From the NCBI GenBank assembly GCA_029204225.1, contig CM055113.1, forward strand, positions 34,762,557 to 34,826,556: 64,000 nucleotides of DNA. Reading direction: 5' to 3'. The notes beneath the pieces were generated by a model, which was not told where the DNA came from, did no database searches, and was given only the letters and a program-made list of their open reading frames with translations. Positions 1-64,000 of this stretch are shown here, in pieces (the first letter of the stretch is position 1; each line of letters opens with the position of its first letter). Position numbers and translations under genes: made by a program. Source of the stretch: Diphasiastrum complanatum (lineage: Eukaryota > Streptophyta > Lycopodiopsida > Lycopodiales > Lycopodiaceae).

Positions 1-484
1 TTATCTATATTATAAGTAGGCAATGTGATAAGAGAATTATGAGAAGGAAAAAGGGTGTTGGGAGCTCTAGGGCCAACAAACGATGTCCTATTTCGTGTAG
101 GATCAAAATCTATACAATCATCTAGACTAATGCTTGTATCAATAAAAAAAAGTTTCTATATCTACAATCTTCGACTTTTCAGACTTTGTACCACTAGAAA
201 AAGCAGCTTCAGAAGTGGAAGGGCTAGCTTCCAAATCGTCAAAAATATTTAACAAAAAAAAAAACAAATGCAGATTGAAACTCAACAAATCTACATTTTT
301 TATTGCAAATTGGGCAATCATCTACAAACTTGAAATCATTATGGAACTTGGTGAACATTCTATCAAGCTTAGCTTTATAGTTATGCTTGTCGAGTGCCAC
401 CATGTCCTTATTCTAAAATCTGAATAAGGGAGTACTGAGTAGAGACTTAAGTTTAAAATAAATCTCATAAAATGCTTCCACACT
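1..484 (-). pseudogene. Gene X, 5' part, left-arm copy (unknown protein)
   Basis: Reverse complement of 56330-56814, where the same sequence leads into gene X. On the minus strand, peptide-like stretches include a CPICNKKC cysteine motif (around 290-310), then, in another frame, a Ser/Glu-rich segment and an Asp-rich segment. They are separated by an in-frame TAG near 422 and by at least one frame change around a poly-A/T run at 250-265. The family is not recognised. The rest of the gene would lie left of base 1. It could be a pseudogene or have introns I cannot place. Confidence 0.45.
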
Positions 485-639
485 AGGACCCTCAGTAATA
501 GAAGGAAAAATTTAAAAAAAGGAGAAAAAGGAGATTTGAAATACTCTAAATTATCACTAATACCAAATTCATGAGAAAAAGAAAGCAGACTAGAATCGAA
601 ATTAGATATTTTAAACATAAAATACAGGAAAAAGATTTC

Positions 640-1490
640 AAATATCGCTCTCAGGTGCAAAATGCTGGTCAGACAAGAACCTCAAGGCAATGTGCGCTCA
701 AAAGAGATATCAGAAAATAGGGTATCAGATCCGAAAACAAGTACAAAGATCAGAAAAGAAAGGAGACGTAAGACACGCTTGAAAGCGATACCGAACCAGA
801 CAGTATCGGTTCCAGGTGCAAGTATGTCAACAGAACGTAAATAGAGGCAAATGTGCCCTTGAAATCGATATTCAGCTCAGAAATCAGGAAATTTGCATAA
901 AAATCCATGCCGAAAATGACGTATTATAGAAAAAATTGCATGTGTCGAGGAGTTTCGAAATTCCGAAAGGACACATGTCGACACAGGATTCATCAAAAAT
1001 ATTTTGCCGTACAAGGAATGATTGATCTGACATTTATCACGTGCAGAATGACACGTGTCACAATATGATTAGTGCACGTGTCCTACACCCACGTGGCCTC
1101 ATACATAACGAGCCATAATTGGCAGTATGGACATAACACATGGACCAGTTACATGCTGCCACATGTCAGCAGCCGTTTTCTTCACACGTGCGAACATTTT
1201 CTATATACTTTGCCTCTGAATTTTTATTTTTTTCTCGTAATTTTTTTGTTTTTCACTCCCAATATCGCTCTCAAGCGCGCTCTCTGTCCGCAATCACTCC
1301 ACCTTCTCATCCGCGCTCGGCACCGATACCACTGTATTTCCAATATCGCTTTCGAGCGTGGTTTAGGGTTCTTCTGATATTCTCTTTTTATCTTGCGCTC
1401 GAAACCGATATTTAGTTCTGGCATCGATCTCAAGTGCCTTCTTATCACAATTTTTTTTGTTTTCATTCTCTGCGCTTGGGTTCGATAATC
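640..1490. repeat. Degenerate GATATCGCTYTCRAGCG-type motif array
   Basis: A recurring motif of the form (A/G)ATATCGCTCTCAAGCGC occurs in both orientations. Examples are near 643 (ATATCGCTCTCAGGTGC), 690 (GCGCTCAAAAGAGATATC), 777 (GCTTGAAAGCGATACCG), 855 (CTTGAAATCGATATTC), 1262 (ATATCGCTCTCAAGCGC), 1341 (ATATCGCTTTCGAGCG), 1395 (CGCTCGAAACCGATATTT) and 1420 (GGCATCGATCTCAAGTG). At 786-813 two halves (CGATACCG and TATCGGTTCC) face each other. Copies flank the CACGTG cluster on both sides. Function is unknown; the mirror copy is at 55323-56173. Confidence 0.6.
1038..1208 (+). promoter_or_regulatory. Putative bidirectional promoter with five CACGTG boxes
   Basis: CACGTG hexamers lie at 1038-1043, 1052-1057, 1075-1080, 1090-1095 and 1185-1190. 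Related CACATGTC/ACATGTCG boxes lie between 965 and 1170. CACGTG is the plant G-box, bound by bZIP and bHLH factors. A TATA-like CTATATAC starts near 1201, facing the H3-like ORF at 1541. Gene X runs the other way, so this is a plausible shared promoter. The mirror copy is at 55605-55775. Confidence 0.5.
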
Positions 1491-1540
1491 AGCTTATAGA
1501 CTATTTTTTTTTAAATTTATTTATTTTTATTCTGAGAATG

Positions 1541-1874
1541 ATGGCTAGGACAAAATCCAATTCTCATTTCATAACCTTTGTACAGCCATTCCATGCCCAT
1601 GTTCCCCCTGGTATTGGCTGTAGATGTGGCAGAAAGCAAGGTTGGCTGAGGGAGACAAGAAAACTTAAGAGATCAACTGGATTGTTGATCCCTACAACTC
1701 CTTTCGGCCGATCTGTGAGAAATGTCACTTGGGCTAGATATTTGTTTTGTCGTGATAGCCATGCAGGCCTTACACGGTGTTGCTGAAGATTTTCTATCCC
1801 AGTTTTTTGAGGATTCTCGTCTTTTGGCCGTGCATGGTAAGCGTATCACCATCATGTCAAAAGTATTTTTCTGA
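1541..1874 (+). pseudogene. Histone H3 / CENH3-like ORF, frameshifted
   Basis: The ORF starts with MARTK, the invariant N-terminus of plant H3 and CENH3, followed by an unrelated short tail. It then has LRETRKLKRSTGLLIP and VRNVT, which line up with the H3 alpha-N/alpha-1 region; LLIP is typical of plant CENH3. The frame shifts by one base between 1730 and 1757. In the new frame AMQALHGVAEDFL, FFEDSRLLAVHGKR and ITIMSK (1758-1862) match H3 alpha-2, loop 2 and alpha-3. A TGA at 1872-1874 ends it about 15 residues before the usual H3 C-terminus. Whether the shift reflects decay, a short unseen intron or sequence error is open. The mirror copy is at 54939-55272. Confidence 0.6.
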
Positions 1875-1990
1875 TCTCTGAATCAGATGCTGGAGAATCT
1901 GATTTAGACCGAGAATCACCCTCTGCTCCTCATGTTATTCGTCCAGCTCCTCAGAAGGTTTCTTCACCAAAAGTGAAGATTATCCAAGAG
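1875..1990 (+). pseudogene. Gene Y exon, 5' half, split by copia-1
   Basis: An open frame rich in Ser, Asp, Glu and Pro runs directly from the end of the H3-like ORF into the copia-1 target site. It is +1 relative to the H3 alpha-2/3 frame. Removing copia-1 and one target-site copy joins this frame without a break to the frame at 6116, giving a continuous exon. The protein is not recognised. It may be the C-terminal extension of a chimeric H3-like protein or a separate gene. Confidence 0.45.
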
Positions 1991-2653
1991 TGTTGGAATT
2001 AAGCAATTTTCACATGGTTTTTGATTTATTTTGACATCTATGTGGATCCACACAGAGGAGCTGTCCACATGAGTGAAATGACACTTGTAATATTGAGATC
2101 CATTATGATTAGCTTTCATTTGAGTCTAATATGACATCTCCTAAATTATAGGAGTTAGGTCCTAGATTGTAGGAATCTAGAAGGTCCACACAAACCACCA
2201 ATGGATGATGTGGCAAACCTGATAGATCTTATCCAAACTGGATATGGATGAGTACAATGAGCTGTCCCACACGTGCTGGATGCAGCTTAGAGAGAGAGTA
2301 TTGTGATTTTGTACTTGATCCATGATGGATCCATTATTGAGCTAATGATGATAAATCTTGGTTTGTGAGGCAATCTTTGTGTTTTGACTCTCTTAAGCTC
2401 TTTCTTTGTGGATGAATGCTTAGTAAATGATAAGTAAACTATTTCTCTGTTATCAGGCCATACAGTAGCTATAATTCACACGTGTGAAGCCATGGATCAC
2501 CTTTTTTGATTGTTTTTGCTTGGAATCACAAAGATTGTCAAGTAGAAGCTAGATTTGGAAGCAATCTTGATATAGATCAAGATCCCAAGCTACCAATCAC
2601 TCTTTGTGGTCATTTGTAGATCATTTTCAGTCCTTAAACTCTGAAGTTTGACA
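1991..2653 (+). repeat. copia-1 5' LTR
   Basis: 663 bases, TGTTGGAATT to TTTGACA, followed at once by the primer binding site. It includes a palindromic CACACGTGTGAA box near 2478 and an AGAGAGAGAG tract near 2290. Confidence 0.92.
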
Positions 2654-2741
2654 TGGTATCAGAGCCAAGTCAAAGAGCTTAGTTGATGATCCAAAGCAAG
2701 GAAGGCTTTTTAAGCTTGATGCTAATGTTTTTCTTGGAAGT

Positions 2742-2960
2742 GTGAACATGGTGAAGGAGGAGCTCAATCAAGTGGAGCTCTGGCATAAGAGGTTGGGCCA
2801 CCCCAACTTCAAATCTATGGAGATGCTATGCACCAAGGATCTTGCTCTTGGCCTTCCAAAGACACTCTCAAAGTGTGGAAAAAGTTGTCAAGCTTGTAGT
2901 CCTCAAAGGCACACAAGCTACCATTTGATATCTCTTCCACTAGATCTACAAAAACATTAG
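2742..2960 (+). pseudogene. copia-1 GAG-pre-integrase zinc-binding region
   Basis: Contains ELWHKRLGHPNF and a CGKSCQAC segment, the HHCC zinc-binding motif before copia integrase (H..H..C..C). The frame is lost near its end: the integrase continues in a different frame from about 2930, giving an early stop at 2958. No gag or protease lies upstream, only about 90 bases after the primer site. Confidence 0.85.
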
Positions 2961-2977
2961 ATCTTATTCATAGTGAT

Positions 2978-4360
2978 GTGCACTCTTTTTCTCAAGAATC
3001 TAATGGAGGTTCGTCTATGTATGTATCTTTTATTGATGATTACTCTAGATACACTTGGATTGAACTTTTGGATTCCAAAAGTAAAGTGTTTGAAGCTTTT
3101 GTTAAGTTCAAAACTCTAGCTGAAAATCAACTTGATGCTAGAATTAAAGTATTGAGAAGTGATAATGGTGGAGAGTATATCTCCACCAAGATGATAGAGT
3201 TTTGTAAATTCAATGGCATTAAGAGAGAACTTACATGTACTTATAGTCCTCAACAAAATCGTATAGCCGAGAGCATGAATAGAACACTATGTGAGTGTGC
3301 TAAGGCTTTAAGGTTAGATGCATCTCTACCTAAGTCCTATTGGGGAGAGGCTATTATTTGTGCAACTTATTTGTATAATAGATTGCCATGTAAGCCCATT
3401 GGAGGCATAACATCTTATGAGGCTCTATTTTGTAAGAAGCCTAATCTTAAAGATCTAAGAATTTTCAGATCTACTTGCTATGTTTTTCAAGCATTAGATA
3501 CAAGAAAAAAGGATGATCCTACTTCTATTAAATGGATCTTTGTTGGTTATGCTGAAAATAGCAAGGGATATAGAGTCGATAATCCAATCACTAAGAAGAT
3601 TTTAGTGAGTAGAGATGTTACTTTTGATGAAGGTAACTACTACAAGTTGAATGAGAAAGCTTCTAATCCATCTTATGTCAAGGATCTTGTAAGGTTTGAG
3701 GAGGAGCCTACATGTGATCAAGATCTTGAAGATCCATCTCAAGATCTGAGGACTCCAAGGAGATCTACAAGAAGGAAGGCCGAGCCCTCGAGGCTCACCT
3801 ATGTTGACAAAGGTGAACAAAGGGAATATCTACATTCACTTACCTCTTATACTTTTCTAACTTCTATGTTTGATGAGCCAACTTGCTTTGAAGAAGCTAT
3901 GGAGTCACAAGAATGGACCAATGCCATGAAAAAAGAGTATTATGCTCTTATGGAGAATCATACATGGAAGCTTGTGGATCTTCCTCAAGGAAGAAAGCCA
4001 CTTGAGTGCAAATGGATCTATAGATTGAAGTGCAATCAAGATGGGAGCATCAACAAACACAAGGCAAGGCTAGTGGCAAAGGGGTTCTTGCAAACCAAGG
4101 GAATAGATTTTGATGAAACTTTTGCTCCTGTTGCTAAGCCAGTTTCCATAAGGTTGATTATTTCTCTTGTAACTACTTTCAATTGGCCTGTATTTCAACT
4201 TGATGTGACTAATGCTTTTCTCAATGGATATTTGGAAGAGGATATTTTCATGAGGCAACCCGAGGGCTTCATCAAAGAAGATCAAGAGGAAAAAGTGTGT
4301 TTGTTGCTAAGAAGCCTTTATGGGCTTAAGCAAGCACTAGAGCTTGGTACTCTAGGTTGA
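2978..4360 (+). pseudogene. copia-1 integrase core plus reverse transcriptase N-part
   Basis: The integrase core has the catalytic acidic residues in LIHSDV (the reading frame starts upstream of 2978), RSDNGGEY and QQNRIAESMNRT, followed by YWGEA and the family's GYAENSKGYRV segment. A basic linker (RRSTRRKAEPSR) leads to the RVT_2 reverse transcriptase: WKLVDLP, CKWIYRLK, KARLVAKGF, FAPVAKP, QLDVTNAFLNG and LYGLKQA. The ORF ends at 4360 through a frameshift just after LYGLKQA. The remaining RT is in the next ORF. It is a polyprotein fragment, not a host gene. Confidence 0.93.
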
Positions 4361-4599
4361 ATACCTTCTTGAACTCTATTAAGTTTGTTGTAAGTGTTTA
4401 TGATCCTTCTTTGTACTTAAGATTTAATGTTGGTAAAATCATCATTCTCATTTTGTATGTTGATGACATTATCCTTGGTGGAAATGATCTTGATGGTATA
4501 CAAGAAGTGAAAGTAGCATTGTTTAAGGAGTTTAAGATGGTGGATCTTGGTAATCTTCATTTCATATTAGGAATAGAAGTCTCGAGAGGCAAGGATTAG
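4357..4599 (+). pseudogene. copia-1 reverse transcriptase, YVDD part
   Basis: Continues the RT after the frameshift. It contains the catalytic LYVDDIILGGND and then VDLGNLHFILGIEV, typical of copia RVT_2. It stops at 4599 where functional elements read on. Confidence 0.92.
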
Positions 4600-4680
4600 A
4601 GTTTTATTTGTCAATCCAAATATGCTTCTTCTATCTTAGAAAAGTTTTAAATCAAAGATTGTAAAGGAGTAGAAACTCCT

Positions 4681-5436
4681 ATGGAGCAAAATGTAAAAGT
4701 TTCCAAAAGTGATGATGAAGCATCCTTTGAGGACATCACACTATATAGGAGACTTGTAGGCTCCTTGATCTATCTTATTATAACTAGACTTGATCTAAGT
4801 TATAGTGTAGGCAAACTAAGCCAATCTATGCAAAATCCATTGGTTTGTCATTGGAAAAATGCAAAAAGGGTGTTGAGGTACATCTCGGCCACCAAGAACT
4901 TTGGCATTTTAAATGATGGATCTAATCTTGCCTTAAGGGCATATTCAAATGATGATTTTGCGGGTAATAAGGTTGATAGGAGATCCACAAGTGCTTTTGT
5001 CACCTTCCTTAGCAATGACATAGTGTCTTGGCTTTCCAAAAAGCAAGATATATATACTATTTCTCTATCGTCAACCGAATTGGAATACAAGGCACTAACA
5101 TCCACAACAAAGGAGATCCTATGGTTGAAGAGGCTTTTGGTGGAATTGCAAGTCATGGAGGCCGAGGAGCAGCCAACAATATTTTGTGACAACCAATCAA
5201 ATCAAGCATTAGCAACCAATCCCGCATTTCATGCAAGGAGCAAGCACATAGAGATTGCTCACCATTTTGTGAGGAAAAAGGTTCAAGCAAAGGAGATCAA
5301 GCTACATAATCTTTCTTCTTCAGATTGCCTTGCTGAGCTACTCACTAAAGCCTTGCCAAAGGCTTCATTTATCAAGTTAAGATCAGCCTTAGGAGTTGTA
5401 GATAGATGTACTATAGTTGTATCATGTAAAAATTGA
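4681..5436 (+). pseudogene. copia-1 RNase H domain
   Basis: A 251-residue frame with copia RNase H landmarks: RLVGSLIYL, ITRLDLSYSV, YSNDDFAGNKVDRRSTSA, VSWLSKKQ, LSSTELEYKAL, FCDNQSNQALATNP, RSKHIEIAHHFVR and LLTKALP. It ends 8 bases before the 3' LTR, as in intact copia elements, and is separated from the YVDD part by stops at 4597 and near 4650. Confidence 0.92.
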
Positions 5437-5443
5437 GGATGAG

Positions 5444-6110
5444 TGTTAGAAATAAGCAATTTTTACATGGTTTTTGATTTATTTTGACATCTATGTGGAT
5501 CCACATGTGCAAGGACCTGTCCACACGTGTGAAATGACACTTGTAATATTCAGATCCATTTTGATTAGCTTTCATTTGAGTCTAATATGACATCTCCTAA
5601 ATTATAGGAGTTAGGTCCTAGATTGTAGGAATCTAGAAGGTCAACACAAACCACCAATGGATGATGTGGCAAACTTGATAGATCTTATCCAATCTGGATA
5701 TGGATGAGTACAATGAGCTGTCCCACACGTGCTGGATGCAGCTTAGAGAGAGAGTATTGTGATTTTGTACTTGATCCATGATGGATCCATTATTGAGCTA
5801 ATGATGATAAATCTTGGTTTGTGAAGCAATCTTTGTGTTTTGACACTCTTAAGCACTTTCTTTGTGGATGAATGCTTAGTAAATGATATGTAAACTATTT
5901 CTATGTTGTCAGGCCGTATAGTAGCTGTACTTCACACGTGTGAATCCGTGGATCATCTTTTATTATTGTTCTTGCTTGGAATCACAAAGATTGTCAAGTA
6001 GAAGCTAGATTTGGAAGCTAGTCTTCATATAGATCAAGATCCCATGCTACCAATCACTCTTTGTGATCATTTGTAGATGAATTTCAGTCCTTAAACTCTG
6101 AAATTTGACA
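5444..6110 (+). repeat. copia-1 3' LTR
   Basis: 667 bases, TGTTAGAAAT to TTTGACA, preceded by the purine-rich AATTGAGGATGAG. It is clearly diverged from the 5' LTR: I count about 15 differences in the first 135 bases and fewer beyond. Confidence 0.92.
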
Positions 6111-6115
6111 AAGAG

Positions 6116-7310
6116 GAGCTCGACAAAATAACCGAAAAATCTATAAATATTGTGTCTACTTCTCTTTCTGCTCTTGTACATAATCTTTTTGTCAGAATTC
6201 CATATGATTCCATGCAAGTTTATTTTGATTCCGAGCATTATAACCAATACGAGGCTTACTTAGCTAATAAAATTGATCTTCTTGGCAATTATTTTGATTT
6301 CTTTCTTCCAGATTCAAATATAAACTATAGATTAGGTCCCAAATTTTGTGTCGAGCTGAAAGAAAAAGCATCAAAGATTACAGATGTTATGATAGAAGCC
6401 GAAGGAAACTTTTTGCAACATAGTATTAGTTCTGATTCTCATGGTGTAGTTTTTGTTGTTAGTCCATTTTTTATGGGAGCGGTGAAGGCAAAAGACGCCA
6501 ATTTTGAAAGGGCTGTATATTTCATCGAATGCAGTCCAATGGCAAAGAGAATCAGTAAGGATTTCTCGATTGTTTTTATTGCTTTAATTTGGATTGTTGC
6601 AGTCAGCATTGCTTTCGTAAGTAAGGATTGTTTTGATTTTTATTTTGATTGTTGCAGTCAGCATTGGAACCTGAACATTCTTTCTGTAAAAATGAATGAG
6701 GGAGTATCAAATTTTCTATGTGTATAAGTAAACTCAGCTGCTAATACACATACATAGAGAAGTTGATTTTTTACTTCATGATGTCATTCGAGAAATACCT
6801 ACAACGACAACCTCAATTGGAGGGATAACCATTAAATCTCTCGAGGCATATTCAATTTATCTCTGATAGGCATGTATTTTTTTTTGGTTTAAATCTATCA
6901 TCATAGTATAAATAAATTTTTTGTCGTAATATTACTAAATGCAGTGTATACAATAAAGAGACACTTTTAGTTGTGCATGGTTCGTCTTGTACAATACAAA
7001 GCTCTTTTTTGAGTGATATAATTTACAAGTGGATGTAGATGTTGAAAATGTAATATTTTGTTCATTTGTAGTTTCTTTCATTCTGATTCATATTTCTTTA
7101 CTATCATTGTTTGTAATTTGCTGATTCACGTGTTTTGTGATGATAGTTCACTCTTGAGTTGTATACTCCCGACGATGTATATAGATTTCGGCAAGAGTTG
7201 ATCAGAATCTATGTACAGAACAGTGTAAGCATTACACCTAAAATCGAGGGCCCTAAAAAGCAATTTGCTCCTGCCTTAATAGCCTTTTAGGTTGCTCAGG
7301 ATGCAGATAT
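6116..7310 (+). pseudogene. Gene Y exons downstream of copia-1 (unknown protein)
   Basis: The frame that began before copia-1 continues here as ELDKITEKSINIV and reads openly to about 6556, where ATCA|GTAAGG is a good splice donor. A second coding-like segment starts after an acceptor near 7146 with LYTPDDVYRFRQELIR. It reads to a TAG near 7288, after EGPKKQFAPAL. The protein looks helical and has no motif I recognise. Module B begins at the end with its copia fragment, so the gene's 3' end is lost here. The AT-rich DNA between 6730 and 7140 looks intronic. The mirror copy is at 49489-50697. Confidence 0.45.
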
Positions 7311-7602
7311 TAAGAGTTTCTATCGACTCAAGCAAACACCTAGAGGTTGGTACTTTAAGTTGCATATCTATCTCAACTCCCTTGGATTTGTGATAAACTC
7401 TTATGTGTCTTCATTGTATGTCAAATGTAATGATGGTAAGATCATTTTTATGGTTTTATATGTTGATGATATTATTGTTACAAGAAATGATCTTAGTGAC
7501 ATAAGAGATGTCAAGATAGCATTGTCTAGTGAGTTTAATGCATTGATTATTGTCTCCACGTATAGGCTCTTGCTTGTCTTTCCTTGTGATCACCGGTTTT
7601 AA
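7311..7602 (+). pseudogene. copia reverse transcriptase fragment in module B (outer left)
   Basis: Encodes YRLKQTPRGWYFKL, then VLYVDDIIVTRNDL: the copia RT segment from LYGLKQ to just past the YVDD active site. It then runs into unrelated sequence and a stop at 7602. It is a truncated relic belonging to the copia-3 debris. Confidence 0.85.
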
Positions 7603-7735
7603 CATGTCCTTTGCTCAATCAAGCATTGCCTTAACATATAGAATCATTGCTTATCGTAGGTACTATTGTAGCCCTCAATGATGATAATGATATTCTTAGT
7701 TTATTAAGGGATTGTTAACGTAATTTAAAAAAAAA

Positions 7736-8108
7736 AATTAGAAGTACATGGAGTTGTGCAAAGAGCTTCTACATTCATAGGGATTGGAACGGCCCGGATT
7801 TGCCCTAATCCTAGTATGAATGAGTGGTTACGAACTCTATCGTTTATGCATGCAGATATTGTGTTATACTATTTTTTTAAGACACGATTAAGGTTTAAAA
7901 TAAGTAAAACGATAAGATAGCTTGCGGACTCTTGGAAAGCATGGATATGCTCAAGAAGTTACAAGAATTGTACATTACCTGTTTGCTCTACGACAAGTAT
8001 GAGTATTGGTATGGCATGGATTTGCCCCACATTTCATGTACCGATCGAAGCTACTTGTTTGTTTACGATATGCTACATAGTTTATACAGTTTATTTTCAA
8101 ATGCATAA
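7736..8108 (+). pseudogene. Gene X exon copy with shared frameshift (outer left)
   Basis: Matches the open exon at 57505-57879. Conserved peptide pieces include RASTFIGIGT, PNPSMNEWLRTLSFMH, ACGLLESMDMLKKL and YWYGMDLPH. A one-base deletion in AGTAAAACGATAAG (the parent has AGTAAAAATGATAAG) breaks the frame. The same lesion is in all four module B copies, so it arose before B was duplicated. Confidence 0.7.
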
Positions 8109-8519
8109 TGATTAATTAAATTAAAAGATAAGGACCAAAACCATTACACTGATCAACATGCACTCGTCCTGATATGGTAACGATATTGTTCGGCCTGTCG
8201 CTATAAGCATTTTTCAGTAAGGGAAGATTGGACTATGAGCTTTCATTTACATTGCATGTTGATTAGTTAAGTAAACTTATTTTGTACATGGATAACAACT
8301 GACATTCAGCATTGACACGTCTTCCTCACTATGCTAACTTGCGCAGTTTTGTGTGGTGGGATGGTGGTAGTGGATGTTTTGAAATAGGTTTTGCTTTACG
8401 ATGCTTTATTAGTACTATATACTTTTAAGCTATGTTTTTTCTTGTTGATTTTATGAATAAAGGGTTTTAAAAGTTTTGGTCTTGACTTATTGGTCTTGAC
8501 TTGTCAAGAGTTCTGTTAA

Positions 8520-9684
8520 TCTCTATCTATCACTACAATATTCTGGACGATTTTCGACCCTATTACCGAGGTTGCATCTTTTTGGAATCCAACAAAGATA
8601 AGCATAATAGCTAGCAAAGATGAGCGCAATAGCCAGCAACATTGACACCAGTAGCTAGAATGGCGAATGGAGATGAATGAGAGCGTCAGAATGGAGACGA
8701 GTGAGAGCACCAGAATGCAAGAATGCTAGAACCAACAAACCACAAATGAGGATGGAGATACAGCATGGAGAGCGCAAAAGATGCAAGAAGCAAGAATGCA
8801 AGAACTAGCAAAGGAGAATGGAGAGTGTGCGAATGGAGGATGGAGTAGATGGAGTGCCAATGGAGAACATAGCAAGTAGCAATACGTGATAGATGACGCT
8901 ACAATCGAAAGGTGAAAGGCGAAAAAACGTCTACAAATGCATCCAAAAACTCCATTTTTGGAAGGATTGATGGGCATGTGTACATTGTAAGACTACCATA
9001 ATCAATGAAAATTGCATCTCAATAATGTCTTATTTAATGCTGATATTAATAAATTTTGATATCATGATTTGATACACTGGTGGCATAGGGTAAAGGGGAC
9101 AAATTTGATCAGGTTATGGTGTATCCCTAGTATTGCCCGAGCCTAGACCACTCTAGCCAGGTTTCCAAAGCCAATACACAAGAATATGCACCTTTTCTAG
9201 GTATTGAAAAAGTAAATAACCAAAATGGTATGCTCTTTAATACCAGGCTGATACCACGCAAGACCCTACATACCTGCCCAACACTTGGAAAGAACTAATG
9301 TAGTGTTACCCTAGAAACTAGGGTTATGAATAGTGCGATATTCGTTTTTAAATGACGCACCCAAACACTAGCTCAGGTTTAAACTTTAGCTCAGGTTTTC
9401 ATTTTTTCACGTTCACCTTCGATGACACACCAAAACAGGAGCGGAAGTTTAAACTTTTGATTTTGTGGCAGTTTTTCTTTCCTCCGTTCCCGACGCTCTG
9501 ATCTCTCTTTCGCCAAGCGCTCTACAACACATTCGCTGCCTGCCTGCCTGCCAGCTTCACCGGCTTCACAATTCAGAGATAGCTCCAGAGGACTGTGTTT
9601 CACGGAAGGCGATATTGGAATTTAGCGTGTTTCAGGGTTCAGGGTTCAGTGTTAAACAATTGTGAGTAGCAGTATGCATAGGCA
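8520..9684 (+). repeat. Module A, outer left copy (SNF2-upstream module)
   Basis: About 1.17 kb also found at 47115-48279 and, next to the SNF2 gene, at 37274-38417 (both inverted). It opens near 8531 with CACTACAATATTC, which resembles a CACTA-type terminus, and ends at ATAGGCA (9678-9684). In between are a CTCCATTC/GAATGGAG-rich quasi-repeat (8640-8880), a short ACCCTAG...CTAGGGT palindrome (9305-9325) and the small ORF at 9465. This copy has a 23-base tandem unit near 8670-8715 that the SNF2-side copy lacks. Confidence 0.88.
9465..9665 (+). CDS. Small ORF in module A, outer left (unknown, 66 aa)
   Basis: Starts MAVFLSSVPDALISLSPS, Ser/Leu-rich like an organelle-targeting leader. It ends at a TGA inside CAATTGTGAGTAGCAG, which also looks like a splice donor (GTGAGT). 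The same ORF lies directly upstream of the SNF2 gene at 37293-37493 with one residue changed. It may be a duplicated first exon; whether it is translated is unknown. Confidence 0.35.
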   Translation: MAVFLSSVPDALISLSPSALQHIRCLPACQLHRLHNSEIAPEDCVSRKAILEFSVFQGSGFSVKQL

Positions 9685-10833
9685 TTACCACAGTAGTTAG
9701 AATGTAGGCATTACCAAAAACTATAAAAACGACAACCAAACGATATTGGTTTTCATTCTCTCTCTACATAACCTCTCTCTAAAGTCAAACTTCTTAAAGG
9801 GCCAACTTTGAGTCCATATTTTTCCTAATGAAATTCATATTCTTTCCTATTGATGGTGAATGCAAGATAGAAGGAATTGGTAGTGTACCAATTGGTATTG
9901 AATTCACTATAATTCGTAAAGATGTACTTTTTGTGCCTAATCTCACTATGAATCTCATTAGTGTTGGCAATATGCTAGATGATGGTTTCCAATTTGATTC
10001 TGGAAAGGATTGTTGCTTGGTTGAGAGGGATGGTGATGTGGTAGCAAGAGAAACTAGATGTGGTAAGGATTTTCAAAATTGATGCTAATCCTTGTGGAAG
10101 TGTGGCCAATATGATCTGGGATCATCTCAAGGAGGAGAGGCCAAGTGATCTACCTCAACTTATGTTCCAAGATGGTAAGGCTCATGAATATGGTGCTTTG
10201 GCAAAAGCATGTGGAGAGTTATTGCCAAGGAGGTCTACTTCTCAGCAATTCTCTTATCTTGTTCATTTGGATGATCTCATTTCATCATGTATAAGCAAAG
10301 GTGGTGTGATTTCATGTGACTTCTTATTTGAAGTCTTCAATTGGAGGTATCTCTTATCAATGGTGCTTGATATGAAGATTGCAATAGTTGATAGTTTGTC
10401 AATATTCCTTTGCATGAAAGGAATAAGGAGGATCTAATCTCAATCAAGAGGATGATGGTAGGATTCTCAAATCTATCAAAAATCCAAGTATATGATGGAT
10501 TTGCCAAGGCTTGAGGAGTTTTCTCAACACATGGTTCCAAGGAGATCTTCAAGAGGCAAGGCCAAGTATTTGTGGCTCACAATACATAGATAAGAGAGGC
10601 AATTTTTAGGTTGTATCCACTTCAACACATTTACTTTTGCTTCTCTTTCATTACTTGATGTACTATCTTGCTTTGTTGAGATTTCTACATCTCAAAATTG
10701 GATTGAGGCAATGGTTGTCTTGTATCATGCCTATAGTAGGGACATATTTATTTTCATTATTTGCTTAGATTTGTTTCCAAATCTTTTAGAAAACAAGTGG
10801 TTGTGTCATCAAGTATATGCTCTTGGTTCTAGT
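9685..10833 (+). mobile_element. copia-3 debris, protease to RT-linker part (left)
   Basis: The frame 9828-10082 has GIGSV and DVLFVPNLTMNLISVG, the C-terminal part of copia protease, then LISVG..LDDG..F and a jump to the next frame (10060-10437, IDANPC onwards). Near 10545 RRSSRGKAKY resembles the copia-1 linker before RT. Large parts are deleted; no LTR is seen on this side. It is cut at 10833 by the insertion of copia-2. Bases 10438-10833 hold only frayed remains. Confidence 0.8.
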
Positions 10834-11780
10834 TGTTGGAAAGACGTGGGGGAAAGATAGGTCGAACTCAAAAAAAAAAAACTCGAATAAAAAGAATTTG
10901 AACAACATGAATTAGAACTTATCGTGCGTAGCGGAATAAACTATCATTCTCTTTCTTCATGCATGACTATGCCTATCAATTTCAAACAAAACAATAGTGA
11001 TAGAAATCACATTTGATTTTATAGTAACTAACTTTGAAATCATTAGTACTATAGTGATTATGTAGCCAAACATTAAGCATCAAATTATTAGACAAATAAT
11101 TAGTCGCGAAACATTAGACAAATAATTAGTCACGAGAAACTACAAAAATACATACATTCTGAGATAAAGCTGAACACAATTAGAAGATAGTATTGATTCA
11201 ATATGGAAGCGAAACAAATGTAGATGAGTACAAGAAGTTGCAGATCAAAGCCGCGTATTCTAAGCTATTTCTGAACGGCTAAAATGTAAGTCTGAATTAA
11301 GTGCAACTATTGATAAGCAATAAGCGCAATAGCAATCTTTAATCAACTGTAAAGAACTGAGCTAGAATGCTCAAGAGTGTACAAGCTCGAAGGCTTGAGA
11401 GAGAGAGAGATAACTATTCCATACTTGATCATAAGATGTTGATCATGTTCTGATGCTTGATCTGATCCTAAGATGTTGAAATATGAATAGCTATTTATAC
11501 TAAGCAATTAGGTTGTCAAAAACGTTCATCTAGTTGGCTGTGATGTGCTGGAATCTATCCAGTTAGGACTTCTCAAAAACCACTTGCTGATGAATTAATA
11601 CAAGTCATTGGCTTTGGTCGTAAACAGTTTGTTTGTAGAAATGAACGTGAAATGTCACTGGGAGCCATTTCGAGTAGTTATGCAGTATGTGTAAAAACAT
11701 GAAGAAAAATGCAGGTTTGGGTAAAAGTTGGACGAAGATTAAAATGTCAATTGATCGATTAGTGAGAGGATAATCCAACA
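10834..11780 (-). repeat. copia-2 3' LTR (left arm)
   Basis: 947 bases, TGTTGGAAAG to ATCCAACA on the plus strand. It contains a GA tract near 11398 and a TATTTATA-like box near 11492. It is the full-length LTR. Confidence 0.92.
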
Positions 11781-11787
11781 CTCCCCC

Positions 11788-12453
11788 TTAATCTGAATCC
11801 ATGAATGCCTTGACTCTTAAACTTAGTTTTGCACAAAACTTTATGTGTGCATCCAAGCTTAATGCTTTAGTAAAAATATTCGCTATCATATCTTGCGTTC
11901 GACAGTACTGCAATCTAACCTCTCTGTTGAGAACTTTGCTTCTGAGATAGTGATACTTAAGTTCAATGTGCTTACTCCTAGAATGAAATCTAGGGTTGGC
12001 TAACAAGGCAATGGCACTTTGATTATCACAAAATAATAATGTCGGAGCATATTGACTCAGACGGATATCTGAAAGTAAGTTTCTCAACCAAATTGTTTTC
12101 TTAGTAGCTTGTGAGGTTGCGATGTACTCTGATTCTATAGAAGATAAAGCTATCAAAGATTGCTTGAGATTGTTCCAAGAAATTGGACCATTGTTGAGGA
12201 AGAATGTAAATCTAGAAGTAGATTTACGAGTGTCTATATCTCCTGCCCAACTTGCATCTGTGTAACGACTGAGTAGATTGAGTTTGTCGTTGTCGACTGC
12301 TCCAAAACAAATGCAAACATCCATAGTACCTCGACGATATCTCATGACTCTGATGAGAGCCTTCCAATGTGTTATACCAGGGTTCGTCATATACTGACTT
12401 AGGGAGCTGACTGCAAAATCTATGTTTGGCCTGGTACAGATCATTGTGTACAT
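11788..12453 (-). pseudogene. copia-2 RNase H domain (left arm)
   Basis: Landmarks: MYTMICTRPNIDFAVSSLSQ, YTDASWAGDIDTRKSTS, LSSIESEYIATSQA, LFCDNQSAIALLANP, RSKHIELKYHYLR and ANIFTKAL. Here the TKAL end is intact, whereas the right-arm copy is cut by a 1-base deletion. Confidence 0.92.
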
Positions 12454-12712
12454 ACAAGATCCTATTATTGAATGATAAGGATACTAGCGCATCTGCTCCT
12501 TTTCTTCGATTGTTCGAGGACACTGGTCCTTTGACAATTTGAGACCTAGTTCCATTGGTGAGAGAGCTAACATGCAATTAACCATATTATATCTGACTAA
12601 CATATTGCAGGTGTGACTCTGTTGAGTAATGTAGATCAACTTTTGATTTTTGTCTTTATAAATTTGAATACGAATGCAGAAATGAACTTCGTCCAGATCA
12701 GTCATGTCGATT

Positions 12713-13009
12713 TCAGATCAATGTGTAGTCCATGTACAAAGTGATAATGATAAAGGACTGCTGCACTATCTTGGAGTAAACATTCGAATTTGAGGAGGTT
12801 GGTGTATAGACATGATTAATAAGGAAAGTATCGATCCTTTGAAACCATGCTCGAGCAAATTGCTTCAAGTCATAAAGTGCCTTATGGAGTTTACACACAT
12901 GATTGTGTTTACCCTCAATAATATATTGTTCGGGTTGCACCATGTAAATGTCTTCTTCGATAACTCCATTGAGATATGTTGTCTGTACATCCATTTGATG
13001 TATTTCCAA
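12713..13009 (-). pseudogene. copia-2 reverse transcriptase fragment (left arm)
   Basis: EIHQMDVQTTYLNGVIEEDIYM, split by copy decay, then LHKALYDLKQFARAWFQ and LYMDYTLI. The active-site YVDD has become YMDY, losing one catalytic aspartate, so this RT is expected to be inactive. Flanking RT parts are in other frames (13010-13400). Confidence 0.88.
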
Positions 13010-13407
13010 ATCTGCTGCAGCAGCAAATGATAATAAAAGTCGAATAGAAGATTGTTTGACTACTGGACTGAAAGTGTAATCAACATTGTATACTTAAGAA
13101 AATCCTCTGGCGACAAGTCGATCTTTTCTTCTGCCGATGATTCCGTTTGCTGTGTACTTGACTTTGAAAATCCATTTGCAATCAACTACATTTCTGCAAT
13201 CCTCCATGTCTAGTTCCTGATAAGAGATGAATACTCTTTATCCATACCTTCTTTCCAGAGATCGGAATCGAACTGACTAAGTGCCTCTTCGACAGTAGTC
13301 AGCTCCCGAACAAGATAAGTTGTAGACTCATCAATATACCTGATAGGTGGTCTACTAGTTCTTGATGATCTTCTGGAGAATAGAAGAAATCAATCACTTT
13401 CATCATG

Positions 13408-14162
13408 CTATAGTTGCTGAACTGCAACATCATCATCTTCGGATTTGTCATTGATATGTTGTTCATCAAAAGTAGATGAGCTTGGACCTTCGATGTGAAT
13501 AGTCGATTGAGGAACTGGAATGTTCAATGTGTCAGATGAAACCGAAGAGTCATCTATATGGGCTTTGCCTTTTCCCTTGAGGTCGATAAATTGATCTTCG
13601 ATGAAGATGACATCCCCGCTATTGAATATCTTCGACTCGATAGGGTCGAACAATTTGTAGGCTTGATCTGAAGTAGTGTAGCTAATGAAAATACATTTGA
13701 TACTCTAGAAGTCGAGCTTCTTCCTGAGATCATGAGGAATTTGCACATAAGCAGTACATCCAAAAGCTCGTAAGTTTGATAAAGAAGGTTTGGTACATGT
13801 CCAAACTTCGAATGGTGTTTTGTCTGAGAGACCTTTAGTAGGACATATGTTCTGAATATAGGTTGCTATTGAAACAACTTCTGCCTAGAAGGACTTCGGA
13901 AGTGTCCCTTTGCCGATTCGACTAAGGTTCTGTTCTATCTCTCAACAAGACCATTTGACTGAGGCGAATACGAGGTAATGTATTGTTGCTCAATGCCGTT
14001 GTTAAGGCAGTACTCCTTGAATTCGGTGGAGATGTATTCTCTCCCATTATCAGATCTCAGTGCTTTGATTTGTTTACCAGTTTGATTTTTTGCATGCTCT
14101 TTGAATTGTTTGAACTTTTCTTGGATCTCATGGTTATTGCATTTGTAATACCTGCAAAACAT
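13408..14162 (-). pseudogene. copia-2 integrase remains (left arm)
   Basis: Minus-strand frame 14162-13935 has CRYYKCNNH (a degraded zinc knuckle) running directly into ALRSDNGREYISTEF and YSPQSNGLVER: the gag C-terminus is fused to the integrase core by an internal deletion that removed protease and the integrase N-half. After an in-frame stop the integrase C-part continues in broken frames (13763-13408), ending in a Ser/Asp-rich linker. The left copy keeps the 5 bases lost in the right arm. Confidence 0.85.
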
Positions 14163-14561
14163 CTTCTTCTTCGACGAATGTGGATTCGATAATTGTTCTT
14201 GACTTTGAGTCTGTTTCTGATTTGATGTAGACTTCTTGGAGCTTTTCTGCTTTCATCGTTTTGAGCTCTTGTTGACATATAGAGCATGAGATGAAGAGGT
14301 AGATGAACTGTCTTGACTTCTTCAATTATCTTCTTGCAGCAACATAGTGATAACTTTGGTAAGAGTTAAATCTGAGTGTGTTGTGATGATCATCACCCAG
14401 TTCTCATAGGTAGAGGGCAAGCTTGAAAGCAATGTCATAATTGTGTCTTGATCATCTATGACTGATCCAATATCGGCCATCTATTGCAAGAGATTCTTAA
14501 ACTAGTTAATATCATTCTAAAGAGAATCTTTATTTGACATCTTGAGTGTGAAGAATTTTTT

Positions 14562-14882
14562 TCAAAGATGTAACTTAGTAATTACGTCTCTCACATCATA
14601 TAGTGAGCTCAAGATGTCCCAAACTTCTCTCAAAGTTTTGGCTTCAGCTACATGGCCAATCTGAGTATCTGATATATTGAGGATAATAATTGCGAAGACT
14701 TTACCATCCTTCAATTTCCATTTCAAGTCGTCTGTGTCATCTTCAGGCTTCAATTCGATACTTGTAACAACATCCCACAACTTGTTGGCGATTAGCAAGG
14801 TCTTCATCTTAGATTTCCATAAATGATAATTGGATCCATTCAACTTGTCTGCGATAATACCGGGGTTACTTTGAGAATCCAT
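14562..14882 (-). pseudogene. copia-2 gag N-part (left arm)
   Basis: MDSQSNPGIIADKLNGSNYHLWKSKM: the start of a copia gag (UBN2 class), with LNGSNYHLWK the family signature, then TSLREVWDILSSLYD-like residues. It stops at 14562 by frameshift; gag continues to about 14340 in broken frames. Confidence 0.9.
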
Positions 14883-15072
14883 CTAGAACTTTAGATTGTC
14901 GATGTTTCGATTATTGTTAAGAGAAAGATACAGTACTCTGGAAATCAATTCTCTAATACCGAAACAAATTGATTCGAGTTGAAGAATATTTTGCTATCAT
15001 GAAAGATATCAAGTATAAGAGCTTGCGCTATGATACAGTATTAGGCCTTGAAGAATCAACGCTTTGATACCA

Positions 15073-15626
15073 TGTTGGAAAGAAGTGTGTGAAAGATAGG
15101 TCGAACTCGAAAAAAAATGAACTCGAATAAAAACAATTCGAACGACAAGAATTAGAACTTGTCGTGCGCAACGGAATAAACTATCTTCCTCTTGCTTCAT
15201 GCATGACTACGCCTATCAATTTCAGACAAAACAATAGTGATAGAGATCACGTTCGATCTTATAGTAACTAACTTTGAAGTCATTTGTCATATAATGTTGA
15301 TCATGTTTGTTGATGCTTGATTTGATCCTAAGATGTTGAAATATGAATAACAATTAGGTCGTCAAAAACGTTCACCAGTTGGTTGTGATGTGTTGACATC
15401 CATCCAGTTAGGACTTCTTAAAAACTACTTGCTGATGAATTAATGCAAGTCATTGGCTTTGGTCGTAAATAGTCTGTCTACAGAAATGAACATGAATTGT
15501 CACTGTGATCTGTTTCGAGTAGTTTAGCAGTCTGTGTAGAAACATGAAAAAAAATTGTAGGTCTAGATAAAAGTTGGACGAAGATTAAAATGTCGATTAG
15601 TCGATTAGTGAGAGAATAATCCAACA
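15073..15626 (-). repeat. copia-2 5' LTR, internally deleted (left arm)
   Basis: 554 bases; the same ends as the 947-base LTR but missing about 390 internal bases between the ATCATGTT region and the TTTGAAGTCAT region. The primer site abuts it at 15072. Confidence 0.9.
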
Positions 15627-15631
15627 CTAGT

Positions 15632-17191
15632 AAGAACAAGAATGATGTAATCTCTCATGGTTTGAAAAACCATGTTGTTCGATTTTGTGAGGTATTTTGT
15701 AAACTTCTCTTGAGAATAACTAAATCATCCACTAAGGACACTTACATCCTTGAGCAAGTATGTAGCCTCAAGAAGATCAAGATAGAAAATATACATGTTT
15801 GGTTGATCTATGTGAGGCAGAGAGCGCTCTTGACATAGATTTATGGAATAGATCTTGGTTTTCAATCTATGTGAAATCACCACATCTTAGGAGATCAAAA
15901 TCATAATTTGTGGCACTCACACATGTGTGAAATTCAACAACCTTGCATTTCACTAGCCTTCTTAGCAAAATAAATTGGTTTAGGGCTCTTGGTACAAGGG
16001 CTAACTATCTTGCAAGATAGTAAGTTAGGAGATTGTCTATAAGTAGGCAAGAGACATCATTTTGAGTATCTTTTGGCTCATTTTCAAATGAGAGAGCTTA
16101 GCCTCCTCTTTGTGAATGTGAGCCGTGGGAATAGAGGTTGTTAGGTCTCGTGTGCCCAATCCACATGAATCCCATCCCCATTTTGTATTTAATTTGCTTC
16201 TATCCCTTCAATTCAATTCCTGATTCCATGGAGTTTTATTTGTGATTTGTGTTTTATGGCTATATCAACATGATTCCATTGTGTTTCTCTTGATTCTAGC
16301 TCTAGTTTCATTACTATGGCTATTTGACTCGGTTTGACACACGACAATGACCTTTTCTCTGACATGGGAACCATTTCCTTTTCTTTGTCCATTAACCTTA
16401 TTATACAGTTAGTGGTTGGCTTGTTTCCTCCACTTTTTGAGAAAGACTTCATTGTAAATGTATAACCTTAACTTCTCTTGTAATAGAATTCCAAAATTTT
16501 CATCAAAAGAGAGTGTACTTTCCCACACCAATAGTGTGGTCACCAAGTTCTCACAAGATGCTAATAATCCATTGAGTGTATACTCTCTATATCCACATGG
16601 TCAATGACTTGGATTACATAGTTAATCATGTACCTTCTTAATCTTGTCAAGTATTTCATCATGGTCTGAACTTCACTCATTTCCATCATGTAAAACCTTT
16701 GCTTCAAGAGCAATATTTGTATTGACGGTGTAAATTGGAACATGGACTGCAATGTTCTCCATGCTTGAATTGGTGAGGAGGCAACACTAATGTATGGTAT
16801 TAGGTTATTATCTATCAACGTGTTGATAAGGCACAATGCCTTTCAAGCTCTTTTATCAAAATCGATTTACCTTCTTGGTAAATCCATTCTCATTATTACT
16901 TGATCTCACTTCTTGACCAATAGCCAAATTTCAAGAATCCATCATCACACCATATTTTGCTATTTAAATTTCCACATGGAAAATTTTGCCATCAAGATTG
17001 CTAGTATGAATGTCTCCGACTATGCAAAACCGACATTAATTATTAAAAAGAAGTTGGTTGCTCGTTTTTTCATAGGTCAAAGTGTTAAAATTGACAAAAT
17101 TCTAGCTTTGGATTCATGATTTTATGTACATAACTTGATCCCACACGAGTGGATGTTAAGCGCAATCAATTTCAAGGTGTGCCTCTTGAAG
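15632..17191 (-). mobile_element. copia-3 debris, gag side (left)
   Basis: Resumes copia-3 after copia-2. Minus-strand 16836-16561 (WRTLQSMFQFTP, EVQTMMKYLTRLRRYM) is copia gag, continuing in a broken frame to the 16452-16213 ORF. Yet the RT scrap at 17135-17482 is on the plus strand, so the element was rearranged internally. Bases 15632-16150 have no clear coding and contain a CACACATGTGTGAA box, perhaps LTR remains. Confidence 0.7.
16561..16836 (-). pseudogene. copia-3 gag fragment (left)
   Basis: Contains SPIQAWRTLQSMFQF, LLLKQRFYMMEM and MMKYLTRLRRYM, the UBN2/gag fold typical of copia gag. The stop at its end is followed in the +1 frame by CENLVTTLL-like residues, so one frameshift ended the ORF. 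Confidence 0.8.
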
Positions 17192-17482
17192 AAGAGTTTC
17201 TATCGACTCAAGCAAACACCTAGAGGTTGGTACTTTAAGTTGCATATCTATCTCAACTCCCTTGGATTTGTGATAAACTCTTATGTGTCTTCATTGTATG
17301 TCAAATGTAATGATGGTAAGATCATTTTTATGGTTTTATATGTTGATGATATTATTGTTACAAGAAATGATCTTAGTGACATAAGAGATGTCAAGATAGC
17401 ATTGTCTAGTGAGTTTAATGCATTGATTATTGTCTCCACGTATAGGCTCTTGCTTGTCTTTCCTTGTGATCACCGGTTTTAA
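17135..17482 (+). pseudogene. copia RT fragment at module B inner left copy
   Basis: Same as 7360-7602 but with more upstream RT (KVCLLKKSFYRLKQTPRGWY). This shows that the fragment in module B descends from a longer copia RT, and that the outer copy was cut at AAGAG. LYVDDIIVTRNDL is present. Confidence 0.85.
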
Positions 17483-18399
17483 CATGTCCTTTGCTCAATC
17501 AAGCATTGCCTTAACATATAGAATCATTGCTTATCGTAGGTACTATTGTAGCCCTCAATGATGATAATGATATTCTTAGTTTATTAAGGGATTGTTAACG
17601 TAATTTAAAAAAAAAATTTAGAAGTACATGGAGTTGTGCAAAGAGCTTCTACATTCATAGGGATTGGAACGGCCCGGATTTGCCCTAATCCTAGTATGAA
17701 TGAGTGGTTACGAACTCTATCGTTTATGCATGCAGATATTGTGTTATACTATTTTTTTAAGACACGATTAAGGTTTAAAATAAGTAAAACGATAAGATAG
17801 CTTGCGGACTCTTGGAAAGCATGGATATGCTCAAGAAGTTACAAGAATTGTACATTACCTGTTTGCTCTACGACAAGTATGAGTATTGGTATGGCATGGA
17901 TTTGCCCCACACTTCATGTACCGATCGAAGCTACTTGTTTGTTTACGATATGCTACATAGTTTATACAGTTTATTTTCAAATGCATAATGATTAATTAGA
18001 TTAAAAGATAAGGACCAAAACCATTACACTGATCAACATGCACTCGTCCTGATATGGTAACGATATTGTTCGGCCTATCGCTATAAGCATTTTTCAGTAA
18101 GGGAAGATTGGACTATGAGCTTTCATTTACATTGCATGTTGATTAGTTAAGTAAACTTATTTTGTACATGGATAACAACTGACATTCAGCATTGACACGT
18201 CTTCCTCACTATGCTAACTTGCGCAGTTTTGTGTGGTGGGATGGTGGTAGTGGATGTTTTGAAATAGGTTTTGCTTTACGATGCTTTATTAGTACTATAT
18301 ACTTTTCAGCTATGTTTTTTCTTGTTGATTTTATAAATAAAGGGTTTTAAAAGTTTTGGTCTTGACTTATTGGTCTTGACTTGTCAAGAGTTCTGTTAA
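17192..18399 (+). repeat. Module B, inner left copy
   Basis: Direct repeat of 7311-8519, with the same gene X exon frameshift. It has ATAAATAAAGG at 18332 as in its right-arm partner, where the outer copies have ATGAATAAAGG. It is followed by repeat G instead of module A. Confidence 0.9.
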
Positions 18400-18975
18400 G
18401 AAGAGAAGGTCTCCTAGAATTCTAAATTTCTAATAAAGAAATTGGTCTTTGAATTCAAGTCAACAAAAATATTCATAAACATATCGAAAGGAAATACAAA
18501 GCTTATCAAAGAAGTAAGTGCATTCAATCATAAGACATGCAAGGTTATTATATAGTATGCAAGACCAACTAGCCCTCAACCAATTACATATACAAAGGAT
18601 AGAAATGGTTTCATAGTTTCTTGAAATTTATAAATTATTCGGATTGCAAAAAGATTAGAGCTTAGAGAATCCCATAATCTCAAAAAAAAGATTAGACTTT
18701 GGCAAAGATCATCAAGCATCGGATTAAATCTTGTTTCCAAATACATGCAAAAGCATGGTCATCAAAATAAGAACATGCATGGTCATTGGACATGGATCCT
18801 CATGACATGCAAATACTTTTACATCATTGGGAGATCATAACTTTCCAGAAATAGAAAAAAGCATTTTTTTGCATAAGATCCTCACTGACAAAATTCGTGG
18901 AGAATTCGCTGAGTCTCAAAATTACTTGTATGATTTCGTTGTCATATCTGCGAATTCTGATCAGACCAGTTTTTG
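18400..18975 (+). repeat. Repeat G, copy 1
   Basis: Starts at GAAGGTCTCCT and is about 90 percent similar by eye to 58025-58650, ending at TTTTTGTAC in both. No coding frame was found. In both places G follows gene X exon sequence, so it is part of the ancestral gene X downstream region or a transposon next to it. Confidence 0.7.
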
Positions 18976-19049
18976 TACGGTAAAATGTAATCCAACCACA
19001 TCAAGATTTTTGTCAAATTTGTTCTCTAGGAAAACAAAGCCAGGAACCC

Positions 19050-20460
19050 TTGGATAGGTGGCCAGAGCGAAGGCACCACTTGACTTGGTACACAGAGATC
19101 TGTCTGGAACTATGGCAGTAGACTCAATATCAAGATCAAGATATTTTGTCGCCTTCTCTCCCACAACAAAAATGGCCAGCATAAGAACACTCTTAGCATA
19201 TGCTACGAAGTACAATCTAGAATTTCACTAGATTGATGTCAAAGTGGCATTCCTATATGGGAACATTGACAAAGAAATTTATATGACAAATCCAGAAGGC
19301 TTTTTAGATGAAGCTCATCCAGAATTTGTATTTAGATTGACTAAATACATCTATGGATTGAAATAGGCTGCAAGAGCATGTCATAGTAGAATTGATGTTT
19401 ATCTTAAGTCAATTGGAATGCATGCTTTGCTATCTGATTGTAATATATAAACAATCAGAGATGGTGACAATTTTGTATTCATGACACTATTCGTTGATGA
19501 TTCTTTGATGATAGGGAATTGCCTGAAATTGATTAAGAAAATAAAGACTCAAATATCTGATGAGTTTTACATTTCAGATCTTGGTGAAGGGCAGATATGT
19601 GTGGGACTACAGATAGACAGGGATAGGTGCACAGGCACTCTCCACCTAACACACGAGAAATATGCGTTGAAGATTCTGAAGGATTAAAAAATGATAGAGT
19701 GCAAAGAAAACTGCACTCTTGATGGAAGCAGGAGCAAGATTGACCAAGGATGACTGCCCGAAAGATGATCCAGAGAAGGCTGAAATGGCAACAATGCCAT
19801 ATCAGAACCTTATTGGTAGCCTCGTGTACCTTGTGGTCTGCACAATATCTGACATCGATGTGGCTATGTACTCAGCCAATTTGGTAACAATCCTGGCAAG
19901 AAACATTGGAGAATGGCAAAGAGAGTCGTTCAATAAATTAAAGGTACAACAAGGTATGGCATAACCTTTAACAATAATTTTGATTTTGAGTTACTTGCTT
20001 ATAGTGATGCCACTTGGGCAAGTAGCAGAGATGACAGTAATTCTGTCTCTGGTGGATGTTTTGTTCTATGTGGAGCAATAGTAAATTCGGTATGCAAGAA
20101 GAAGACCTTGGTTGCTCAATCCTCGTGTAAAGTAGAATATGTTGTTGTATCTTAAAATGCAAATGAGCTAGTGTGGCTTCTAATGCTATTGAACGAGTTA
20201 GCTGAACCACAGGCTCAGCCACTATAATGAATATGGACAGCCAAAGCGAATCCGCCTCACCGAGGATCTTGTTTTTAACTCCAAAAGCAAACCCACTGGA
20301 GAATCACCATATGAGAGATCTGATTCAGAAAAGGGAGTTGATGATCCAATATGCTAAATCATCTGACATGATGGTAGATACACTCACAAAGCCTCTAAAC
20401 AAGACTCTGTTTGAGTAGCACAGGGTCTCAATGGGGATCAAATGAAGGTTTCCTTAGTTC
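19050..20460 (+). mobile_element. copia-4 RT/RNase H remains
   Basis: Broken but clear copia pol. Pieces in order: QIDVKVAFLYGNIDKEIYM (near 19222), LTKYIYGLK followed by a stop, MTLFVDDSLMIGN (19481-, active site FVDD), ISDLGEGQICVGLQI, then NLIGSLVYL (19800), AYSDATWASSRDDSNSVSGG (near 20000) and VDTLTKPL (near 20390). Many stops and shifts; no LTRs identified. It is a different copia lineage from copia-1 and copia-2. A TTTGGCTTTTTTGGC tandem lies just past its end at 20500. Confidence 0.88.
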
Positions 20461-20799
20461 AAGAGAGAGCTGATGGAAATGGTGAACTTCAAAAACCCTT
20501 TGGCTTTTTTGGCTTTTTCACACTTCGGCTTTTTTGGCTAGGTCAATTTGCAGTGCACACGATTTTGCCCATGTGTTGAATTTTTTGCATTTTTCATTTC
20601 CCATTTTTCGCATACGCCAATTTTGTAAGACAGATGTTTTTGGGCACTTGTTGCACTTTTTGCATTTTCTGAGAAATGAAACCAGAGCGTGAATGGAAAT
20701 GCAAATAACAGAATGCAAGGAAAGCAAAAGTGGACAATCACAATAACATATCACGCGGATTTTGATGTGAGCATCCGATGGATTTTTGAAAATTTTATA

Positions 20800-21250
20800 A
20801 TCTATCAGAATTCGACACATCAGAATCCAACATCTAGGCAAAAGCTCCAAATCCGGGAGTCCGGTGATCGGCAAATTGTGGCGACAAGCAAGTTTTAAAG
20901 TGCACGTTGGAACCAATATGTCAGAATCCGACATGACGACGTGGATATAGCATGGCATTATTTAAAAAGAAAAAAATGATGCGTCATCTGACATGGACGT
21001 AAGATTTCGATGGACGTCGGATTCTGACGTCCACATTAGCAATCTAACATCCTGTCCATGGCACCTGAGTTCTGACATCCATGTCAACAATCCGACGTCC
21101 ATGTCAACAATCTGACATCCTATCCACGGCAGCTGGGTTCTGACGTCCGACACGGACATCGGATTCCGACGTGTTTGGAGGATGTCGAAATCCAACGTTT
21201 GATTCTTTTTTCCGAATTTGCACGGTCCAGCGTCTTTCTCCTCAATTTGT
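20800..21250. repeat. GACGTC/GACAT-type short repeats, block 1
   Basis: Motifs of the form TCCGACGTCCATGTCAACAA and GAATCCGACAT recur many times. Two larger copies spaced about 68 bases apart (near 21042 and 21110) share AATCT(A/G)ACATCCT and GG(C/T)TCTGAC-like parts. CpG is much more frequent than in the neighbouring DNA. A related block lies at 22595-22750. Confidence 0.65.
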
Positions 21251-21439
21251 TTTGTGCAGGTTGGATCGATTGAAGGCAAGTTTGGAACAATTATTGCGAT
21301 TATTGGGATTCTTGAAGATCAGTTCATGCTTTTGATGCTTAGAGGTTAGTGCTTGATAATATTGAAAGCTTTTGGAGGCTTTTGAGTTCATGTTTTGCTT
21401 TTTTTTTAAAAGATAAAATTAGTTTTGTTTTTTTTTGTG

Positions 21440-21749
21440 AAGGAAAGTGAAGGGAGAAAAGATAAATGTTTGAATAAATAGTGTTAAATGTTAAGTGTTT
21501 GAATAGATAGTGATAAGTGTTTTATATAGTATTAAGTCTTAACTGTTTGAATAGATAGTGTTTGATGGTAAATGAATCTTAGATTGTAATTTGAGAGAGA
21601 GTGACTGAGTGTGAGTGTGTGTATGTGTGTGTTTTTCTAAATTTTGCATTGATTTAAAATGATTTAAGAAATATTGTTTTCCTTGTTAATAGATTGTTAG
21701 AATTATTTAGGATAGTATTTGGTAGTAATAGATTGTTACATTTTTAATT

Positions 21750-21791
<42 letters not shown>

Positions 21792-21901
21792 GGAGGGGAG
21801 GTGTATGTGTTTGGAATTTTGCATTGATTTATAATTTAGGGTAATAGTTATATAGATATAGTGTTTGGTAGTAATAGATTGTTAGTTTTATTATTTGTGT
21901 G

Positions 21902-21993
<92 letters not shown>

Positions 21994-22101
21994 GAGATGT
22001 GTGTGTTTGACATTTTGCATTGATTTAGAATTTAGGATAATAGATAAATATATAATCTATTGCATTTATTTAGGATTCAGTGTGATAGATGAATAGATGG
22101 T

Positions 22102-22135
<34 letters not shown>

Positions 22136-22420
22136 AAATGTTAAATGTTTAAATAAATAGTGTTAATTGTTTGTATAGATAGTGTTTGATGATAAATGAA
22201 TCTTAGATTGTAATTTGAGAGAGAGATAAAGATTTAGAGAGAGTGAGTGAGTGTGAGTGTGTGTATGTGTGAGTGTGAGTGTGTTATTTTAAATTTTGCA
22301 TTGATTTAAAATGATTTAAGATATTGTTTTTCTTGTAATAGATTGTTAGAATTATTTATAATAGTGTTTGGTAGTAATGGATTGTTAGCTTTTTAATGTG
22401 TGTGTGTGTGTGTGTGTGTG

Positions 22421-22464
<44 letters not shown>

Positions 22465-22470
22465 GAGGAG
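21440..22470. repeat. Compound microsatellite block with duplicated flanks
   Basis: (GT)n(GA)n tracts at 21751-21791, 21897-21989 and 22397-22461 and a (GA)n tract at 22105-22132. The flanks are repeated: 21538-21772 and 22163-22398 are two copies of a roughly 235-base unit, with a partial copy at 21812-21898. Each unit ends in the GT/GA tract. No gene seen. Confidence 0.85.
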
Positions 22471-22594
22471 GAGGAGGAGGTGTATGTGTTTTGTAGGCAA
22501 CCACTACAACACACGCTGCGATTTGTGACATGAATTGCGAGCTTAATTTTTTTTTCATTCATCGCGGCCATCGCAAAACACGTCGCAACAGGGT

Positions 22595-22750
22595 CATCGG
22601 AATCCGACATCTATAAAACACATCAGAATCCGAAAATACCGGGTTTCCGGCATCCCGGACACTGCATTTGAAATTTGAACGCCGAATGTGATGTGGACGT
22701 CAAAATCCAACATTCCACGTGGACGTCGGATTTGGATATACATTCCACGT
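22595..22750. repeat. GACGTC-type short repeats, block 2
   Basis: Shares ATCAGAATCCGA and GTGGACGTCGGATT-type motifs with 20800-21250. The two blocks bracket the microsatellites. Just upstream, CACTACAACACACGCTGCG (22502) resembles a CACTA terminus. Confidence 0.55.
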
Positions 22751-22888
22751 CCATAGTCCCATAATGTGAACAATATCACATTTGCCTAAGTTGACATTTG
22801 CAATGTTGGCCTAAGTTGCCATTTGCAAATGTTTGACAATTCTATAACATTGGCCTAAGATGGCATTTGCATAATCTTTCACACGTCG

Positions 22889-22990
22889 TTTAGGAAGAAT
22901 AATCCAGATCCGAATTCACAAGTATCTACATCTCTTGCCCAGCTTGCATGTTGATGTCCACTGTGAATGTTGAGCTTGTTGTTGTAGGAG
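22889..22990 (-). pseudogene. copia RNase H scrap
   Basis: The minus strand reads NNKLNIHSGHQHASWARDVDT followed by GSGLFFLND, matching the DASWAGDIDT...FFLN stretch of copia-2 RNase H. About 100 bases remain; no other part of the element was found. Confidence 0.65.
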
Positions 22991-24610
22991 TAAATCAACA
23001 ATTGCAATGTTAAAAAATAAACAACAAAAAATTTCTTCTAGTAGTAGATTTCAATATTTGACTTCTATTTCATGGTATTTAACAACGCTTTGAAAGTTAG
23101 GAGTTCTAGATCTAGTTCATACAAGGCCTTGGTATTATTTTTATTGGAATCAAAATCAGAAACTTTAACTGCTCATAATGTCACATAACTTTACAAGAAG
23201 AATGATTTCAACTTTAGAAGAGAAAAAATTAAGGCATTCACCTCAAGTGAAGGTTGGCATGTCTAGGCTAAATCAGGAGATGTAGTATTTGATGTTCGAA
23301 GAATCCTAGTCCAAGAAATATAGTCCACAAATCTTTGCCCATATATAAAAATCTGTTGCAGCCATGAATAGAGACACTCACCTCTAAACAGAAAGGGCCT
23401 TGAAACAAAGAACACATTTGCAAAAAGTTCGACAATAGTTGGAAATGTGCTTGTTTCTCCAAAGTTGTGGAAACAGAAACTTAAATTGCTCAGAACCTCA
23501 GAACTCCACATGACTTTAGGAGAAGATTCATTTACATTATTGGAATAGAGAGAGCATTCTTTTCATTGCTCTTTTCATTTTTTGTATTGTGGAGGGATAG
23601 TAGGAGAGGAGGAGACTATTGCTTCATCAGCTAGTATTCTAATCTTTCTTATGTAATGTGTGTGGGCACATGAATAAAGGTTATTGGCATCTTGTTGATC
23701 ATATGTAGAGCTCTTGTGAAATGCTTGAATAGAACCTTAAATATCTTGGTGATGTAGTAATGAAGATGTAATGTGGCTCACTGCATTTTGTTGTCTTGAA
23801 GTAGAAATCAAACTTGGTGCTTTTTCTTCTTGTTGACAAATTTTAACATGACAGTCCTACTTCATGGAGCAGTCAATATTGTTCAACGCAGCACATGACG
23901 TCTAGATCCATTCATGTTGCTGTGTATTTACTCGCATTGTCACACAATCTGCAGAAATACATGAGAATTACAAATAGGTATCTACGTGATAGTCAAGCTA
24001 TCAAGTCAAACTTTTGAGGGAGTCATGCCAGTCAAACTATCGAGAGAGTCTCAACAATCAAACCATCGAGTTGAAGTTTCGACTCCAACTCGAATCGACA
24101 AATTATTTATTGTCGACTCTCTAACTCAAAGCGACAAAATTGTCGACTGTTTCGACTCCAGCTCAAATCGACAAAAAATTGTCAACTTTCTAAAGAGAAT
24201 GGTACCACTAAATAAAGAGATAGCAAGCGTAAAGCTACCATATTATCTTCTTGTCATTGTAGCAATTGTAAATCAGATTAGCTTTTGGGCATGTAGTTAT
24301 CATTGCTATTGTATTGTGTTCATCGTAATTTCCTGCTAATTTGTACATGCTACCTTTTGTATTCAATCTAATGTCTTATTGCATTCAGAATAATGTCACC
24401 GATAAATGTATGTTTTTCTAATTCATCTTGTTATGTAATACTACTCTCGTATTGATTCGTCTAAATTATCTATTGTTTCCGCTTCTGCACATTCAATTAT
24501 TTTGTGTATGCCTATGTAGTCAATTGAATATATCCTTATGATCTCAAATTCTAGATCAAGTAGAGCCTAGAAGAATTTTGAGCTTGAATTTGTTATGCGT
24601 AGTGCATTGC
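22991..24610. other. Non-coding stretch with GTCGAC-rich patch
   Basis: No convincing gene. ORFs near 23263-23511 have no recognisable features. Between 24040 and 24190 GTCGAC and TCGACAAAxxATTGTCGAC-type repeats cluster, similar in style to the copia-2 LTR ends, so this may be LTR debris. Confidence 0.4.
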
Positions 24611-25499
24611 CACTACAAGAGGCCGAGTGATCACGAAGGCCATTTTGAGCGTTTCTTTGAAAGATAGGTTTTAAAATGAGTCGCGGGGGCAGCGGAACGC
24701 TCAAGCCTCGGGTCTGATGTTTGGCCTCGGTATACGCCTACCAAATTTGAACTTGTTTTTTAGTCATTTATAGAGAGGGATATAAAGAGGGCCTCGGAAC
24801 ATACATCGAAATATTGAACCTAATTTCAGGAGTATACCGAGGTTGACATTGGTATAAGCCTAGCAGTTTTTAACTTGTTTTCGAGACATTTATAGAGAGG
24901 GTCCAAGTGGCCAGAGGCATTCAGGACACTCTGCTAACCGAGGGTGATATCGAGATTGATGAAAAGTAAACCACGGTATAAAACATAATGTAAATGAATC
25001 TCACTTTTGGAATTTGTTACCTATCAACGTATTGAATTCCATTTCATATCAACATTGGTTGCCATATGCACAAGTAAATATATAAATTTATCTATCACAA
25101 AAAAATGATGATCACAAATTGTGTACTCACATGCATCGACTTCTTGTTCGATGTCAAGTAGTCAACTAACAAAGTGTAATTGCATCTGTGAGCATATGAT
25201 TAATATTACAATGAATTGAAATACAACGTACTCACTTATTCATTTGGTGGTTCATCGTTATCATTTGCCTCATTATCATGTGACAAATCCGCCAACCAAA
25301 TGAGTCTATCTCTAATTCTACCCAAATATCTCCTATAGCTTCATCATTAATAAGCTGATCTTCAAAAGATAATGACAATGGTGACGACGAGTGAGATCGA
25401 GAAGGTGTGTCATGTGTCGTCAAACCATCCGATGATGATGCATCACACTCAATGTCATCATTAGCTTGTGAAGCTTGCACATGATCATCCTCCAAAAAT

Positions 25500-26134
25500 G
25501 TGTCATCGAATCCTCATCACAATCTTGTTCATGAGGTGCAGTTGGCAGCACCATGTCCTTCACGACCTCTCTATCTTCAAAATTATTTTACTTCGAGGGG
25601 TGACTTGAATCACATACCACCATCTGGGATCTAAACGATCATGGTGAAAGACGACCTATAATTGATCGATGTTACCATAAATGTTGACTTATAGTTAGTT
25701 TCCATACCTATGTTACAGTTTCTTGGGTATTACTATACACAATATACATTTTTTGTTGTACATTGAAAATCGATTGATTGACAACAAAAGAGCATAGATA
25801 TCTTGAAGACATAGAAGAAATGTACCTGCTCACATTGTTGAGGAAAAACAAATGTATCGCTTTGATCTGTCCAAAGCTTGGTAGAGTGGATGGCAAAATA
25901 ACCACTCTCATTTTTCCTGATAGTTGCATTGAGACCATTGCAAATAGCTTTGAACCATTTGAAATCAAATATGAAAAAAGCTGAATTGCCTAAATCCAAC
26001 TTCGAGGATGTCATTGATTGTCCCACAATAATCAAGTTGAGAAGAGAGTAAATTGGTGTCCGCCATGCTTGCTCGACTCTCTTGGGTAAATTTTGCCATG
26101 ACTCCACAATCGTACATGTTTCTATTTTTGTCAA
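25500..26134 (-). pseudogene. CACTA transposon DUF4216-type region
   Basis: Minus-strand peptide IVESWQNLPKRVEQAW, SMTSSKLDLGN, FKWFKAI, TKLWTDQSDTFVFPQQCEQVHFFYV and, after a break, LDPRWWYVIQVTPR. The order (FDFKWF...FVFPQQ..QVFYV...WWYVIQ) is that of DUF4216, the C-terminal part of En/Spm-type transposases. An acidic tail ORF follows at 25495-25232. Confidence 0.7.
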
Positions 26135-26335
26135 TGCGCTCTATACAAAAGTGTCATCCCCAAAGTGCATTGTATTTTTTGTACTGAACGAAATGGAACT
26201 AAATGTGTTAGGGATACAACAAACATGTACAAAATTGCACGTACAATTGTTTTAAATGACATGTTAATGTTGATCATCATAGCTTGCATGTAAATTGCAC
26301 CCCCTTGCATATTCCCGCTCTCTCCCTGTTACTTC

Positions 26336-27620
26336 CTAGTTGTTTGCCGAGGCTTTTCTAAGGGCCTCACACAACCAATCAAGCATCATGTCCTTGGGTA
26401 GAAGGGCAAGGTCAGGTGGATATGATTGTCTTCTATGCCCTCTCCTGAAAGTGGCTCGAGTGGTTTGTCTACGAGCCTTGGCCTCTTCGTATTGCGAAAT
26501 CCACTTTTGCATTTCCTCGCTATTAAGAATGCAAAACTCATTTACCATCTCCCTGAAGGACTCACTCATTCTCATAATCGCTCCTTTTCCTTGAGGAACC
26601 TCCACAACAGCACAATCATCATCCTTCTTATCCCAAAGATTATGAATAGAAGGATCGCTATGAGCAAGGAACTCTGTGATGTAAACCATGGACTCTTGCA
26701 CTAGCCATCCTTCCGCCATGCTTCCCTCAGGCCTTGCTCTTTGTCTTACAAAGCCATTCAATTTTTTCATGAATCATTCTAAGAAAAACATCCAACGACT
26801 ATGGACAATGCCTAAATTAAAATATATATATCAATGTTAGTGAGAGAACATGGGAATTACCACAATAACAATAGTCTAGGATGGACTAAGAATATGCAAT
26901 TGATGCAAGTATATGATGTACCTACAATGGCCACCTCATCTACCAATGCATTTGAATGGTGTGAATGGATGTGGCGAAGTGCTTCTCGATCAAACACATT
27001 GCCTCAATGGAGCTTTGTCTTGCTGCGTCAATGGATGCCAGTCGTATCTCCTTGGATGAAATGTATCTTCATAAATAAGAGAAACAACAATGTGACATAT
27101 GTGTTAGCAAGATCATCACCTTGAATCACCCCACAAGAAAAAATGATGTGAGTCGTATGCGCATTCACCGTACCTCACCAAACCACTGATTTTATAGATT
27201 GCACTCCTTAGCGCCTCTATCAAGAACACTCACAGCACCAAGGGAAGCACAAATTGCATGCACAAATACAATTTGGTCATTGAGATACATATATGTGCAA
27301 TTAGATCATCATGAAATCACTAAACATGGTATAAAATGTAATCCACAATGTTGAGGTAGAAGCAACGTCGAAAAACATGCCATGCCAACCTATAAAAATT
27401 TATGCCATTAATGAGACTTGAGTCCACTTAGCTTCTTGTCCCTTGTGAAGGCACCCTTTAGGCATCGCATGTGTCCTGTTGAAGTTCGACATGAGGCTAT
27501 TGCCTTCTTTACAATCGTCTCCTCTCTCCTCGAAAAGATCCATGGGGCCTTTGGTAGGACAGTGGAAGTCCCCACCGTTTGTAGCCATAGATCAACCATC
27601 CATTAGAGGAGCACCAAAAG
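26336..27620 (-). pseudogene. CACTA transposon DUF4218-type region
   Basis: From upstream to downstream on the minus strand: LPKAPWIFSRREETIVKKA, MRCLKGAFTRDKKLSGLKSH (27599-27408), a scrap near 27060-26930 with SIEAMCLIEKHFATSIHTI and LVDEVAI, and the ORF 26770-26336 with KKLNGFVRQRARPEGSMAEG and ESMVYITEFL. These are consecutive hallmarks of DUF4218 (GLKSHD..., ERYM..LK.YVRN.ARPEGSIAEGY). Intervening parts are frayed. Confidence 0.78.
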
Positions 27621-27980
27621 GGCCTTTTGTCAAGATGTTGTTTTTGACTTTTCAACTATTCGATGTACACTTGCCCAGTTAAATATTTACACTTGTGAAA
27701 GATCGTAATGTTGTTGCCGATCGATTTCTTTTTTGGAACTTTCCGGTCATATTTTTATACAATTCAAAACTCCCGTCGGGCAGGGTCCTAACTTGTGATT
27801 GGACCGTAATTGCTGCCCGTGAGTTTCCTGAGTGCCCGGGACCTTACACTTGCGGTTAAAGTAAGTCTATTTTGATCTAACCGTAGTTAGAGTAACATGT
27901 ATGATTTACGAAAGTCCGCCAACATTTATTACAAATTTGGTTATTTATTTTCATACTGATTCAACTACATTTTGTTTCAG

Positions 27981-29570
27981 ACTCTGTTGTTCATCTTCTT
28001 TTAGCCTTGCAATGGCTTCCGAAAGCCGCAGACCACGAAGCAATATTGTCTCAGTTTCTGTTGTAATGAAAAGGACTCTGATGGCTCTTGGATACCGCGT
28101 ATTTATAGAAAATTTCATTGGGTTCTCATGTATCCCTCATCAAGAGGTGTTTTTGGTAAAAAGAGAAAATCAAATATGGATTATAGGAATTTTTGGAAAG
28201 GTAGAATTTTAGACTTCAAATTTTCACCCGGTGGTCGATCCATTTCAGAGGTCTTGATTCAACATGTCTACATGCATAAGGAAATTAGAGTGGAAGGCAT
28301 AAGTTCAAATGACAGACTCAAATGCAATTGTAAGTTTTGGAGAATTTTTTGCATTGAGCTTTGTATTGGCCATTTAGACATGTATTTGAGTATTTAAATG
28401 ACATACAATTTTATGGATTTATGCAAATTTGTATCCATCAAGCATAATTCAATGGCAACCTATACAATCCCTTGTCGGCATCATGGACGTTATTCATTCT
28501 GATACTGGTCTTCTACAATACAAAAACTGCTCCACGAGATCACTTTTGGATTCTTGTATTTTCTTCTATGATTCATTTTACACACCATCTAGTTTAGGTG
28601 GAAAATTAGAGGCGATATCATTACCCTCTTTCTCAAGCGAAGAATGGATTCCTCCATATTCCACCATAGCAGAGAGCTTCTGATCAAGGTTTTTTATGGA
28701 CATTCAAAACTGTATGAAATGTAGCACAGGTTCAAAAAACAATAGATTGCACTGGTTTTTGCCTATTGCAATTTTTGTTGATTTTTTTGTTGAATGTAAT
28801 ATTCGTAGAATAGTGACAATGTTTATTTAAACTGATTTAACAGACAATATGCTATCAAGCCTCCTTGATGATCATTGGGATAAAAAGAGTAATGGCAATA
28901 TCGAGTGCATAGTTAATAGATCGTCAATGAAATTTAGATATCTTATAGAAAAACAAGTGCTTTCTTTAACATTTTATTATAGAAGATGGTCCAAAGTTGG
29001 CAATGGATGGAAAGCATTGGATCAGAGTTTTACAGTGAATCATCAAGATCAAATAGAGATCCAAGTGAGGACAAATAATTCTGCTCTTACAACAATTGAG
29101 GTGGAAGAAGATTGGACACTCGATCACATTCGATCAGAGCTTACATTGCTGCAATATGATATTCCTAAACACTTCTGTTTTCGAGTCAACGAGAGATTGG
29201 TAGGTGTATGTGTATTTATTTCAGTACTTATGGTTTACTATTTAGGAATAGAAATTAGAAGTTTCCAGTTTCAATTGAAATTAGTGAGTGGAGAGAGAGA
29301 GAGAGAGAGCTGACTTTTGAGAGACCTAAGACCACCATGCCGATGGGTAAGGGTCCCCTGTGGGAGCACGTTATGTTACTGCATACTATGGCACATCGGG
29401 CACTAAGAGATAGACATGCCAATATTGTTATACACTTGCACGGGTGAGCCTATGCGCATCAAGGTGCATTTATTACGCTGATGGGTTACGAGATTGTCCC
29501 TTGCATGCATGCTCCTAACGTACTATTCACTCCTGTTGCAGCGGATGAGGTTGGCCCTTTGAGGCTCAGA
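27981..29570 (+). pseudogene. Gene Z, unknown intron-bearing gene
   Basis: Exon-like open segments with splice signals. After TTTGTTTCAG an open piece has VVHLLLALQWLPKAADHEA (27981-28055). A second has MKRTLMALGYRVFIENF and, after a frame change near 28205, FKFSPGGRSISEVLIQHV, ending at GCAATT|GTAAGT (28329). A third is YPSSIIQWQPIQSLV (28429-28683). A fourth, after AACAG at 28843, has LTFYYRRWSKVGNGWKALD and IEVEEDWTLDHIRSEL and ends at TTG|GTAGGT (29199). A short one follows GTTGCAG at 29540. The IEVEEDWTL... segment has the look of a ubiquitin-like beta-grasp. Family not recognised. At least one frameshift suggests decay. Confidence 0.45.
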
Positions 29571-32500
29571 GGTAAACAATGAACACTCAACTCTCAGCTC
29601 TAGCCTCTCTCAGGTCTCAACTATCGAACTAAGTAGTACGATTTCAATTTTCATTCCACACCCACATGATAGATTATAATAGATTCATTTTTGGAAATTC
29701 GAAATTTGGTTTTTATCTAATATCGGTACTCATCAATGTTTTAACTTTATGTCATTTAAACATCAAACTAGTAGAGACTTAAGTAATATCCTATACAGTA
29801 TACTATATAGCCTACAGCCTATAGGTATACAATGAAATGTAATAGGTATGCCGTAAAGTACGAACATTTAAGTGTCTTTTTCTCCTTGAGGTTTAAATTT
29901 TGAAATTTGATTTTTGACGAACGACTCAAAGACTCATGACTTGAGTCTTATAAAATGCTTAATCTTCTTCTTAAATCACCAAATTAAACTACTTTTTCTG
30001 GCAGATTGAGATCAAGATGTGACCATGACAAAGCCAGAGGCTACCACATCAGGCCCCCTGGTCATCACCCCTCTCTTCTCATGGAGAGGTCAGAGCTCTA
30101 GTGAGCCAGGGCTTGGTATTTAGACTTTTCAAAAACATTTGAATTAAAATAACTTTGAAATGAATTTCTCTAAGTCTAAAATGTAAATTGGCCTCAATTG
30201 CCAAATAAACAGATATAACCAAAATTGACTAAACTAGTTGAAATCTCTCACATGTTGTAGCCTCCAATGAAGCTTTCCTAATGCATTAAAAAATCGGCCA
30301 AATCTAGTAAACCACCTTTGAAATCAGAATTGATTAAGTTCATAAACCTAATTTGAGTTTTGACCTACAAAAGATCAATTCTACATATGCATAATACTTG
30401 ATTTTCGAGTAGAAACTAGTCTAGCATGCTCTAGAGATAGAAACTCTTCCAAATCTTTGATAAATGTGGATGATCCTTTCATAACCTACAACACAAGCTC
30501 TGATACCATGTGAATATTTTTTCAATCATTAAGATCCAAAATCATGTCTTGATCTTTGGGTAGAAAGACAACACTATACTCATCAATGCCAATGTAGAAA
30601 ACTAACATCTACCCAATGAAAGAGATGAAAAATCAACTTGATCTTGATCAAACATCAAACATAAGATATAATGAAGTTGTTGTCTATACAAAAATAGTAA
30701 ACTACTGTATTTCACACATGTGGATCCGAATATCTACCAATCAAAGCATTCTACACACTATCACCAATATAGTGCACCAATGGATAGATGAATCCAAGAG
30801 AACTGATGAATAAGCATGAAATGGGATGAGAGAGAGAGTGCTTCTCTTCCCACATGTGTACATCTATATATAGTAGATCCATGACTCATTAATGATTTTG
30901 GTTTCTCTCCATAACAAAAAAAATCCTACAATTAATGTGGACTAGATTTAATGTCTTCAACATTCAAATTTGAATCTACCAACTATTTTCCTCACTTTCC
31001 AAAAGTGGTAATTTAAAAACATTTGAGCTAAAATAACTTTGAAATGTTATCTCTAGGTCTAAAATGTAAATTGTCCTCAATTGTCAAATAAACAAATATG
31101 ACCAAATATGACTAAACTAGCTGAAATCTCTCACAAACATCTTCCAAAAGGTAGAAATGGGATTTCTTTTGGTTGTCCACACACATGAAGACATAGATTA
31201 GGTCTTTTTAGACTACGTTGTATCACTTGTCTGTAGCTATATTATGCTAGGTCTAAGAGAAGCCTATTGAAGTGTGAGTTAACTCATGATAAACTCATGG
31301 TGAACTTCCATGTAGGAGTTAATTCATCCTAATTAGCAAACATGTTTAGGCAAGGAAGAGGCCCTTTTTGAGTCCCAAAAGGACCCTAATGGAAGATGCA
31401 ATAGGTATGGTAGATGTGCATATTCGCAATCATGAGGCGAGTGTAAAACTAGTTCCCCATAAGGACAACAAGGATGCAGCCAATTTCGCGAACACAAAGG
31501 GCAAAAAGAAGGTAATCCATTCCTTGAAATCCATCTAGATGGAACACGATTTTGTGTCATCTTCACAGATGATTGGAACCCCGCAGCTTATCAGTCATGC
31601 TAAGAATAACCTATTGAAGGAGGAATCTTGTCAAGCGCCAGTTCACGAGATGCCAAAAACCATAAAAAATTAAACATTAGATGACGACGTAATCATGCTG
31701 CCAAAAGCTCAACAAGAGCCTGACATTAGGGCCCTTTTTGGACTAAATAAAAACTTTTCACTAATTATAATTAGTGTGAATGACGACATGTGTACCAATA
31801 AGAGTGACAATTGAGATGGAATGGTCCATATGACATGGCACATCCAATGGTGTAAAATAGATCTCCAAATTCTAACCCACCCATTAATGCTCCTCTAACC
31901 CTACTTGCTCAACCCATAGTAAAGATGATAGGACAAGGCTGACTATTTAAATTTTAAATAAAAATATAATCATTTTTTCAAGCCCTTCAAAATTCATTTT
32001 TTAAGCTTAGAATATGTAACTACTCAAGGTAGAGAAGCATGATTGGACCCCTTCTTTTCCTCCTCAAAATCCTATTGGTTGAGTGACATATAAGCCCTTA
32101 ATCTTGATTGGACCATTTTGATAGATTCTAGCTTTTTGATTGGTCACTAACTCTCTTGTCAACGCATAGGGATGAGTCACACATCCAACCTCAACTTCAC
32201 AAATGTAAGTAGTCTAACCTAACTCAAGCTACCTCCGTTTCTACTTTTGTCCAAATCAAGCCTTAGATGTGTACTTGCACAAATGGCCTCTAATGCTAAA
32301 AAAGGCCCTATCACCTACTTACACATGGATAGATGTCTCTAAAACATCAAGTGCCCCTAACTTAACATGACTAAGTTACTTCTCACTATTTTCCACACGT
32401 GGGAACATGCTCCACACGTGTGAGATTTAATCTCGTACAAGAAAATACAAAGTATCCAAGCTAGATTTTACCAAATTTCATGAAGGTCATTACAAGGGTA

Positions 32501-33174
32501 CCAATTATTGAAGTGCGAACGTTGAAGCAGCATGTGAAACTTATAGTGAAAACATATTTCAAGCTGGCTAGCTTGGTACCCATATAATCTACGGCTCACC
32601 TAATGATTCTATGGAAATATACCAATCCGGACACTAAATTAGTTAGTGTATGAAGTTGCTAGAAACTAACTAGTATAGGTTTCATGTGACATCAGAATGT
32701 GACATGATCTTTGGATGTTTAAATCGAACCAAAAGGGCACAGTAAATTTCTTTTATCTTGTATGTACTTTCTCATGTGCAAAAGTTATGGAATTTCAAAT
32801 TTTGAGATAGATAAAGAAGGCATCAAAAAGCCACATTTCGGGATGGAAAAGACGATGTGATTGAATGAGTAAGGGTGAAGTCACTGCTAAGTAGCTTGCA
32901 AGTTGAAAAAAAACAAAACAGATAACAAGAAAACTGAGATTGAAACTACTATAAGGTGACAAAGTTAGTGGTAAACAACAAAACAAAGACACTAAGATTG
33001 AATAGCAGGAAGCTGCATAGGGGGGATAGGCGTTGCTGCCAGGAGCAACAGACTGGTGGACTGATGACAAAAGCAACTTGGGAGCCCAGTGATTAGGCTC
33101 CATGCAGCTGTGGGTAGAAATTCAAGAGTCAAAATGGAAAGATGATACCAGCAGAAGTCTGAAGCTGGCTGCAT

Positions 33175-33175
<1 letters not shown>
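29571..33175. other. Intergenic, repeat-bearing, no clear gene
   Basis: Holds two roughly 125-base direct copies (30128-30253 and 31016-31137; both contain AACTTTGAAATG and TCTAAAATGTAAATTG). Between them TGATACCATGTGAA at 30500 looks like a minus-strand primer site plus LTR start, with a TATATATAG box at 30867. The plus-strand frame near 31390-31730 is protein-like but has stops. 31740-33175 shows nothing else. Confidence 0.4.
30494..31015 (-). repeat. Possible LTR with primer site, unidentified element
   Basis: AGCTCTGATACCA (reverse complement of the tRNA-Met primer site TGGTATCAGAGCT) ends at 30507, immediately followed by TGTGAATATT, as an LTR end would be. The other LTR boundary is not evident and no pol coding was found, so this may be a truncated or solo remnant. 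Confidence 0.35.

Positions 33176-33176
<1 letters not shown>

Positions 33177-33209
<33 letters not shown>
33177..33209. repeat. GA microsatellite
   Basis: A (GA)n tract of about 32 bases, 3' of the SNF2 gene. Similar tracts lie at 29290-29310 and, in an SNF2 intron, at 35080-35116. Confidence 0.9.
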
Positions 33210-33210
<1 letters not shown>

Positions 33211-33502
33211 AAAACAGCAATTGACCGGACATCTAAAGTCGAAAACAAATGATACATAGCCACTGCAAGTACATCTTCAAGATTCCTATTACTATTTTGC
33301 TTCGGATTTTGAATAATTTCCATTACACTGATTTCCAAAATCTGGAGAGCATATTCAGCGATCACTACCAAAGCCCACACAAGGTTTCTGTTTGTGTGTC
33401 AAAAATCCTCAACAAAAACACTAGAGTTTATGAAATTTTTTGAAGCAAAGGTCAAAATGAAATGACAGACAGTCTTTAACTCTCTTGAATAATTAATAAA
33501 AA

Positions 33503-34300
33503 TTAGAGACGCATAAGAAGCCGAACTTCTTCAACACGCATTAGCCTTTCCTGCTCCTGGGATTTACCAAAGGCAGCCTGGGCAAACTGTCTTTTCCTTT
33601 CTTGCAGGTCCAATATGCGCTCTTCAATGCTGTCGGCAACAATCAACCTAAAAATATGCACCTCCCTTGTCTGACCAAGCCTATGCACCCGATCCATAGC
33701 TTGTTCATCAACAGCTGGATTCCACCACGGGTCTAGCATGTATACATGAGAGGCTGATGTAAGATCGAAGCCAGTGCCAGCTGCCTTTAAAGTTAACAAA
33801 AAAACAGTGGGAGATTTTGACTTTGATGATTTCAAGGCCTGGAGTGCTTCTTCCCTCTTTGTGGCAGACATGCTACCATCAATCCGTACAAACTTAAACC
33901 CTGCATCTTTCAAAGGTTGCTGAGCAAATGTTAGCATCTTGGCAAACTGTGAAAATACTACTGACTTAATTAAGGGGTCCCTTTCCCGTGTTTCTTGTAA
34001 CAGGCTAATAAGAGCATCAATCTTAGCACTGCTCTTCACATGGCTGTCCGTGACGGACTCAGTTTCTGCTTCATCCAATGGAGCTGCAAAAACATCGGAA
34101 TCTGTCAAAGCAAATCGACATAAAGGGCAGCTCTTCTTGTCACACATAAGTGTTTTCTGAATGCATCGTTGGCAAAACACATGTGCACAACGTGTACTAA
34201 CTGCAGAATGCGGCGGTGAGAGGCAGATAGGGCAGTCAAATTCTTCCCCAGTTTGAGCTAGCAGCTTCTGTAGCAACTCTGGGCTTGCTAATGAGGGTCC
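33503..34300 (-). CDS. SNF2 gene last exon: RING finger and helicase C-lobe
   Basis: Begins after a CTGCAG acceptor; the split codon gives GPSLASPELLQKLL. It contains the C3HC4 RING finger, an acidic linker, and the whole helicase C-terminal lobe ending at a TAG at 33503. It is fully open, with all motifs V and VI intact. Confidence 0.88.
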   Translation of the reverse strand, partial: GPSLASPELLQKLLAQTGEEFDCPICLSPPHSAVSTRCAHVFCQRCIQKTLMCDKKSCPLCRFALTDSDVFAAPLDEAETESVTDSHVKSSAKIDALISLLQETRERDPLIKSVVFSQFAKMLTFAQQPLKDAGFKFVRIDGSMSATKREEALQALKSSKSKSPTVFLLTLKAAGTGFDLTSASHVYMLDPWWNPAVDEQAMDRVHRLGQTREVHIFRLIVADSIEERILDLQERKRQFAQAAFGKSQEQERLMRVEEVRLLMRL

Positions 34301-35077
34301 TGCAGAACATAAAATACCAGGATAAGTGTTACACCAAGAAATAGATAGTTCATAAAAACAATTAAACACAGCTGGTTACTTCCTATTCCTGAATGCCATT
34401 CTCAAGAGGTGCTGTAAGGTTATAAATTCATTGAGGTTTTGGTGAAGCAGCAACATATATCTCAATATTCAGATACAATGCCAGCCAACTAACCCATAGC
34501 TCAGCAACGATGGCTATGTTTACATGTACATTGTCTAATATTTCCATTCCATTTTCAACAGACTTTAGGACTTGGTCCTTGAGGCACAAACAATCATTGG
34601 ACCTTTTGTATTTATTATTTGACAATTGACCTAGTGGTCAGGGCCCAAGGTAATAGGTCCCAAAACCTAACCTTAATTGAGCTCCAAAAGGTTATAAATA
34701 ACTTCAAGGTCCTTTACGAATGACAGTTTGAAAGTCAGCTCGTGGTCTACTAGCATAGTCTAGCATACTTCAGTAGTTTTTGTTACAAAACTGGTAACTT
34801 TCATCTTTGGTACATATATACTCAATACTCAAAGCTACTACCCGACATGCTGACAACAAGGCCACACAGTTTGACACAGACTTTGTAAATGTGCACACAA
34901 AAAGCAAAGCACTACCTCAATAGGTATAAATTTTAAACTTGTATAGATATCAGTCAGTTTGTCTGTGGTACATTTACAAAAGCCCATAAAGGACATCACA
35001 AACCCACCTGCCTTGGGCTCATTCAAGCATCAAGTAAACAGAAAAATTCAGACCCCCGGTCCCTGATTCCTTGCCGA

Positions 35078-35118
<41 letters not shown>

Positions 35119-35700
35119 TGAACGTGGCGAAGGCCTGTTGGACTTGGAGAACTTCTTGAAATAAGGAGATTTCAATGGAAGCGACACAGTGGTGGTAAAA
35201 ATTGTGATGCAACCATAAGTCCATAAAGCGATGATCTCTTGCTTGATATACAAGGGCAAGATGATTTGGGTATGTTGGTGAAGGAGGATGGAAGAGAGGC
35301 ATGCAAGAGGTGGGGAGGTTTCTCCCTTGTGTTCAAAGGATTCGAAAGCAGGTGGGGAGGAATGAGTGGATTGATCTGATGCATCTAGAATCGCAACAGG
35401 GTCCCAATGAGGGGAAGCGCAATAACAATCGAGTGGGAATCCCTATTAGGCAAACATTCAGCTCACTGATAAATACCGAAAAGTGTAGATTTCTCTTACG
35501 CGGTTTTCGAGGTAAAAGAAAAATAAGCTCACAAATGATTCTCAAATGTTAAATGCAATAGAATTTCATCAGGCAAACAAGACTTCTAAATAGATCACAT
35601 GTGCTATCAGCTGACCAGCAGGACCTCAATGTGTTTGGACTCCTCATTCAGCAACTTTGATATTTAAAATATTTGTTTGGACAGTCTAGTTGTATGATAC

Positions 35701-36007
35701 CTTGACTACTGGAAGCAGCGGCAAGCAAATCAGCATGTTCGGGACAGAGGGCAGCATGATCACAGATTTGACGAAGCCTCAAAATGATGCTCAAGACATG
35801 GGCATAGTTCTGAAGGGTGGTTCCAGCTTCTAGGTAGTTCCCCACCAAATTCATTCCTTTCAGCTCCATTTGATCATATATACGACGATGCTCCGATGAA
35901 AATTCCACAGGATAAACCGTCACAACTTTTGGGGGTAATTCAACCAATCGGTGCCCATCAATCTCCATTTCTTTTGTTCTACGAAGTGCGATAGCCGACA
36001 TGAGAAC
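35701..36007 (-). CDS. SNF2 gene middle exon
   Basis: Encodes VLMSAIALRRTKEMEIDG, ELPPKVV, YDQMELKGM and VLSIILRLRQICDHAALCP, the segment between the two helicase lobes of the SMARCA3-like family. Both splice sites are canonical. Open throughout. Confidence 0.88.
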
Positions 36008-36200
36008 CTGATGGAGAACCATATGGAAGCATTAACTTTAAAGCCTCGCTAGACGTCTTTCTAGCTTATCTATGACCTGAGCATATATGCAAAACGTTTC
36101 TCGTAGAATCAGGCATTATCTAATAAAACAAATTTAACTCTTACTCATGAAGGAAACATTCTGTAAAACCTTCTGTATGTATTTAATGCACTGGCGTTAC

Positions 36201-36969
36201 CTGAAGACGGGAAAATCCGCTTCTTTCTCCACTTAAAAGAGGTCTTTGTATTGTGCGTGTCCAGAAATACCTTTCGTTAAGTGGGTGCAGTTTAAGAAAC
36301 ATCATGAGGCTGAACAGATCCTTATGACTATTTTGTATTGGTGTTCCAGTTACAGCCCACCTTCTATCAGCTTCCAAAGATACCGCAGCTCTAGTCTGCT
36401 GAGCACTGGGACTTTTCACAAGGTGAGCCTCATCAAGAATCACGCGTAACCAATGAACCTTTTTAAGAAGGGAATTGGGAAGATTTCTTTCTTTTGCTAG
36501 AATACCATATATTGTCAACACAACGTCGTTAGATGCTAGAGTTTTGGCATCCTTAGCACGGTCAGCTCCATGGTAGAGATGAACATCCAAGCTTCCTTCT
36601 CGAGTGTGCTCACTAAGCTGCTCAACCCAATTGGACAGCACTGTCAGTGGGCATACTACCAATGTAGCACGTGGACCCCCCAGCTTAGGTGGACACGGGG
36701 ATGGATCAGCAATGCTCAAAGACTTATCTGCAAGCTTGAGTGTGCCTTTCTTGCTTCTATTTTCTTTCTCTTCCAGCTTTTTTCTCTCCTTGGAAGGATT
36801 GGCATCTTCATCAGGTTTTGGCACGGGACTCTGAACTATATCAACAACAGGAGGGAGCACTGCACCAGGCTTATTTGTTGCAATAAGACCAAGTAACTCG
36901 AGGGTCTTGCCAAGACCCGTGTCATCTGCCAGAATACCGCCACGCAAGGCATTTGGCCGATCTTCTGAG
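36201..36969 (-). CDS. SNF2 gene N-lobe ATPase part
   Basis: Carries DDTGLGKT (family usually DDMGLGKT), a Lys/Glu-rich insert, LVVCPLTVLSNWVEQL, LDEAHLVKS and VTGTPIQN. It ends at CTTCAG|GTAACG. It joins the upstream part (36991-37284) only if one base is added or lost near 36990. Confidence 0.85.
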
Positions 36970-37273
36970 GAAATATTTAAAATTGTGTTTTTAAATTATC
37001 TCTTTGCTGTCTTTTTCAATCTCTGCTTCCCAAAAGGGTGGAAGGCCTGAACCGTTCTCTCTTTCAACCATCCAAACCAAAGCTTCTTTCTGATGCTGCA
37101 TAAGCTTACAAGTAATAACTGAGGATGGCTCCATGCTCTGGCGCTTGCTAGACGACTGAATCAATGTCTCAAACATGCTATCAATTTTGCGCTTTCGCTC
37201 TTCCGGAATATCATCCTCCTTATTGGTATCATCCTCTTCATCACTCAACTCTTCAGTAAATTGGAAAGGCGTC

Positions 37274-38417
37274 TGCCTATGCATACTGCTACTCACAATT
37301 GTTTAACACTGAACCCTGAACCCTGAAACACGCTAAATTCCAATATCGCCTTCCGTGAAACACAGTCCTCTGGAGCTACCTTTGAATTGTGAAGCCGGTG
37401 AAGCTGGCAGGCAGGCAGGCAGCGAATGTGTTGTAGAGCGCTTGGCGAAAGAGAGATCAGAGCGTCGGGAACGGAGGAAAGAAAAACTGCCACAAAATCA
37501 AAAGTTTAAACTTCCGCTCCTGTTTTGGTGTGTCATCGAAGGTGAACGTGAAAAAATGAAAACCTGAGCTAAAGTTTAAACCTGAGCTAGTGTTTGGGTG
37601 CGTCATTTAAAAACGAATATCGCACTATTCATAACCCTAGTTTCTAGGGTAACACTACATTAGTTCTTTCCAAGTGTTGGGCAGGTATGTAGGGTCTTGC
37701 GTGGTATCAGCCTGGTATTAAAGAGCATACCATTTTAGTTATTTACTTTTTCAATACCTAGAAAAGGTGCATATTCTTGTGTATTGTTGGCTTTGGAAAC
37801 CTGGCTAGAGTGGTCTAGGCTCGGGCAATACTAGGGATACACCATAACCTGATCAAATTTGTCCCCTTTACCCTGTGCCACCGGTGTATCAAATCATGAT
37901 ATCAAAATTTATTAATATCAGCATTAAATAAGACATTATTGAGATGCAATTTTCATTGATTATGGTAGTCTTACAATGTACGCATGCCCATCAATCCTTC
38001 CAAAAATGGAGTTTTTGGATGCATTTGCAGACGTTTTTTCGCCTTTCACCTTTCAATTGTAGCGTCATCTATCACGTATTGCTACTTGCTATGTTCTCCA
38101 TTGGCACTCCATCTACTCCATCCTCCATTCGCGCACTCTCCATTCTCCTTTGCTAGTTCTTGCATTCTTGCTTCTTGCATCTTTTGCGCTCTCCATGCTG
38201 TATCTCCATCCTCATTTGTGGTTTGTTGGTTCTAGCATTCTTGCATTCTGGTGCTCTCACTCGTCTCCATTCGCCATTCTAGCTACTGGTGTCAATGTTG
38301 CTGGCTATTGCGCTCATCTTTGCTAGCTATTACGCTTATCTTTGTTGGATTCCAAAAAGATGCAACCTCGGTAATAGGGTCAAAAATCGTCCAGAATGTT
38401 GTAGTGATAGATAGAGA
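37274..38417 (-). repeat. Module A, SNF2-side copy
   Basis: Homologous to 8520-9684 and 47115-48279. At its SNF2 end, similarity stops after ATAGGCA, just where SNF2 coding (ACGCCTTTCCAATTT) begins. It thus supplies the present 5' flank and possible promoter of the SNF2 remnant. It lacks the 23-base tandem unit near 38270 and has an extra TTG near 37785 relative to the arm copies. Confidence 0.88.
37293..37493 (-). CDS. Small ORF upstream of SNF2 (possible leader exon)
   Basis: 66 codons, MAVFLSSVPDALISLSPS onwards, stopping at TGA in CAATTGTGAGTAGCAG just before the SNF2 frame. The GTGAGT could be a splice donor, but the nearest acceptor before SNF2 coding (ATAGGCAG) is only about 25 bases away, too close for an intron. 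So it is either a leader ORF or an accidental join. Confidence 0.35.
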   Translation of the reverse strand: MAVFLSSVPDALISLSPSALQHIRCLPACQLHRLHNSKVAPEDCVSRKAILEFSVFQGSGFSVKQL

Positions 38418-39612
38418 TTAACAGAACTCTTGACAAGTCAAGACCAAAACTTTTAAAACCCTTTATTTATAAAATCAACAAGAAAAAACATAGCTGAAAA
38501 GTATATAGTACTAATAAAGCATCGTAAAGCAAAACCTATTTCAAAACATCCACTACCACCATCCCACCACACAAAACTGCGCAAGTTAGCATAGTGAGGA
38601 AGACGTGTCAATGCTGAATGTCAGTTGTTATCCATGTACAAAATAAGTTTACTTAACTAATCAACATGCAATGTAAATGAAAGCTCATAGTCCAATCTTC
38701 CCTTACTGAAAAATGCTTATAGCGATAGGCCGAACAATATCGTTACCATATCAGGACGAGTGCATGTTGATCAGTGTAATGGTTTTGGTCCTTATCTTTT
38801 AATTTAATTAATCATTATGCATTTGAAAATAAACTGTATAAACTATGTAGCATATCGTAAACAAACAAGTAGCTTCGATCGGTACATGAAGTGTGGGGCA
38901 AATCCATGCCATACCAATACTCATACTTGTCGTAGAGCAAACAGGTAATGTACAATTCTTGTAACTTCTTGAGCATATCCATGCTTTCCAAGAGTCCTCA
39001 AGCTATCTTATCGTTTTACTTATTTTAAACCTTAATCGTGTCTTAAAAAAATAGTATAACACAATATCTGCATGCATAAACGATAGAGTTCGTAACCACT
39101 CATTCATACTAGGATTAGGGCAAATCCGGGCCGTTCCAATCCCTATGAATGTAGAAGCTCTTTGCACAACTCCATGTACTTCTAATTTTTTTTTTTAAAT
39201 TACGTTAACAATCCCTTAATAAACTAAGAATATCATTATCATCATTGAGGGCTACAATAGTACCTACGATAAGCAATGATTCTATATGTTAAGGCAATGC
39301 TTGATTGAGCAAAGGACATGTTAAAACCGGTGATCACAAGGAAAGACAAGCAAGAGCCTATACGTGGAGACAATAATCAATGCATTAAACTCACTAGACA
39401 ATGCTATCTTGACATCTCTTATGTCACTAAGATCATTTCTTGTAACAATAATATCATCAACATATAAAACCATAAAAATGATCTTACCATCATTACATTT
39501 GACATACAATGAAGACACATAAGAGTTTATCACAAATCCAAGGGAGTTGAGATAGATATGCAACTTAAAGTACCAACCTCTAGGTGTTTGCTTGAGTCAA
39601 TAGAAACTCTTC
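38418..39612 (-). repeat. Module B, inner right copy
   Basis: Mirror of 17192-18399. It lacks the 14-base tandem duplication (GGTCTTGACTTATT) present in the other three copies. It contains the copia RT fragment at 39321-39563 and the frameshifted gene X exon (about 38815-39185). Confidence 0.9.
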
Positions 39613-41176
39613 TTCAAGAGGCACACCTTGAAATTGATTGCGCTTAACATCCACTCGTGTGGGATCAAGTTATGTACATAAAATCATGAATCCAAAGCTA
39701 GAATTTTGTCAATTTTAACACTTTGACCTATGAAAAAACGAGCAACCAACTTCTTTTTAATAATTAATGTCGGTTTTGCATAGTCGGAGACATTCATACT
39801 AGCAATCTTGATGGCAAAATTTTCCATGTGGAAATTTAAATAGCAAAATATGGTGTGATGATGGATTCTTGAAATTTGGCTATTGGTCAAGAAGTGAGAT
39901 CAAGTAATAATGAGAATGGATTTACCAAGAAGGTAAATCGATTTTGATAAAAGAGCTTGAAAGGCATTGTGCCTTATCAACACGTTGATAGATAATAACC
40001 TAATACCATACATTAGTGTTGCCTCCTCACCAATTCAAGCATGGAGAACATTGCAGTCCATGTTCCAATTTACACCGTCAATACAAATATTGCTCTTGAA
40101 GCAAAGGTTTTACATGATGGAAATGAGTGAAGTTCAGACCATGATGAAATACTTGACAAGATTAAGAAGGTACATGATTAACTATGTAATCCAAGTCATT
40201 GACCATGTGGATATAGAGAGTATACACTCAATGGATTATTAGCATCTTGTGAGAACTTGGTGACCACACTATTGGTGTGGGAAAGTACACTCTCTTTTGA
40301 TGAAAATTTTGGAATTCTATTACAAGAGAAGTTAAGGTTATACATTTACAATGAAGTCTTTCTCAACAAGTGGAGGAAACAAGCCAACCACTAACTGTAT
40401 AATAAGGTTAATGGACAAAGAAAAGGAAATGGTTCCCATGTCAGAGAAAAGGTCATTGTCGTGTGTCAAACCGAGTCAAATAGCCATAGTAATGAAACTA
40501 GAGCTAGAATCAAGAGAAACACAATGGAATCATGTTGATATAGCCATAAAACACAAATCACAAATAAAACTCCATGGAATCAGGAATTGAATTGAAGGGA
40601 TAGAAGCAAATTAAATACAAAATGGGGATGGGATTCATGTGGATTGGGCACACGAGACCTAACAACCTCTATTCCCACGGCTCACATTCACAAAGAGGAG
40701 GCTAAGCTCTCTCATTTGAAAATGAGCCAAAAGATACTCAAAATGATGTCTCTTGCCTACTTATAGACAATCTCCTAACTTACTATCTTGCAAGATAGTT
40801 AGCCCTTGTACCAAGAGCCCTAAACCAATTTATTTTGCTAAGAAGGCTAGTGAAATGCAAGGTTGTTGAATTTCACACATGTGTGAGTGCCACAAATTAT
40901 GATTTTGATCTCCTAAGATGTGGTGATTTCACATAGATTGAAAACCAAGATCTATTCCATAAATCTATGTCAAGAGCGCTCTCTGCCTCACATAGATCAA
41001 CCAAACATGTATATTTTCTATCTTGATCTTCTTGAGGCTACATACTTGCTCAAGGATGTAAGTGTCCTTAGTGGATGATTTAGTTATTCTCAAGAGAAGT
41101 TTACAAAATACCTCACAAAATCGAACAACATGGTTTTTCAAACCATGAGAGATTACATCATTCTTGTTCTTACTAG
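39613..41176 (+). mobile_element. copia-3 debris, gag side (right)
   Basis: Mirror of 15627-17191. Gag ORFs at 39967-40242 (WRTLQSMFQF, MMKYLTRLRRYM) and 40351-40590 (one residue differs from the left copy). Cut at 41176 by copia-2. Confidence 0.75.
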
Positions 41177-41732
41177 TGTTGGATTATTCTCTCACTAATC
41201 GACTAATCGACATTTTAATCTTCGTCCAACTTTTATCTAGACCTACAATTTTTTTTCATGTTTCTACACAGACTGCTAAACTACTCGAAACAGATCACAG
41301 TGACAATTCATGTTCATTTCTGTAGACAGACTATTTACGACCAAAGCCAATGACTTGCATTAATTCATCAGCAAGTAGTTTTTAAGAAGTCCTAACTGGA
41401 TGGATGTCAACGCATCACAACCAACTGGTGAACGTTTTTGACGACCTAATTGTTATTCATATTTCAACATCTTGGGATCAAATCAAGCATCAACAAACAT
41501 GATCAACATTATATGACAAATGACTTCAAAGTTAGTTACTATAAGATCGAACGTGTGATCTCTATCACTATTGTTTTGTCTGAAATTGATAGGCGTAGTC
41601 ATGCATGAAGCAAGAGGAAGATAGTTTATTCCGTTGCGCACGACAAGTTCTAATTCTTGTCGTTCGAATTGTTTTTATTCGAGTTCATTTTTTTTCGAGT
41701 TCGACCTATCTTTCACACACTTCTTTCCAACA
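41177..41732 (+). repeat. copia-2 5' LTR, internally deleted (right arm)
   Basis: 556 bases against 947 for the 3' LTR; the same deletion as in the left arm. Confidence 0.9.
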
Positions 41733-41922
41733 TGGTATCAAAGCGTTGATTCTTCAAGGCCTAATACTGTATCATAGCGCAAGCTCTTATACTTGATATC
41801 TTTCATGATAGCAAAATATTCTTCAACTCGAATCAATTTGTTTCGATATTAGAGAATTGATTTCCAGAGTACTGTATCTTTCTCTTAACAATAATCAAAA
41901 CATCGATAGTCTAAAGTTCTAG

Positions 41923-42243
41923 ATGGATTCTCAAAGTAACCCCGGTATTATCGCAGACAAGTTGAATGGATCCAATTATCATTTATGGAAATCTAAGATG
42001 AAGACCTTGCTAATTGCCAACAAGTTGTGGGATGTTGTTACAAGTATCGAATTGAAGCCTGAAGATGACACAGACGACTTGAAATGGAAATTGAAGGATG
42101 GTAAAGTCTTCGCAATTATTATCCTCAATATATCAAATACTCAGATTGGCCATGTAGCTGAAGCCAAAACTTCGAGAGAAGTTTGGGACATCTTGAGCTC
42201 ACTATATGATGTGAGAGACGTAATTACTAAGTTACATCTTTGA
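41923..42243 (+). pseudogene. copia-2 gag N-part (right arm)
   Basis: LNGSNYHLWKSKMKTLL and REVWDILSSLYD mark UBN2-type gag. It stops after KLHL by frameshift; broken gag continues to about 42480. Confidence 0.9.
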
Positions 42244-42517
42244 AAAAAATTCTTCACACTCAAGATGTCAAATAATGATTCTCTTTAGAATGATATTAAC
42301 TAGTTTAAGAATCTCTTGCAATAGATGGCCGCTATTGGATCAGTCATAGATGATCAAGACACAATTATGACATTGCTTTCAAGCTTGCCCTCTACCTATG
42401 AGAACTGGGTGATGATCATCACAACACACTCAGATTTAACTCTTACCAAAGTTATCACTATGTTGCTGCAAGAAGATAATTGAAGAAGTCAAGACAGTTC
42501 ATCTACCTCTTCATCTC

Positions 42518-43392
42518 ATGCTCTATATGTCAACAAGAGCTCAAAACGATGAAAGCAGAAAAGCTCCAAGAAGTCTACATCAAATCAGAAACAGACTCAA
42601 AGTCAAGAACAATTATCGAATCCACATTCGTCGAAGAAGAAGATGTTTTGCAGGTATTACAAATGCAATAACCATGAGATCCAAGAAAAGTTCAAACAAT
42701 TCAAAGAGCATGCAAAAAATCAAACTGGTAATCAAAGCACTGAGATCTGATAATGGGAGAGAATACATCTCCACCGAATTCAAGGAGTACTGCCTTAACA
42801 ACGGCATTGAGCAACAATACATTACCTCGTATTCGCCTCAGTCAAATGGTCTTGTTGAGAGATAGAACAGAACCTTAGTCGAATCGGCAAAGGGACACTT
42901 CCGAAGTCCTTCTAGGCAGAAGTTGTTTCAATAGCAACCTATATTCAGAACATATGTCCTACTAAAGGTCTCTCAGACAAAACACCATTCGAAGTTTGGA
43001 CATGTACCAAACCTTCTTTATCAAACTTACGAGCTTTTGGATGTACTGCTTATGTGCAAATTCCTCATGATCTCAGGAAGAAGCTCGACTTCTAGAGTAT
43101 CAAATGTATTTTCATTAGCTACACTACTTCAGATCAAGCCTACAAATTGTTCGACCCTATCGAGTCGAAGATATTCAATAGCGGGGATGTCATCTTCATC
43201 GAAGATCAATTTATCGACCTCAAGGGAAAAGGCAAAGCCCATATAGCTGACTCTTCGGTTTCATCTGACACATTGAACATTCCAGTTCCTCAATCGACTA
43301 TTCACATCGAAGGTCCAAGCTCATCTACTTTTGATGAACAACATATCAATGACAAATCCGAAGATGATGATGTTGCAGTTCAGCAACTATAG
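42518..43392 (+). pseudogene. copia-2 integrase remains (right arm)
   Basis: The 5-base deletion puts ALRSDNGREYISTEF in a frame with an upstream shadow reading rather than with the zinc knuckle. SYSPQSNGLVER is followed by a stop. The integrase C-part and linker lie at 43037-43392 in shifted frames. Confidence 0.82.
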
Positions 43393-43790
43393 CATGATGA
43401 AAGTGATTGATTTCTTCTATTCTCCAGAAGATCATCAAGAACTAGTAGACCACCTATCAGGTATATTGATGAGTCTACAACTTATCTTGTTCGGGAGCTG
43501 ACTACTGTCGAAGAGGCACTTAGTCAGTTCGATTCCGATCTCTGGAAAGAAGGTATGGATAAAGAGTATTCATCTCTTATCAGGAACTAGACATGGAGGA
43601 TTGCAGAAATGTAGTTGATTGCAAATGGATTTTCAAAGTCAAGTACACAGCAAACGGAATCATCGGCAGAAGAAAAGATCGACTTGTCGCCAGAGGATTT
43701 TCTTAAGTATACAATGTTGATTACACTTTCAGTCCAGTAGTCAAACAATCTTCTATTCGACTTTTATTATCATTTGCTGCTGCAGCAGAT

Positions 43791-44087
43791 TTGGAAATAC
43801 ATCAAATGGATGTACAGACAACATATCTCAATGGAGTTATCGAAGAAGACATTTACATGGTGCAACCCGAACAATATATTATCGAGGGTAAACACAATCA
43901 TGTGTGTAAACTCCATAAGGCACTTTATGACTTGAAGCAATTTGCTCGAGCATGGTTTCAAAGGATCGATACTTTCCTTATTAATCATGTCTATACACCA
44001 ACCTCCTCAAATTCGAATGTTTACTTCAAGATAGTGCAGCAGTCCTTTATCATTATCACTTTGTACATGGACTACACATTGATCTGA
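43791..44087 (+). pseudogene. copia-2 reverse transcriptase fragment (right arm)
   Basis: MDVQTTYLNGVIEEDIYM, LYDLKQFARAWFQ and YMDY in place of YVDD. One residue differs from the left copy (YFKIV versus YSKIV). Confidence 0.88.
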
Positions 44088-44346
44088 AATCGACATGACT
44101 GATCTGGACGAAGTTCATTTCTACATTCGTATTCAAATTTATAAAGACAAAAATCAAAAGTTGATCTACATTACTCAACAGAGTCACACCTGCAATATGT
44201 TAGTCAGATATAATATGGTTAATTGCATGTTAGCTCTCTCACCAATGGAACTAGGTCTCAAATTGTCAAAGGACCAGTGTCCTCGAACAATCGAAGAAAA
44301 GGAGCAGATGCGCTAGTATCCTTATCATTCAATAATAGGATCTTGT

Positions 44347-44940
44347 ATGTACACAATGATCTGTACCAGGCCAAACATAGATTTTGCAGTCAGCTCCCTA
44401 AGTCAGTATATGACGAACCCTGGTATAACACATTGGAAGGCTCTCATCAGAGTCATGAGATATCGTCGAGGTACTATGGATGTTTGCATTTGTTTTGGAG
44501 CAGTCGACAACGACAAACTCAATCTACTCAGTCGTTACACAGATGCAAGTTGGGCAGGAGATATAGACACTCGTAAATCTACTTCTAGATTTACATTCTT
44601 CCTCAACAATGGTCCAATTTCTTGGAACAATCGCAAGCAATCTTTGATAGCTTTATCTTCTATAGAATCAGAGTACATCGCAACCTCACAAGCTACTAAG
44701 AAAACAATTTGGTTGAGAAACTTACTTTCAGATATCCGTCTGAGTCAATATGCTCCGACATTATTATTTTGTGATAATCAAAGTGCCATTGCCTTGTTAG
44801 CCAACCCTAGATTTCATTCTAGGAGTAAGCACATTGAACTTAAGTATCACTATCTCAGAAGCAAAGTTCTCAACAGAGAGGTTAGATTGCAGTACTGTCG
44901 AACGCAAGATATGATAGCGAATATTTTTCTAAAGCATTAA
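44347..44940 (+). pseudogene. copia-2 RNase H (right arm, shortened)
   Basis: Same domain as 11788-12453 but 24 codons shorter because of a 1-base loss at about 44928 just before the TKAL end. Confidence 0.9.
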
Positions 44941-45018
44941 GCTTGGATGCACACATAAAGTTTTGTGCAAAACTAAGTTTAAGAGTCAAGGCATTCATGG
45001 ATTCAGATTAAGGGGGAG

Positions 45019-45965
45019 TGTTGGATTATCCTCTCACTAATCGATCAATTGACATTTTAATCTTCGTCCAACTTTTACCCAAACCTGCATTTTTCTTCAT
45101 GTTTTTACACATACTGCATAACTACTCGAAATGGCTCCCAGTGACATTTCACGTTCATTTCTACAAACAAACTGTTTACGACCAAAGCCAATGACTTGTA
45201 TTAATTCATCAGCAAGTGGTTTTTGAGAAGTCCTAACTGGATAGATTCCAGCACATCACAGCCAACTAGATGAACGTTTTTGACAACCTAATTGCTTAGT
45301 ATAAATAGCTATTCATATTTCAACATCTTAGGATCAGATCAAGCATCAGAACATGATCAACATCTTATGATCAAGTATGGAATAGTTATCTCTCTCTCTC
45401 TCAAGCCTTCGAGCTTGTACACTCTTGAGCATTCTAGCTCAGTTCTTTACAGTTGATTAAAGATTGCTATTGCGCTTATTGCTTATCAATAGTTGCACTT
45501 AATTCAGACTTACATTTTAGCCGTTCAGAAATAGCTTAGAATACGCGGCTTTGATCTGCAACTTCTTGTACTCATCTACATTTGTTTCGCTTCCATATTG
45601 AATCAATACTATCTTCTAATTGTGTTCAGCTTTATCTCAGAATGTATGTATTTTTGTAGTTTCTCGTGACTAATTATTTGTCTAATGTTTCGCGACTAAT
45701 TATTTGTCTAATAATTTGATGCTTAATGTTTAGCTACATAATCACTATAGTACTAATGATTTCAAAGTTAGTTACTATAAAATCAAATGTGATTTCTATC
45801 ACTATTGTTTTGTTTGAAATTGATAGGCATAGTCATGCATGAAGAAAGAGAATGATAGTTTATTCCGCTACGCATGATAAGTTCTAATTCATGTTGTTCA
45901 AATTCTTTTTATTCGAGTTTTTTTTTTTTGAGTTCGACCTATCTTTCCCCCACGTCTTTCCAACA
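45019..45965 (+). repeat. copia-2 3' LTR (right arm)
   Basis: 947 bases, TGTTGGATTA to TTTCCAACA, preceded by AAGGGGGAG. Includes a TCTCTCTC tract near 45391. Confidence 0.92.
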
Positions 45966-45970
45966 ACTAG

Positions 45971-47114
45971 AACCAAGAGCATATACTTGATGACACAACC
46001 ACTTGTTTTCTAAAAGATTTGGAAACAAATCTAAGCAAATAATGAAAATAAATATGTCCCTACTATAGGCATGATACAAGACAACCATTGCCTCAATCCA
46101 ATTTTGAGATGTAGAAATCTCAACAAAGCAAGATAGTACATCAAGTAATGAAAGAGAAGCAAAAGTAAATGTGTTGAAGTGGATACAACCTAAAAATTGC
46201 CTCTCTTATCTATGTATTGTGAGCCACAAATACTTGGCCTTGCCTCTTGAAGATCTCCTTGGAACCATGTGTTGAGAAAACTCCTCAAGCCTTGGCAAAT
46301 CCATCATATACTTGGATTTTTGATAGATTTGAGAATCCTACCATCATCCTCTTGATTGAGATTAGATCCTCCTTATTCCTTTCATGCAAAGGAATATTGA
46401 CAAACTATCAACTATTGCAATCTTCATATCAAGCACCATTGATAAGAGATACCTCCAATTGAAGACTTCAAATAAGAAGTCACATGAAATCACACCACCT
46501 TTGCTTATACATGATGAAATGAGATCATCCAAATGAACAAGATAAGAGAATTGCTGAGAAGTAGACCTCCTTGGCAATAACTCTCCACATGCTTTTGCCA
46601 AAGCACCATATTCATGAGCCTTACCATCTTGTAACATAAGTTGAGGTAGATCACTTGGCCTCTCCTCCTTGAGATGATCCCAGTTCATATTGGCCACACT
46701 TCCACAAGGATTAGCATCAATTTTGAAAATCCTTACCACATCTAGTTTCTCTTGCTACCACATCACCATCCCTCTCAACCAAGCAACAATCCTTTCCAGA
46801 ATCAAATTGGAAACCATCATCTAGCATATTGCCAACACTAATGAGATTCATAGTGAGATTAGGCACAAAAAGTACATCTTTACGAATTATAGTGGATTCA
46901 ATACCAATTGGTACACTACCAATTCCTTCTATCTTGCATTCACCATCAATAGGAAAGAATATGAATTTCATTAGGAAAAATATGGACTCAAAGTTGGCCC
47001 TTTAAGAAGTTTGACTTTAGAGAGAGGTTATGTAGAGAGAGAATGAAAACCAATATCGTTTGGTTGTCGTTTTTATAGTTTTTGGTAATGCCTACATTCT
47101 AACTACTGTGGTAA
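45971..47114 (-). mobile_element. copia-3 debris, protease side (right)
   Basis: Mirror of 9685-10833. Protease C-part at 46971-46717 (DVLFVPNLTMNLISVG) and linker ORF at 46739-46362; a few residues differ from the left arm. Confidence 0.8.
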
Positions 47115-48279
47115 TGCCTATGCATACTGCTACTCACAATTGTTTAACACTGAACCCTGAACCCTGAAACACGCTAAATTCCAATATCGCCTTCCGTGAA
47201 ACACAGTCCTCTGGAGCTATCTTTGAATTGTGAAGCCGGTGAAGCTGGCAGGCAGGCAGGCAGCGAATGTGTTGTAGAGCGCTTGGCGAAAGAGAGATCA
47301 GAGCGTCGGGAACGGAGGAAACAAAAACTGCCACAAAATCAAAAGTTTAAACTTCCGCTCCTGTTTTGGTGTGTCATCGAAGGTGAACGTGAAAAAATGA
47401 AAACCTGAGCTAAAGTTTAAACCTGAGCTAGTGTTTGGGTGCGTCATTTAAAAACGAATATCGCACTATTCATAACCCTAGTTTCTAGGGTAACACTACA
47501 TTAGTTCTTTCCAAGTGTTGGGCAGGTATGTAGGGTCTTGCGTGGTATCAGCCTGGTATTAAAGAGCATACCATTTTGGTTATTTACTTTTTCAATACCT
47601 AGAAAAGGTGCATATTCTTGTGTATTGGCTTTGGAAACCTGGCTAGAGTGGTCTAGGCTCGGGCAATACTAGGGATACACCATAACCTGATCAAATTTGT
47701 CCCCTTTACCCTATGCCACCAGTGTATCAAATCATGATATCAAAATTTATTAATATCAGCATTAAATAAGACATTATTGAGATGCAATTTTCATTGATTA
47801 TGGTAGTCTTACAATGTACGCATGCCCATCAATCCTTCCAAAAATGGAGTTTTTGGATGCATTTGTAGACGTTTTTTCGCCTTTCACCTTTCGATTGTAG
47901 CGTCATCTATCACGTATTGCTACTTGCTATGTTCTCCATTGGCACTCCATCTACTCCATTCTCCATTCGCACACTCTCCATTCTCCTCTGCTAGTTCTTG
48001 CATTCTTGCTTCTTGCATCTTTTGCGCTCTCCATGCTGTATCTCCATCCTCATTTGTGGTTTGTTGGTTCTAGCATTCTTGCATTCTGGTGCTCTCACTC
48101 GTCTCCATTCTGACGCTCTCATTCATCTCCATTCGCCATTCTAGCTACTGGTGTCAATGTTGCTGGCTATTGCGCTCATCTTTGCTAGCTATTACGCTTA
48201 TCTTTGTTGGATTCCAAAAAGATGCAACCTCGGTAATAGGGTCGAAAATCGTCCAGAATATTGTAGTGATAGATAGAGA
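47115..48279 (-). repeat. Module A, outer right copy
   Basis: Mirror of 8520-9684, with the small ORF at 47134-47334 (MAVFVSSVPDAL start) and the extra 23-base tandem unit near 48100. Together with the adjacent module B it forms a direct repeat of 37274-39612. Confidence 0.9.
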
Positions 48280-49488
48280 TTAACAGAACTCTTGACAAGT
48301 CAAGACCAATAAGTCAAGACCAAAACTTTTAAAACCCTTTATTCATAAAATCAACAAGAAAAAACATAGCTGAAAAGTATATAGTACTAATAAAGCATCG
48401 TAAAGCAAAACCTATTTCAAAACATCCACTACCACCATCCCACCACACAAAACTGCACAAGTTAGCATAGTGAGGAAGACGTGTCAATGCTGAATGTCAG
48501 TTGTTATCCATGTACAAAATAAGTTTACTTAACTAATCAACATGCAATGTAAATGAAAGCTCATAGTCCAATCTTCCCTTACTGAAAAATGCTTATAGCG
48601 ATAGGCCGAACAATATCGTTACCATATCAGGACGAGTGCATGTTGATCAGTGTAATGGTTTTGGTCCTTATCTTTTAATTTAATTAATCATTATGCATTT
48701 GAAAATAAACTGTATAAACTATGTAGCATATTGTAAACAAACAAGTAGCTTCGATCGGTACATGAAGTGTGGGGCAAATCCATGCCATACCAATACTCAT
48801 ACTTGTCGTAGAGCAAACAGGTAATGTACAATTCTTGTAACTTCTTGAGCATATCCATGCTTTCCAAGAGTCCGCAAGCTATCTTATCGTTTTACTTATT
48901 TTAAACCTTAATCGTGTCTTAAAAAAATAGTATAACACAATATCTGCATGCATAAACGATAGAGTTCGTAACCACTCATTCATACTAGGATTAGGGCAAA
49001 TCCGGGCCGTTCCAATCCCTATGAATGTAGAAGCTCTTTGCACAACTCCATGTACTTCTAATTTTTTTTTTTAAATTACGTTAACAATCCCTTAATAAAC
49101 TAAGAATATCATTATCATCATTGAGGGCTACAATAGTACCTACGATAAGCAATGATTCTATATGTTAAGGCAATGCTTGATTGAGCAAAGGACATGTTAA
49201 AACCGGTGATCACAAGGAAAGACAAGCAAGAGCCTATACGTGGAGACAATAATCAATGCATTAAACTCACTAGACAATGCTATCTTGACATCTCTTATGT
49301 CACTAAGATTATTTCTTGTAACAATAATATCATCAACATATAAAACCATAAAAATGATCTTACCATCATTACATTTGACATACAATGAAGACACATAAGA
49401 GTTTATCACAAATCCAAGGGAGTTGAGATAGATATGCAACTTAAAGTACCAACCTCTAGGTGTTTGCTTGAGTCGATAGAAACTCTTA
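48280..49488 (-). repeat. Module B, outer right copy
   Basis: Mirror of 7311-8519. RT fragment at 49197-49439 (one residue changed in VTRNNL), frameshifted gene X exon at about 48690-49063, 14-base duplication present near 48300. Confidence 0.9.
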
Positions 49489-50697
49489 ATATCTGCATCC
49501 TGAGCAACCTAAAAGGCTATTAAGGCAGGAGCAAATTGCTTTTTAGGGCCCTCGATTTTAGGTGTAATGCTTACACTGTTCTGTACATAGATTCTGATCA
49601 ACTCTTGCCGAAATCTATATACATCGTCGGGAGTATACAACTCAAGAGTGAACTATCATCACAAAACACGTGAATCAGCAAATTACAAACAATGATAGTA
49701 AAGAAATATGAATCAGAATGAAAGAAACTACAAATGAACAAAATATTACATTTTCAACATCTACATCCACTTGTAAATTATATCACTCAAAAAAGAGCTT
49801 TGTATTGTACAAGACGAATCATGCACAACTAAAAGTGTCTCTTTATTGTATACACTGCATATATTGAACGAAAATTAGTAATATTACGACAAAAAATTTA
49901 TTTATACTATGATGATAGATTTAAACCAAAAAAAAATACATGCCTATCAGAGATAAATTGAATATGCCTCGAGAGATTTAATGGTTATCCCTCCAATTGA
50001 GGTTGTCGTTGTAGGTATTTCTCGAATGACATCATGAAGTAAAAAATCAACTTCTCTATGTATGTGTATTAGCAGCTGAGTTTACTTATACACATAGAAA
50101 ATTTGATACTCCCTCATTCATTTTTACAGAAAGAATGTTCAGGTTCCAATGCTGACTGCAACAATCAAAATAAAAATCAAAACAATCCTTACTTACGAAA
50201 GCAATGCTGACTGCAACAATCCAAATTAAAGCAATAAAAACAATCGAGAAATCCTTACTGATTCTCTTTGCCATTGGACTGCATTCGATGAAATATACAG
50301 CCCTTTCAAAATTGGCGTCTTTTGCCTTCACCGCTCCCATAAAAAATGGACTAACAACAAAAACTACACCATGAGAATCAGAACTAATACTATGTTGCAA
50401 AAAGTTTCCTTCGGCTTCTATCATAACATCTGTAATCTTTGATGCTTTTTCTTTCAGCTCGACACAAAATTTGGGACCTAATCTATAGTTTATATTTGAA
50501 TCTGGAAGAAAGAAATCAAAATAATTGCCAAGAAGATCAATTTTATTAGCTAAGTAAGCCTCGTATTGGTTATAATGCTCGGAATCAAAATAAACTTGCA
50601 TGGAATCATATGGAATTCTGACAAAAAAATTATGTACAAGAGCAGAAAGAGAAGTAGACACAATATTTATAGATTTTTCGGTTATTTTGTCGAGCTC
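49489..50697 (-). pseudogene. Gene Y exons, right-arm copy
   Basis: Mirror of 6116-7310. Main exon 50697 down to about 50257 (one residue changed in the early ALVHNFFVRIPYDS segment) with donor ATCA|GTAAGG; second exon near 49652-49509 with LYTPDDVYRFRQELIR. It contains 14 bases near 49870 that are absent on the left. Confidence 0.45.
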
Positions 50698-50702
50698 CTC
50701 TT

Positions 50703-51369
50703 TGTCAAATTTCAGAGTTTAAGGACTGAAATTGATCTACAAATGATCACAAAGAGTGATTGGTAGCATGGGATCTTGATCTATATGAAGACTAGCTTCC
50801 AAATCTAGCTTCTACTTGACAATCTTTGTGATTCCAAGCAAGAACAATAATAAAAGATGATCCACGGATTCACACGTGTGAAGTACAGCTACTATACGGC
50901 CTGACAACATAGAAATAGTTTACATATCATTTACTAAGCATTCATCCACAAAGAAAGTGCTTAAGAGTGTCAAAACACAAAGATTGCTTCACAAACCAAG
51001 ATTTATCATCATTAGCTCAATAATGGATCCATCATGGATCAAGTACAAAATCACAATACTCTCTCTCTAAGCTGCATCCAGCACGTGTGGGACAGCTCAT
51101 TGTACTCATCCATATCCAGATTGGATAAGATCTATCAAGTTTGCCACATCATCCATTGGTGGTTTGTGTTGACCTTCTAGATTCCTACAATCTAGGACCT
51201 AACTCCTATAATTTAGGAGATGTCATATTAGACTCAAATGAAAGCTAATCAAAATGGATCTGAATATTACAAGTGTCATTTCACACGTGTGGACAGGTCC
51301 TTGCACATGTGGATCCACATAGATGTCAAAATAAATCAAAAACCATGTAAAAATTGCTTATTTCTAACA
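50703..51369 (-). repeat. copia-1 3' LTR (right arm)
   Basis: Mirror of 5444-6110; ends TGTCAAAT and TAACA on the plus strand. Confidence 0.9.
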
Positions 51370-51376
51370 CTCATCC

Positions 51377-52132
51377 TCAATTTTTACATGATACAACTAT
51401 AGTACATCTATCTACAACTCCTAAGGCTGATCTTAACTTGATAAATGAAGCCTTTGGCAAGGCTTTAGTGAGTAGCTCAGCAAGGCAATCTGAAGAAGAA
51501 AGATTATGTAGCTTGATCTCCTTTGCTTGAACCTTTTTCCTCACAAAATGGTGAGCAATCTCTATGTGCTTGCTCCTTGCATGAAATGCGGGATTGGTTG
51601 CTAATGCTTGGCTTGATTGGTTGTCACAAAATATTGTTGGCTGCTCCTCGGCCTCCATGACTTGGAATTCCACCAAAAGCCTCTTCAACCATAGGATCTC
51701 CTTTGTTGTGGATGTTAGTGCCTTGTATTCCAATTCGGTTGACGATAGAGAAATAGTATATATATCTTGCTTTTTGGAAAGCCAAGACACTATGTCATTG
51801 CTAAGGAAGGTGACAAAAGCACTTGTGGATCTCCTATCCACCTTATTACCCGCAAAATCATCATTTGAATATGCCCTTAAGGCAAGATTAGATCCATCAT
51901 TTAAAATGCCAAAGTTCTTGGTGGCCGAGATGTACCTCAACACCCTTTTTGCATTTTTCCAATGACAAACCAATGGATTTTGCATAGATTGGCTTAGTTT
52001 GCCTACACTATAACTTAGATCAAGTCTAGTTATAATAAGATAGATCAAGGAGCCTACAAGTCTCCTATATAGTGTGATGTCCTCAAAGGATGCTTCATCA
52101 TCACTTTTGGAAACTTTTACATTTTGCTCCAT
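51377..52132 (-). pseudogene. copia-1 RNase H (right arm)
   Basis: Same landmarks as 4681-5436; two residues differ (LQVMEA to FQVMEA, NQSN to NQSS). Confidence 0.92.
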
Positions 52133-52213
52133 AGGAGTTTCTACTCCTTTACAATCTTTGATTTAAAACTTTTCTAAGATAGGAGAAGCATATTTGGATT
52201 GACAAATAAAACT

Positions 52214-52456
52214 CTAATCCTTGCCTCTCGAGACTTCTATTCCTAATATGAAATGAAGATTACCAAGATCCACCATCTTAAACTCCTTAAACAATGCTAC
52301 TTTCACTTCTTGTATACCATCAAGATCATTTCCACCAAGGATAATGTCATCAACATACAAAATGAGAATGATGATTTTACCATCATTAAATCTTAAGTAC
52401 AAAGAAGGATCATAAACACTTACAACAAACTTACTAGAGTTCAAGAAGGTATTCAA
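52214..52456 (-). pseudogene. copia-1 RT YVDD part (right arm)
   Basis: LYVDDIILGGND present; two residues differ from the left copy (NSSKF and FNDGK). Confidence 0.9.
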
Positions 52457-53835
52457 CCTAGAGTACCAAGCTCTAGTGCTTGCTTAAGCCCATAAAGGCT
52501 TCTTAGCAACAAACACACTTTTTCCTCTTGATCTTCTTTGATGAAGCCCTCGGGTTGCCTCATGAAAATCTCCTCTTCCAAATATCCATTGAGAAAAGCA
52601 TTAGTCACATCAAGTTGAAATACAGGCCAATTGAAAGTAGTTACAAGAGAAATAATCAACCTTATGGAAACTGGCTTAGCAATAGGAGCAAAAGTTTCAT
52701 CAAAATCTATTCCCTTGGTTTGCAAGAACCCCTTTGCCACTAGCCTTGCCTTGTGTTTGTTGATGCTCCCATCTTGATTGCACTTCAATCTATAGATCCA
52801 TTTGCACTCAAGTGGCTTTCTTCCTTGAGGAAGATCCACAAGCTTCCATGTATGATTCTCCATAAGAGCATAATACTCTTTTTTCATGGCATTGCTCCAT
52901 TCTTGTGACTCCATAGCTTCTTCAAAGCAAGTTGGCTCATCAAACATAGAAGTTAGAAAAGTATAAGAGGTAAGTGAATGTAGATATTCCCTTTGTTCAC
53001 CTTTGTCAACATAGGTGAGCCTCGAGGGCTCGGCCTTCCTTCTTGTAGATCTCCTTGGAGTCCTCAGATCTTGAGATGGATCTTCAAGATCTTGATCACA
53101 TGTAGGCTCCTCCTCAAACCTTACAAGATCCTTGACATAAGATGGATTAGAAGCTTTCTCATTCAACTTGTAGTAGTTACCTTCATCAAAAGTAACATCT
53201 CTACTCACTAAAATCTTCTTAGTGATTGGATTATCGACTCTATATCCCTTGCTATTTTCAGCATAACCAACAAAGATCCATTTAATAGAAGTAGGATCAT
53301 CCTTTTTTCTTGTATCTAATGCTTGAAAAACATAGCAAGTAGATCTGAAAATTCTTAGATCTTTAAGATTAGGCTTCTTACAAAATAGAGCCTCATAAGA
53401 TGTTATGCCTCCAATGGGCTTACATGGCAATCTATTATACAAATAAGTTGCACAAATAATAGCCTCTCCCCAATAGGACTTAGGTAGAGATGCATCTAAC
53501 CTTAAAGCCTTAGCACACTCACATAGTGTTCTATTCATGCTCTCGGCTATACGATTTTGTTGAGGACTATAAGTACATGTAAGTTCTCTCTTAATGCCAT
53601 TGAATTTACAAAACTCTATCATCTTGGTGGAGATATACTCTCCACCATTATCACTTCTCAATACTTTAATTCTAGCATCAAGTTGATTTTCAGCTAGAGT
53701 TTTGAACTTAACAAAAGCTTCAAACACTTTACTTTTGGAATCCAAAAGTTCAATCCAAGTGTATCTAGAGTAATCATCAATAAAAGATACATACATAGAC
53801 GAACCTCCATTAGATTCTTGAGAAAAAGAGTGCAC
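52453..53835 (-). pseudogene. copia-1 integrase and RT N-part (right arm)
   Basis: Same 460-residue frame as 2978-4360, ending in the same frameshift after LYGLKQA. Three residue changes noted (EWSNAM, FAPIAKP, EEEIFM). Confidence 0.93.
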
Positions 53836-53852
53836 ATCACTATGAATAAGAT

Positions 53853-54071
53853 CTAATGTTTTTGTAGATCTAGTGGAAGAGATATCAAATGGTAGCTTGT
53901 GTGCCTTTGAGGACTACAAGCTTGACAACTTTTTCCACACTTTGAGAGTGTCTTTGGAAGGCCAAGAGCAAGATCCTTGGTGCATAGCATCTCCATAGAT
54001 TTGAAGTTGGGGTGGCCCAACCTCTTATGCCAGAGCTCCACTTGATTGAGCTCCTCCTTCACCATGTTCAC
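53853..54071 (-). pseudogene. copia-1 GAG-pre-integrase (right arm)
   Basis: Identical peptide to 2742-2960, ELWHKRLGHPNF and CGKSCQAC. Confidence 0.85.
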
Positions 54072-54159
54072 ACTTCCAAGAAAAACATTAGCATCAAGCT
54101 TAAAAAGCCTTCCTTGCTTTGGATCATCAACTAAGCTCTTTGACTTGGCTCTGATACCA

Positions 54160-54822
54160 TGTCAAACTTCAGAGTTTAAGGACTGAAAATGATCTACAAA
54201 TGACCACAAAGAGTGATTGGTAGCTTGGGATCTTGATCTATATCAAGATTGCTTCCAAATCTAGCTTCTACTTGACAATCTTTGTGATTCCAAGCAAAAA
54301 CAATCAAAAAAGGTGATCCATGGCTTCACACGTGTGAATTATAGCTACTGTATGGCCTGATAACAGAGAAATAGTTTACTTATCATTTACTAAGCATTCA
54401 TCCACAAAGAAAGAGCTTAAGAGAGTCAAAACACAAAGATTGCCTCACAAACCAAGATTTATCATCATTAGCTCAATAATGGATCCATCATGGATCAAGT
54501 ACAAAATCACAATACTCTCTCTCTAAGCTGCATCCAGCACGTGTGGGACAGCTCATTGTACTCATCCATATCCAGTTTGGATAAGATCTATCAGGTTTGC
54601 CACATCATCCATTGGTGGTTTGTGTGGACCTTCTAGATTCTTACAATCTAGGACCTAACTCCTATAATTTAGGAGATGTCATATTAGACTCAAATGAAAG
54701 CTAATCATAATGGATCTCAATATTTCAAGTGTCATTTCACTCATGTGGACAGCTCCTCTGTGTGGATCCACATAGATGTCAAAATAAATCAAAAACCATG
54801 TGAAAATTGCTTAATTCCAACA
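54160..54822 (-). repeat. copia-1 5' LTR (right arm)
   Basis: Mirror of 1991-2653 with only about two to four differences seen. The primer site abuts at 54159. Confidence 0.9.
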
Positions 54823-54938
54823 CTCTTGGATAATCTTCACTTTTGGTGAAGAAACCTTCTGAGGAGCTGGACGAATAACATGAGGAGCAGAGGGTGATTC
54901 TCGGTCTAAATCAGATTCTCCAGCATCTGATTCAGAGA

Positions 54939-55272
54939 TCAGAAAAATACTTTTGACATGATGGTGATACGCTTACCATGCACGGCCAAAAGACGAGAAT
55001 CCTCAAAAAACTGGGATAGAAAATCTTCAGCAACACCGTGTAAGGCCTGCATGGCTATCACGACAAAACAAATATCTAGCCCAAGTGACATTTCTCACAG
55101 ATCGGCCGAAAGGAGTTGTAGGGATCAACAATCCAGTTGATCTCTTAAGTTTTCTTGTCTCCCTCAGCCAACCTTGCTTTCTGCCACATCTACAGCCAAT
55201 ACCAGGGGGAACATGGGCATGGAATGGCTGTACAAAGGTTATGAAATGAGAATTGGATTTTGTCCTAGCCAT
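54939..55272 (-). pseudogene. Histone H3 / CENH3-like ORF, right-arm copy
   Basis: Mirror of 1541-1874 with the same frameshift between VRNVT and AMQAL and the same early TGA. Because both copies share the lesion, it predates the inverted duplication. Confidence 0.6.
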
Positions 55273-55322
55273 CATTCTCAGAATAAAAATAAATAAATTT
55301 AAAAAAAAATAGTCTATAAGCT

Positions 55323-56173
55323 GATTATCGAACCCAAGCGCAGAGAATGAAAACAAAAAAAATTGTGATAAGAAGGCACTTGAGATCGATGCCAGAACTA
55401 AATATCGGTTTCGAGCGCAAGATAAAAAGAGAATATCAGAAGAACCCTAAACCACGCTCGAAAGCGATATTGGAAATACAGTGGTATCGGTGCCGAGCGC
55501 GGATGAGAAGGTGGAGTGATTGCGGACAGAGAGCGCGCTTGAGAGCGATATTGGGAGTGAAAAACAAAAAAATTACGAGAAAAAAATAAAAATTCAGAGG
55601 CAAAGTATATAGAAAAAGTTCGCACGTGTGAAGAAAACGGCTGCTGACATGTGGTAGCATGTAACTGGTCCATGTGTTATGTCCATACTGCCAATTATGG
55701 CTCGTTATGTATGAGGCCACGTGGGTGTAGGACACGTGCACTAATCATATTGTGACACGTGTCATTCTGCACGTGATAAATGTCAGATCAATCATTCCTT
55801 GTACGGCAAAATATTTTTGATGAATCCTGTGTCGACATGTGTCCTTTCGGAATTTCGAAACTCCTCGACACATGCAATTTTTTCTATAATACGTCATTTT
55901 CGGCATGGATTTTTATGCAAATTTCCTGATTTCTGAGCTGAATATCGATTTCAAGGGCACATTTGCCTCTATTTACGTTCTGTTGACATACTTGCACCTG
56001 GAACCGATACTGTCTGGTTCGGTATCGCTTTCAAGCGTGTCTTACGTCTCCTTTCTTTTCTGATCTTTGTACTTGTTTTCGGATCTGATACCCTATTTTC
56101 TGATATCTCTTTTGAGCGCACATTGCCTTGAGGTTCTTGTCTGACCAGCATTTTGCACCTGAGAGCGATATTT
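55323..56173. promoter_or_regulatory. Divergent promoter region and GATATCGCT motif array, right-arm copy
   Basis: Mirror of 640-1490. All five CACGTG boxes are kept (for example 55623-55628 and 55770-55775), as are the GATATCGCT-type repeats. Here both flanking units, the H3-like ORF and gene X, are present in full context. Confidence 0.5.
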
Positions 56174-56329
56174 GAAATCTTTTTCCTGTATTTTTTGTTT
56201 AAAATATCTAATTTCGATTCTAGTCTGCTTTCTTTTTCTCATGAATTTGGTATTAGTGATAATTTAGAGTATTTCAAATCTCCTTTTTCTCCTTTTTTTA
56301 AATTTTTCCTTCTATTACTGAGGGTCCTA

Positions 56330-57880
56330 GTGTGGAAGCATTTTATGAGATTTATTTTAAACTTAAGTCTCTACTCAGTACTCCCTTATTCAGATTTTAG
56401 AATAAGGACATGGTGGCACTCGACAAGCATAACTATAAAGCTAAGCTTGATAGAATGTTCACCAAGTTCCATAATGATTTTAAGTTTGTAGATGATTGCC
56501 CAATTTGCAATAAAAAATGTAGATTTGTTGAGTTTCAATCTGCATTTGTTTTTTTCTTTTGTTAAATATTTTTGACGATTTGGAAGCTAGCCCTTCCACT
56601 TCTGAAGCTGCTTTTTCTAGTGGTACAAAGTCTGAAAAGTCGAAGATTGTAGATATAGAAACTTTTTTTTATTGATACAAGCATTAGTCTAGATGATTGT
56701 ATAGATTTTGATCCTACACGAAATAGGACATCGTTTGTTGGCCCTAGAGCTCCCAACACCCTTTTTCCTTCTCATAATTCTCTTATCACATTGCCTACTT
56801 ATAATATAGATAATAATTCTTTTTCGACATTATCGGATATATCAGATCTTTTTTATTTCACTGAAGCTGAGACTCTTTGCATTTTGAGCAAAAAGCTTGA
56901 TGAATTTTTAGATATAATTGATTTTGATGTTGATGATCTTCTCCCTGGTGTTGACAATGTACATAATGATGAGCTTTATTCAGAAAAAGATTGCCTAAAA
57001 ATGGTTGTGGAGGAAACGTGCAATAAAGAATATGATCTGCCTTCTGAAGAGGAGTTTCTCAGAATTCAAAGTCATCTTGGTATTCCAAAACCAACTGTCT
57101 ATTCACCAACTATATTGATATCAAAAGGTGGACATAATATTGATGGAGAGACAATAATCATGGAAGACAAAGCCGGATGCGTAAGTTTTGTATCTTATTA
57201 TGTACCAGTAGATTCGTTATGTCAGATTATATACTGGAGCTAACTTTGGATTTTTTCATTTCAGGAAACAATTTTCCTTGATGATTTCGTAATTTGTCGA
57301 GGAGATAAGTGTTGCCCATTCAAAGTTTCATCAACATGGTGAGACAATGATTATGGCAATCAAGACACTGTCTCATTTTCTTGGAGGACATGATTTTAAT
57401 AAGGTGCATAGATTTATTGTTTATCGTAGGTACTATTGTAACCCTCAATTATGGTAATGATATTCTTAGCATATTAAGGGATTGTTAACCTAATTTCAAA
57501 AAAGTTCTTAGAAGTACATGGAGTTGTGCAACGTGCTTCTACATTCATAGGGATTGGAACGACATGGATTTGCCCTAATCCTAGTATGAATGAGTGGTTA
57601 CGAACTCTATCTTTTATGCATGTAGATATTGTGTTATATTGTTTTTTTAAGACACGATTAAGGTTTAAGATAAGTAAAAATGATAAGATAGCTTGCGGAC
57701 TCTTGGAAAGCATGGATATGCTCAAGAAGTTACGAGAATTGTACATTACTTGTTTGCTCTATGACAAGTATAAGTATTGGTATGGCATGGATTTGCCCCA
57801 CACTTCATGTACCAGTCCAAGCTACTTATTTGTTTGTGATATGCTACATATTTTATACAGCTTATTTTTTATTGCATAAT
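56330..57880 (+). CDS. Gene X, unknown intron-bearing gene (fullest copy)
   Basis: Runs from the right arm into single-copy DNA. Pieces: NKDMVALDKHNYKAKLDRMF and DDCPICNKKC (56330-56560, with one TAG at about 56397); an Asp/Ser-rich stretch through 56600-56790; the open frame 56791-57180 (SDISDLFYFTEAETL, EEEFLRIQSHLGIPKP, GGHNIDGETIIMEDK), ending at donor GCCGGATGC|GTAAGT. An exon follows TTTCATTTCAG at 57265 (ETIFLDDFVICRGDK, then in another frame HFLGGHDFNK). Last, 57505-57879 is open to a stop (RASTFIGIGT, ACGLLESMDMLKKLRELYI, YWYGMDLPH). No domain recognised. The early TAG and a frame change leave open whether it is still functional. The last exon is frameshifted in all four module B copies but intact here. 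Confidence 0.5.
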
Positions 57881-58010
57881 GATTTATTAAATTGAAATAT
57901 AAAGACCAAAATCATTACAACGTTCAGCATGGCACTCGCCCTGATACGGTAACGATATGGTTCGGCCTATTGCTATAAGCAACTTTCAGTTCGGGAAGAT
58001 TGGACTATGA
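57415..58010 (+). repeat. Parental version of module B gene X exon segment
   Basis: Similar to the non-copia part of module B (for example 7643-8240), from TTATCGTAGG to GGACTATGA. It lacks the copia RT fragment upstream and the 280-base tail downstream, and runs straight into repeat G. Confidence 0.8.
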
Positions 58011-58024
58011 AATTTGTGAACCTG

Positions 58025-58650
58025 AAGGGAAGGTCTCCTAAAATTCTAAAGTTCTAATAAAGAAACAGTGGTCTTTAAAATCAAGTAAACAAAAATATTC
58101 ATAAACATATCGAAAGGAAAATACAAAGCTTATCAAAATAGTAATTCCGTTCAATCATAAAGCATTCAATCATAAGACATGAGGGGTCATGATGGGGACT
58201 CCCCCTCGAAAGATTCTTTTATAGTATGCAAGACCAACTGGCCCTCAACCAATTACATATACAGAGGATAGAAATGGTTTCATAGTTTCTTGAAATCTTG
58301 AAATCATGTGGATTGCAAAAAGATTAGAACTTAGAGAATTCCATAATCTGAAAAAAAAAATTAGACTTTGGCAAAGATCATCAAGCATCGGATTAGATCT
58401 TGTTTCCAAATACATACAAAAGCATTGTCATCAAAATAAGAACATGCATGGTCATTGGACATGGATCCTCATGACATGCAAATACTTTTACATAATTGGA
58501 AGATCATAACTTTCCAGAAATAGAAAAAAACTAGTTTTTTTGCATCAAATCCTCATTGACAAAATTCGTGGAGAATTCACTGAGTCTCAAAATTATTTGT
58601 ACGATTTCTTTGTCATATCCGCGAATTCTGATCAAACCAATTTTTGTACT
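58025..58650 (+). repeat. Repeat G, copy 2
   Basis: Counterpart of 18400-18975, with an extra segment near 58155-58220 (GACTCCCCCTCG). Ends at TTTTTGTAC. No coding frame seen. Confidence 0.7.
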
Positions 58651-59127
58651 GTTAGGCAATTTCACTCATTTTGTACAAAAAAATCAGTTACAATGGACCT
58701 CAGAACATTGCCTTGAAATTCACGAACCTCACTAAGAAATCATAGGCACTAAGGGCGATTACTGGGTGAAAATTCCCATCCAAAAAATTCTATATATAGG
58801 TCTCACCCATCCTCTCCATGAGTTCATTCTAGATTCTTGCAAGTGAGTTCATGCTGAAATTTTCAGAAATTTCATAATTTTCAGAACTATCTAGAATCAC
58901 TGTACTATTGTTTTCATGGCTTCTAGAGATCCTTCACTCTCACTGCATCGCTGTAAGGCAACAAAACCTTACACGGGCAATATCTTTTTACTAGAAATCA
59001 AGAATCATTCCACAACGTTCCAATTAGCCAATTACGTTTTCACCCGTATTGGTTTTAATCTAATCCATCTTCCTGAGCAACGACATGAAAGATGAGACTA
59101 ATTTATTTCTAGCCATTCTAGAACTTC
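58651..59127 (+). other. Unassigned stretch with TATA box and a 59-codon ORF
   Basis: CTATATATAGG at 58788 is followed by a Met codon at 58916 starting MASRDPSLSLHRC and a 59-codon frame ending at 59095. This layout could be a short gene start or the start of a retroelement; no similarity was recognised. Confidence 0.25.
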
Positions 59128-59226
59128 TAACTTAGGATTTAGAACTTCGAAGTTCCTATCTTAGGAAAACTTAAGACTATATTTCTAAGCTTAAGTTACC
59201 TAAGTCTAAGTTCTAAATCTAAGTTT
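59128..59226. repeat. Imperfect inverted repeat / hairpin
   Basis: Arms: AACTTAGGATTTAGAACTT (59129 on) pairs with AAGTTCTAAATCTAAGTT (59207 on); inside, CTTAGGAAAACTTAAG pairs with CTTAAGTTACCTAAG. The loop is about 14 bases and one side has an 11-base bulge. It resembles a small MITE or a hairpin RNA precursor. Confidence 0.6.
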
Positions 59227-59386
59227 AAGCTATTTTATTATTATTTAAGCTTCTACTCACGAGCTTACAAAACACATGCCATGGTGGAAGTTTACTAACA
59301 GACACTCATACGTGGATTTACAAAACACATGCCACGGAATTTTATTTTTCTTTGTGTTAGCACACATGCTAACATTATCCCTCTCC

Positions 59387-60206
59387 CTATTGGATTGGTG
59401 GTCCCACACCAATCGAAGCCTTTTCTTCCTGGATCTTTTGCGCTTCTTGGAGGCAAGCCTGTTGCTGGTGGGATTGATAAAACTTTGTGCCGATGCCCTC
59501 CATCATTTGCCACCGCAATCTGTTCAGGAAGGGCATGAGTTTATAATAATGGAGCATACCATTATTATAAATCCATGCCCATTCTGTGTTTTCCATATCA
59601 ACATGCAGGGCCGAGGTAAGAGTGGCGCGATAGTAAAGCCTTGCTACGCTGATCTGGTCTTCTTGCGTGCGCAATGGTTTATTGATATCAATGGCTATTG
59701 AGGGTAGTCCTCGATCCCAGAAACCCTTCAGTTCTGCTAGAAAGGCTACCAGGCCGCAATTATTCGCACAATATCTTACGTCGCGATCAAGGTTGCCATG
59801 GTGCTTCTGGTAGGATACACAATAGTTAGTGACCATGTCTTCAGCTAAGTTGCCGGTATCGATGCATGTGGGCTTGGGCCAAAATATCATGTTCTTGACC
59901 TTGGTGGCAGAGAATGGTTCTCACCTCGCTACCGGATAATAATATGGATTGGTACACATGTAGGAGGGTGCTTCAAGATACCGTGCCATGGAGGTTTTAC
60001 TCTGCAAGAAGAGTTGATGACGCCAGAGAGGTTGTGGATCCAGTAGTTTGACTGCTTCTTTATGTGTTTTACATTGGTCCAAATCTGGCAATATGTAGCA
60101 TCCGTGCTCCTTTATGGTTGGAATTCTTTGTGATTTAGGAAAAAATTGGCGTTGAATAAAATGGGGGGTTAGTGGTGTCGAGGGTGTTGGATTTATCTCC
60201 TAAGTC
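59387..60206 (-). pseudogene. Unknown minus-strand ORF with one internal stop
   Basis: Open from just after a TAG near 60207 to the stop at 59387, apart from a TGA at 59921-59923. Upstream part: HFIQRQFFPKSQRIPTIKEH, LDPQPLWRHQLFLQS, MARYLEAPSYMCTNPYYYP. Downstream part (167 codons): CIDTGNLAEDMVTNYCVSYQ, HHGNLDRDVRYCANNCGLVA, LPSIAIDINKPLRTQEDQ, WAWIYNNGMLHYYKLMPFL. Composition is that of a real globular protein, about 270 residues in total. Not recognised; it could be retroelement gag-like or a host gene pseudocopy. No intron signals were needed. Confidence 0.5.
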
Positions 60207-62188
60207 CCATTTTACTCTGCCTCCATTCATGCTACAGTTTTACTCACGTTGTCGCACAGTCTGTACATTTACATATAAAATAAGACAAACGAATAAAATA
60301 CAACTGTTTGCATAAATACAAGTAAATTCTTACAGGCAAAGAAAAGGCAAAATCTTCACCAACGTTCATCTCAGCAAAAGCTGATGTCACGGCCCTTTTC
60401 ATGCTCACCCCATGCAATTGTGCTAACAGACTTGACAACAACAGTAGCCACCCACGATCTCCTACAGACAACACATCTACTTTGTACTTTCTTCATCTGC
60501 ACACCTCTAACATTGTGTAAATATACTAAATACCATTTGCATATTCAAATAGATGAGAGAGATCAAGAGAATAAGTGTGTGTGACATCATCATAGCTATG
60601 CACTTTTATTTTTAATGCCAAGATCTGGATTAATCTTAACTTTATTGCAAGCTTCGCTCTTGTTTGAGCTTACTTTCATTTAAACTTCCCCTTCGGGGTG
60701 TATATATCTTTTTCATCAATGTACTTACTACTTTTTCCTATGAATAAATGCATCAATGTGTTTTTTTTTTAAATCAACGATGGTTTATTGGCCTTGCATT
60801 GCAAATACTATGTGTTGAGGTCGGTCAACTGAGTTTTAAAAAACTCATGAGCCATAAGCCAAAAAAAAACTCATGAGCCATAAGCAAAAGCAAAGGCTAT
60901 TTTGGGTTTGCATGAGCCATAAGTAGGAAGTGATGCGTGGTAAGTGTTCTGAGCCATGTGAAATTATTCTTCTCGGGAAATCATACTAATTTAGTTTGCA
61001 GCTTTCATTGTCGCTCCTCCCCGCACACAAATCTCTCCCGGACTGTTTGCTGGTGGCGAGTGAAGGTAGCAGGTGTCAATCTTATTGTTCGAAGGTATAA
61101 GTTTGTGTCCAGCTCATCGTCTGAAGGTAGCATGTGTCAAACTCATGTCCGAATGGAGACATCGATCCGGATGATGTTGTCGCTCTTACTTTCTCTTCTG
61201 GAATAGAATCAGACATAATTGCTCATTGTTTAATGAAGGCCTCACGAAGCAGAATCACAAGTGTGTCTAAGCAACGGCGATGTCTAAGAGAGAGCTCACG
61301 GTGTTCAAGAATCAAGAGAGAGATCACGATCTTCGGGCATCAACAATGTTCAAGAGAGAGCTCACAAAGTTCTAGTTGTCGTTGAAAGGTTGATAGTCGT
61401 TGAGCTACATGCATAATAGTCACTAGCACGTTGACCGGGCTAGAACGTTGAGATACAGGTCGATGGTCGTTGAGACAACATAACCACAAGCATATCACAA
61501 GTGCATCTGTGATCTGAGCTACAAATCATAGGCAGATCACAAGCAGAATCAAATCACAATCAAAATCAATCACTGTTTAATGAAGGCCTCATTAGCGAAA
61601 TCACAAGTGCATGTGAAAACCACAAGTCCATATGAGCTACAGTCACAAACGATGATACTATTTCATGTCTTTTGTGAGTGCGAGCGAGCGAGAGAGAGAG
61701 AGAGCTCACGGTGACAGGTCTCTCGCGGTTTAATGAAGGCAAGATAGTCTGCAGAAACAAAAGCAGAATCACAGGCAGATCACAAACGGATCCTCGCTCT
61801 TCGTTGATACTCATTCCCTAGCATACACGTTATGAGTCTGTCTTTAGTAACAACAGACCTGTCCCGTTTTGGAGTCTGGAGGCACGGTCCTTCGAAGAAG
61901 AGAATAGGAAACCGATTGCTGTTAGCATCAGACCTCTCCCCACTATTGAAAAATTCTTGGAGACATGATCCTTCAAATAATGGCCATCGTGAGAAAGATA
62001 AACAGTAGTTTCAGATAGAATCTGGGAAGATCCTTGTCACGGTTTACAAAGTGCTAAGAGATCAGTAGTCATCGTTGCTGCAATGTGCTAGAAGACAGAT
62101 TCAACAAATTGTAGATTTTTATCAAGTACGGGTAACAGGTAGCATCTCGCGTATTAGCACAAACTGAGTTCTCTACAAAGAGGCAGAT
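60207..62188. other. Repeat-laced non-coding stretch
   Basis: CATGAGCCATAAG occurs three times between 60847 and 60922. Between 61230 and 61740 TTTAATGAAGGC recurs three times (61230, 61575, 61727), with AGAGAGCTCACGG and CAGAATCACAA-type repeats. ORFs here show no protein features. Confidence 0.5.
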
Positions 62189-62814
62189 TGTTGAGATTTA
62201 GCAGCGGTCATAGAAACTACTAGTCCGGTCAGGGCAGAAGATCCTCCAGTGCAGAAGAACAGCTTTTTTCCACGGAAGGGCCAAGGGGTTGCATCGTGGC
62301 ACATTATTGCAGCTCGACGAGGACGCTAAAACTCAATTGTGTCTTCAAGCCGCTCTGCTCTTGTTGAATTACTGTGAACGTAAATAAGAGACTCTTCCTG
62401 TTTTGGGTACAATGCATGAACTGATAATTCACGTTTCTTGGATCCCAAGCGGCGCTGGGTATATTCTACTTGCATTGATTTTCATTTATCATAAAGGTGC
62501 TATCAGTGTCGTCGTCTAACTCCTGAAGCACTGTATTATCTTTCTTGTGCATGACTTGACATAAGTAATAAAGCACAGCAAGAACAGTGATCATACAGCA
62601 TGCCTTACTGAAAAGACACCAGAGGTAATCCTATTGCCAGATGTGCAAAAACAGTGCATCCATGTTCGTATAGCTTCTACTTATATCCTACTGATCATCA
62701 AAGATCTTTACATGTCATTGCCGATGACAGGTACCCTTCTTTTCACACCCGCCAATTTCTCACATGGGTGTGACATTCAATATATAACGGCCTAACAGTT
62801 GAATTGCTACCAAC
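62189..62814 (-). repeat. copia-5 3' LTR (candidate)
   Basis: On the minus strand it starts TGTTGGTAGCAATTC just after a purine-rich ATTGTGGGAGAGAT, and ends ATCTCAACA (plus strand TGTTGAGATTT at 62189). This is the right position and form for an LTR following the RNase H end. The matching 5' LTR is not in the window. Confidence 0.6.
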
Positions 62815-62829
62815 AATCTCTCCCACAAT

Positions 62830-63506
62830 TCAACTTCATTCTACTAAGAAATTTTCTCTTACTCCCATCAGATCTCTGAAATACTGAAATTTTGCTTTAC
62901 CTAAACTCTTGGTCATGAGATCCGCTATCATTTCTTTAGTAGCACAATACTTCAGCCTAAATTCTCCAGATTGTATCATATATCTAACATAGTGATATTG
63001 CAGACACTATATGTTTGCTTCTCTTATGAAAGCAACCATTTTTACACAAGAAAATGCATCCCTGATTATCACTTTGTAAAACAAAACTATCTACTTTAAT
63101 CTCTATTTCATTAATAATATTCTTGATCTACATGTGTTCCTTTGAAGCATGACACAGAGCCATGTATTCAGCTTCAGTGGTGGATAGAGTCACGGATCTA
63201 TGTTTGGTACTTGCCCAGCTGATTATTGCATTGGCCATGATGAATGTATAAGCTGATGTGGATGTCCTGTCATCCTCATTTCCTCCCCAGTCCGAAACTG
63301 CATAACCTGTAGATTATACCATGTGCAGCTATTCCTTGTAAATATTTTAGAACTCTCTTTCCTGCATTCCAGTGTGCTATGCCTGGGTTATTCAAAAGCT
63401 GACTTAACTTCCCTACTGCCGTGCAAATATCCGGTCTGGTACTGCATACAAGTCCACAGATGTGCATTTTGTTGGCTGACACCTGTTGAAGTGTATATGT
63501 ACCCAA
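62830..63506 (-). pseudogene. copia-5 RNase H remains
   Basis: From 63506: STRPDICTAVGKLSQLL, GIAHWNAGKRVLKYLQG, then after a frame change SDWGGNEDDRTSTSAYTF, AIISWASTKHRSVTLSTTEA, LQSDNQGCI and, in another frame, KEMIADLMTKSLGKAKFQY. Clear copia RNase H in full length, with several stops. No RT part is recognisable beyond 63506. Confidence 0.85.
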
Positions 63507-63949
63507 GGATGGAATGTATCAAGTACCTTTTGATTTCTGCATTTCGTGTCTTCTGTGTTGTACAGATATTTAGCTTGCCATCATGAATGCTCTCATTGTT
63601 TGATTGCTGCGTGTCATAGTTTCATTTACCTAGTATGTAATCGTTGATTCCGGTACATATAGAATTATGATCTTTCGAAGGTTATGGGCCCACATCACGA
63701 GGTAGTGTAATCATTTCTGAAAGCGATCTGTACCGTCGAAGGGATATGAAGGAGAAAGCGACTGAGGCCAAAGCAGAACAAATTATAGTCTGCCTAAAGG
63801 TCGAGATGACAACCGAAATCAGTCCATTGAGCGATTCACGAGTCCTTGAGGAAGATGAAATTGATCCTCAAGGAGAGAGGGCTGTGGGGAGTAGTGGATG
63901 GGAGCGATCCTGTAGATCGTGATGAGGAAGGGGTTCGCATGGATGCAGC
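63507..63949 (+). other. Unassigned stretch
   Basis: A short frame near 63750-63860 (EKATEAKAEQIIVCLKVEM) is protein-like but unidentified. Nothing else seen. Confidence 0.25.
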
Positions 63950-64000
63950 TAGAAGTACATGGAGTTGTGCAAAGAGCTTCTACATTCATAGGGATTGGAA
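63950..64000 (+). pseudogene. Start of another gene X exon copy (cut by window end)
   Basis: 51 bases identical to module B at 7739-7789, beginning exactly at the splice-acceptor point TAG|AAGTACATGG. The sequence before it is unrelated to the intron seen in the other copies. Confidence 0.75.

Follow-up and report, generated by a model that had tools for sequence, protein, structure and literature searches.

A large inverted repeat in transposon-rich DNA of Diphasiastrum complanatum, probably a recent inverted segmental duplication

A stretch of 64,000 nucleotides of contig CM055113.1 from Diphasiastrum complanatum (hereafter the window) contains a locus that is repeated in inverted orientation, for which an initial annotation had offered four readings: a recent inverted segmental duplication, a palindromic amplicon under gene conversion, a source of double-stranded RNA silencing, or an assembly error. 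We asked which of these best accounts for the locus. The first fits best, and it appears probable that the repeat is a recent inverted segmental duplication in the plant chromosome, made by template switching during repair or replication near a Copia-derived segment (R, described below); wrongly joined haplotypes persist as a less likely reading.

Self-BLASTN of the window returned a single inverted match (18,385 columns, 99.57%; 1-18368 to 56813-38435). The comparison that the initial annotation had suggested, between 1-18399 and 38418-56814 in reverse complement, gave a global alignment that ran end to end with 57 substitutions (0.31% of the 18,379 aligned positions, a Kimura distance of 0.0031), 36 of them transitions, and six small indels (1, 14, 1, 5, 2 and 14 bp), leaving only the edge base 56814 unmatched. 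This arm-to-arm match is far above chance level and bears out the annotated repeat: a single locus is present as two long inverted copies of high identity, nested older elements included. The homology extends to window position 1, so that the outer boundary and the complete arm length lie outside the view and the arms measure at least 18.4 kb. The left inner edge stands where it had been placed, at 18399, but on the right, homology runs 1,144 bp further inward than the annotated limit of 38418, to 37274; a spacer does lie between the arms, but the portion not shared with them is 18.9 kb long and not 20 kb.

1..18399, plus strand: left arm, its outer end cut by the window start (inverted match and global alignment)
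38418..56813, minus strand: right arm, inverted copy of 1-18399 (inverted match and global alignment)
18400..37273, no strand assigned: unshared spacer, with an RVT_2 match, a DUF4218 match below cut-off and a RAD5-like fragment

The arms are filled with transposon remains in a nested arrangement, with two elements delimited by their long terminal repeats (LTRs).

1991..6110, plus strand: Copia-1, LTR retrotransposon of the left arm (LTR pair 94%, ends, target duplication, domains)
1986-1990 and 6111-6115: AAGAG target duplication of Copia-1, left arm
10834..15626, minus strand: Copia-2 (LTR ends, target duplication, gag and RVT_2 domains)
10829-10833 and 15627-15631: CTAGT target duplication of Copia-2, left arm

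The LTRs of Copia-1 start with TGTTGG/TGTTAG and end with GACA, and immediately past the 5' LTR lies TGGTATCAGAGCC, which we take to be the plant primer-site motif. Pfam domains follow in the order gag_pre-integrase, integrase core (rve) and RVT_2; gag was not seen in this element. With paired TG..CA LTRs, a putative primer site, a target duplication and the integrase placed before the reverse transcriptase (RT), Copia-1 has the features expected of a Ty1/Copia element. Copia-2 has the ends TGTTGG...CCAACA, TGGTATCAAAGC adjoining position 15073, and Copia gag and RVT_2 domains; integrase was not found in those of its reading frames that were scanned with Pfam. It is flanked on both sides by pieces of another, plus-strand Copia, whose RT part (17120-17479) was recognised by Pfam and whose upstream part (10045-10434) was recognised by eye only. 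Among the 120 of 4,485 matches listed for the Copia protein, those named to species are mostly from plants; the top match is to the oomycete Phytophthora ramorum (31% identity), the next species-named ones to Sesamum and Aristolochia (42%).

Both elements, with their 5-bp target duplications, occupy equivalent places in the two arms, as had been annotated, and none of the listed arm substitutions or indels hits AAGAG or CTAGT. The LTR pair of Copia-1 has diverged by 5.6%, about 18 times the arm divergence, and the two comparable parts of the Copia-2 LTRs by 11.5-11.7%, about 37 times. Since LTR divergence so greatly exceeds arm divergence, and since elements and duplications are shared by both arms, the inverted copying must be later than both Copia insertions. 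Substitution rates of 1.3e-8 and 7e-9 per site per year would place the split of the arms at ~120 and 220 thousand years ago, respectively. At 2.5e-9 substitutions per site per year, the rate of Populus tremula as quoted in a Salix study (PMC7023750), the estimate becomes ~620 thousand years.

Beyond the transposons, no host gene was recognised in the arms by Pfam in the 15 left-arm reading frames scanned out of 45 with at least 70 residues: seven gave Copia domains, the only domains above cut-off, seven gave nothing, and one (1367-1783) gave a histone match of 19.4 bits (E 0.0013), below the curated cut-off of 26.4. Rfam returned no match at gathering thresholds.

At the inner edges of the arms lie a Copia-derived segment of 1,208 bp (R), present twice in direct orientation within each arm, and a neighbouring segment (X).

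7312..8519, plus strand: R copy A1, 99.5% to 17192-18399, with RVT_2
17192..18399, plus strand: R copy A2, forming the inner end of the left arm (self-match, RVT_2)
48280..49487, minus strand: R copy B1, mirror of A1 (self-match)
38418..39611, minus strand: R copy B2, mirroring A2 but 1,194 bp long; its inward neighbour is X, where A2 has C
8520..9684, plus strand: X, left-arm copy (self-match)
47115..48279, minus strand: X, right-arm copy, mirror of 8520-9684 (self-match)
37274..38417, minus strand: additional, incomplete tandem copy of X, present only on the right, matching 47115-48279 and 8520-9684

X follows R at three of four places, while at 18399/18400, where the homology between the arms stops at the end of R, a different sequence (C) follows. 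The order is thus F-R-X-Y-R and then C on the left, and F-R-X-Y-R-X and then a helicase fragment on the right. The extra X copy, which accounts for the 1,144 bp of homology past 38418 and is absent from the left arm, carries nine private substitutions, one 24-bp deletion and one 3-bp insertion. The left edge of A1 coincides with the exact start of RVT_2 homology, which makes this edge a breakpoint; across the left edge of A2 the RT reading frame is continuous. Among the 11 variable sites of R, private changes number three each in A1 and B1 and two each in A2 and B2, and the one informative site pairs A1 with B1, setting them apart from A2 and B2; among the 15 variable sites of X, private substitutions number three, three and nine in the copies beside A1, B1 and B2. 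Because of this grouping in R and the nine changes against three and three in X, the direct tandem repeat would predate the inverted copy, an order that rests on few sites. Divergence between A2 and B2 inside R is not raised (four substitutions, 0.33%), and inspection of the inner-edge junctions revealed no clear microhomology.

Just beyond the right arm, 57408-58649 resembles both C (89-92.5% over parts, 85.7% with gaps counted) and the beginning of R (90%), and carries 13 different bases where R has the 281 bp at 18119-18399. C and the beginning of R therefore seem to belong to a single older repeat. The stretch 63950-64000, 51 bp identical to R at 7739-7789 and cut by the window end, is probably another copy of R. 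We considered whether the R copies, lying 9.88 kb apart, were LTRs bounding an 11-kb element, and discarded this since R starts inside the Copia RT reading frame; for the 281-bp part as a solo LTR or Helitron, neither a primer site nor a CTRR end was seen. The sequence 18300-18420 folds no better than its shuffles (z -0.08).

On the other side of the right-hand X copy, the spacer ends in a gene fragment.

19451-19684: RVT_2 match in the spacer
33506..37273, minus strand: RAD5/SMARCA3-like gene fragment (Pfam, TBLASTN, three-frame translation)

The fragment encodes SNF2, RING finger and helicase C domains (Pfam). Plants rank best among its species-named matches (120 of 399 listed), the first being from Ensete, Papaver, Vanilla and Dendrobium, which cover 61-98% of the query at 44-54% identity. 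A TBLASTN search with 11 relatives, among them five that have an N-terminal HIRAN domain, gave nothing above 37266 at E 1e-3; since the matches stop there, recognisable helicase homology begins at the junction with X, and a recognisable N-terminal part is missing. Three-frame translation indicates an apparent frameshift near 36998, where no plausible intron was seen by eye, and the fragment is probably a pseudogene. A CAG is completed by the base beside the junction with X; an intron boundary is therefore possible there, in which case X and the helicase fragment may have adjoined originally, with no breakpoint between them. The fragment reads DTGLGKT where the displayed relatives covering the motif read DMGLGKT. 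Elsewhere in the spacer, 21463-22467 is a tandem-repeat cluster with long TG and GA runs, and 26339-26773 has a DUF4218 match of 25.6 bits, just under the Pfam cut-off of 27; DUF4218 domains accompany CACTA-type transposons.

The differences between the arms tell how they arose. Transitions at CG or CHG sites make up 19 of the 36, against 6.8 expected from the cytosines of the arm (binomial p 5.5e-6), with 11 at CG (3.3 expected) and eight at CHG (3.5 expected). Six pairs of older repeats served for comparison, and in all six the CG and CHG transitions taken together exceed expectation, although the counts are small and the X pair among them is not independent of the arms; in part 2 of the Copia-2 LTRs, CG alone is at expectation (3 vs 3.0). 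We read the excess as the mark of methylated-cytosine decay, which is how methylated plant DNA mutates. Taken together, all 57 differences are clustered (variance/mean 1.78, p 0.002; p 0.002-0.003 over two computations), which raised the possibility of gene-conversion patches, but the clustering vanishes once the CG/CHG transitions are set aside: the remaining 38 are evenly spread (variance/mean 0.87, p 0.68). Nor did the longest-run test find identical tracts beyond chance, the longest identical run of 1,746 bp having p 0.19 with 57 sites and p 0.66 with 38. From the CG/CHG excess and this even spread, the arms would be two real diverged sequences and not one molecule read twice; they look like two long-lived sequences that have diverged since one event, with no visible conversion. 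The same signature offers a simple, read-free way to separate genuinely diverged copies from single-molecule artefacts.

This bears directly on two of the alternatives. A fold-back artefact of library preparation or sequencing (a missed adapter or an amplification chimera), in which one molecule is read on both strands, yields an inverted repeat of near-perfect identity; 57 substitutions, of which 36 are transitions and 19 lie at CG/CHG sites, are unlike read errors, and the inner ends of the arms differ in structure. We regard such an artefact as extremely improbable, the part of the assembly-error proposal that the methylation-type signature strongly contradicts. A palindrome maintained for a biological role, through gene conversion between its arms or as a source of double-stranded RNA, is a quite improbable reading, even though identity, length and arrangement are like those of plant sex-region or PAI/VIM palindromes (PMC7023750, PMC13213937): only Copia domains rose above the Pfam cut-off in the 15 of 45 left-arm frames scanned, conversion tracts are absent from the differences once CG/CHG transitions are set aside, so that the proposed amplicon under conversion finds no support, and a transcript forming a hairpin would need to run through ~20 kb of spacer, a long distance for a simple hairpin.

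The other form of assembly error deserves more weight. Two haplotypes differing by inversion of the spacer, each with one arm, may have been wrongly chained into one contig, one arm lying beside C and the other beside X and the RAD5-like fragment; we judge this possible but unlikely. Two alleles would be expected to differ in this way, by 0.31% and with a genuine germline mutation signature; a divergence of this size is typical also of two haplotypes in an outcrossing plant, and the same R segment abuts both spacer ends. The mutation signature fits two copies on one chromosome as well as two haplotypes and does not decide between them. Against a haplotype join stands that it requires a heterozygous inversion plus a wrong join, and, as weak evidence, that the window is free of any N. 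Recent inverted segmental duplication is thus the best-fitting of the readings offered, with wrongly joined haplotypes retained beside it as the minority case.

For the favoured duplication, the starting locus would already have contained the old nested Copia elements and the direct tandem repeat of R and X. It would then have been copied in inverted orientation beside itself, around the 18.9-kb spacer, by repair-associated replication in which a broken end switched template near R and copying proceeded outward for at least 18.4 kb. We infer the switch from the place of R at the inner edge, its role being positional only. Afterwards the arms would have drifted by ordinary, largely methylation-driven mutation, in which we see no special function. 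More speculatively, and in our estimate rather doubtful, the replication rearrangement that used the tandem Copia-derived segment as a switch may also, in one chain of events, have severed the RAD5-like helicase gene, leaving the remnant at one end of the spacer, and the repeat-flanked spacer would then flip to and fro in the population. As consequences of the mechanism, the spacer would be expected to invert between the arms, and one R-X-Y unit to drop out between the direct copies of R.

Large inverted repeats are known from other plants, and some are functional. The palindromes of the Salix purpurea W chromosome are reported as large inverted repeats with ~20-kb highly conserved stretches among arms that contain genes, and evidence for gene conversion was tested against a second species (PMC7023750); the present locus resembles them as a large plant inverted repeat, but its arms consist of the remains of transposons and show no sign of gene conversion. 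Like the inverted gene pairs VIM4-VIM2 and PAI4-PAI1 of Arabidopsis Cvi, reported to produce small RNAs, the former pair brought close by a deletion (PMC13213937), it is a natural inverted duplication in a plant genome, but one with a spacer of ~20 kb and arms without a recognised gene. The response regulator repeats of the Populus trichocarpa Y region are likewise inverted partial duplicates in a plant, with arms of at most 3.8 kb that carry gene fragments and for which small RNAs are proposed (PMC7465354). In yeast, the mechanism behind inverted duplications after double-strand breaks has reportedly been tested (PMC10622511); an inverted copy arising from repair is proposed in both cases, here with a mechanism that is only inferred. 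We rate the present locus as a further example of the known plant repeats (PMC7023750, PMC7465354, PMC13213937). It appears to lack the features that make known cases notable, namely recognised arm genes, signs of conversion and close spacing; nothing found supports a silencing or amplicon function, and it looks otherwise ordinary. If real, it would show, in a datable and nearly intact case, how large inverted duplications are acquired by plant chromosomes within nests of transposons, and the locus would be a site prone to recurrent inversion.
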